Source: an uncultured Solobacterium sp. (GTDB lineage: Bacteria; Bacillota_I; Bacilli_A; Erysipelotrichales; Erysipelotrichaceae). From it: a stretch of DNA of 32,854 bases. Below the pieces are notes generated by a model. It was not told the DNA's origin. It was given only the letters and a program-made list of their open reading frames with translations, and made no database searches. Made by a program: the position numbers and the translations under genes. How positions within the stretch are numbered: the stretch's first letter is position 1; every line of letters starts with the position of its first letter. The stretch lies in the NCBI GenBank assembly GCA_946415785.1, contig CAMKTV010000011.1:1-32854 (forward strand), written 5' to 3'. Of this stretch, positions 1 to 32,854 are shown piece after piece.

Positions 1-572
1 TTCATTAATCTTATAGCCTGGAAATCATTTGAACAAATAATCGCATCAACCACTTCATTACTGTTAAATAATTTCTTGACAGATTCAAACAGTTTCATTG
101 TTTTTGTGTCAAATATTAATTGTTTCTTTGCCTTGTTGTATTTTTTATAATAATCAATCTTCATACTATCCTGATATCCTTGAGATATTAGGCCTACAAC
201 AGCAGGATGTTTACAATTTCTTTTATTTATAATTTCAAAAATCTTTTGCATCGACTGTTCCATATCATCTAAGGCAAAGCTATATTCTCCATATGTTAGT
301 GTTTTTATACTATGTGCCGATATGATGATAGGCATATTCGATTTTTTATATTCATTTATAATCTTTTCATCTACTTTTTCTAGATTAGCGACAATGACGA
401 TGCATGATTTTTCATTTTGATATTTATCTTCATACATCTTTAATTCTTCAAGTGAAAAGAAAAAATAATAATCAATCTTTTTCTTATTTGCTTCTTTGAT
501 TAAATAACTGATTTTCTCTTTAGCCCAAATAGTATTAAGCCATTCTTTTCCACAAGTAATAAATAGTGCCAT
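1..572 (-). CDS. LacI-type effector-binding-domain protein without N-terminal HTH (partial, 3' end outside window)
   Basis: I translated 190 codons by hand from the ATG at 572; the frame stays open to base 1, so the C-terminus is missing. The visible part resembles the periplasmic-binding-like effector domain of LacI/GalR regulators: alternating beta/alpha segments, a 'KHPAVVGLI' strand near residue 120 and, near residue 180, 'VDAIICSNDFQA', which matches the family pattern 'DAIfcaND..A'. No helix-turn-helix precedes it: the protein starts directly at the first strand ('MALFITCGKEW'). It could be an HTH-less binding protein or a XylR-like regulator with a C-terminal AraC-type HTH beyond the window. 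It starts 2 bp after the helicase stop codon, so the two genes are probably co-transcribed. No strong Shine-Dalgarno is visible. Family assignment moderate, function unknown. Confidence 0.6.
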   Translation of the reverse strand, partial: MALFITCGKEWLNTIWAKEKISYLIKEANKKKIDYYFFFSLEELKMYEDKYQNEKSCIVIVANLEKVDEKIINEYKKSNMPIIISAHSIKTLTYGEYSFALDDMEQSMQKIFEIINKRNCKHPAVVGLISQGYQDSMKIDYYKKYNKAKKQLIFDTKTMKLFESVKKLFNSNEVVDAIICSNDFQAIRLM

Positions 573-574
573 CT

Positions 575-1903
575 TTATTTTGAATCTTTTCTAGCTTGAA
601 GTCTATAACGTTCTTTTCTTTCTTCTTTTATTTTGTTACGGATAAATTCTCTTCTTTGTTTACGCTTAATCTTTTCAATAGCTTCTTTCTTCTTCTTCTT
701 ATAGTTAGGTTTAACTTTTTCATTCTTTCTTGTTAAAGTTTTAGCTATTTCTTTTTCAACTTCATCATTTTTCTTTATTCTTTTATAAGTTGGTGTTTTG
801 ATATCTTTAAAAGCATTATTCTTAATGTCTTTCCCAATAAATTTAATTCCTCTGTTTTCAAGATTTCTGATACTTTGAATATCTTCTTCTTTAAATAAAG
901 CATAAACAGTGCCGTCTTTACTGTTTCTGCCAGTTCTGCCAGCTCTGTGAATATAAAAATCTAATTTCTTTGGAAAGCCTAAAGATATAACATGGCTGAT
1001 ACCATCAATATCAATACCTCTGCTTGCGACATCAGAAGCCACAATATAGGTATATTCTTTTCTGTTTAAAGATTTTATCGCTTTATTTCTTTCTCTTGAA
1101 TCTAAACCGCCATGTAATAATAAAGTGCGATAATTATGTGCTTTTAAAGTTGCATATACTTCATCTGCTTCATCCTTTGAATTAGCGAAGATTAAACAAA
1201 TATAAGGATTAATGATAGGCAATAAATCTAATAGACGATCTTTATATTCTTTGTGTTTACAAGGAACTAAAATATGTGTCAGTTTTGGATCTCTCTTTTT
1301 ATCTTCAACAGTAATTATCTTTGGATTGTTTAAATATTTCTTCACAAAGATTTGTAACTGTTTTGGGAAAGTTGCACTGAAGCACAATATCTCAGGGTTT
1401 TTAACCATATGTGAAAATACCTTATCGATATCTTCTAAAAAGCCATATTCTAATGTCATATCTGCTTCATCAATGACAAACATCTGTACAAAATCTACTC
1501 TAATAAGATTATTCTCAAATAGATCTTTTATTCTGCCTGGTGTACCAATAATGATATGAGGAACAGCATTTTCTAATTTTTCTTTACTTCTTTTGCGGTC
1601 ACTCCCTCCAGCCAGCAAAGAGATTCTTAAATCATCAAAAACTTCATTTAATACTTTGGCATTCTGATATACCTGATAGGCTAGTTCTCTAGTAGGCAAA
1701 GATATTAAAACCTGCGTCTTATCTGATTTAGGATTGATCATTTCAGCTATCGGCAAAAGATAAGCATGTGTCTTCCCAGTACCTGTTTTAGATATAGCCA
1801 CAAGATCTTTTTTATAATCAGTATATTCTTTGACGGCTTTTTGAACATTGGTTAATTCTTTAAAACCGTTTAATTCTAAAAATTTTTCACTAGTCTTTTT
1901 CAT
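575..1903 (-). CDS. cshB: DEAD-box ATP-dependent RNA helicase, CshB-like
   Basis: This is an RNA-unwinding ATPase, probably acting in cold-stress ribosome assembly or mRNA turnover. All core motifs are visible: Q motif (Gln21), Walker A 'SKTGTGKT' (38-45), Ia 'PTREL' (70-74), Ib 'GTPGR' (120-124), II DEAD (145-148), III SAT (176-178), V 'ASDVASRGIDI', VI 'HRAGRTGR'. A lysine/arginine-rich tail of about 70 residues follows and should bind RNA. The length of 442 aa is normal for the family. The symbol rests on context: in Bacillus cshB (yqfR) lies by ispH (yqfP), and here ispH is the divergent neighbour. A TATAAT box ends 7 nt before the ATG and there is no Shine-Dalgarno, so the mRNA is likely leaderless. 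DEAD-box family certain; CshB paralogue likely. Confidence 0.93.
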   Translation of the reverse strand: MKKTSEKFLELNGFKELTNVQKAVKEYTDYKKDLVAISKTGTGKTHAYLLPIAEMINPKSDKTQVLISLPTRELAYQVYQNAKVLNEVFDDLRISLLAGGSDRKRSKEKLENAVPHIIIGTPGRIKDLFENNLIRVDFVQMFVIDEADMTLEYGFLEDIDKVFSHMVKNPEILCFSATFPKQLQIFVKKYLNNPKIITVEDKKRDPKLTHILVPCKHKEYKDRLLDLLPIINPYICLIFANSKDEADEVYATLKAHNYRTLLLHGGLDSRERNKAIKSLNRKEYTYIVASDVASRGIDIDGISHVISLGFPKKLDFYIHRAGRTGRNSKDGTVYALFKEEDIQSIRNLENRGIKFIGKDIKNNAFKDIKTPTYKRIKKNDEVEKEIAKTLTRKNEKVKPNYKKKKKEAIEKIKRKQRREFIRNKIKEERKERYRLQARKDSK

Positions 1904-1910
1904 AGATAAA

Positions 1911-1916
1911 ATTATA
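1911..1916 (-). promoter_or_regulatory. -10 box of cshB (leaderless start)
   Basis: On the minus strand the hexamer is a perfect TATAAT, ending 7 nt before the cshB ATG. The usual -10 to +1 distance puts the transcription start at or next to the ATG. No good -35 is seen. It lies back to back with the ispH -10. Confidence 0.6.
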
Positions 1917-1922
1917 ACATGT

Positions 1923-1928
1923 TAAAAT
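1923..1928 (+). promoter_or_regulatory. -10 box of ispH (leaderless start)
   Basis: TAAAAT ends 6 nt before the ispH ATG, with no Shine-Dalgarno between. The perfect palindrome TAACATGTTA (1915-1924) joins this box to the opposing cshB -10. Confidence 0.5.
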
Positions 1929-1934
1929 TGGATT

Positions 1935-2804
1935 ATGGAAATCATAAGAGTAGTGCCAAGTGGCTATTGTAAAGGCGTTATAAATGCAATCAATCTTGTT
2001 AAAAAAACAAGGCAGGATTATCCTTTTGAAAAGATTTATATTCTTGGAATGATTGTTCATAATACTTTTGTTTCTAATGAATTAAAGAAATTAGGAATCA
2101 TTTCTTTAGATGATACAAATAAGAGTAAAGAAGAATTATTAGATGAAATAAAAGAAGGCATAATCATTTTTACAGCTCATGGAATTAGTGACAAAATTAA
2201 ACAAAAGGCAATCGCTAAAGGATTAATAACTGTTGATGCAACATGCAGTGATGTATTAAGAACGCAAAATATTGTCAAAGAATATTTAGCTAAAGATTAT
2301 GATGTAATCTATTTTGGAAAAAAAGGTCATCCTGAAGCAGAGGCTGTTTTATCTTTATCGCCAGCTATTCATCTGTTGACTTCAAAAGAAGATGTTGATG
2401 TTTTAAACATTCATAATGAAAAAATATTTGTGACAAACCAAACAACAATGTCCTATCTTGAACTAGCTGATGTCTTTAAATATCTAAAAGAAAAATATCC
2501 TCATTGTCTAATTGAAGAAGAAATATGTAAAGCTACTTCTTCTCGTCAAAAAGCTATCATGGATATTGTTGATGGTAATGTTTTATATGTTGTCGGTGAC
2601 AGTAAATCAAATAATACCAACAAATTAGTAAGTTTAGGTAAACATAATTTTAAAAAAGTTTATCTCATTAATTCTAAAAATGATATTAATAAAAATGACC
2701 TTGTCGGTCAAAATAAGATTTATGTAACTGCTGGGGCAAGTACACCACCAGTTTTAATTGATGAAACAATTGAATATTTAAATTCATTAGCTTCTGAATT
2801 TTGA
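1935..2804 (+). CDS. ispH: 4-hydroxy-3-methylbut-2-enyl diphosphate reductase (IspH/LytB)
   Basis: This is the last enzyme of the MEP isoprenoid pathway; it reduces HMBPP to IPP and DMAPP with a 4Fe-4S cluster, in the cytosol. The three cluster cysteines are in their expected settings: Cys12 ('PSGYCKGV'), Cys104 ('DATCSDV') and Cys198 ('EEICKATSSRQ'). The substrate-binding motifs 'GHPEAEA' (131-137, with the catalytic Glu), 'TNQTTMS' and 'SNNTNKL' are also present. Length 289 aa is normal. It implies the cell makes isoprenoids by the MEP route. The gene is divergent from cshB with a 31-bp gap, and its 3' end overlaps the flippase gene tail to tail by 18 bp; no terminator is visible there. The ATG sits 6 nt after a TAAAAT box with no Shine-Dalgarno. 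Confidence 0.97.
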   Translation: MEIIRVVPSGYCKGVINAINLVKKTRQDYPFEKIYILGMIVHNTFVSNELKKLGIISLDDTNKSKEELLDEIKEGIIIFTAHGISDKIKQKAIAKGLITVDATCSDVLRTQNIVKEYLAKDYDVIYFGKKGHPEAEAVLSLSPAIHLLTSKEDVDVLNIHNEKIFVTNQTTMSYLELADVFKYLKEKYPHCLIEEEICKATSSRQKAIMDIVDGNVLYVVGDSKSNNTNKLVSLGKHNFKKVYLINSKNDINKNDLVGQNKIYVTAGASTPPVLIDETIEYLNSLASEF

Positions 2805-4424
2805 TAATAAAGATTTAGGTGATATTTTTTCAACACCAAAGATATGCTGAGGCAAATTGATTTTGGCACTGATTAAATAATATAAAGAGATAAAGACAAT
2901 ACCGATGCCACCCATCTTTAAAATATCCAACAATCTTGAACTATATTCAAAAGGAATAAAATAATCGGCAATTATACAAGGAAGGCAGGCAATTAAGGCA
3001 CAAATGAGAATTATAAAGCCTCTTTTTAATGACTGCACAAAACGAATTCCGAATCTCTTTTTTAATATTAAAAGATAAGCACCAATTACAAATAAACTGC
3101 TAAGTAATGATGAGAAAGTCATTCCATTAGCACCAAAATGTTTAACCAAGAAGAAGAAACTAATAAATTTAATCATAATTGAGCCGATTAATGTTAAGAC
3201 TGCTTCTTTTCTTAAACGTAAAGTAATCATGATACTAGAAATGATTGGTGCAATTGTGTCAGAAAAGGCAACTAGATTAGACAATCTAAATAAATTAGTT
3301 CCTAAATCTAAATTGGTATTGCCATACATGATGAAATAAATATCTCTGGCAAAAAAGATAAAGATAATAATGATTGGTATCAAGATATATAAAACAGTAT
3401 CAATAATCTGAACAACCTGCTTGCCAAGTTTATTGATATCCTGCTGCTCAAGTGTTTCCACAAGGTAAGGAACTAAACCAGCAGAAAAGCCGATTGTCAA
3501 AACTTGAGGAATTGAATGTAATTTATTGCAATTGGCCAACAGGATACCCATTGAAAGTTTGGCACTTTCAATATCAACATTTGTTTTAGAAATTGTATTT
3601 AAGAAGAAATTCGCATTGATTAATGGTGAAATACTTCCTAAAAAAGAAATCAATAAATAAGGTAAACCTAAGGCGATTATTTCTTTAATGATGATTGATT
3701 TAAGTTCGGCTGGACTATCTTGTGTTTTTACTAATTCATCAATATGTTTATTATCAGCTTTAGTCATAAAGATGAAAAAGATAATTGTCACTAGTGCTGC
3801 AATAGCTGCAGCAGCAATCGCACAATAGATGGCATAGATTGATTCAAATTTAAATACTTTGACAAATAATAATGCCAAGACAATTATTGATAATACTCTT
3901 ACAAACTGTTCTAAAGCCTGGCTTGAGCCATATAGATCTAAACGTTTAAGCCCCTGATAATAACCTCTGATGGCGCTTAGATATGGTACAAGGATTACCG
4001 CAATTACTAATATTAAAAATAAATTTCTTAAATGATAAACATCACTTTCACTGGCACTGGCGCCACCCATTGCCTGCATCGCTAATGGCTTAGAAGCAAA
4101 CAAAAATATTAATGCCACTATAAAACTTAAGCCCATTATTAAAGAGATGCCTAATTTTTTAATCAGTAAAACTGTCTTATAATCTTGTCTAATATAATAT
4201 CTGGCCACTAATGCTGCAATCGCAAAAGGAATACCAGCACTTGATATCTTAAGCAACAGGTCATAATAAGTATAAGTAACAGAATAAAATGCCATATTAC
4301 TTTCACCTGCTAAAGCACTTAGCGGTGCATAGTATAAAAGGCCTAAAGCTTTAGATATAAAAATACCGAAAGAAGACGTCAAGGCTGCAACAATGACTGA
4401 TTGTTTAACCTTATTCTTATTCAT
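2787..4424 (-). CDS. MurJ/SpoVB-type lipid flippase (MATE-like polysaccharide exporter)
   Basis: A 545-aa polytopic membrane protein with about 14 predicted hydrophobic segments, in the MOP superfamily (PST/MVF branch). The N-terminus, with 'SKALGLLYYAPLSALAGES' and 'YDLLLKISSAGIPFAIAAL', is typical of SpoVB/YtgP-like proteins. Known members flip lipid II or other undecaprenyl-linked sugars across the membrane, so lipid II export for peptidoglycan is the likely role. With no sporulation genes nearby, a vegetative YtgP/MurJ role is more likely than SpoVB. It is the last gene of the run that starts with the DUF948 protein and overlaps the preceding lipoprotein gene by 8 bp (translational coupling). 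Its 3' end overlaps ispH by 18 bp on the other strand. Family confident, substrate inferred. Confidence 0.85.
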   Translation of the reverse strand: MNKNKVKQSVIVAALTSSFGIFISKALGLLYYAPLSALAGESNMAFYSVTYTYYDLLLKISSAGIPFAIAALVARYYIRQDYKTVLLIKKLGISLIMGLSFIVALIFLFASKPLAMQAMGGASASESDVYHLRNLFLILVIAVILVPYLSAIRGYYQGLKRLDLYGSSQALEQFVRVLSIIVLALLFVKVFKFESIYAIYCAIAAAAIAALVTIIFFIFMTKADNKHIDELVKTQDSPAELKSIIIKEIIALGLPYLLISFLGSISPLINANFFLNTISKTNVDIESAKLSMGILLANCNKLHSIPQVLTIGFSAGLVPYLVETLEQQDINKLGKQVVQIIDTVLYILIPIIIIFIFFARDIYFIMYGNTNLDLGTNLFRLSNLVAFSDTIAPIISSIMITLRLRKEAVLTLIGSIMIKFISFFFLVKHFGANGMTFSSLLSSLFVIGAYLLILKKRFGIRFVQSLKRGFIILICALIACLPCIIADYFIPFEYSSRLLDILKMGGIGIVFISLYYLISAKINLPQHIFGVEKISPKSLLSKFRS

Positions 4425-4911
4425 TTGTCTCCTTGTTTGAAATCATAAAATATTGACGATATGTCTTAGACAAATCCTGGTTATTCCATTCAACTAATAA
4501 ATAAATAGTTGGATTATCTTTATTTGATAAACCAGAAATACTGATGCCTTTCATGAAACCATCAGCAGCATTATATTGATTAGGAATAAGTGAATATCTA
4601 TTTTCTTCAAAGATGCCAATATTGGCTGCCATATAATCTGTATAATCAACATCCTTTTCAATCGCAATCGCCTTGATATCATACATTGCTGTTTTTACAT
4701 TATCAATGATGACATAAAAACGATAGCCACCATCAATACGGGTAATTTCATAAGTCAAATCAAAAAACTCACTTTCTTCTAGAAAGTCACTGTGTTCTTG
4801 AATCTGATTAATCATATCAAGATATTTTTCTTTAGCACTATCACTTATTACTTCATCGCCCTTGCATCCTACAAGTAAGATTAATAATAAGCATATTAAT
4901 AATTTTTTCAT
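4417..4911 (-). CDS. small lipoprotein of unknown function
   Basis: The start was placed at the ATG at 4911, giving 164 aa that begin with a clear lipoprotein signal: two lysines, a leucine-rich core and the lipobox 'LVGC' with Cys16 as the lipidated residue. A longer in-frame start (4983) would lie inside tyrS and bury the signal peptide, so I rejected it. The mature part has no motif I recognise; it is acidic at first, then beta-rich with several aromatic residues ('GGYRFYVIID', 'PTIYLLVEWNNQ'), consistent with a small extracytoplasmic domain. It starts 1 bp after the tyrS stop and overlaps the flippase start by 8 bp, so it is made with the flippase. No Shine-Dalgarno is seen, so coupling is likely. 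A partner role for the flippase is only suggested by position. Confidence 0.75.
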   Translation of the reverse strand: MKKLLICLLLILLVGCKGDEVISDSAKEKYLDMINQIQEHSDFLEESEFFDLTYEITRIDGGYRFYVIIDNVKTAMYDIKAIAIEKDVDYTDYMAANIGIFEENRYSLIPNQYNAADGFMKGISISGLSNKDNPTIYLLVEWNNQDLSKTYRQYFMISNKETNE

Positions 4912-4912
4912 C

Positions 4913-6139
4913 TTATTTAAAATTAATAGCGAACCAATATTTCTTTCCTTTTTTAATGATTGTAAGTTCTTCATTAAAAGCATCTTTCTTTTCTAATGAA
5001 TAATTTAAATCAGTTATCTTTTCACCATTGACACTGATTGATGATCCACTTATTAAATCACGTGCTTCTCTTTTTGAATTACATGCCTTAATTTCAACTA
5101 AGGCATCAATTAATGGTGTACCACTTTCAATTAAAGTCTTATCTAAATCAGCTACTCCTGCTTTTAATTCTTCATAAGATAATTCTTTGATGTCACCTTT
5201 AAAGAATGTATCAGCGATTTTAACTGCAGTATTATAAGCATCTTCCCCATGAATGAAGCTGATAACTTCTTTAGCTAATGCTTTATGTGCTAAACGTAGA
5301 TGAGGATTTTCTTTATTTGATTTTTCTAATTCTTCAATCTCTTCTTTTGATAAGAAAGTTAAGAATTTAAGATAATCGATAACTTTATCATCTTCAGAAT
5401 TGATAAAGAATTGATACATTTCATATGGTGAAGTCTTATTCGCATCAAGCCAGATAGCCTTGCCATTAGTCTTACCAAATTTTTGTCCATCTGATTTTGT
5501 AAGAAGCGGCATTGTAAAGGCATATACTTCTTCATTCTGTTTCTTACGAATTAATTCAATACCAGCAGTGATATTGCCCCATTGGTCTTGTCCTGCAACC
5601 TGTAAAGTGACATTTCTATTTTCATATAGATGTAAGAAGTCATAGGCTTGAATAGTCATATATGAGAATTCAGCATAAGTAATACCTTCATCTAATCTTC
5701 TTCTTACAATATCTTTATTTAACATATAGCCGATATTAAAATATTTACCGACATCTCTTAGCCATTCAATAATATTAAAATTCTTTAACCAATCATAATT
5801 GTTTACTACTTCAAATCCAAAGATTTTTTCTGCCTGGGCTTTTAAACATTTAAAATTATGATCAACTTCTTCTTTGGTGATCATTGGTCTTTCAGCATCA
5901 GGTTTAGGATCACCAATTAAACCAGTTCCGCCACCTACTAAAAGAATTGGATGATGACCAGCATCTTTTAATCTTTTAGAAATAAGAAAACTAGAAAAAT
6001 GACCGATATGTAAAGAATCACCTGTTGGATCGGTGCCAATATAAAAAGTCATACCACCTGCATTCAATTTATCTTTTAATTCAGGAGAAGATACATCTTT
6101 AATCAAACCTCTCCACTGTAATTCTTCATATATGCCCAT
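4913..6139 (-). CDS. tyrS: tyrosyl-tRNA synthetase (TyrRS)
   Basis: Cytosolic class I synthetase charging tRNA-Tyr. The HIGH motif is intact (His44-Ile-Gly-His47, within 'GTDPTGDSLHIGH'), and the second signature has the form 'KFGKT', normal for TyrRS. Tyrosine-pocket features 'YDFLHLYE' and 'QVAGQDQWGNI' are present, and a C-terminal S4-like RNA-binding domain ('LIDALVEIKACNSKREARDLI') closes the protein. Length 408 aa is standard. It starts 1 bp after the ccpA stop, so no T-box leader fits before it, unlike many Firmicute tyrS genes; expression must come from the upstream operon promoter. Only a distant purine run serves as a ribosome-binding site, so coupling to ccpA translation is likely. 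Bacillus also has tyrS downstream of ccpA. Confidence 0.97.
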   Translation of the reverse strand: MGIYEELQWRGLIKDVSSPELKDKLNAGGMTFYIGTDPTGDSLHIGHFSSFLISKRLKDAGHHPILLVGGGTGLIGDPKPDAERPMITKEEVDHNFKCLKAQAEKIFGFEVVNNYDWLKNFNIIEWLRDVGKYFNIGYMLNKDIVRRRLDEGITYAEFSYMTIQAYDFLHLYENRNVTLQVAGQDQWGNITAGIELIRKKQNEEVYAFTMPLLTKSDGQKFGKTNGKAIWLDANKTSPYEMYQFFINSEDDKVIDYLKFLTFLSKEEIEELEKSNKENPHLRLAHKALAKEVISFIHGEDAYNTAVKIADTFFKGDIKELSYEELKAGVADLDKTLIESGTPLIDALVEIKACNSKREARDLISGSSISVNGEKITDLNYSLEKKDAFNEELTIIKKGKKYWFAINFK

Positions 6140-6140
6140 A

Positions 6141-7130
6141 TTATTTTGTCGTCTTCCTTTCCTGGTATATAAATCCTAATACCTTCTGTTTATCTGCTAC
6201 ATCTTCATTCTTAAGCATCTTAGTCATTAGACGCATTGCAACTGCACCTAAATCATAAGTTGGAATTTCATATGCCGATATTTCAGGTCTTACCATTGAT
6301 AGATATTTAGTATCATTTAGACATACTATTTCCATATCTTCTGGAACATTAATGCCATTTTCTTTGCAAGCATTAAGACAAGCTAAAGCTTGTGAATCAC
6401 GATTGACAATAATCAAATCATGACGATGATTTTTAAAATAACTTCTTAAGAATTTATAAGTAGAGCGTTCATCATTAGAGAACTTCAAATAACTATTGAA
6501 ATTAAGATGATGTTCTTCAAAAGCTAATTTAGCTCCCTTAATCATTTCCTCAGTCATATTTTTATTCTTACGATCTTCTAAAACAGCGATGTCTTTTTTA
6601 CCTTTATTCAAATATTCATCTACTGTTTCATAAGCCGCCCTTTGATAATCAACCAAAACTGAACAAATTGAATTAGCATTCACTCTATCACCAATGACAA
6701 CCATTGGAATATTATAGGTATCCAATTCTCGTGTTTCTTCATCTAATGGCTTATTACAATAAATCACAACTCCATCAACACGTGATTTAATAACTTCATC
6801 AACTACTTCTTGAATATTTGTAATACCTTGAGTTACTAAATGTAAATGGATATTGTAATCATAAATCTTGGCAACATCACAAAGACCATTTAATAATTGG
6901 CCTACATTGTTTAATGATTCTTCTGAAAATATTAATCCAATTGTAGTAGTTCTTTGTAATGCTAATCCTTGTGCTATGGCATTTGGTTTATAACCAAGTT
7001 TTTTAATTGCTTCTTCAACCCTGGTTCTTGTTGCCTCTTTAACAATATTAGAACCATTCATTACCCTTGATACAGTGGCCAAGGAAACCTGCGCTTCACT
7101 AGCGACATCATAAATAGTGATTCGCTTCAT
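6141..7130 (-). CDS. ccpA: LacI-family regulator, probable catabolite control protein A
   Basis: A 329-aa repressor/activator with an N-terminal LacI helix-turn-helix ('TIYDVASEAQVSLATVSRVM', residues 4-23), the hinge region 'GYKPNAIAQGLA', and a sugar-binding-protein-like effector domain. The first 70 residues resemble CcpA closely, and the order murC, ytxG-like, ytxH-like, ccpA, tyrS matches the Bacillus ccpA neighbourhood. CcpA with HPr-Ser-P binds cre sites to control carbon use. The gene lies inside a six-gene run, 3 bp after the YtxH-like gene and 1 bp before tyrS, with an AAAGGAA ribosome-binding site. I saw no convincing cre site in front of the operon. A ribose/maltose-type paralogue is the alternative, but synteny argues for CcpA. 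Confidence 0.85.
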   Translation of the reverse strand: MKRITIYDVASEAQVSLATVSRVMNGSNIVKEATRTRVEEAIKKLGYKPNAIAQGLALQRTTTIGLIFSEESLNNVGQLLNGLCDVAKIYDYNIHLHLVTQGITNIQEVVDEVIKSRVDGVVIYCNKPLDEETRELDTYNIPMVVIGDRVNANSICSVLVDYQRAAYETVDEYLNKGKKDIAVLEDRKNKNMTEEMIKGAKLAFEEHHLNFNSYLKFSNDERSTYKFLRSYFKNHRHDLIIVNRDSQALACLNACKENGINVPEDMEIVCLNDTKYLSMVRPEISAYEIPTYDLGAVAMRLMTKMLKNEDVADKQKVLGFIYQERKTTK

Positions 7131-7133
7131 AAA

Positions 7134-7757
7134 CTATTCCTTTGGTTGATCTTTTTCTGTTTTTTCTTGAGTTTCTTCAGGCTTTAACCATTTTCTTAAA
7201 ACTTCAACAGCTTTTTCAGCGATATCGATTGTGCCGTCTTTAGCTTTTTCAATTTTTTCTTTTACTTCAGGTTTTTCAAAGAATTCCTTAGTATTCTTAG
7301 CTACTGTTTCATATCCTTCAGAAACCTTTTCACCAATATTCTTAAGCGTTTCGCTATTCTTGACAGCATTTACTGCATCATTATAAACATCACTAACTTT
7401 ATCAACTACTTTATTAGCGAATTGTCCAGCATTATCAAGTGTCTTTTTAACATCTTCATTATTCTTTAAATTCTCATAAACCTTGCTTACAGATTCAGAT
7501 AAGTCTTTTGCTTTTGCTTTTACAAATTCCAAAGTCTTTTGAACTTCTTCACTATCGCTTGCAGTTTGATATAAGTCTTTTAATTTAACAACTACTTTAT
7601 TTAATACATCAACGGCTTTTTCTTTTACTTCTTGAGCTTTAACTGAAAAATCCCCTTCTACTTTATCAGCATTCTTAGAGATTTCTTCAATCTTCTTTTT
7701 CATTTCTTCGACTGTTTCATTAATTTCTTGTTCAATATTTTTGTTTTCTTCATTCAT
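7134..7757 (-). CDS. YtxH-like amphipathic-helix repeat protein
   Basis: A 207-aa, lysine/glutamate-rich, almost wholly helical protein with no signal peptide or membrane segment. It has imperfect repeats of about 28-35 residues, with units starting near 69 ('SEEVQKTL'), 100 ('NEDVKKTL'), 135 ('SETLKN') and 163 ('PEVKEKI'). Each has hydrophobic positions spaced for an amphipathic helix, similar in style to apolipoprotein or LEA-type repeats. Its place between the DUF948 protein and ccpA is that of ytxH in Bacillus, although Bacillus YtxH begins with a membrane helix and this one does not. Membrane-surface or envelope association is possible but inferred. A good Shine-Dalgarno (AAGGAG) precedes the ATG, and the upstream gene stops 4 bp away. 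Confidence 0.7.
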   Translation of the reverse strand: MNEENKNIEQEINETVEEMKKKIEEISKNADKVEGDFSVKAQEVKEKAVDVLNKVVVKLKDLYQTASDSEEVQKTLEFVKAKAKDLSESVSKVYENLKNNEDVKKTLDNAGQFANKVVDKVSDVYNDAVNAVKNSETLKNIGEKVSEGYETVAKNTKEFFEKPEVKEKIEKAKDGTIDIAEKAVEVLRKWLKPEETQEKTEKDQPKE

Positions 7758-7761
7758 AGTT

Positions 7762-8145
7762 TTATTCTCCTTTTAAAATATCATCAGGACTAGGTTCTTC
7801 TAGTTCTTCTTCTTTTTCTTCTTCATTATTGACTTTATTTTTGATGCTTTCGATATTCTTCACAATGAATTCTTTCGCATCGTCAATAGCCTTAAGGCTT
7901 GCATCATGGGCCTTATCAATTGTCTTAGATACTTTCACAACGGTATCAATAGGACCCTGTGCTTTATCTAGTGTTTGTTCTACAAGTTCAATAGAACCTT
8001 GTGTTTTTTCAACTGTATCTTTAGTTGAATCAAGTAATTTGCACAATCTAATTAACACAACAACTAGAATAATTAAAACTGCTAAGCCAATAATCGGTAC
8101 AAGTAAACTACATATTCGTGATAAATAATATAAAAAGTTGTCCAT
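7762..8145 (-). CDS. DUF948 membrane protein, YtxG-like
   Basis: A 127-aa protein with one membrane segment near residues 10-34 ('SLLVPIIGLAVLIILVVVL') followed by a cytoplasmic coiled-coil tail and an acidic C-terminus. This is the DUF948 layout of Bacillus YtxG. The start was set at the ATG at 8145 because GAGG lies 5 nt upstream; an in-frame GTG at 8151 falls within that ribosome-binding site and was rejected. It is the first gene of the six-gene run, with its own promoter (TTGAAA-17-TAAAAT). Family members are stress-related or envelope-associated with no known biochemical role; the gene order murC, this gene, YtxH-like, ccpA is conserved from Bacillus. Family likely, function unknown. 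Confidence 0.8.
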   Translation of the reverse strand: MDNFLYYLSRICSLLVPIIGLAVLIILVVVLIRLCKLLDSTKDTVEKTQGSIELVEQTLDKAQGPIDTVVKVSKTIDKAHDASLKAIDDAKEFIVKNIESIKNKVNNEEEKEEELEEPSPDDILKGE

Positions 8146-8162
8146 GTTCACCTCGCATTGTT

Positions 8163-8191
8163 ATTTTATATAATTATGAAAATTTTTTCAA
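8163..8191 (-). promoter_or_regulatory. sigma-A promoter of the DUF948-ytxH-ccpA-tyrS operon
   Basis: On the minus strand, -35 TTGAAA (8186-8191), a 17-bp spacer and -10 TAAAAT (8163-8168). The -10 ends 17 nt before the ATG at 8145, leaving a short leader that carries GAGG. This is the best two-part promoter in the window and contrasts with the leaderless ones. Confidence 0.7.
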
Positions 8192-8210
8192 TAAATGAAA
8201 ATAGAAACAA

Positions 8211-9515
8211 TTATAAGAACTCTTTAGTCCAATTTGCGATATTATAGATATCTTTACTAGACATAAAGACATAGACCGCTTTGCCTTCCCTAGCTAAGAT
8301 TTCAGCACCATGTTTGTCTTCTGATAAAACGTGGGAGCCATCGATCATTTTCGCTAAATAATTGATATCAATGTCCGTACCATCTTGTTTATCATCAATA
8401 GAAGTAAAATCTAATAAATAGATCTTATCAGCCAATAATAACGCATCTTTAAATTCATTTGCAAAATGTAAAACTCTGCTTGCACGATGTGGCTTAAAGA
8501 TAGCAACAATCTTTGAGTCAGGATAACGAAGTTTTGTGGCTTGTAAGGTAACTTTTACTTCTGTTGGATGGTGAGCATAATCATCAATAAAAATTGAATC
8601 TTTGTATTCTTCAATTACATAACGTCTTTTTGGCCCTTCAAAACAATTCAACGCTTCATTTACAAGTTTATAATCAAAGCCTAAATAATCAGCTAAAGAA
8701 ATAACTCCTAAAGCATCTATAAGCATATGTCTGCCGACAAATGGAAGATGATAAGTTCCCTTTTTTTCACCTTTAAAATATAAATCGAAGAAGCAACCAT
8801 TTTTATTTTCAATTAATGATGAAGCATAATAATCATCATCTTCTTTTAAGCCAAAACTGAAATGTGCCTTATCATCAAAAGATAATTTCTTACAATATTC
8901 ATCTTCACCATAATAGAAGATGGCATCTTTAACATTATGGACAAAATTCTGATAGGCCATAAAATATTCTTCTTCGTTTTTAAAGAAATCCACATGATCA
9001 ATTTCAATATTGGTGATAATGGCATAATTTGGATAATATGCTAAAAAATGATTTCTGAATTCATCTGATTCAACACAGATATATTCACTGTCTTTTGAAA
9101 GATACCCTTGGCCATCGCCTATCAAATAAGCTGTATTTTTAAATTTGCTTAAAACTGTTTTAGCCATGGTTGTCGTAGTTGTTTTGCCATGAGAGCCCGC
9201 AATTGAAACCGATATATAGTCTTTCATTAATTCACCCAAGAATTCATGATAGCGATAGCACTTGCAGGTTTTATTATTGCGTGCCGCAACAACTTCTTCA
9301 AAGTCTTCTAAAAAAGCATTACCAATAATAACTGTATAATTATCTTTAATGTTATCTTTATTAAAATTTAATATTTCAATATTATTTTCAATTAATAAAT
9401 CTTCAGTAAAAAAATGTTTATCTAAATCAGAGCCCTTAACTTCATATCCTAAGCCCTTTAACATAATGGCCAAAGACGCCATTCCTGAACCCTTAATGCC
9501 GATGAAATAATACAC
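8211..9515 (-). CDS. murC: UDP-N-acetylmuramate--L-alanine ligase (MurC)
   Basis: Adds L-alanine to UDP-MurNAc, the first amino acid of the peptidoglycan stem peptide, using ATP in the cytosol. Visible are the N-terminal nucleotide-sugar motif 'GIKGSGM' (6-12), the ATP-binding loop 'GSHGKTTTT' (107-115), 'EIDHVDFF' and the Mur-ligase family motif 'DDYAHHPTEV'. The 434-aa length is normal. The start is a GTG at 9515 that overlaps the TAG stop of the preceding gene (TAGTG), with GAGGAT as Shine-Dalgarno about 7 nt upstream, so the two genes are translationally coupled. The downstream genes (DUF948, YtxH-like, ccpA) follow as in Bacillus but have their own promoter. Confidence 0.96.
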   Translation of the reverse strand: MYYFIGIKGSGMASLAIMLKGLGYEVKGSDLDKHFFTEDLLIENNIEILNFNKDNIKDNYTVIIGNAFLEDFEEVVAARNNKTCKCYRYHEFLGELMKDYISVSIAGSHGKTTTTTMAKTVLSKFKNTAYLIGDGQGYLSKDSEYICVESDEFRNHFLAYYPNYAIITNIEIDHVDFFKNEEEYFMAYQNFVHNVKDAIFYYGEDEYCKKLSFDDKAHFSFGLKEDDDYYASSLIENKNGCFFDLYFKGEKKGTYHLPFVGRHMLIDALGVISLADYLGFDYKLVNEALNCFEGPKRRYVIEEYKDSIFIDDYAHHPTEVKVTLQATKLRYPDSKIVAIFKPHRASRVLHFANEFKDALLLADKIYLLDFTSIDDKQDGTDIDINYLAKMIDGSHVLSEDKHGAEILAREGKAVYVFMSSKDIYNIANWTKEFL

Positions 9516-10084
9516 TATTTATCCTCAGAAATATAAAAGTCGCTAAATAAATCTATTTCTTCATTAATTTTTTCTTCTTTAACTTCTTGTTTAAATTCAT
9601 CAGTCGCAAAGATGTCACCTAAATCTTCAGTAACATCAAAGTCTTCTAATTCTTCTTCTTTTTCTTCTTCAATTACTTTTTCTTTTTTTGTTTCATAACC
9701 AAAGAAAGGAGATATAACAGCACCTAAATGACTAGAACTCGGTCTTTTTGTGTTGGCATAAGGAACGCTATTTTCATCTGTATCCTTTTTCTTTTTATCA
9801 TCGATGACGCCAAAGATTGGACTGATATGTTGACTTGGTTCGTATTCTTCAATTGTTGGCTCAGCAATAACTTCATCATGTTTATAAGATGGTTTATAGT
9901 TGACAAAAATATCTTCAATTGGATTTGATTCTTGGGCTTTGTTTTCCTCAGCCTTGTTTTTCTTTTCATATAAAATATCTTCTGCTTTCAAGCGAACTGG
10001 CTCTTTAGCAGGCGTTTCATTGCCTTCAGGATCAGGTTCAAAGATTGAATCAAATATTTTCTTTAAAGTTGGGCTCTCTACCAT
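9515..10084 (-). CDS. acidic disordered protein with repeated ISP-[IF]-FG motif, in the sftA position
   Basis: A 189-aa protein with no membrane segment or globular-looking domain; it is rich in Glu, Lys, Asp and Pro and is probably mostly disordered. Two short hydrophobic islands are near copies: 'ISPIFG' (87-92) and 'ISPFFG' (124-129), each preceded by His/Val and followed by an acidic/lysine stretch. 'DIF' islands recur at 58-60 and 157-159. The gene has GAGG 5 nt before its ATG and a TAAAAT box (10100-10105), and it overlaps the murC GTG by one base. In Bacillus the gene directly upstream of murC is sftA, encoding a soluble FtsK-like translocase with a long disordered N-terminal linker. 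This product could be a motor-less remnant or an analogue; that is inference. It has no family I recognise. Confidence 0.7.
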   Translation of the reverse strand: MVESPTLKKIFDSIFEPDPEGNETPAKEPVRLKAEDILYEKKNKAEENKAQESNPIEDIFVNYKPSYKHDEVIAEPTIEEYEPSQHISPIFGVIDDKKKKDTDENSVPYANTKRPSSSHLGAVISPFFGYETKKEKVIEEEKEEELEDFDVTEDLGDIFATDEFKQEVKEEKINEEIDLFSDFYISEDK

Positions 10085-10134
10085 ATTTACCTCATAAATA
10101 TTTTACTACATTTATTTTTAGACAATTAATGATT

Positions 10135-10860
10135 TTATTCAATTGGAACTTCTTCATTTCGTTCGTCTTCATAAATCTGGCCATCATAACGGATACCATC
10201 GCCAATAATCGCATCATCAACTAATAGACTATCAATTGTTCCACTTACAGGCATACTGGTATTAAATAAATTAATCTGTTTCTTTTTATATTCAATGATG
10301 TCCTTTTTAGAATATTCTTTTATGACATCTTCATTTAAAACATTAGTATTTTTGGCAATCATTAATAGATGTTTTAATGTTTGTGTAATATCTTCTTTTT
10401 TAATTGTTCCAATATAATTCATATTCGAACTAATTAGATGAAGAATATAAATGTCTTTGTAATTATATAGCTTAAAAATATATGCTACTGATTGTCCACT
10501 TTCAGTTTTTAGTTTGCCTTCTTTTTTATAGATTATATAATCATCAGAAAAGATGCTTTCATCTTCCAAGATATGATCAGTATAATATTTTGTATTGATT
10601 ATATTTGAAACATTTAAATTCATAATTATTTTATTGTCATTATATTTTAAGACAATACTCTCTGAATCTAGTGCTTCTTCATTCATATCACTAGGCAAAT
10701 AATAAGAATAATATTTCATTTTATTATTGATACGATAAGTTGAAATATTGTCAATGTGGTCAAAAATATTATTTAAATCATTAAAAAGCTCTTTGTCTTC
10801 AGCTACTTTACAAGCACACAAACATATTAATAAACAAAAGATTAAAATGATCTTTTTCAT
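10135..10860 (-). CDS. predicted lipoprotein, unknown function
   Basis: A 241-aa protein with a lipoprotein signal: 'MKK', a hydrophobic, cysteine-rich core and the lipobox 'LCAC' with Cys17 as the lipidation site (Cys at -2 is unusual). The mature part is long and polar, rich in Asn, Ile, Lys and Tyr, with alternating beta-like stretches, and ends in a short acidic tail ('DERNEEVPIE'). I recognise no family. It lies 12 bp after the radC stop, but a TAAAAT box (10867-10872) ends 6 nt before its ATG and there is no Shine-Dalgarno, so it probably has its own leaderless transcript. It might act at the outer membrane face, as lipoproteins do; nothing more specific can be said. Confidence 0.7.
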   Translation of the reverse strand: MKKIILIFCLLICLCACKVAEDKELFNDLNNIFDHIDNISTYRINNKMKYYSYYLPSDMNEEALDSESIVLKYNDNKIIMNLNVSNIINTKYYTDHILEDESIFSDDYIIYKKEGKLKTESGQSVAYIFKLYNYKDIYILHLISSNMNYIGTIKKEDITQTLKHLLMIAKNTNVLNEDVIKEYSKKDIIEYKKKQINLFNTSMPVSGTIDSLLVDDAIIGDGIRYDGQIYEDERNEEVPIE

Positions 10861-10866
10861 AAAATC

Positions 10867-10872
10867 ATTTTA
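10867..10872 (-). promoter_or_regulatory. -10 box of the lipoprotein gene (leaderless start)
   Basis: Minus-strand TGATAAAAT, an extended -10 (TGnTAAAAT) ending 6 nt before the ATG at 10860 and abutting the radC stop codon. The same ten bases, TGATAAAATG, recur before the VanZ-like gene. Confidence 0.55.
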
Positions 10873-11532
10873 TCATATTAAATTATGGCATTTGAAACTG
10901 TAATAAGAGGTAGAAGATATTATTATATGGTCCAATAAGACAAGACCTAGAAGATTGCAGCCATCTTTTATCTGGCCTGTTATCTTAAAATCTTCTTCAG
11001 AAGGATTGGTGTTGCCACTAGGATGATTATGAGCTATGACAATTGATTTGGCTTTTAATAATAAAGCATTACGATAGATTTCATCTAAGCCTACAACTGA
11101 CCTGTTCCCTGATCCTTTAAATAACGATGAAGCTTTTAAAATCTTGCCGCCCGCATTTAAAAAGACCACAAAGAATTCTTCTTGGTTAGAAAAACCTAAA
11201 CTGAATCTTAAAAAATCAATTAAAACTAAAGGATTTAAGGTTTTATTTTGACTAACTGTTTCAACTCTTGATAATCTTTTAGAGATTTCAAGTATTGCTA
11301 AAATCTCTAAAGCCTTGGCTTGTTTGATGCCTTTAATATTTATTAATTCATCATAACTTAAACTCAAAAGATTATTAAAACCACCAGCTGTATCAATGAT
11401 CTCTTTGGTGAGTGTAAAAACATCTTTATTCTTATATGCTGATTTAATTACTAATGATACTAATTCAACATTATTTAAACTGCTAAACCCATAATTGAGT
11501 GCCTTTTCTCTAGGCAACATATCTTCCATCAT
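10873..11532 (-). CDS. radC: RadC-family JAB/MPN-domain protein
   Basis: A 219-aa protein with an N-terminal UPF0758 helical/helix-hairpin-helix part ('LPREKALNYGFSSLNNVEL' and 'LINIKGIKQAKALEILAI') and a C-terminal JAB1/MPN-like metalloprotease fold. The JAMM signature 'HNHPSGNTNPSEED' (near 168-181) keeps both His, the Ser and the Asp. RadC was once linked to DNA repair; its biochemical role remains unclear. The start was chosen at the ATG at 11532, which overlaps the TGA of the VanZ-like gene (ATGA), so translation is coupled to it. Downstream lies a lipoprotein gene that carries its own -10 immediately after the radC stop. Family certain. Confidence 0.93.
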   Translation of the reverse strand: MMEDMLPREKALNYGFSSLNNVELVSLVIKSAYKNKDVFTLTKEIIDTAGGFNNLLSLSYDELINIKGIKQAKALEILAILEISKRLSRVETVSQNKTLNPLVLIDFLRFSLGFSNQEEFFVVFLNAGGKILKASSLFKGSGNRSVVGLDEIYRNALLLKAKSIVIAHNHPSGNTNPSEEDFKITGQIKDGCNLLGLVLLDHIIISSTSYYSFKCHNLI

Positions 11533-11996
11533 CTCTTACATAATTTATGCCAAAACAAACATGCACAAAGAATGCCACTTGTATCAATCAAAACATCATT
11601 AAATGAGCCAAGCCTATCAGTTATAAATAATTGATGAAATTCGTCTAAACAGGCAAATACAATACAGAATATTATTGATACAAGAATAATCTTTTTAATT
11701 GGATATTCTTTAAAACATTCATAAGCTGAAATAAACAAAATGAAATATTCACTAAAATGAGCGATATTCCTGATATTGTTAGAAAACCATTCTAATAAAA
11801 CCACAAATGTATTAATGTTTAATAAATGACTGGTAATACCATTAGGGTGTCTAGAAGCTAAATCATAAATATAATTCAATAAAGAATTAGCTAAAGAATC
11901 AGAAAGCGCAACTGATTCATCACCACTTTGATTAGAAAAATAGAAGATGGCACAAATAACTATAATAAACCAAGTTGTCTTAATAATTCTTTTCAT
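11529..11996 (-). CDS. VanZ-like membrane protein
   Basis: A 155-aa protein with about four membrane segments. VanZ-family marks are visible: 'FYFSNQSGDES' after the first segment, 'RNIAHFSEYFILF' near residue 77, and 'DEFHQLFITDRLGSFNDVLID' near 118-138, of which the D-E-x-H-Q and DVLID positions are the conserved ones. Some members give low-level teicoplanin resistance; for most, including this one, the substrate is unknown. It overlaps radC by 4 bp. A TAAAAT box ends 6 nt before its ATG and lies within the short gap after the SAF-domain gene, so it can be transcribed from its own leaderless start as well as by read-through. Family confident, function not. Confidence 0.85.
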   Translation of the reverse strand: MKRIIKTTWFIIVICAIFYFSNQSGDESVALSDSLANSLLNYIYDLASRHPNGITSHLLNINTFVVLLEWFSNNIRNIAHFSEYFILFISAYECFKEYPIKKIILVSIIFCIVFACLDEFHQLFITDRLGSFNDVLIDTSGILCACLFWHKLCKR

Positions 11997-12002
11997 TAGT
12001 CC

Positions 12003-12008
12003 ATTTTA
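12003..12008 (-). promoter_or_regulatory. -10 box of the VanZ-like gene (leaderless start)
   Basis: Minus-strand TGATAAAAT, an extended -10 ending 6 nt before the ATG at 11996, in the 15-bp gap after the SAF-domain gene. Any -35 would lie inside that gene. Confidence 0.55.
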
Positions 12009-12011
12009 TCA

Positions 12012-12710
12012 TTATTCTAAATATTCAAAAATCTTTGCGTCCTTATTTAATTTAGATTCTTCATCACTATAAGTATTTTCACTTAAAATAAGGCTTAAAT
12101 CACCAATCACTTGCGCTTTATTTAAATAGACAACACTTTCTTTCGGAATGGCTAAACAGATAAATTCTAAGATAGCACTATCGTCATAATCTTTTATTTC
12201 ATTATGATTGATATCATATAGACCAATAATTTGAATATTGTTGATTAATAAATCACTAACAACTTTATCTTTATTGATAGTTAAATATAAATCTACATAC
12301 ATTCCTTTAGATAAATATGCCTGATTTGCTTTTAGATCTTTAAAATAAATATCATAGCTTACCTCACCATCTTTTAGCCAAAAACTGATTCCGTCTTTCA
12401 TCTTATCTTTCTCATCTAAAGTCCCCTTATAAAAGAAAGAACCTTTAGGAATATAAGCGTTCAGTTTTACATATTTGCCAACGATATCATTTAAATCTAA
12501 ATAAACATCTTCACTTAAATAAGAAGCAGGAACTTTAATCTTTTCAATTTCATCTTCACTTATTATCGTTCGATTATTAAGATTATATTTAGCTACATAT
12601 ACTTCTTTTAGTTTCATTTTATTCTGGCAGTATAAAAGTGTTCCACATATAAGCGTAATAATAAACAAGCTTACAAATAATACAAATAATGCAAGTTTTT
12701 TCTTTGACAT
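12012..12710 (-). CDS. membrane-anchored SAF-domain (CpaB/RcpC-like) protein
   Basis: A 232-aa protein with one N-terminal membrane helix (about 6-27), then an SAF domain (about 36-96): 'VYVAKYNLNNRTIISEDEIE' is the usual entry strand and helix, followed by 'VGKYVKLNAYIPKGSFF'. A further beta-rich part with 'MYVDLYLTI' resembles the RcpC/CpaB C-terminal region. CpaB proteins help assemble Flp/Tad pili on the outer membrane face, but no tad/flp gene is in this window and the neighbours are VanZ-like and radC. So it is either an orphan of that system or has been repurposed. A GGGAG ribosome-binding site lies 4 nt before the ATG, and no upstream gene is transcribed into it, so it has its own promoter. 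Domain call moderate, role unknown. Confidence 0.7.
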   Translation of the reverse strand: MSKKKLALFVLFVSLFIITLICGTLLYCQNKMKLKEVYVAKYNLNNRTIISEDEIEKIKVPASYLSEDVYLDLNDIVGKYVKLNAYIPKGSFFYKGTLDEKDKMKDGISFWLKDGEVSYDIYFKDLKANQAYLSKGMYVDLYLTINKDKVVSDLLINNIQIIGLYDINHNEIKDYDDSAILEFICLAIPKESVVYLNKAQVIGDLSLILSENTYSDEESKLNKDAKIFEYLE

Positions 12711-12792
12711 TTTTCTCCCTTCTAAATTATTATTGACAAGTTATCTTTAATTTTCCTCATTTTTTTATAAAAATATCAATAATCTTAAATAG

Positions 12793-12798
12793 TATAAT
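12793..12798 (+). promoter_or_regulatory. -10 box of the ICMT-like gene (leaderless start)
   Basis: Perfect TATAAT ending 6 nt before the ATG at 12805, with no Shine-Dalgarno between. Confidence 0.6.
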
Positions 12799-12804
12799 TG
12801 TCTT

Positions 12805-13473
12805 ATGAAAAAATTATTATTAGAAGCTCTGATTAAATTCTTTTCAGGTTTTATAATTATCGCTCTATTATTGTTCGTATCTTCTTTCGATATCAAATGG
12901 TTTAATGCCTGGCTATTTATCTGCCTATTATTTATTCCAATGTTTATTGTCGGCATCATCATGTTTTTTAAAGCACCTGATTTATTAAGGAGCAGATTAA
13001 ATGCCAAAGAAAAAGAAAAGACTCAACAAGGAGTCTTGAAATACAGTGGCTTGATGTTTATTGCTTCTTTTGTATTGGCTGGATTAAATCATCGATTCAA
13101 CTGGTTAAATTGTCCAAATTATGTAATCATTATTTCTTCAATTCTTTTCTTATTGTCATATTTAATGTTTGGTGAAGTATTAAGAGAAAATGCTTATTTG
13201 TCTAGAACAATTGAAGTAAAAGAAAATCAAAAAGTAGTTGATACAGGACTATATGGAATCATAAGACATCCAATGTATAGTGCAACAGTAGTTTTATTCT
13301 TATCAATGCCATTAATATTAAATTCACCTGTATCTTTTATTATTTCTTTAACTTATATTCCACTTATTGTCATAAAAATTAAAAATGAAGAAATGGTATT
13401 AGAAAAAGATCTTCAAGGTTATAAAGAATATAAACAAAAAGTTAAATATCGTTTGATACCTTTTATTTGGTAA
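12805..13473 (+). CDS. ICMT/PEMT-like membrane methyltransferase family protein
   Basis: A 222-aa integral membrane protein with about five hydrophobic segments. Near residue 155, 'YGIIRHPMYSAT' matches the S-adenosylmethionine-binding R-H-P-x-Y signature of isoprenylcysteine carboxyl methyltransferases and phospholipid methyltransferases. Further on, 'IKNEEMVLEKDLQGYKEYK' matches the conserved E-E ... G-Y-x-x-Y end of the fold. The bacterial substrate is unknown; a lipid or small amphiphile is plausible. It stands alone on the plus strand, divergent from the SAF-domain gene, with a TATAAT box just before its ATG and a strong terminator hairpin 45 bp after its stop. Family confident, substrate open. 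Confidence 0.82.
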   Translation: MKKLLLEALIKFFSGFIIIALLLFVSSFDIKWFNAWLFICLLFIPMFIVGIIMFFKAPDLLRSRLNAKEKEKTQQGVLKYSGLMFIASFVLAGLNHRFNWLNCPNYVIIISSILFLLSYLMFGEVLRENAYLSRTIEVKENQKVVDTGLYGIIRHPMYSATVVLFLSMPLILNSPVSFIISLTYIPLIVIKIKNEEMVLEKDLQGYKEYKQKVKYRLIPFIW

Positions 13474-13517
13474 CGATTTAAATTATTATTTTATTTTTGA
13501 AGTGATATTAGTAAACC

Positions 13518-13548
13518 TCCCATAAGCTAAAAAACTTATGGGATTTTT
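13518..13548 (+). terminator. Rho-independent terminator of the ICMT-like gene
   Basis: A perfect 9-bp stem, TCCCATAAG (13518-13526) with CTTATGGGA (13535-13543), an 8-nt loop and a run of five T. The T-run is only on the plus side, so it serves the ICMT-like gene. It could also derive from a transposon-end hairpin, as it lies on the 3' side of the TnpB remnant. Confidence 0.75.
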
Positions 13549-13593
13549 AAGAAGTTTGATTTTAAGCTTTGTTCACTTAACTATAGTTAATAG

Positions 13594-13791
13594 TTAAGCT
13601 ATCCTTATTCTTAACGGGTTGTCAACTTGTCTTCTACTGCATGGGACAATTACATCCACAACATTACTTTTCTTTAAAATATTTAATGTGCCATCGATAT
13701 CCGCGTTAATGAGTAATCCTTTTGAATTCTTATATAGGCCTCTTTTAATTCTTGTACCAAAAAAGTACATTAGCAATTGCCATATTTTCAC
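13594..13791 (-). pseudogene. C-terminal remnant of an IS200/IS605-family TnpB (RNA-guided nuclease)
   Basis: Sixty-five codons remain. They match the end of IS1341/IS605-type TnpB proteins: 'TRIKRGLYKNSKGLLINADI', which carries the third RuvC-like Asp in 'NAD', then 'GTLNILKKSNVVD' and the typical ending 'VDNPLRIRIA'. A full TnpB has about 370-420 residues, so more than four fifths is missing, including the other two RuvC acids and the zinc finger. The in-frame GTG at 13791 with AGG just before it looks like a start only by chance, as the homology begins after it. I saw no TnpB-like sequence in any frame upstream. It is a decayed insertion between two chromosomal genes. Any guide RNA would have come from its 3' side (13500-13600). 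Confidence 0.8.
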
Positions 13792-13869
13792 CTTTCAATA
13801 CCATTATTCAGTATTTATTGGTGATAATATAATAATTTTTAACTTTTTTGTTTATATTCTTTACTGTTC

Positions 13870-13917
13870 TTCAAAATAAAAGTGGCTCTTTAGTTATCCA
13901 AGCATTAAGAGCCACTT
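13870..13917 (-). terminator. Rho-independent terminator of pgi
   Basis: An 11-bp perfect stem, AAGTGGCTCTT (13880-13890) with AAGAGCCACTT (13907-13917), and a 16-nt loop. On the minus strand it is followed by TTTATTTT. It lies about 50 bp after the pgi stop. Confidence 0.8.
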
Positions 13918-13968
13918 CACATATCTGTTTTCTATCTCTTCTTGATTAAATAAACACTAAAAATTTAT

Positions 13969-15246
13969 TTATTCAGGTTTACCTAACAATTTAAACATCT
14001 TCTTTTTATATACTTCAACACCTGGCTGATTAAATGGATTGATATCCAATAAGTAACAAGTCATACCACATGCTTTAAAGAAGAAATAAATCATATAGCC
14101 AAAAGATTTAGCACTATTATCTTTTAAATTAATAATGATATTAGGAACACCACCTACTTCACTATGAGCACTTAATGTTCCTTCCATTGCCATCTTATTA
14201 ACCCAAGAAACTTGTTTGCCACTTAGATAGTTCATACCATCTAAATTCTCTTCATCACTTGGGAAAGTAATATCAAGAGGCATTTCATCAATTAATAATA
14301 AAGTTTCATATAAACATTTCTGGCCATCTTGAACAAATTGCCCTAACGAATGTAGATCTGTTGAATAGCATGCGCTAGTTGGAAGCAAACCATTGCCATC
14401 TTTTCCTTCTGATTCACCAAATAGTTGTTTCCACCATTCAGCGATCATTGTAAGCTGTAAATGATAAGTTACAAACATTTCGCTAGAATAGCCTTTTTTA
14501 TTTAAGATTCTTCTTGCTACTGCATAACGATAAGCAGCATTCTTTTCAAGTTCTGGACTGTTAAAATCTTCATAAGCAAGTTTAGAACCTTCCATTAATT
14601 CTTTTATATCAACGCCTGCTAAAGCTAAAGGTAATAAACCAACAGCTGTAAATACTGAATATCTGCCGCCAATATCATCAGGAACAACAAATTCTTCATA
14701 GCCTTCTTTGTCCGCTAATTCTTTTAATGTTCCTCTGTTTTTATCAGTAGTAGCAATTATTCTTTCTTGTGCTTCCTTTTTACCATATCTTTTTTCAATA
14801 TATTGTTTAAAGATTCTAAACGCAACTGAAGTTTCTGTTGTTGTGCCAGATTTAGATATAACGTTTAAAACAACGTCTTTGCCTTCAATATGTTTTAACA
14901 CTTGTGAAAGATAAGTATTAGAGAAGGTATTTCCAATAAAGATTACTTCTGGTCCTTCAAGTGGATACAAACCTCTAATCATTTCTAAAGCAGCTCTAGC
15001 ACCTAAATAAGAACCACCAATTCCGCAAACTAATAAAACATCAAATTTGCCTTTTAGCTTTTCTGAAATCTTTAAGATTCTTCCAAATTCTTCTTTGTCG
15101 TAGTCATTTGGCCAATTTACCCAACCAACATAATCATTTCCCTTACCTGTCTTATTATGAAGCCAGCCATGAGCTTCATTTACTTTTTCTTGATAAGAAG
15201 CAAGATCTTCATTTAACTTACTATGAGTCAAATCCAGTTTTAACAT
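13969..15246 (-). CDS. pgi: glucose-6-phosphate isomerase
   Basis: Interconverts glucose 6-phosphate and fructose 6-phosphate at the head of glycolysis. The 425-aa length and sequence are of the short Firmicute type. Visible motifs are 'GIGGSYLGARAALEMI' (phosphate-binding), 'VISKSGTTTETSVAFR' (phosphate loop), 'FGESEGKDGNGLLP' and the C-terminal 'NPFNQPGVEVYKKKMF', whose lysine is catalytic in the family. It lies 1 bp after the S1 gene, with AAAGGAG before the ATG, so both are co-transcribed; in Bacillus the S1 protein YugI also lies near pgi. A strong terminator follows. Confident. Confidence 0.97.
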   Translation of the reverse strand: MLKLDLTHSKLNEDLASYQEKVNEAHGWLHNKTGKGNDYVGWVNWPNDYDKEEFGRILKISEKLKGKFDVLLVCGIGGSYLGARAALEMIRGLYPLEGPEVIFIGNTFSNTYLSQVLKHIEGKDVVLNVISKSGTTTETSVAFRIFKQYIEKRYGKKEAQERIIATTDKNRGTLKELADKEGYEEFVVPDDIGGRYSVFTAVGLLPLALAGVDIKELMEGSKLAYEDFNSPELEKNAAYRYAVARRILNKKGYSSEMFVTYHLQLTMIAEWWKQLFGESEGKDGNGLLPTSACYSTDLHSLGQFVQDGQKCLYETLLLIDEMPLDITFPSDEENLDGMNYLSGKQVSWVNKMAMEGTLSAHSEVGGVPNIIINLKDNSAKSFGYMIYFFFKACGMTCYLLDINPFNQPGVEVYKKKMFKLLGKPE

Positions 15247-15247
15247 A

Positions 15248-15607
15248 TCAGCCTTTCTCCTTTACCCATTCATCTAATTTGTCTCTTAAACTGCCAAATC
15301 CCTTTTCATTTTTTGGCAAGCCTTCATATTTAACTCTTTTATGATATTTCCGTGAGTTCTGTTCAAGAGCTTTAAATGATAAACGCAGCTGTTTGTTCTG
15401 TTTATCAACATCAATGACCTTCAACATGAAATATTCACCAATTTGAACATAGTTAGCAATATTCCTTACAAAGCCATTTGAAAGTTCAGAAATATGTATC
15501 AAGCCACTGACTCCATCATCAAAGACTACAAAAGCCCCATATGGTTTAATTCCTGATATCTTACCATAGACGGTCATGCCAACTTTATATTCATCAATTG
15601 CGCTCAT
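15248..15607 (-). CDS. S1 RNA-binding domain protein (YugI/CvfD-like)
   Basis: A 119-aa protein made of one S1 (OB-fold) domain at about 5-75 ('GMTVYGKISGIKPYGAFVVF', then 'GLIHISELSNGFV' and 'VIDVDKQNKQLRLSFK') and a basic, helical tail. Relatives such as Bacillus YugI (general stress protein 13) and CvfD bind RNA or ribosomes and affect gene expression after transcription. The ATG at 15607 was chosen over an in-frame TTG one codon upstream. A TATAAT box ends 7 nt before this ATG and no Shine-Dalgarno is present, so the pgi operon mRNA is probably leaderless. It is divergent from the nifU-like gene. Confidence 0.88.
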   Translation of the reverse strand: MSAIDEYKVGMTVYGKISGIKPYGAFVVFDDGVSGLIHISELSNGFVRNIANYVQIGEYFMLKVIDVDKQNKQLRLSFKALEQNSRKYHKRVKYEGLPKNEKGFGSLRDKLDEWVKEKG

Positions 15608-15614
15608 CAAATCT

Positions 15615-15620
15615 ATTATA
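15615..15620 (-). promoter_or_regulatory. -10 box of the S1-pgi operon (leaderless start)
   Basis: Minus-strand TATAAT ending 7 nt before the ATG at 15607, with no Shine-Dalgarno. Confidence 0.6.
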
Positions 15621-15670
15621 ACCCATTAGCAACACGAGATTAAAACTTACCCACTTAAAAAAATATGTTG

Positions 15671-15676
15671 TATAAT
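15671..15676 (+). promoter_or_regulatory. -10 box of the nifU-like gene (leaderless start)
   Basis: Perfect TATAAT ending 7 nt before the ATG at 15684. A weak -35 candidate, TTACCC, lies 18 bp upstream (15647-15652). Confidence 0.6.
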
Positions 15677-15683
15677 CAACTAG

Positions 15684-15929
15684 ATGGAATATACAGATAA
15701 AGAAAAGCAGATTATTAAGACGATTGAAAAAGTACGTCCTTACATTCAATCAGATGGTGGAGACGTTAACTTCGTCAAATTAGAAGATGATATCGTTTAT
15801 TTAAATGTCTATGGTGCATGTATCGGTTGCAGCGCTTTAGGAGAAACATTAAAAGATGGAGTTGGTGCTCTAATCATGGATGAAGTAGAAGGCATCAAAG
15901 ATGTCAGGTTATATATCCCTGAAGTATAG
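15684..15929 (+). CDS. NifU-like iron-sulfur scaffold (Nfu domain)
   Basis: An 81-aa protein formed only of the NifU C-terminal (Nfu) domain. 'VRPYIQSDGGDVNFVKLED' is the family signature, and 'GACIGCSA' near residue 50 holds the C-x-x-C pair that binds a bridging 4Fe-4S cluster between two subunits. Such small Nfu proteins carry clusters to client enzymes; IspH, encoded earlier in the window, is a possible client but that is speculation. The gene stands alone, divergent from the S1-pgi operon, with its TATAAT box 7 nt before the ATG and a short AT-rich terminator after the stop. Confident. Confidence 0.93.
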   Translation: MEYTDKEKQIIKTIEKVRPYIQSDGGDVNFVKLEDDIVYLNVYGACIGCSALGETLKDGVGALIMDEVEGIKDVRLYIPEV

Positions 15930-15952
15930 ATGATTATTTAAACTAGAATTAT

Positions 15953-15978
15953 AAAGTATAATTAATCATACTTTTTTT
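15953..15978 (+). terminator. AT-rich terminator between nifU-like gene and fic
   Basis: A 7-bp stem, AAAGTAT (15953-15959) with ATACTTT (15968-15974), 8-nt loop, then T's to 15978. The stem is weak. It may also serve fic from the other side. Confidence 0.55.
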
Positions 15979-15981
15979 ATT

Positions 15982-17034
15982 TTAGTCTTCATTAGAAATA
16001 TATCTGGCATTTTTATAAGTGCCAATTTTTTTGATCTTATTATCTTTTAACAGATCACTTAATACTTTTTCAATTGTTGTACTACTTACATCAGGCAAAT
16101 TATCTTGTATTTCTTTTTTTGAAATAGGTGTAATTGAATTTAAAACTGTTTTTTCAATTCTTGTCTTCTTACTTATTTTTTTACTGTTTAATAATTCACC
16201 TAATCTTTTATTCATTTCACCATAACATCTATATAACATCTGAAAATGGAAGATTATAAAAGGTGAATAATCATTTTTATTGCTACACCAAGATATCTGA
16301 GATTTATTAATCTCTTCATAATAATTCCATTTATAGTCTTCAATCATTTTTTCATATGAAATATATTTTCCTATATCATAATCATGTTTGTATAAAAGTA
16401 AAAGTGTTAATAGTCTAGATATTCTTCCATTGCCATCAATAAATGGGTGAATGGCTAAAAAATCAATTATGAAGCAAGGTATCAGTAATGTTTTATCAAT
16501 TTCACTATCTTTATTGGCGTCTTTATAAGCTCTAACCAATTCCTTCATATTTTTATCTACTGTCTTATATGAAACTGTTTTAAACAAGATTTCTTTTCTG
16601 CCATCTTCATAATTAGCTGTTATCTCATTATCAACTTTTTTATATTCGCCTTTTTCTCCTTGGGTATAATACATCAGGATTCGATGTAATTCTTTTATGG
16701 TTTTTTCATTTATTACTAGTTTGTTATAGTTTTTAGTTATATAAACAATCGCATCTTTATAACCGCTGATTTCTTCTTCGTTATGATTAATTGGTTTTTT
16801 ATTTTCTATTAATAATTCCTGTTGTCTTTTTTCACTAGTCTTTACTCCTTCAATTCTGTTAGAAGAAACTGTTGATTCAATAATTGCCTTTTCATGAAGT
16901 TTAAAGAAAAGTTCAGGATAATAATCCTTTAAATCTTTGGTTTTATTATTGCTTTCATAAATAATATTGCTCAAGCCAATCAGCTTGCTAGTAATCTTGA
17001 AATCCTTTAAAAATGAATAATCATATTTGTGCAT
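15982..17034 (-). CDS. Fic-domain protein with C-terminal winged helix, probably autoregulated
   Basis: A 350-aa protein. The Fic core holds the intact catalytic motif 'HPFIDGNGRISR' (196-207), with the base His196 and the phosphate-binding loop, so AMP transfer (or a related nucleotidyl transfer) to a protein is likely. The N-terminal part has 'SNRIEG' (58-63), which fits the inhibitory-helix motif [ST]xxxE[GN] with Glu62; this makes it a self-inhibited class II Fic protein. The last ~60 residues ('ISKKEIQDNLPDVSSTTIEK' and after) look like a winged helix-turn-helix. Three copies of one 9-bp half-site lie around its promoter, which suggests it represses itself. A Shine-Dalgarno (AAAGGAAA) precedes the ATG. 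It stands alone, with no separate antitoxin gene visible. Confidence 0.9.
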   Translation of the reverse strand: MHKYDYSFLKDFKITSKLIGLSNIIYESNNKTKDLKDYYPELFFKLHEKAIIESTVSSNRIEGVKTSEKRQQELLIENKKPINHNEEEISGYKDAIVYITKNYNKLVINEKTIKELHRILMYYTQGEKGEYKKVDNEITANYEDGRKEILFKTVSYKTVDKNMKELVRAYKDANKDSEIDKTLLIPCFIIDFLAIHPFIDGNGRISRLLTLLLLYKHDYDIGKYISYEKMIEDYKWNYYEEINKSQISWCSNKNDYSPFIIFHFQMLYRCYGEMNKRLGELLNSKKISKKTRIEKTVLNSITPISKKEIQDNLPDVSSTTIEKVLSDLLKDNKIKKIGTYKNARYISNED

Positions 17035-17048
17035 ATCGTTTTCCTTTT

Positions 17049-17104
17049 ACTGCATATATTATATCATTTTATATGCAGTATTTATAAAACAATATGCAGT
17101 ATTT
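17049..17104 (-). promoter_or_regulatory. fic promoter with three ATATGCAGT half-sites (candidate operator)
   Basis: One half-site is inverted (ACTGCATAT, 17049-17057) and two are direct (ATATGCAGT, 17071-17079 and 17092-17100). The inverted and first direct copies form a palindrome around the minus-strand extended -10, TGATATAAT (-10 hexamer at 17058-17063). The two direct copies extend to a 13-bp repeat, ATATGCAGTATTT, 21 bp apart, or about two helical turns. A dimer with a winged helix, such as the Fic protein itself, could cover the promoter. Confidence 0.65.
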
Positions 17105-17114
17105 TGATTAACAT

Positions 17115-17141
17115 AAAAAAGCCCCTGTTGTTTAGGGACTT
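17115..17141 (-). terminator. Rho-independent terminator of the AI-2E-type gene
   Basis: On the minus strand an 8-bp stem (AAGTCCCT with AGGGGCTT, one G-U pair), a 7-nt loop and six T's. It begins at the stop codon of the gene and insulates fic. Confidence 0.75.
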
Positions 17142-18271
17142 TACTTGGTTTCTTTATTTTCAATCTTTTCATCAACAATATCTTTGATTATGTAATAGAT
17201 TATTGAGAATACTGGAACACCAAGCAGCATTCCAAAGAATCCGAAATATGATCCTCCCACAATAATCGCAAACATAATCCATAATGATGATAAGCCAACA
17301 GAATTTCCTAGAATTCTTGGGCCAATAATATTGCCATCAATCTGTTGAAGAATAACTACCATAATAATAAAGATTAATGAATCTAATGGATTAACAATCA
17401 ATAAAATCAAAGCACAAGGAATTGCACCAATAAATGGTCCAAAGAAAGGAATGATATTTGTAACGCCAACCACAATAGCAATTAATGCAGCATATTGTGA
17501 ATTGATAAACAACATTGCTACAAAACAGATAAGACCAACAATAAGTGAATCTAAAATCTTGCCACTAAAGAAACCAGAGAATTTTTCTAAAGATAGATAC
17601 ATGATTCTCTTTCCTCTGGCATATTGTTTTTCATCTAATACAAGCAACGCAAATTTTCTTAATGAATAAGCAATTTCTTGGCGATCTACTAATACATAGA
17701 TACATACAATAAAGCCGATAATAAATTTAACCAAGCTGCTGAAAGTTGCAACAGTAGCGGATACAAGACTTGGAACAAAATTCTGTATTGCTTGCCAGAA
17801 TGTTTTTACAATTTCATTTGAATAGTTATAAATCATATTAACTATATCATCAGATAGATGTAAAGTGTCTTTAAGCATATTAATCCAAGCACTTGGATTA
17901 CTAGAGAAATCTTTTACCGCATTTGATAAAGAAGAAATACTATTAACTAAAGCTGGAGTAATTACAACAATAAATACTACAAAGGCAACAATCAAAAGAA
18001 TTGTTACAATCAAAGAACTGATTAATCTCCTTGTCTTTAATGGCCATTTTTTAGAAAAGATATTTTCGATTCTTACTGATAAAGGCCTAAGTATTAAAGC
18101 AAATAATATTCCCCAAAAAAATGAAGACATTACTGAAAATAGTCTTTGAAGAACAGCAACAACACTATCAAATTGCATCATCAACATTACAAACGCAGAT
18201 ATCAATATACCTGAAGTTGTAATAATAAATATTTTTTTCTTGTTTTCGGGATCTTTAAATAATTTATTCAT
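17141..18271 (-). CDS. AI-2E/PerM-family transporter
   Basis: A 376-aa membrane protein with about eight hydrophobic segments in the layout of the AI-2E transporter family (DUF20, YueF/PerM): a pair of helices near the N-terminus, a long soluble stretch with amphipathic helices (about 110-170), then a helical bundle ending in 'GPFIGAIPCALILLIVNP', 'QQIDGNIIGPRILGNSVGL' and 'GGSYFGFFGMLLGVPVFSI', which are conserved family signatures. Members have been tied to autoinducer-2 export or Na+(Li+)/H+ exchange, but substrates are mostly unproven. The ATG at 18271 is preferred over a GTG two codons upstream because the TATAAT box ends 6 nt before the ATG and the GTG lies in that interval. Confidence 0.88.
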   Translation of the reverse strand: MNKLFKDPENKKKIFIITTSGILISAFVMLMMQFDSVVAVLQRLFSVMSSFFWGILFALILRPLSVRIENIFSKKWPLKTRRLISSLIVTILLIVAFVVFIVVITPALVNSISSLSNAVKDFSSNPSAWINMLKDTLHLSDDIVNMIYNYSNEIVKTFWQAIQNFVPSLVSATVATFSSLVKFIIGFIVCIYVLVDRQEIAYSLRKFALLVLDEKQYARGKRIMYLSLEKFSGFFSGKILDSLIVGLICFVAMLFINSQYAALIAIVVGVTNIIPFFGPFIGAIPCALILLIVNPLDSLIFIIMVVILQQIDGNIIGPRILGNSVGLSSLWIMFAIIVGGSYFGFFGMLLGVPVFSIIYYIIKDIVDEKIENKETK

Positions 18272-18277
18272 AAACAC

Positions 18278-18283
18278 ATTATA
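18278..18283 (-). promoter_or_regulatory. -10 box of the AI-2E-type gene (leaderless start)
   Basis: Minus-strand TATAAT ending 6 nt before the ATG at 18271, within the 22-bp gap after the ABC transporter gene, whose 3' end would hold any -35. Confidence 0.6.
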
Positions 18284-18293
18284 GCAAAGTTTT

Positions 18294-20171
18294 CTAATCT
18301 AATTGTGCCTTTCCTGTATAAAGTTGATAATAACGGCCTTTTAGTTTTAACAGGTCTTCATGGTCGCCTCTTTCAATAATTGTTCCATTTTCTAAAACAA
18401 TTATTGCGTTGGCATTTCTAACGGTCGATAGACGATGGGCAATCACAAATGTCGTCCTGCCTTTCATTAATTCATCAAGTCCTTTTTCAATTAATTTTTC
18501 GGTGTATGTATCAATAGAAGATGTTGCTTCATCCAAGACCATAACTGGTGGATCTGCTACAGCACAACGCGCAATATTTAATAATTGCCTTTGCCCTTGT
18601 GATAAATTAGTGCCATTGGCTTGTAATAATGTATTGTAGCCCTGTGGCAATCTGCTTATAAAAGAATCAGCATTACATAATTTGGCTGCTTTTATACAAT
18701 CTTCATCACTTGCTTCTAGGTTCCCATAACGGATGTTGTCCATTACCGTTCCAGAGAATAGATTTGTATCCTGAAGAACCATACCAATAGATTTCCTTAA
18801 TGATTCCTTATCGATATCTTTTATATCAATACCATCATAAGTAATCTGTCCTTCTTGAATATCATAAAATCTATTTAATAAATTAGTGATAGTTGTCTTG
18901 CCTGCACCAGTAGAACCTACTAATGCAATTTTTTGGCCTGGTTTAGCATATAAAGATACATCATTAAGCACTTGTTTGTTTTCTACATAAGAGAAACTAA
19001 CATCTTTAAAACGAACATCTCCCTTTAATTCTACTAGCTCACCATTTTCTTTTTCCCATGCCCAACGATGAGTCTTAAAATCTGCTTTGATTAGTTCTTC
19101 ACAATCTTCTAAAACATTAATCAATTTAACTTTACCTTCATTTATTTCGCCATCTTTATCCATTAAGTCAAAGACTCTTTCGGCTCCTGCTAAAGACATC
19201 ATGAAACCATTAAATTGTTGAGACAAATTAGATACTGGGCCTGAGAATTGTCTTACATACAAAAGGAAAGAAGCCAAGACACCTAAAGACATTTGATTAT
19301 TGATACACATATAAGCACCGACAACTGCTACAATAGCATAGGCAAAATAAGCTAAATTAGCATTTACTGGGAACATGATTGAAGCAATCATGTTTGTTCT
19401 AACAGAATTTTCATATAGTTCATCATTTAAGACTTTAAAGTCTTGTAAGACTTTGTTTTCATGATTAAATACTTTAACTACTTTTTGACCACTAAAATAT
19501 TCTTCTACATAGCCATTGATATTTGATACTTGAACAGTTAGTTTAGCGAAATATTTATTAGATTTTTTCGCAACTATTGAAGTAACATAAACAATAAACA
19601 ACATTGATGCCAAAACAATAAGCATCAATCTGAAATTAAGAATAGCCATCATTACAAAACAGCCAATTAATGTTGTAATAGTGTTAATTAATACCGGTAT
19701 AGTTTCCGCAATCATGGGTCTAGTCATATCGACATCATTTGTATAATAAACCATGATCTGGCCATGAGTCTTGCGATCAAAGAATGATACCGGGAAGGAT
19801 TGCATCTTCGCAAATAATTCCTGTCTTAAATTATCTAATACTCCAGTTGAAATTAAAGACATCATTTTTTGTTTTATATAAGTTGCGCTGACACCTGCAA
19901 TATATATGCCCATCATGATGCTTAACATCTTCGCAAAGCCTGACATATCAACATTACTTTTTCCAATGAATGGAACAATATAATTATTAATTATTGGTGT
20001 AAAGAAATAAGAAGAGGCAACACCAGTCAAAGAAGATAGAATAGTGCAAATGAAAGCTAAGATAAATCTTCCTTTATGATGTTTATTGATATATGACAAA
20101 AGTCTTCCTATTGTTCCAAGGACATTATTAGCACGGGCCGTTCTTAGCTGATGGTATCTAGGCTTAGACAT
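18294..20171 (-). CDS. ABC exporter, catalytically complete half (heterodimer subunit)
   Basis: A 625-aa half-transporter: six membrane helices (about 35-330), then an ATPase domain. Walker A 'GSTGAGKTT', signature 'LSQGQRQ', Walker B 'VMVLDEATSSID' with the catalytic Glu, and the switch His in 'IAHRLST' are all present. It pairs with the next gene (20164-21903), whose ATPase site is degenerate, as in BmrC/BmrD, LmrC/LmrD and TM287/288; these export drugs or lipids. The start was set at 20171 (MSKPRYHQL), where ATGTCTAA overlaps the partner's stop by 8 bp with an AGGGGG ribosome-binding site; a longer in-frame start lies inside the partner gene. An insert of about 40 residues before the ATPase domain (around 350-390) is common in this subgroup. 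Family confident, substrate unknown. Confidence 0.92.
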   Translation of the reverse strand: MSKPRYHQLRTARANNVLGTIGRLLSYINKHHKGRFILAFICTILSSLTGVASSYFFTPIINNYIVPFIGKSNVDMSGFAKMLSIMMGIYIAGVSATYIKQKMMSLISTGVLDNLRQELFAKMQSFPVSFFDRKTHGQIMVYYTNDVDMTRPMIAETIPVLINTITTLIGCFVMMAILNFRLMLIVLASMLFIVYVTSIVAKKSNKYFAKLTVQVSNINGYVEEYFSGQKVVKVFNHENKVLQDFKVLNDELYENSVRTNMIASIMFPVNANLAYFAYAIVAVVGAYMCINNQMSLGVLASFLLYVRQFSGPVSNLSQQFNGFMMSLAGAERVFDLMDKDGEINEGKVKLINVLEDCEELIKADFKTHRWAWEKENGELVELKGDVRFKDVSFSYVENKQVLNDVSLYAKPGQKIALVGSTGAGKTTITNLLNRFYDIQEGQITYDGIDIKDIDKESLRKSIGMVLQDTNLFSGTVMDNIRYGNLEASDEDCIKAAKLCNADSFISRLPQGYNTLLQANGTNLSQGQRQLLNIARCAVADPPVMVLDEATSSIDTYTEKLIEKGLDELMKGRTTFVIAHRLSTVRNANAIIVLENGTIIERGDHEDLLKLKGRYYQLYTGKAQLD

Positions 20172-21903
20172 TGGCCACCCCCTGAAGCTGAGTATTGTAT
20201 AAATCACGATAGACTTCATTTCTTTCTAATAATTCATCGTGATTTCCAATATCCTCAATTCTTCCTTCATTCATGATGATGATGCGATTGCATTCTTTAA
20301 CGGAGCTTACTCTTTGGGCAATGATAATCGTTGTCATTCCTTTAAGTTTTTCTTTTAAAGCAATCTGAATCTTTTTATCTGTATCAGTATCTACAGCACT
20401 TGTGGAATCATCTAAGATAATAATCTTTGGCTTTTTTAATAACGCTCTAGCAATACATAATCTTTGTCTTTGACCACCAGAAACATTGCTGCCGCCCTGT
20501 TCAAGAACAGTATTATAGCCATCAGGAAAAGACATGATGAAATCATGCGCCTGTGCATTCTTACATGCTTCAATTATTTCTTTCTTGCTTGCATCTGGAT
20601 TTCCCCAACGCATATTCTCTTCAATTGTTCCAGAGAATAAGACGTTCTTTTGTAAAACCACAGAAACGCCTTCTCTTAAATTATGTAAAGAATAATCTTT
20701 AATATCTTTACCACCAACTTTTATTTTGCCTTCATAAATATCATATAGACGTGGTATTAATTGTACTAAAGTAGACTTGCCTGCACCTGTTGGTCCTAAG
20801 ATACCAATTGTTTCTCCACTTTCAATCTTTAAATTGATATTAGACAATGTTGGATTTATAGCTTCCTTGAAATATTTGAAATACACATTATTAAGTTCTA
20901 TTGAACCATCTTCTATTACTAAATCACTATCTTTATTCTTGTCATCTAAATTAGGTTTTTCATCTAATACTTCATTAGCTCTATCAACACTGGCCCTAGC
21001 ATTTACAATCTGCATCAAAGCCATTGATAAGCCTAATAAAGAGAATAATATTTGTCTAACATATGAAAGATATGACATAAACTGGCCAGTTGTTAAAGAG
21101 CCAAAAATAATAAATCTGCCACCAAACCAAGCAACAGCTATCATACATGCATACATGACAAGTTCAAAGAAAGGCTGATTTAAGATAATGATATTTTCCG
21201 CCTGTCTTTGAGCTTTTAAAACATCGCTAGATACATGATCAAATTTCTTTTCTTCATAATCTTTTCTGACAAAATTCTTAGCTACTCTAATGCCTTCAAT
21301 GTTTTCTTTTAAGCCAGCATTCATATTGTCAAATTTTGACATCATAACTCTAAATCTTGGATGAGCGTTAGTCATAATATAGATCAAGCCACAGCCCAGA
21401 ATCGGAATGGCTATCGCAAATATTAAAGACAAAGAACTGTTAAGTCTTACGACCATATAAAAAGTTAATATCAGATTAAATGGTGCTCTTACCATCATTC
21501 TGACAATTGATGTGTAGGCCATTCTAAGCATTCTCATATCTGATGTCATTCTTACAACAATTGAAGACACAGGATATTTTTCAATATTTTTAAAATCATA
21601 TGTCTGTATCTTCTCTAGCATTGCTGTTCTAATATTTCTTACAAATTTACATGATGCAATGCTGGCAAAAACACCAGAAAAAGCGCCACATGCCCCACCA
21701 ATTAAAGCTAAGGCAACCATGATTAAACCTAACCTAATAATATAATTAACATCCCCACCTCTACTAGTAATGCCTTCATCAATTATTAAAGACATCACAT
21801 AAGGAATTGCTAAGTCAAAAACAACTTCCAAGATGACTAACAGCGGTCCAAGAATACAAGCCAGCCAGCCATCTTTTGTATAATCTTTTAATAGTTTAAA
21901 CAT
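20164..21903 (-). CDS. ABC exporter, degenerate-site half (heterodimer subunit)
   Basis: A 579-aa half-transporter with six membrane helices and an ATPase domain: Walker A 'GPTGAGKST' near residue 380, canonical signature 'VSGGQRQR' and Walker B 'IIILDDSTSAVD'. The usual catalytic Glu after Walker B is Asp and the switch His is Gln ('IIIAQRVSS'), so its own site should hydrolyse ATP poorly. The next gene supplies the active site; in return this subunit gives the intact signature. Such asymmetric pairs are a known class. The two genes overlap by 8 bp. A GATAAT box (21912-21917) ends 8 nt before the ATG and there is no Shine-Dalgarno, so this is likely another (near-)leaderless start. Confidence 0.92.
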   Translation of the reverse strand: MFKLLKDYTKDGWLACILGPLLVILEVVFDLAIPYVMSLIIDEGITSRGGDVNYIIRLGLIMVALALIGGACGAFSGVFASIASCKFVRNIRTAMLEKIQTYDFKNIEKYPVSSIVVRMTSDMRMLRMAYTSIVRMMVRAPFNLILTFYMVVRLNSSLSLIFAIAIPILGCGLIYIMTNAHPRFRVMMSKFDNMNAGLKENIEGIRVAKNFVRKDYEEKKFDHVSSDVLKAQRQAENIIILNQPFFELVMYACMIAVAWFGGRFIIFGSLTTGQFMSYLSYVRQILFSLLGLSMALMQIVNARASVDRANEVLDEKPNLDDKNKDSDLVIEDGSIELNNVYFKYFKEAINPTLSNINLKIESGETIGILGPTGAGKSTLVQLIPRLYDIYEGKIKVGGKDIKDYSLHNLREGVSVVLQKNVLFSGTIEENMRWGNPDASKKEIIEACKNAQAHDFIMSFPDGYNTVLEQGGSNVSGGQRQRLCIARALLKKPKIIILDDSTSAVDTDTDKKIQIALKEKLKGMTTIIIAQRVSSVKECNRIIIMNEGRIEDIGNHDELLERNEVYRDLYNTQLQGVANV

Positions 21904-21911
21904 ATTACTTT

Positions 21912-21917
21912 ATTATC
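21912..21917 (-). promoter_or_regulatory. -10 box of the ABC exporter operon (near-leaderless)
   Basis: Minus-strand GATAAT ends 8 nt before the ATG at 21903. No Shine-Dalgarno follows it. Confidence 0.4.
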
Positions 21918-21995
21918 TTAACATTTAATTTAAAACATAAAAATATTTAACTTATAAAATAATAATTTATCTTATAATTTATATTCTTTTCTTAA

Positions 21996-22001
21996 TATAA
22001 T
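21996..22001 (+). promoter_or_regulatory. -10 box of the PIG-L/GPH operon (leaderless start)
   Basis: Perfect TATAAT ending 6 nt before the ATG at 22008; no Shine-Dalgarno. The region upstream to 21904 is almost pure A/T. Confidence 0.6.
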
Positions 22002-22007
22002 ATAGAT

Positions 22008-22778
22008 ATGCTTACAAAGACTATTATTAAATTTGCTGCAAAGCTACCAAAGATAGACAGTTTTAATACCTATTTATTTGTCGGCCCTCATCCTGATGAT
22101 ATTGAAATAGGTGCAGGGGCAACAGTCGCAAAATTAATTAAATTGAATAAAGAAATTCATTTTTTGATTTGTACTGATGGTAGATATGGCAATGGTCACA
22201 TGTTAGATAAGACTTATGATGAAGTTGCCAAAAAGCGAAAAGAAGAATCGATTGCCTCAGCTAAATTTTTAGGTTTAAAAGAAGAAAATATTCATTTCTT
22301 AAATCTATCTGATGGTGGTTTTTATGAATATGATGATTTAGTTAAAGGGATAGCGAAAGTAGTTGGCGAAGTTAATCCTGATATTATCTTTGGACCAGAT
22401 TCATTATCTAAATCAGAATGTCACAAAGATCATTTAAATGTTGGTAATGCCGTTAAACAGATCGCCTGCTTTGCGCCATATCCAGGAATAATGGAAAATT
22501 ATGGAGCCAAGAAAGCAGATGTCAAAGCAGTTGCCTTCTATATGTCGGCTAACTGTAACAGGTACTACAAAACAAGTGGTTATTTTAATACTCAAATAAA
22601 ATCAGTTACTGATTTTCATAAATCTCAATTTATTGATAATGAATTTGATTCCATCAAATTATATTTAAAATTAAGAAGTATCGAATATGGCCTTAAATGT
22701 TTTTCTTTAAGCGGAGAAGGGTTTAGAGTCTTAGGTACTACTCATATGCACTGCTTACCAGAAAGTGGAGGTAAATGA
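22008..22778 (+). CDS. PIG-L/LmbE-family deacetylase
   Basis: A 256-aa cytosolic zinc-dependent deacetylase of the PIG-L family. 'GPHPDDIEIGAGAT' (near residue 26) holds the zinc His and the Asp pair (P-H-P-D-D), and 'CHKDHLNVG' (near 143) supplies the later metal and active-site residues. Relatives remove the acetyl group from N-acetylglucosamine in bacillithiol or mycothiol precursors, GlcNAc-PI, or diacetylchitobiose. No signal peptide is seen. It overlaps or nearly touches the GPH symporter gene, which suggests the substrate is a sugar brought in by that symporter; an N-acetyl-sugar is the simplest guess. The bacillithiol BshB role is possible, but no bshA/bshC is seen. Family certain. 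Confidence 0.9.
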   Translation: MLTKTIIKFAAKLPKIDSFNTYLFVGPHPDDIEIGAGATVAKLIKLNKEIHFLICTDGRYGNGHMLDKTYDEVAKKRKEESIASAKFLGLKEENIHFLNLSDGGFYEYDDLVKGIAKVVGEVNPDIIFGPDSLSKSECHKDHLNVGNAVKQIACFAPYPGIMENYGAKKADVKAVAFYMSANCNRYYKTSGYFNTQIKSVTDFHKSQFIDNEFDSIKLYLKLRSIEYGLKCFSLSGEGFRVLGTTHMHCLPESGGK

Positions 22779-22780
22779 TA

Positions 22781-24259
22781 ATGAACAGTGATAAACAAGC
22801 TAAAAAGAATCTTCTGATGTATCCTTTTGGAACTATCGGCAGAGACATGATGTATGTAATCTTTAATTCTTATTTACTTACATACACAATGTACACAAGA
22901 GACTTAACTTATGCACAACTTGGTGCTATAACAGCCATCATGGTTGCGGCCAGAATCTTTGATGCCCTAAATGATCCTATTATGGGAAACATTATTGAAA
23001 TGACAAAATCTAAATGGGGCAAATTCAAACCATGGCTATTAGCTGGTATACTTGGCACATCTTTAGTTATTTATGTAATTTTTAATTCTAAATTAACTGG
23101 TTGGGCATTTATTTGGGAATTTGGAATCTGTTATTTCTTATATTCAATAACTTATACAATGCATGATATTTCTTATTGGGGCATGATTCCTGCATTATCA
23201 TCTGATGGCAATGAAAGAAATACTTTTACATCTAGAGCTACATTATTCGCTGGCATTGGTTCAACATTAGCACAAATCTTAATCCCAATGTTTACGGCTG
23301 GTGCATTAACTATTGGTGGTTCTTCTTCTGTAGCTTATGGGAAGATTGCTTTAATCATTGCACTATTAGGCCCTTTATTTATCTTATTCCCACTTCTTGG
23401 TGTTAAAGAAAAATATGATTTAAATGCCAATAAAACAAAAAGAACATTTAAAGACTTTATTAAACCATTCTTAGTAAATGATCAATTAGTCTGGATTGCT
23501 CTTATTCTTCTAATCCAACAAATCGGTAACAGTATTGTTTTAAATGGTATCGCAAACAATTATATCTATTTTGAATTTGGCTATGAAGGTGGTTTATATG
23601 GTTTATTCACAACAGTTGGTTTATCTGCTACTGCCATCTTAATGATTATCTATCCTATGCTTTCAAGAAAATTCACTAGATATCAAATGGCTGGTGCAGG
23701 CACTATCATTGGTATTGGCGGCTATGCGATTCAATTAATTGCTGGTCTATTAATGGCAAGTTCAATGATTAAATTCTATGTGATTACTGTTGGCTTTATG
23801 TTAGCTAACTTTGGTCAATATCTGTTATATCTAATCATGATGATTTCAGTTATTAATACTGTTGAATACAATGAATTAAAAACTGGTGAAAGAGCAGAAG
23901 CGATCATTTCATCAGTTAGGCCATTTGTCACAAAGATGGCAAGTGCTATTGTTGTAATTATCACAACAGTTACTTATATGATTATCAATGCGACTAATTA
24001 TACAAATCAAATCTCTAATTTAGAAAGAGAAGCATCATTAGGCAATATAGTAGAAGCTGATAAGATTTCAAAAATTTCAGAAGTTATTAATTCTGTTGGT
24101 TTAACTCAAAAGACTGGTCTACTATTAGCCATGACAACAATACCATGTGTCTTAATGATATTATCTTGTCTGTTATATCGTAAGAAATATATCTTAACAG
24201 AAGATAAATATGATGAGATTTGTAAACAACTAGAAGAAAAAAGAAAAGAAAATATCTAA
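22781..24259 (+). CDS. GPH-family (MelB-like) sugar:cation symporter
   Basis: A 492-aa, 12-helix major facilitator of the glycoside-pentoside-hexuronide:cation symporter family. Diagnostic parts are 'FGTIGRDMMYVIFNSYLL' near the N-terminus, 'RIFDALNDPIMGNI' (the Asp positions bind Na+ or H+ in MelB) and 'KWGKFKPWLL' in the first cytoplasmic loop. The start at 22781 was preferred over the ATG at 22775 because GGAGG (22767-22771) stands 9 nt before it against 3 nt; in either case the gene touches the deacetylase stop. It likely imports a sugar or glycoside that the deacetylase modifies. A strong hairpin terminator begins at the stop codon. Family confident, substrate unknown. Confidence 0.88.
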   Translation: MNSDKQAKKNLLMYPFGTIGRDMMYVIFNSYLLTYTMYTRDLTYAQLGAITAIMVAARIFDALNDPIMGNIIEMTKSKWGKFKPWLLAGILGTSLVIYVIFNSKLTGWAFIWEFGICYFLYSITYTMHDISYWGMIPALSSDGNERNTFTSRATLFAGIGSTLAQILIPMFTAGALTIGGSSSVAYGKIALIIALLGPLFILFPLLGVKEKYDLNANKTKRTFKDFIKPFLVNDQLVWIALILLIQQIGNSIVLNGIANNYIYFEFGYEGGLYGLFTTVGLSATAILMIIYPMLSRKFTRYQMAGAGTIIGIGGYAIQLIAGLLMASSMIKFYVITVGFMLANFGQYLLYLIMMISVINTVEYNELKTGERAEAIISSVRPFVTKMASAIVVIITTVTYMIINATNYTNQISNLEREASLGNIVEADKISKISEVINSVGLTQKTGLLLAMTTIPCVLMILSCLLYRKKYILTEDKYDEICKQLEEKRKENI

Positions 24260-24279
24260 GCTTAGCTTAGATATTTTTT
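24251..24279 (+). terminator. Rho-independent terminator of the PIG-L/GPH operon
   Basis: A perfect 11-bp stem, AATATCTAAGC (24251-24261) with GCTTAGATATT (24265-24275), a 3-nt loop and six T's (24274-24279). It includes the last codons and the stop of the symporter gene. Confidence 0.85.
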
Positions 24280-24284
24280 CATAT

Positions 24285-24314
24285 GAAAAATAAGAAGCCT
24301 ATTGGCTTCTTATT
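24285..24314 (-). terminator. Rho-independent terminator of the DUF362 gene
   Basis: A perfect 11-bp stem, AATAAGAAGCC (24289-24299) with GGCTTCTTATT (24304-24314), a 4-nt loop, and on the minus strand a TTATTTTTC run. It overlaps the DUF362 stop codon and lies 10 bp from the opposing terminator. Confidence 0.8.
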
Positions 24315-25206
24315 CAACTTCTATTAATTCATATTCTTTATTGCCTACACCTAATTCATAAGCAGTATCAATAGTATGAGTACCATTCCTTGAATTGATT
24401 CTTTCAAGTAATATTTCTTTGCCTGGATCATTTGCGTTTTTTACTAAATCAACACATGCTTTATCAATTGCTACAGGGTCTAAAGAAATTAAGATGCCAA
24501 TATCATTCATACATGGATCTTGTGCTTGGCCAAAGCCAACGCAATCGCAATCCACCGACATATTCTTCATGACATTGATGAATACCATGTTCCCTTTAAA
24601 ATGTTCAACAACTGCTTTTGCCGATTCAGCCATTGATTCTAAGAAATCATCTTGAGGTGGTAAATCATCCCATAGGATGTCTTGTTCACTGGCCAGTTTA
24701 TATTTACCAGCTGAATGAATATTAACTTTACCAGCACATGATGCACAACCTATAGATAATTGTTTTAACGCACCACCAAAGCCGCCCATCGGATGTCCTT
24801 TAAAATGTGACAACACCAGCATTGAATCATAATTAAGCATATTCTTGCCTACCAGATCTTCATTTAAATGTTTGCCCCAAGTTATAGGCAATGAAGCATC
24901 TTCATAAGCGTCCATAATATCAACATCAAAATATGAATCCCACTTATGATCATTGATTAATTTCTTATGTTTTGCGGTTGAATTACGACTGCCTTCGTAT
25001 GCAGTATTGCATTCCACAACTGTTCCTTTAACATAATCAATCATCGGCTTCCAAAATTCAGGATGAAGATAATTCTGATTTCCTTCTTCACCTGAATGTA
25101 CTTTACAAGCTACTTTGCCAACTAACTCTTTGCCTAGTAACTTATACATTTCCAAAACCTTCTTTTCAGTTAATTCCTTCGTGAAATAAACTTTTGATTT
25201 TTCCAT
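24310..25206 (-). CDS. DUF362-domain protein without ferredoxin module
   Basis: A 298-aa cytosolic protein matching the DUF362 family: 'CKVHSGEEGNQNYLHPEFW' near residue 35, 'LVLSHFKGHPMGGFGGALKQ' near 132 and 'GCASCAGKVNIH' just after it. Several relatives carry an added 4Fe-4S ferredoxin domain; here none is seen, but cysteines in 'CASC' and 'CDC' (near 217) could bind metal or a cluster. The biochemical role of DUF362 is not known to me. It has a clear GGAG ribosome-binding site 7 nt before the ATG and a TATAAT box (25225-25230) overlapping the ileS stop codon. It forms its own unit, convergent with the PIG-L/GPH operon. Confidence 0.8.
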   Translation of the reverse strand: MEKSKVYFTKELTEKKVLEMYKLLGKELVGKVACKVHSGEEGNQNYLHPEFWKPMIDYVKGTVVECNTAYEGSRNSTAKHKKLINDHKWDSYFDVDIMDAYEDASLPITWGKHLNEDLVGKNMLNYDSMLVLSHFKGHPMGGFGGALKQLSIGCASCAGKVNIHSAGKYKLASEQDILWDDLPPQDDFLESMAESAKAVVEHFKGNMVFINVMKNMSVDCDCVGFGQAQDPCMNDIGILISLDPVAIDKACVDLVKNANDPGKEILLERINSRNGTHTIDTAYELGVGNKEYELIEVE

Positions 25207-25224
25207 GTTTCGCTCCTTAATTAA

Positions 25225-25230
25225 ATTATA
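25225..25230 (-). promoter_or_regulatory. -10 box of the DUF362 gene
   Basis: Minus-strand TATAAT overlapping the ileS stop codon. It ends 18 nt before the ATG at 25206, so this transcript has a short leader with a GGAG ribosome-binding site. Confidence 0.55.
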
Positions 25231-27949
25231 AACTAATATCTTTTAATACACCTACACACCTGTCACATAATCCTTCAAGATTATCTGTTTCTGTTATATT
25301 CCAGCATCTTGGACATACTACGCCGTCTGCTTTTAATACTTTAACACCACAAACTTCATATTTGTTTAATTCTTCATTAGTTAAAGTTACTTTAGAAACA
25401 ATTAACCATTGATTAATCTTATCACCAAAATTATCTTGCAATAATTTCTTATCTTCATCATTTACTTCAAGTAATACATGAGCTTCTAAAGATTTACCAA
25501 TTACTTTTTCTTGTCTGGCTTCTTCTAAAGCTTTAAATGCATCATCTCTAATTTTATGAAGTCTAGCGAAGTTATTATTTATTCCTTCTTCGCCTTCATA
25601 TTTTTCTACTTCAGGGAATAAAGTATAATGAACACTATTTTCATCTGGTTTAAAGAATGAATATACTTCTTCACATGTAAAGCAAAGTACTGGACTCCAT
25701 AATTTAACTAAGACATCAGTAGCTTTTATTAAGACAGATTGAACTTGTCTTCTGCGTAATGAATTCTTTCCATCACAATATAAGATATCTTTTGCATAAT
25801 CACAATAATATGATGATAATTCATTAGTCATGAAATTAGTCATTGTGCTTGTTGCATTTACAAAGTCATAATTTTCATAAGCTTTCTTAACTTTTTCTAA
25901 CATCTTATTTAAGGCTACCATTATGAATTTATCAATTGGTTCTAATTCTTTATAAGGAATTAGTTCACCTTCAAAGTCACATGTATTTCCTAGTAAGAAT
26001 CTAAAGGTATTTCTGATTTTACGATATTGATCAGAAACTTGTTTTAAGTTAGAGTCTCCAATTCTCATGTCGGCTCTAAAGTCTTCGCTGGCTGCCCATA
26101 GTCTTAAAATATCAGCACCATATTTATCAATAATATCAAGCGGATTAACGACATTGCCTACTGATTTATGCATTGCGTTTCCTTTTGAGTCACATACATA
26201 GCCATGTGATAATACTGATTTATATGGAGCGGTTCCATGAGTTGCGACAGAAACGATTAATGATGAATTGAACCAACCACGATATTGGTCAGATCCTTCA
26301 AAATATAAGTCACATGGATATTCATATCCTCTTGCAATTAATTCATTCCAAGAAGAACCAGAATCAAACCAGACATCCATGATGTCTGTTTCTTTTGTGA
26401 AATTACCATTAGGAGATGCTGGATTAGAATAACCTTCTGGTAATAATTCTTTAGCATCTTTTTCAAACCAGGCATTTGAACCTTCTTTTTCAAATATTTT
26501 GGCAATATTTTCAAAGACATCTTTATCAATAATTGGTGTTTTATCTTCGTTATAGATAATTGGAATTGGAACACCCCATAGTCTTTGTCTAGAGATACAC
26601 CAGTCCTTACGGTCTTTAATCATATTTGTTAATCTGACTTCACCAAAAGAATTCCACCATTTGACATTTTTAATTGCTTCTAACAATTGTGGTTTAATTT
26701 TTTCAATTGAAGCGAACCATTGAACAGTAGCTCTAAAGATTACTTTCTTCTTTAAACGATCATCATGTGGATATGAGTGGGTTACCCATTCCATCTTTAA
26801 TAGACTTCCTAATTCATCTAATTTAACACAAACATCTTTATTCGCATCAAAGACAAATTTGCCTTCTAAATCTGGTCCAGCTTCTTTAGTTAAAACACCT
26901 TTATCATCTACTGGACAAAATGCTGGTAAGCCATATTTTTGGCCAACATAGAAGTCATCTAAACCATGACCTGGCGCCGTATGAACGCAACCCGTTCCAT
27001 CTTCATCAGTAACATGATTTCCTAAGATAACAACTGAATCCCTCTCAGGATAGAATGGATGTTTTACAGTAATGCCTTCTAGTTCTTTTCCTTTAAATGT
27101 CTTAACTACCTCACCACTTAATTCAAATTTTTCAAGCAGTGCATCTTTCATCTTGCTTAAGAAAATAAGTTTGCCTTTTTCTGTTTTAACAACAGCATAT
27201 TCTAGATCTGGATGTAAACAAATAGCTAAGTTAGCAGGAATAGTCCAAGGAGTAGTTGTCCAAATCACGAATCTTTCATCACCTTCAAGAACCCCTTTGC
27301 CATCGCTTACATCAAAAGCGACATAGATAGTTGGATCTTTAACATCAAAATAAACGATTTCACTATCCGCAATAGCTGTCTCTTGATATGGTGACCAATA
27401 GATTGGTTTTAGACCTTGGAAAATCATTCCATCAAGTGCCATCTTTGCGAAGCATCTAACTTGTCTAGCTTCAAATTCTGGATTGAAAGTAATATAAGGA
27501 TGCTCATAATCAGCTATTTGTCCTAAACGCTTTTCAGTGGCCATTTGATTGGCGATTTGACCTTTCGCATATTCTGCACATTTTTCTCTAAATTCTTTAG
27601 GACTAACTTCTTTACGATTAACACCTAATTTTTGAATTGCATTTTCAATTGGTAAACCATGAGTATCCCAACCAGGGAAAAATGGTGTATAAAAACCAGC
27701 CATCGCTTTTGATCTGACAATGATATCTTTAATGATTCTATTCATTGCGGTACCAGCATGCAGATTACCATTGGCATATGGTGGACCATCATGTAAGACA
27801 AAAGGTTTCTTGTCTTTATTCTTTTCTAAAATCTTGTGATAATAATCATCTTCTTGCCATCTTTGTAGAATAGTTGGTTCTTTACTAGGCAAGTTGCCTC
27901 TCATTTCAAAATCAGTTTTAGGCATTTGTAATGTGTCTTTGTATTCCAT
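25226..27949 (-). CDS. ileS: isoleucyl-tRNA synthetase (IleRS)
   Basis: Charges tRNA-Ile and edits valine. The start was set at the ATG at 27949 (MEYKDTLQMPKTDFEMRGNL) with GGAGG 4 nt before it, giving 907 aa; a longer in-frame start falls in the leader. The class I signature has the form His64-Ala-Gly-Thr67 ('PPYANGNLHAGTAMNR'), and the second reads 'KGNAMHKSVGN' in place of KMSKS. The editing-domain motif 'WTTTPWTIPANLA' is normal. The C-terminal zinc site has 'CPRCW' and 'CDRC'. Altered signatures occur in some Firmicute IleRS; see findings. Expression is under the T-box at 27962-28143. The upstream sepF gene is a usual neighbour. Confidence 0.97.
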   Translation of the reverse strand: MEYKDTLQMPKTDFEMRGNLPSKEPTILQRWQEDDYYHKILEKNKDKKPFVLHDGPPYANGNLHAGTAMNRIIKDIIVRSKAMAGFYTPFFPGWDTHGLPIENAIQKLGVNRKEVSPKEFREKCAEYAKGQIANQMATEKRLGQIADYEHPYITFNPEFEARQVRCFAKMALDGMIFQGLKPIYWSPYQETAIADSEIVYFDVKDPTIYVAFDVSDGKGVLEGDERFVIWTTTPWTIPANLAICLHPDLEYAVVKTEKGKLIFLSKMKDALLEKFELSGEVVKTFKGKELEGITVKHPFYPERDSVVILGNHVTDEDGTGCVHTAPGHGLDDFYVGQKYGLPAFCPVDDKGVLTKEAGPDLEGKFVFDANKDVCVKLDELGSLLKMEWVTHSYPHDDRLKKKVIFRATVQWFASIEKIKPQLLEAIKNVKWWNSFGEVRLTNMIKDRKDWCISRQRLWGVPIPIIYNEDKTPIIDKDVFENIAKIFEKEGSNAWFEKDAKELLPEGYSNPASPNGNFTKETDIMDVWFDSGSSWNELIARGYEYPCDLYFEGSDQYRGWFNSSLIVSVATHGTAPYKSVLSHGYVCDSKGNAMHKSVGNVVNPLDIIDKYGADILRLWAASEDFRADMRIGDSNLKQVSDQYRKIRNTFRFLLGNTCDFEGELIPYKELEPIDKFIMVALNKMLEKVKKAYENYDFVNATSTMTNFMTNELSSYYCDYAKDILYCDGKNSLRRRQVQSVLIKATDVLVKLWSPVLCFTCEEVYSFFKPDENSVHYTLFPEVEKYEGEEGINNNFARLHKIRDDAFKALEEARQEKVIGKSLEAHVLLEVNDEDKKLLQDNFGDKINQWLIVSKVTLTNEELNKYEVCGVKVLKADGVVCPRCWNITETDNLEGLCDRCVGVLKDISL

Positions 27950-27961
27950 AAATCCTCCAAT

Positions 27962-28008
27962 AAAAATAAAAAGGCAGCCCAAGGGCGCAAACGCGCGGTA
28001 CCACCTTT
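27962..28008 (-). terminator. regulated terminator of the ileS T-box
   Basis: AAAGGTGGT (from 28008 down) can pair with GGGCTGCCTTT just before a T5-A-T5 run, with an inner GC-rich part (GCGCG, TTT, GCGC). The 5' arm is the T-box itself, so terminator and antiterminator exclude each other. Confidence 0.7.
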
Positions 28009-28143
28009 GTTTATAACTTTTCTCTTAACGCGAGTAACGTCTTATCTTATGTATTAATAAGATGCTTGTAAGTGATATCTTAAATAAATCCATGCCCCTT
28101 TCCACCAAACAGGACTCTCTATAATTTCAGTTATTTAAGCGTG
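27962..28143 (-). ncRNA. T-box riboswitch, isoleucine (AUC specifier)
   Basis: On the minus strand, in the ileS leader. The T-box bulge AAGGTGGTACCGCG lies at 28007-27994, and the stem I marks AGAGAGTCC and GGTGGAAAGG are present upstream. A stem I helix pairs CTTAAATAA with TTATTTAAG, and directly after it comes 'AGATATCACT', giving AUC (28076-28074), an Ile codon followed by a purine, as specifier. The alternative hairpin pairs AAAGG of the T-box with CCTTT and is followed by a T-rich run (27962-27972), a transcription terminator. Uncharged tRNA-Ile should open it and turn on ileS. Confidence 0.92.
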
Positions 28144-28158
28144 TCTTAGTCTTTGCAA

Positions 28159-28560
28159 TTAATTTTCTTCTCGATTGTTTACATCAATCTTGCCAGCAAC
28201 CTGCAGATTTCTTGGTGAACATAATATCACATTTTCACCAATCATCTTAATTGAGCCGCCAACACCAAATACAACACCATTTAAAAAGTCGATTGTTCTT
28301 TGGCGTAATTCACTTGGCATCTTATGCAAGTTGATGCAACAAGCTCTTTTATGTTTAATGTGGTTAGCCATTTCACCAGCTTCTTCAAAACCTCTAGGTT
28401 CAAATAAAACGATATTAGCATTTGTAGGAATAGCACTTGCAGTTTCATCTTGTGCCTGTTCATAAGCACTTACTGCTTTGGCTTCTTCTTCTGAAAGTTC
28501 TAATTCATTTTCTTCTTCTTCTGGTGCAATAAATTCTTTAATATTTTGAATAAAACCCAT
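28159..28560 (-). CDS. sepF: cell division protein SepF
   Basis: A 133-aa protein with an N-terminal amphipathic membrane-binding stretch ('MGFIQNIKEFI'), an acidic linker (about 14-45) and the SepF/DUF552 core ('ANIVLFEPRGFEEAGEMANH', then 'KRACCINLHKMPSELRQRTI' and 'GVVFGVGGSIKMIGENVILC'). SepF anchors FtsZ at the membrane and helps form an orderly septum. A GGAG site precedes the ATG; the likely -10 (TAAAAT, 28583-28588) leaves a leader of about 15-20 nt. It is followed directly by the ileS T-box leader, as in the conserved sepF...ileS order of Firmicutes, though here the usual ylmG, ylmH and divIVA genes between them are missing. Confident. Confidence 0.92.
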   Translation of the reverse strand: MGFIQNIKEFIAPEEEENELELSEEEAKAVSAYEQAQDETASAIPTNANIVLFEPRGFEEAGEMANHIKHKRACCINLHKMPSELRQRTIDFLNGVVFGVGGSIKMIGENVILCSPRNLQVAGKIDVNNREEN

Positions 28561-28607
28561 AACTTGCTCCTTTTACTTTCTTATTTTAACACAAGAGAGT
28601 TTTAATA

Positions 28608-28613
28608 TATAAT
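28608..28613 (+). promoter_or_regulatory. -10 box of the DUF3899-like gene (leaderless start)
   Basis: Perfect TATAAT ending 6 nt before the ATG at 28620, with no Shine-Dalgarno. It lies divergent to sepF in a 59-bp gap. Confidence 0.6.
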
Positions 28614-28619
28614 TTTAGT

Positions 28620-28973
28620 ATGAAATTTAAAAATATCTCTCTTAAAACATTATTGATTTTCTTATTTATCTATCTTTTATATCCTGTTGTAAAAGCAGTT
28701 GTATCAGATGATCATTTATTAGTTTTTTCTGATTCATGTTTAATAATTGGTTTGGTTTCTATCTTTTTTGGTGTATTTAATTCCTTTGTCTTACATGGTG
28801 ATTATGATATTGCTTCATACATATTGAATAAAAAAAGATTAAAAAATGAAGGCATTGATTATAAAGAATATTTAAATGAACGTAAAGAAAAAAGAAAGGA
28901 TAGTTTTAACTACCCTCTTTTTATTGGAATATTAATGATATTATTCTCATTAATCTCAGCTATAATTGTTTAA
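28620..28973 (+). CDS. small membrane protein, DUF3899-like
   Basis: A 117-aa protein with about three membrane segments (near 8-27, 36-58 and 98-116) and a basic cytoplasmic loop between the second and third ('[19 protein letters not shown]'). The pattern resembles the DUF3899 family ('[18 protein letters not shown]' is close to its typical 'FSDALFI.GL...' stretch); function unknown. It is divergent from sepF and its last 4 bp overlap the 3' end of the oppF-type gene on the other strand. No terminator is visible between them. Confidence 0.65.
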
Positions 28974-29926
28974 CCTCTAGCTTCCATTTCCTGAAGCTTA
29001 GCTTCATATTCTTTCATTTCTCTATCATTTGCAAATACAAAGTGTCCTGGACGAATTTCTTGAAGGATTGGTTTTTCACCTGAGTGATCTCTCTTTGATT
29101 CATCATAGACAATTAATTCTTTCTTCTTTTCAATGCGTGGATCTGGCATTGGTACAGCTGATAATAAAGAAATAGTATATGGATGAAGTGGATATTTAAA
29201 CAATGTTTCTGTTTCAGCTATTTCCACGATTCTTCCTAAGTGAATAACAGCGATTCTATCAGATATAAATCTTACTACTGATAAATCGTGAGCAATGAAT
29301 AAATATGTTAAGCCTTTTTCTTCTTTTAATTTATTCATTAGATTTAGAACTTGCGCACGAATTGATACATCAAGTGCTGAAATAGGTTCATCCGCAACAA
29401 TCAATTCAGGTTCCATAATCATCGCTCTAGCGATACCAACTCTTTGTCTTTGGCCACCAGAGAATTCATGTGGATATCTTGATTTATGTTCTGGTAATAA
29501 GCCTACATCTTTTAAAGCTTTATCGACTTTTTCAATACGATCTGCTTCATCTTTGTATAAATGGAAATTATATAAACCTTCAGAGATACAATATTCAATT
29601 GTCGCTCTTTCATTTAAAGATGCTGCTGGATCTTGGAATATCATTTGAATAGATCTGATTACATCTCTATCTTCTTCTTTAGAAATCCTGCCAGAAATTC
29701 TTTTTCCTTTAAAGAGAATCTCACCCTTTGAAAGCTCGTTGATTCTCATGATAGCTCTTCCAATTGTTGTCTTACCTGAACCAGATTCACCTACAAGAGA
29801 GAATGTTTCACCACGATAAATATCAAAGTTCGCATTTTTAACAGCTCTAAATAGTTTTTTACCACCATTGTCGAAGGCAACGTCGGCACCTTTTACTGAA
29901 AGTAATACTTCTTTATTGTTCGACAT
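28970..29926 (-). CDS. oppF: oligopeptide ABC transporter ATP-binding protein, OppF/AmiF type
   Basis: A 318-aa ATPase of a peptide importer. Walker A '[14 protein letters not shown]', signature '[16 protein letters not shown]', Walker B '[12 protein letters not shown]' and switch His '[11 protein letters not shown]' are intact. The C-terminal part '[16 protein letters not shown]' and '[12 protein letters not shown]' resembles AmiF of streptococci. It pairs with OppD in the same operon, overlapping its 3' end by 14 bp, with GGGAGG before the ATG. Confident. Confidence 0.94.
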
Positions 29927-30986
29927 AATATGCGCCTCCCTTCTCAGTCATAAGCGTAATCTTTTCATGAAGATCCTTTATAACTTCTGGTTTTTCTACT
30001 TTTGGAGCACGAGGATCTAATAACCATGTCTTTGCGTAATGTGTATCAGATATCTTAAAGAATGGTGGTTCTTGTTCGAAGTCAATCTTTAAGGCATATT
30101 TGTTTCTAGGTGCAAAGGCATCACCCTTAATCTCGTTATATAGTGAAGGTGGAGTGCCATGAATTGAATATAATTCTTTACCCTTTTCACCTAATTGAGG
30201 AAGTGATGATAATAATGCCCAAGTATATGGATGAGCTGGTTCATAGAATATTTCTTCAACTGTTCCATATTCAATGATTTGGCCGCCATACATAACACCT
30301 ACTCTATCCGCAACATTAGCTACAACACCTAAGTCATGAGTGATATAGATAGTTGTGAACTTAAGTTCCTGTTGTAACTTCTTAATCAAATCAATGATTT
30401 GAGCTTGGATTGTTACATCAAGAGCTGTAGTAGGTTCATCACAAATTAGAATTTGTGGGTGACATGATAAAGCAATTGCGATAACGATTCTTTGTCTCAT
30501 ACCACCTGAATATTGGAAAGGATATTCATCAAAACGTTTTTCAGCATTGATAATACCAACTCTTTCCATAATTTCGATAGCCTGTTTTTTAGCTTCGGCA
30601 TTAGATACTTTTTGGTGTTTAACGATAACTTCAGTAATTTGTGAGCCAATTGTTCTAATTGGGTTTAATGAAGTCATTGGGTCTTGGAAGATAGTTGCAA
30701 TCTTAGCACCTCTTATACCTTCCCAGTCCTTATCAGTTTTTAATTGCGTTAAATCTTTTCCATCATACATTACTGAACCATTGGCAATTTGACCGTTTGA
30801 TTCCAGCATGCCTGTGAAAGTCTTAGTGAATACTGATTTACCACTTCCAGATTCACCAACGATGGCGAATGTTTCACCTTCATATAAATCAAGAGAAACA
30901 TTTCTGATTGCTGTTAGATAATTATCTCTAACTCTAAATTTAACAACGATATCTTTAGCAGATAAAATTATATTTCTTTCTTCCAT
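29913..30986 (-). CDS. oppD: oligopeptide ABC transporter ATP-binding protein, OppD/AmiE type
   Basis: A 357-aa ATPase. Walker A '[14 protein letters not shown]', signature '[15 protein letters not shown]', Walker B '[12 protein letters not shown]' and switch His '[13 protein letters not shown]' are intact. The C-terminal oligopeptide-type region lacks the cysteines that many OppD proteins use to bind an iron-sulfur cluster: the segment reads '[12 protein letters not shown]' where canonical members have C-x-F-x-x-R-C. This and '[20 protein letters not shown]' resemble streptococcal AmiE. It has AGGAGG 7 nt before the ATG and follows oppC by 11 bp. Confident. Confidence 0.94.
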
Positions 30987-30997
30987 AATTCTACCTC

Positions 30998-31930
30998 CTA
31001 TCTGTGTGTACGTGGATCAGCCGCATCTGCGAGTTTCTGTCCAACGATATATAACGAAATAGATATGGTAGCTAATACACTAACTGGGATCCAGAATAAG
31101 TGTGGATAGCCTTTCATAAATGAAGTATATTGAGAAATAATCTTACCTAGTGATGCAATAGAAGATCCTAGACCTAAGCCCATGTATGATAAGAATACTT
31201 CATAAGAAATATAACTTGGAATAATTCTTGCGATATAAGTCATGATTACTGAAATCAAGTATGGAAGAATATTTTTAGTAATCATAGTCCAGGTTGAAGT
31301 ACCTAAACATTTTGAAGCTAAGTTATATTCTCTATCTCTAATAATCATTACTTGTGTTCTTATAAAATATGCTACGAATACCCACTCAGTTACAGTCATT
31401 GTAAAGATAAGTGGTTTAAAGCCAGAACCAAGAATATAAGATAGAATGATTGCAAGTAACAAGAATGGAACGTTAGATAAAACGTTATAGATTTCAATCA
31501 TCCATTTATCCATCTTCTTTGAAAAGCCCCAGATAGAACCAACAATGATACCGATAACCATATTGATTGCAGTACAGATTAAGGCAACAAGAATTGAATT
31601 CTTTGCGCCAGCCCATACAGCATCAAATACGGAATTACCGATATTATCTGTTCCAAACCAATAAGCTGAACTTGGTGATTGGAATTTCATTGCTGCATTG
31701 TTGATATTAGGAGCAATCATTGGATCATAGCCTGAAAAAATTGGTTGAATCATCGCAAAGCTGATAATGAATATTAACAGAATTGCTACACCGACAGTAA
31801 ATTTGTCTTTAAAGAAAGTTCTCCATACTGATTTCCAATATGAATAACGTGGAGCAGCAATATGTTCAGATTGATATTCATCAAAATCCGCAAAAGAGAA
31901 TAGATCTTTTTCTTTATTATTGTTTTCCAT
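30998..31930 (-). CDS. oppC: oligopeptide ABC transporter permease, OppC/AmiD type
   Basis: A 310-aa membrane protein with a cytoplasmic N-terminal tail (~45 residues), one leading helix, a periplasmic-side stretch with 'SPSSAYWFGTDNIGNSVFD' and five more helices. 'KCLGTSTWTMITKNILPYL' is the EAA-type loop that contacts the ATPases. OppC/DppC family pattern; streptococcal AmiD is the closest type. The ATG overlaps the oppB stop (TAATG), with AAGGAGG upstream, so it is coupled to oppB. Confident. Confidence 0.93.
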   Translation of the reverse strand: MENNNKEKDLFSFADFDEYQSEHIAAPRYSYWKSVWRTFFKDKFTVGVAILLIFIISFAMIQPIFSGYDPMIAPNINNAAMKFQSPSSAYWFGTDNIGNSVFDAVWAGAKNSILVALICTAINMVIGIIVGSIWGFSKKMDKWMIEIYNVLSNVPFLLLAIILSYILGSGFKPLIFTMTVTEWVFVAYFIRTQVMIIRDREYNLASKCLGTSTWTMITKNILPYLISVIMTYIARIIPSYISYEVFLSYMGLGLGSSIASLGKIISQYTSFMKGYPHLFWIPVSVLATISISLYIVGQKLADAADPRTHR

Positions 31931-32854
31931 TATGATCTTCCCTCCTTTTCTGCTAATTGAATACGTGGGTCAACCCATGTAAGTACCAAGTCACCCATGA
32001 AGACAGATAGAACTGATATTGATGAGAACAAGAATGTCAGTGCAACAACCATAACGTTGTTATATTGTTTTGTTGCATCAGGAAGCATCTTACCCATACC
32101 ACCTACAGAATAGATTGATTCAGTAATGATAGCACCAGCGATACAGCCAGCCAAGCTAGATGGGATACCTTGAGCAATTGGAATAATCGCATTTTTGAAG
32201 ATATGAGTTCTGAATATTTCTGATTGGTTCAATCCTTTTGCCTTCGCAAATTTTACATAATCAGAATTCATTTGGTCTACAACATATCTTCTAGTCCATA
32301 ACATCAAACCTGAAATTGATGGCAAAGCCAAAGATACAATTGGCAAGATCCATGACCTTACATCTGATGCTCCATAGGTAGTAAATACTGTCGGTAGCCC
32401 AAAGATCATCGTACCTAAATATCTAAAGACATAAATATAAGCCAAAGAAGGAACAGCGATAATAAAGATAATATATACCATACCTAATTTATCGATGATG
32501 CCATCTTTATTCTTAGCCATTAAAACACCTACTGGTAGACCAATACCATATGCCAAAACCAATGAAAAGATTCCCATCAAGAATGAGATACCAATCATTG
32601 ACTGTTGGCTTTTAAGACTCTTGCCATCAGCGTAATGATCGACAAATTTTTGGGTATCAAGTCTATCCAATGTGTATTTATATTTTAAAGTACCAAAAAT
32701 TAGTGAGCTTTCACCTTTAAGTCCAGTTTCATATGCTACATCACGTTTTACTTCTGTACCTTGATAATCGAAGATAACAGATAAAACATCTAAGCCTTGG
32801 AAGGTTGGATAAGAAGTCCCCATATTCAAAGAAATAATATTTTGATGAATATAT
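31930..32854 (-). CDS. oppB: oligopeptide ABC transporter permease, OppB/AmiC type (partial, 5' end outside window)
   Basis: The frame is open to the window edge; the last visible codons upstream read 'YFIKNIISLN' before 'MGTSYPT', so the in-frame TTG at 32829 is not taken as the start. About 308 codons are visible. 'NMGTSYPTFQGLDVLSVI' followed by a polar stretch of about 80 residues before the first visible helix matches the large extracellular domain of AmiC, a ~500-aa form of OppB. Five helices follow, and 'KFAKAKGLNQSEIFRTHIFK' is the EAA loop. The first helix and the rest of the domain lie beyond base 32854; the peptide-binding protein is presumably upstream or elsewhere. Confidence 0.9.
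   Translation of the reverse strand, partial: YIHQNIISLNMGTSYPTFQGLDVLSVIFDYQGTEVKRDVAYETGLKGESSLIFGTLKYKYTLDRLDTQKFVDHYADGKSLKSQQSMIGISFLMGIFSLVLAYGIGLPVGVLMAKNKDGIIDKLGMVYIIFIIAVPSLAYIYVFRYLGTMIFGLPTVFTTYGASDVRSWILPIVSLALPSISGLMLWTRRYVVDQMNSDYVKFAKAKGLNQSEIFRTHIFKNAIIPIAQGIPSSLAGCIAGAIITESIYSVGGMGKMLPDATKQYNNVMVVALTFLFSSISVLSVFMGDLVLTWVDPRIQLAEKEGRS

Follow-up and report, generated by a model that had tools for sequence, protein, structure and literature searches.

In the window studied here, a stretch of 32,854 nucleotides from an uncultured Solobacterium sp., ten genes have a TATAAT or TAAAAT hexamer whose end lies 6 or 7 nt upstream of the ATG, and the question raised by this locus is whether these boxes are the -10 elements of promoters whose transcripts begin at the start codon itself, that is, of leaderless genes. 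A recurrent promoter class of this kind, lacking a Shine-Dalgarno sequence (SD), had been proposed in an earlier sequence-only reading. For counting, only TATAAT and TAAAAT were accepted as a box (the strict box), and the spacer was taken as the number of nucleotides between the end of the box and the ATG. Under these rules, boxes and spacers proved correct in all ten genes (Table 1).

Table 1. Boxes upstream of start codons in the window (spacers in nt).
Box	Gene	Box position	Strand	Spacer	Start codon or gene position	Pfam match	Remarks
TATAAT	cshB (DEAD-box helicase)	1911..1916	-	7	start codon 1903-1901	DEAD/Helicase_C	
TAAAAT	ispH (LytB)	1923..1928	+	6	start codon 1935-1937	LYTB	
TAAAAT	putative lipoprotein	10867..10872	-	6	gene 10135-10860	none	in 12-nt gap behind same-strand gene 10873-11532
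TAAAAT	VanZ-like	12003..12008	-	6	gene 11529-11996	VanZ	in 15-nt gap behind same-strand gene
TATAAT	ICMT/PEMT-like	12793..12798	+	6	gene 12805-13473	ICMT	
TATAAT	S1-domain	15615..15620	-	7	ATG 15607, not TTG 15610	S1	
TATAAT	NifU-like	15671..15676	+	7	gene 15684-15929	NifU	
TATAAT	AI-2E-type transporter	18278..18283	-	6	ATG 18271, not GTG 18277	AI-2E_transport	in 22-nt gap behind same-strand gene
TATAAT	PIG-L	21996..22001	+	6	gene 22008-22778	PIG-L	
TATAAT	gene 28620	28608..28613	+	6	gene 28620-28973	none	
GATAAT	ABC exporter	21912..21917	-	8	gene 20164-21903		not supported as member

Our script recovered nine of the ten listed genes (the AI-2E-type gene was missed), and found a box at spacer 6-7 in nine of the 17 first genes of the window, with 21 candidate ATGs, compared with a mean of 0.32 and a maximum of 3 in 2000 shuffles. 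All ten had been described as able to begin a transcript, which is certain for seven of them, the genes starting at 10860, 11996 and 18271 being those placed closely behind a same-strand gene. The proposed families agreed with Pfam in eight cases, cshB only as a "DEAD-box helicase", and the genes at 10860 and 28620 gave no Pfam match at E 0.001, so that the label "DUF3899-like" of the latter is unconfirmed. The cshB and ispH genes are divergent, with 31 nt between their ATGs, and so are the NifU-like and S1 genes, with 76 nt. The S1 gene, with spacer 7, has a G at position -1, and therefore a 1-nt leader is possible there; a G occupies the same position in the NifU-like gene. The ABC exporter, suggested as a possible eleventh case, found no support in the counts of hexamers and spacers: AATAAT, CATAAT and GATAAT at spacer 6 added up to 0 cases versus 2.0 expected, and spacer 8 showed no clear peak in the sample of 32 stretches described below.

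A plot of the distance from box to ATG over the genome had also been suggested, and the distances were counted in 32 other stretches of the source genome (636 kb, window excluded), which is a draft of 71 contigs with a completeness of 87.88%. The sample contained 266 first genes (106 divergent and 160 separated from a same-strand gene by a gap of at least 40) with 389 candidate ATGs. A sharp peak was detected at spacer 6 and a smaller one at spacer 7, with counts of 33, 8, 3, 3, 2, 4, 3, 0, 4 and 4 for spacers 6 to 15, and the 41 cases at spacers 6-7 compare with a shuffle mean of 4.66 and a maximum of 14 in 400 shuffles. The lack of a sharp peak, named in the earlier reading as grounds for refutation, was therefore not observed. 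Of the -10-like hexamers tested at spacer 6, two stood out, TATAAT with 27 cases (1.6 expected) and TAAAAT with 12 (1.2 expected); other one-base variants of the -10 appeared in 0-3 cases, and the remaining enriched hexamers were SD-like (AGGAGG with 7 cases, and others). Relaxed boxes (TANNNT, single changes) were tried and rejected, as they added background and not signal. When the pattern was counted over the whole genome, TATAATN6ATG was found 127 times, its N12 control 42 times and the reversed pattern 26 times. The ATG is preferred as start codon, with a box at spacer 6-7 in 41 of 389 ATG candidates, 4 of 63 GTG and 1 of 178 TTG.

The starts with a box are enriched in first genes over operon-internal genes. 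In the sample, the strict box was detected in 26 of the 106 divergent first genes, in 15 of the 160 with a same-strand gap of 40 or more, and in 12 of 268 operon-internal genes, where a small peak was also seen (323 ATGs, 9 of them with a box at spacer 6); over all genes the figure was 55 of 571 (9.6%). Leaderless expression is considered possible only for the proximal gene of a transcript (PMC3160421). An SD of 5 or more without such a box was present in 36 of the 106 divergent first genes. Thus, the class is recurrent, as had been proposed, but its description as the common form for first genes goes too far, since around one in four divergent first genes carries it outside the window. Such starts are denser in the window, at 7 of its 10 divergent first genes, than in the sample (26 of 106, Fisher p = 0.005). 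No excess of back-to-back leaderless pairs was found among the 58 divergent pairs (6 versus 4.7 expected).

Regarding the sequence character of these starts, an SD of 5 or more was present in 3 of 64, versus 195 of 3407 ATGs within genes, which is the level of chance and agrees with the lack of SD proposed for the class. The 3' end of the 16S rRNA, which carries the anti-SD, was searched in 15 genomes and was found in four (G250, G326, G205 and G178) but not in the source draft, so that the anti-SD of the source genome is not readable. As an indirect sign of transcripts beginning at the start codon, position -1 was a pyrimidine in 48 of 51 starts with spacer 6, the figure for SD-led starts being 150 of 239 (p = 2e-6); a T at -1 is frequent in SD-led genes as well (122 of 239). 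Matches to a -35 TTGACA at 16-18 nt stayed at the level of shuffled sequences (best match mean 2.72 of 6 versus 2.64), and the difference with leadered promoters (3.0) was not significant (p = 0.14). A TG one base before the -10 was no more frequent in leaderless promoters (20 of 64) than in leadered ones (14 of 52). As a separate observation, a loose, uncontrolled hairpin search flagged possible terminators abutting 7 of the 64 leaderless promoters.

These data support leaderless transcription as the best reading of the starts with a box, and we give a probability of around 0.9 to their being ordinary sigma-A promoters of the leaderless kind, with the +1 at or next to the A of the ATG. Such promoters would consist of a strict TATAAT or TAAAAT -10, roughly one in three having TG ahead of the box, and would lack a recognisable -35. 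The A of the ATG would be base +1 of the transcript at spacer 6, or +2 at spacer 7, which would allow a leader of 1 nt, and the mRNA beginning with AUG would presumably be initiated without SD pairing. As background for this route, IF2-assisted initiation at a 5'-terminal AUG has been reviewed for leaderless mRNAs (PMC10783764), and a leaderless gene of a Firmicute was found to be translated efficiently (PMC6212727). An SD or an unclear start is retained by many of the remaining first genes and by the majority of operon-internal genes.

The same arrangement could in principle be a translational signal, an AT-rich and unstructured segment that helps SD-free binding of the ribosome, with the real promoter further upstream. 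The region is indeed AT-rich (GC 0.309), and non-SD starts of other phyla show an AT-rich bias at about -20 to -10, which its authors were unable to assign with certainty (PMC5397173). However, TATAAT and TAAAAT stand out among the AT-rich hexamers at spacer 6, the next ones having 3-4 cases, and divergent pairs with 22-46 nt between them leave scant room for a further promoter outside coding DNA. Moreover, where ispH carries an SD of at least 5, as in eleven relatives, the closest -10-like box is found 17-40 nt upstream instead. This explanation is improbable.

Misassigned start codons, with the true SD-led start downstream and the first ATG in or before the leader, seem even less probable. 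The gene caller was used without a trained start model, which leaves room for such errors, but the eleven SD-led ispH genes align with that of the source genome from residue 1, with the ATG at the same place, and misassignment would not yield a spacing peak one base wide. As for chance in an AT-rich genome, aided by a reader's eye for pattern, the richness of the window over the genome is what would be expected of a chosen window; the same peak in independent stretches, together with the shuffles and the N12 control, rules out chance as the sole cause and makes this explanation extremely unlikely.

The distribution of these predicted leaderless starts was followed in 296 genomes of the class with the N12 control, where significant excesses appeared in two families and the source genome was the most significant. 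Nine relatives have the ispH box at spacer 6 and lack an SD of 5, and the tmcAL orthologues show a similar split. At both genes the leaderless form is common to the source genome and its nearest relatives, and many others are SD-led; in more distant ones the box lies further upstream, with the SD between box and ATG. In a relative of the same genus (G058), such starts were found at 4 of 34 divergent first genes and 17 of 175 genes overall, its NifU-like gene having TATAAT at spacer 7 and its AI-2E gene TATAAT at spacer 6 plus an SD-like match of 5. NifU orthologues, detected in 29 of 30 genomes, are mostly SD-led or unclear outside G058 and hence little informative on leader loss. AI-2E matches were found in 22 of 30 genomes, and among 16 loci compared a box at spacer 6 was present in G058 and G099 (TACAAT), most others having an SD; PIG-L matched in only one of the 30 genomes, too few for comparison. 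For G314 and G299 the stretches sampled (46 kb and 92 kb) were too small to show a peak, with such starts in 2 of 42 genes and in 1 of 82, respectively, and the whole-genome counts were high (64 versus 11 and 92 versus 26).

The most compact arrangement was found outside the window, where CAT-N6-ATTATATAAT-N6-ATG occurs at two places of the source genome. This predicted palindromic promoter of 22 bp is the whole intergenic region of a divergent tmcAL/yceD-like pair, and it is kept there in five species, with the box and both 6-nt spacer lengths conserved and the spacer letters variable. At a 1-phosphofructokinase-like/murE pair it is kept in two species; in one relative (G296) GTG stands on both sides. 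We lean slightly towards a history in which many promoters lost their leaders within one clade of gut Erysipelotrichaceae, the extreme being this 22-bp unit (a 10-bp palindromic -10 plus 6 nt on each side) predicted to make two opposite leaderless mRNAs, as a derived gain and not an ancestral remnant. The direction of change between leaderless and SD-led orthologues is itself an inference, and our confidence was lowered a little because three genomes, G250 (56:20), G303 (36:14) and G308 (31:8), show a genome-wide excess yet are SD-led at both ispH and tmcAL, which makes the history less simple and implies that two loci are not representative of whole genomes.

Confirmation of the 5' ends would mean that one low-GC Firmicute genome combines SD-led genes with leaderless starts at roughly 25% of its divergent first genes. 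The SD-led relatives at the same genes would then make gain and loss of leaders testable promoter by promoter, with a bearing on whether leaderless genes are ancestral remnants. In addition, gene finders that rely on the SD may misplace such starts in MAGs of Erysipelotrichaceae.

The novelty claimed for low-GC Firmicutes was overstated, as leaderless genes have already been reported there (PMC3160421, PMC6212727), concentrated in Lactococcus-Streptococcus, Oenococcus-Leuconostoc and Mycoplasma (PMC3160421). The string "Erysipelotrich" is absent from the text of PMC3160421, and titles and abstract openings of open-licence papers gave nothing on leaderless starts in Erysipelotrichaceae, Erysipelothrix or rumen Firmicutes, nor on leaderless bidirectional pairs. 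What appears to be new here is a lineage rich in such starts, unusually frequent and compact. Zheng et al. 2011 found leaderless genes in 56 of 209 Firmicutes genomes, with a mean of 4.2% and up to 16.6%, and a mean of 18.3% in five Mycoplasma genomes (PMC3160421), and the 9.6% found in the sample of the source genome lies within that range. Their TA-led genes are alike in that a Pribnow box directly precedes the start codon, in the form TAtAAT in low-GC genomes, several of which show a TG peak ahead of it (PMC3160421); these authors regard leaderless genes as ancestral remnants, whereas in our comparison the orthologues of many relatives are SD-led. In Streptococcus pneumoniae D39, also a Firmicute, the transcripts of 70 of 768 operons (9%) have the first coding base as their first nucleotide, and 449 start sites have only a -10 or extended -10 (PMC6212727); those starts were mapped by experiment, whereas ours are predicted, at around 25% of divergent first genes by the strict box, with a different denominator. 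In Mesoplasma florum, transcription begins 6-7 bases downstream of the -10 and in only a few cases coincides exactly with a start codon (PMC7745072). The palindromic unit resembles by sequence the bidirectional symmetric -10 promoters, in which one near-symmetric -10 serves two divergent start sites 7-25 bp apart (PMC10268837; Warman 2021 as cited there), as it has one palindromic -10 and predicted start sites within that distance. Those promoters mostly have a spacing of 18 bp, and their second RNA is frequently a non-coding antisense transcript (PMC10268837), whereas here the predicted start sites are 23 bp apart and a gene would be expressed as leaderless mRNA on either side.

All ten window genes for which the sequence-only reading had described a -10 box (TATAAT or TAAAAT) ending 6 or 7 nt before the start codon (the spacer) do carry it at the spacer claimed. 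Among the first genes defined by script, 9/17 in the window showed such a box, versus 0.32 on average and 3 at most in 2000 shuffles of the 45 nt upstream; the tenth gene, AI-2E, falls outside the script's start window and is hence absent from this count. Three of the ten follow a same-strand gene at a distance of 12-22 nt. The ABC exporter, proposed as an eleventh member, is unsupported, as the first base of its box is wrong and its spacer is 8.

The source draft genome (1.37 Mb in 71 contigs, the window being its contig C11, of GC 0.309) was sampled outside the window in 32 stretches, 636 kb or 47% of its length, taking every in-frame ATG close to a coding start so as not to select starts by their motif. 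For 389 ATGs of 266 first genes, boxes numbered 3, 1, 33, 8 and 3 at spacers 4 to 8, and 3, 2, 4, 3, 0, 4 and 4 at spacers 9-15. The peak at 6-7 nt foreseen genome-wide is therefore present outside the window, with 41 boxes versus a mean of 4.66 and a maximum of 14 in 400 shuffles. A small peak was also detected in operon-internal genes (9 at spacer 6 and 1 at spacer 7, 323 ATGs). By class, boxes were borne by 26/106 divergent first genes, 15/160 same-strand genes after a gap of at least 40 nt, 12/268 internal genes and 2/37 genes at stretch edges (55/571 in all), and the 80 divergent genes lacking one showed a Shine-Dalgarno (SD) match of at least 5 in 36 cases, of 4 in 23 and neither in 21. 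The class is thus recurrent, but its description as the common form for first genes fits the window better than the genome, since 7/10 divergent first genes have the box in the former (p = 0.005 against the sample).

Bacterial -10 boxes end at -7, leaving six bases before +1, in such a manner that a spacer of 6 sets the predicted +1 on the A of the ATG. Start sites in Mesoplasma florum lie mostly 6 or 7 bases past the box (PMC7745072). Further signs fit this prediction. Of the -10-like hexamers at spacer 6, TATAAT (27 vs 1.6 expected) and TAAAAT (12 vs 1.2) stand out, and the remaining enriched hexamers at this position are SD-like and come from SD-led genes. The claimed absence of SD at box starts was borne out, with matches at chance level (3/64 vs 195/3407 in an in-gene control). 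A pyrimidine directly precedes the ATG in 48/51 spacer-6 starts vs 150/239 SD-led starts, an excess expected if initiation falls, as is usual, on a purine preceded by a pyrimidine. ATG is the preferred start codon with a box, GTG is possible and TTG was found once; no -35 signal above shuffles was detected at box starts. At spacer 7, G immediately precedes the ATG in 6/13 starts, so S1 and NifU may carry a predicted one-base leader. All transcript ends here are predictions from sequence.

Terminator-like hairpins were seen in three sequence records (L194:15211, +; L099:808, +; L195:6256, -, reverse-strand position), each with a T-tract reaching the -10 box of the leaderless gene that follows, which places the -35 region inside the hairpin.

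The T-box leader before ileS (see table) shows that regulated genes with a leader occur alongside the leaderless ones. It starts where gene 28159-28560 (previously called sepF) ends and, scoring under the curated gathering threshold (93), escaped the default scan. The IleS protein is 72-81% identical (best segment) to those of seven of the nearest records (L001-L006, L019), all titled Erysipelotrichaceae MAGs, 5/7 from cattle, goat or buffalo gut.

Positions of the T-box leader and of the predicted two-way promoters
Feature	Position	Strand	Evidence
T-box leader upstream of ileS	27978-28162	-	Rfam RF00230, 76.1 bits, E 5.9e-17
22-bp palindromic intergenic region, shared ATTATATAAT, 6-nt spacers to both ATGs	C18:5877-5904 (L257:1501-1528)	divergent genes	pattern search
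22-bp palindromic intergenic region, shared ATTATATAAT, 6-nt spacers to both ATGs	C29:13083-13110 (L261:1501-1528)	divergent genes	pattern search

The distribution in the class was studied by counting TATAATN6ATG against TATAATN12ATG, which keeps the reading frame, in 296 genomes. Family f1 (27 genomes) had a pooled N6:N12 ratio of 1.54 and f8 (32 genomes) one of 1.71; the 21 other families ranged from 0.83 to 1.47 (next highest f3, 1.47, and f16, 1.44). The Bonferroni limit was passed by 12/296 genomes, all from f1 or f8, the source genome (127:42) being the most significant of all. By hand count, 16/39 named genomes reach a ratio of at least 2 (for example RGIG586 58:13, RGIG7099 92:26 and RGIG622 64:11), and the excess is absent in Longibaculum muris (120:134) and Erysipelothrix aquatica (40:38). 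Family f1 itself is patchy (G049 31:47, G067 41:55). Gene-based box counts were 17/175 in G058 (same genus as the source), 13/192 in G099, 11/111 in G216, 4/72 in G205 (f8, GC 0.60), 1/82 in G299, 2/42 in G314, 0/107 in G049 and 1/111 in E. aquatica. The second family with an excess, f8, includes this GC 0.60 genome (L152-L157), at 20:1. A normal anti-SD tail, found in 4 of 15 genomes searched, is present in 3/12 significant ones (G250, G205, G178), so it was not lost in those three. In Heyndrickxia sporothermodurans (G320, L026) the N6 count is inflated by a repeated element, since the exact string TATAATATATTTATG has many copies in the portion of one chromosome that was listed.

Orthologous promoters were compared in 30 relatives. 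ispH was found in 25. In nine of these (G058, G314, G299, G296, G297, G140, G133, G300, G147) a -10-like box stands at spacer 6 and no SD reaches 5; G127 also has such a box if, judged by eye, its start is the ATG located 15 nt upstream of the aligned position; variants are TAATAT at spacer 6 (G099) and TATACT at spacer 9 (G230). Eleven relatives have an SD of at least 5, with the nearest -10-like box 17-40 nt upstream, and G076 and G037 an SD of 4 and no box. cshB is divergent from ispH in 24/25, with no cshB match in the Longibaculum stretch. In the ispH tree, the source genome, G058, G314, G299, G296, G297, G140, G099, G133 and G300 lie on one side of a branch with SH-aLRT 100; three state changes are enough for the whole tree, or two leaving out G099 and G230, with deeper branches poorly resolved and states assigned by eye. 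The split resembles that of tmcAL (29/30 relatives), leaderless with TATAAT or TAAAAT at 6 in eight (G058, G299, G297, G314, G296, G300, G140, G230), with an SD of at least 5 in twelve, other boxes in G099, G304, G216 and G147, and an unclear state in G133, G127, G085 and G243; as a counter-case, E. aquatica has TAAAAT at 6 and an SD of 5 at the same ATG. Seven genomes have the leaderless form at ispH as well as tmcAL. We read this as leader loss at these two loci in the stem lineage of the clade surrounding the source genome, a direction that we infer, alongside further leaderless genes in other parts of the family. Against a simple history, G250 (56:20), G303 (36:14) and G308 (31:8) have the excess genome-wide but are SD-led at both loci.

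Sample and window together hold six back-to-back leaderless pairs 22-46 nt apart, no excess over the expectation from box frequency; S1 and NifU are 76 nt apart. In the tightest layout, CAT-N6-ATTATATAAT-N6-ATG, a single palindromic -10 would serve both genes. It occurs in 4/296 genomes, twice in the source, twice in G058 and once each in G042 (f8) and G066 (f20), the last likely by chance as its flanking ORFs have just 32 and 63 codons; the reversed control has no occurrence in the 296. One source pair joins a 1-phosphofructokinase-like PfkB gene and murE, the other a HIGH-nucleotidyltransferase gene (PF05636), which we take to be tmcAL, and a 162-codon gene, presumably yceD-like, for which a family match was sought and none found. 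Both pairs are kept in G058. The palindrome of the second region, with 6 nt on either side, is conserved in G297, G314 and G296 too, even though the spacer sequences vary; one of the two start codons is GTG in place of ATG in G297, and both are in G296.

A limited literature search, including parts of PMC10268837, returned no description of the 22-bp two-way arrangement. Leaderless genes of Firmicutes are already established (PMC3160421, PMC6212727, PMC7745072). The kind is thus known; this analysis contributes the lineage, the proportion of its genes in the class, the differing states of orthologues and the 22-bp two-way form.
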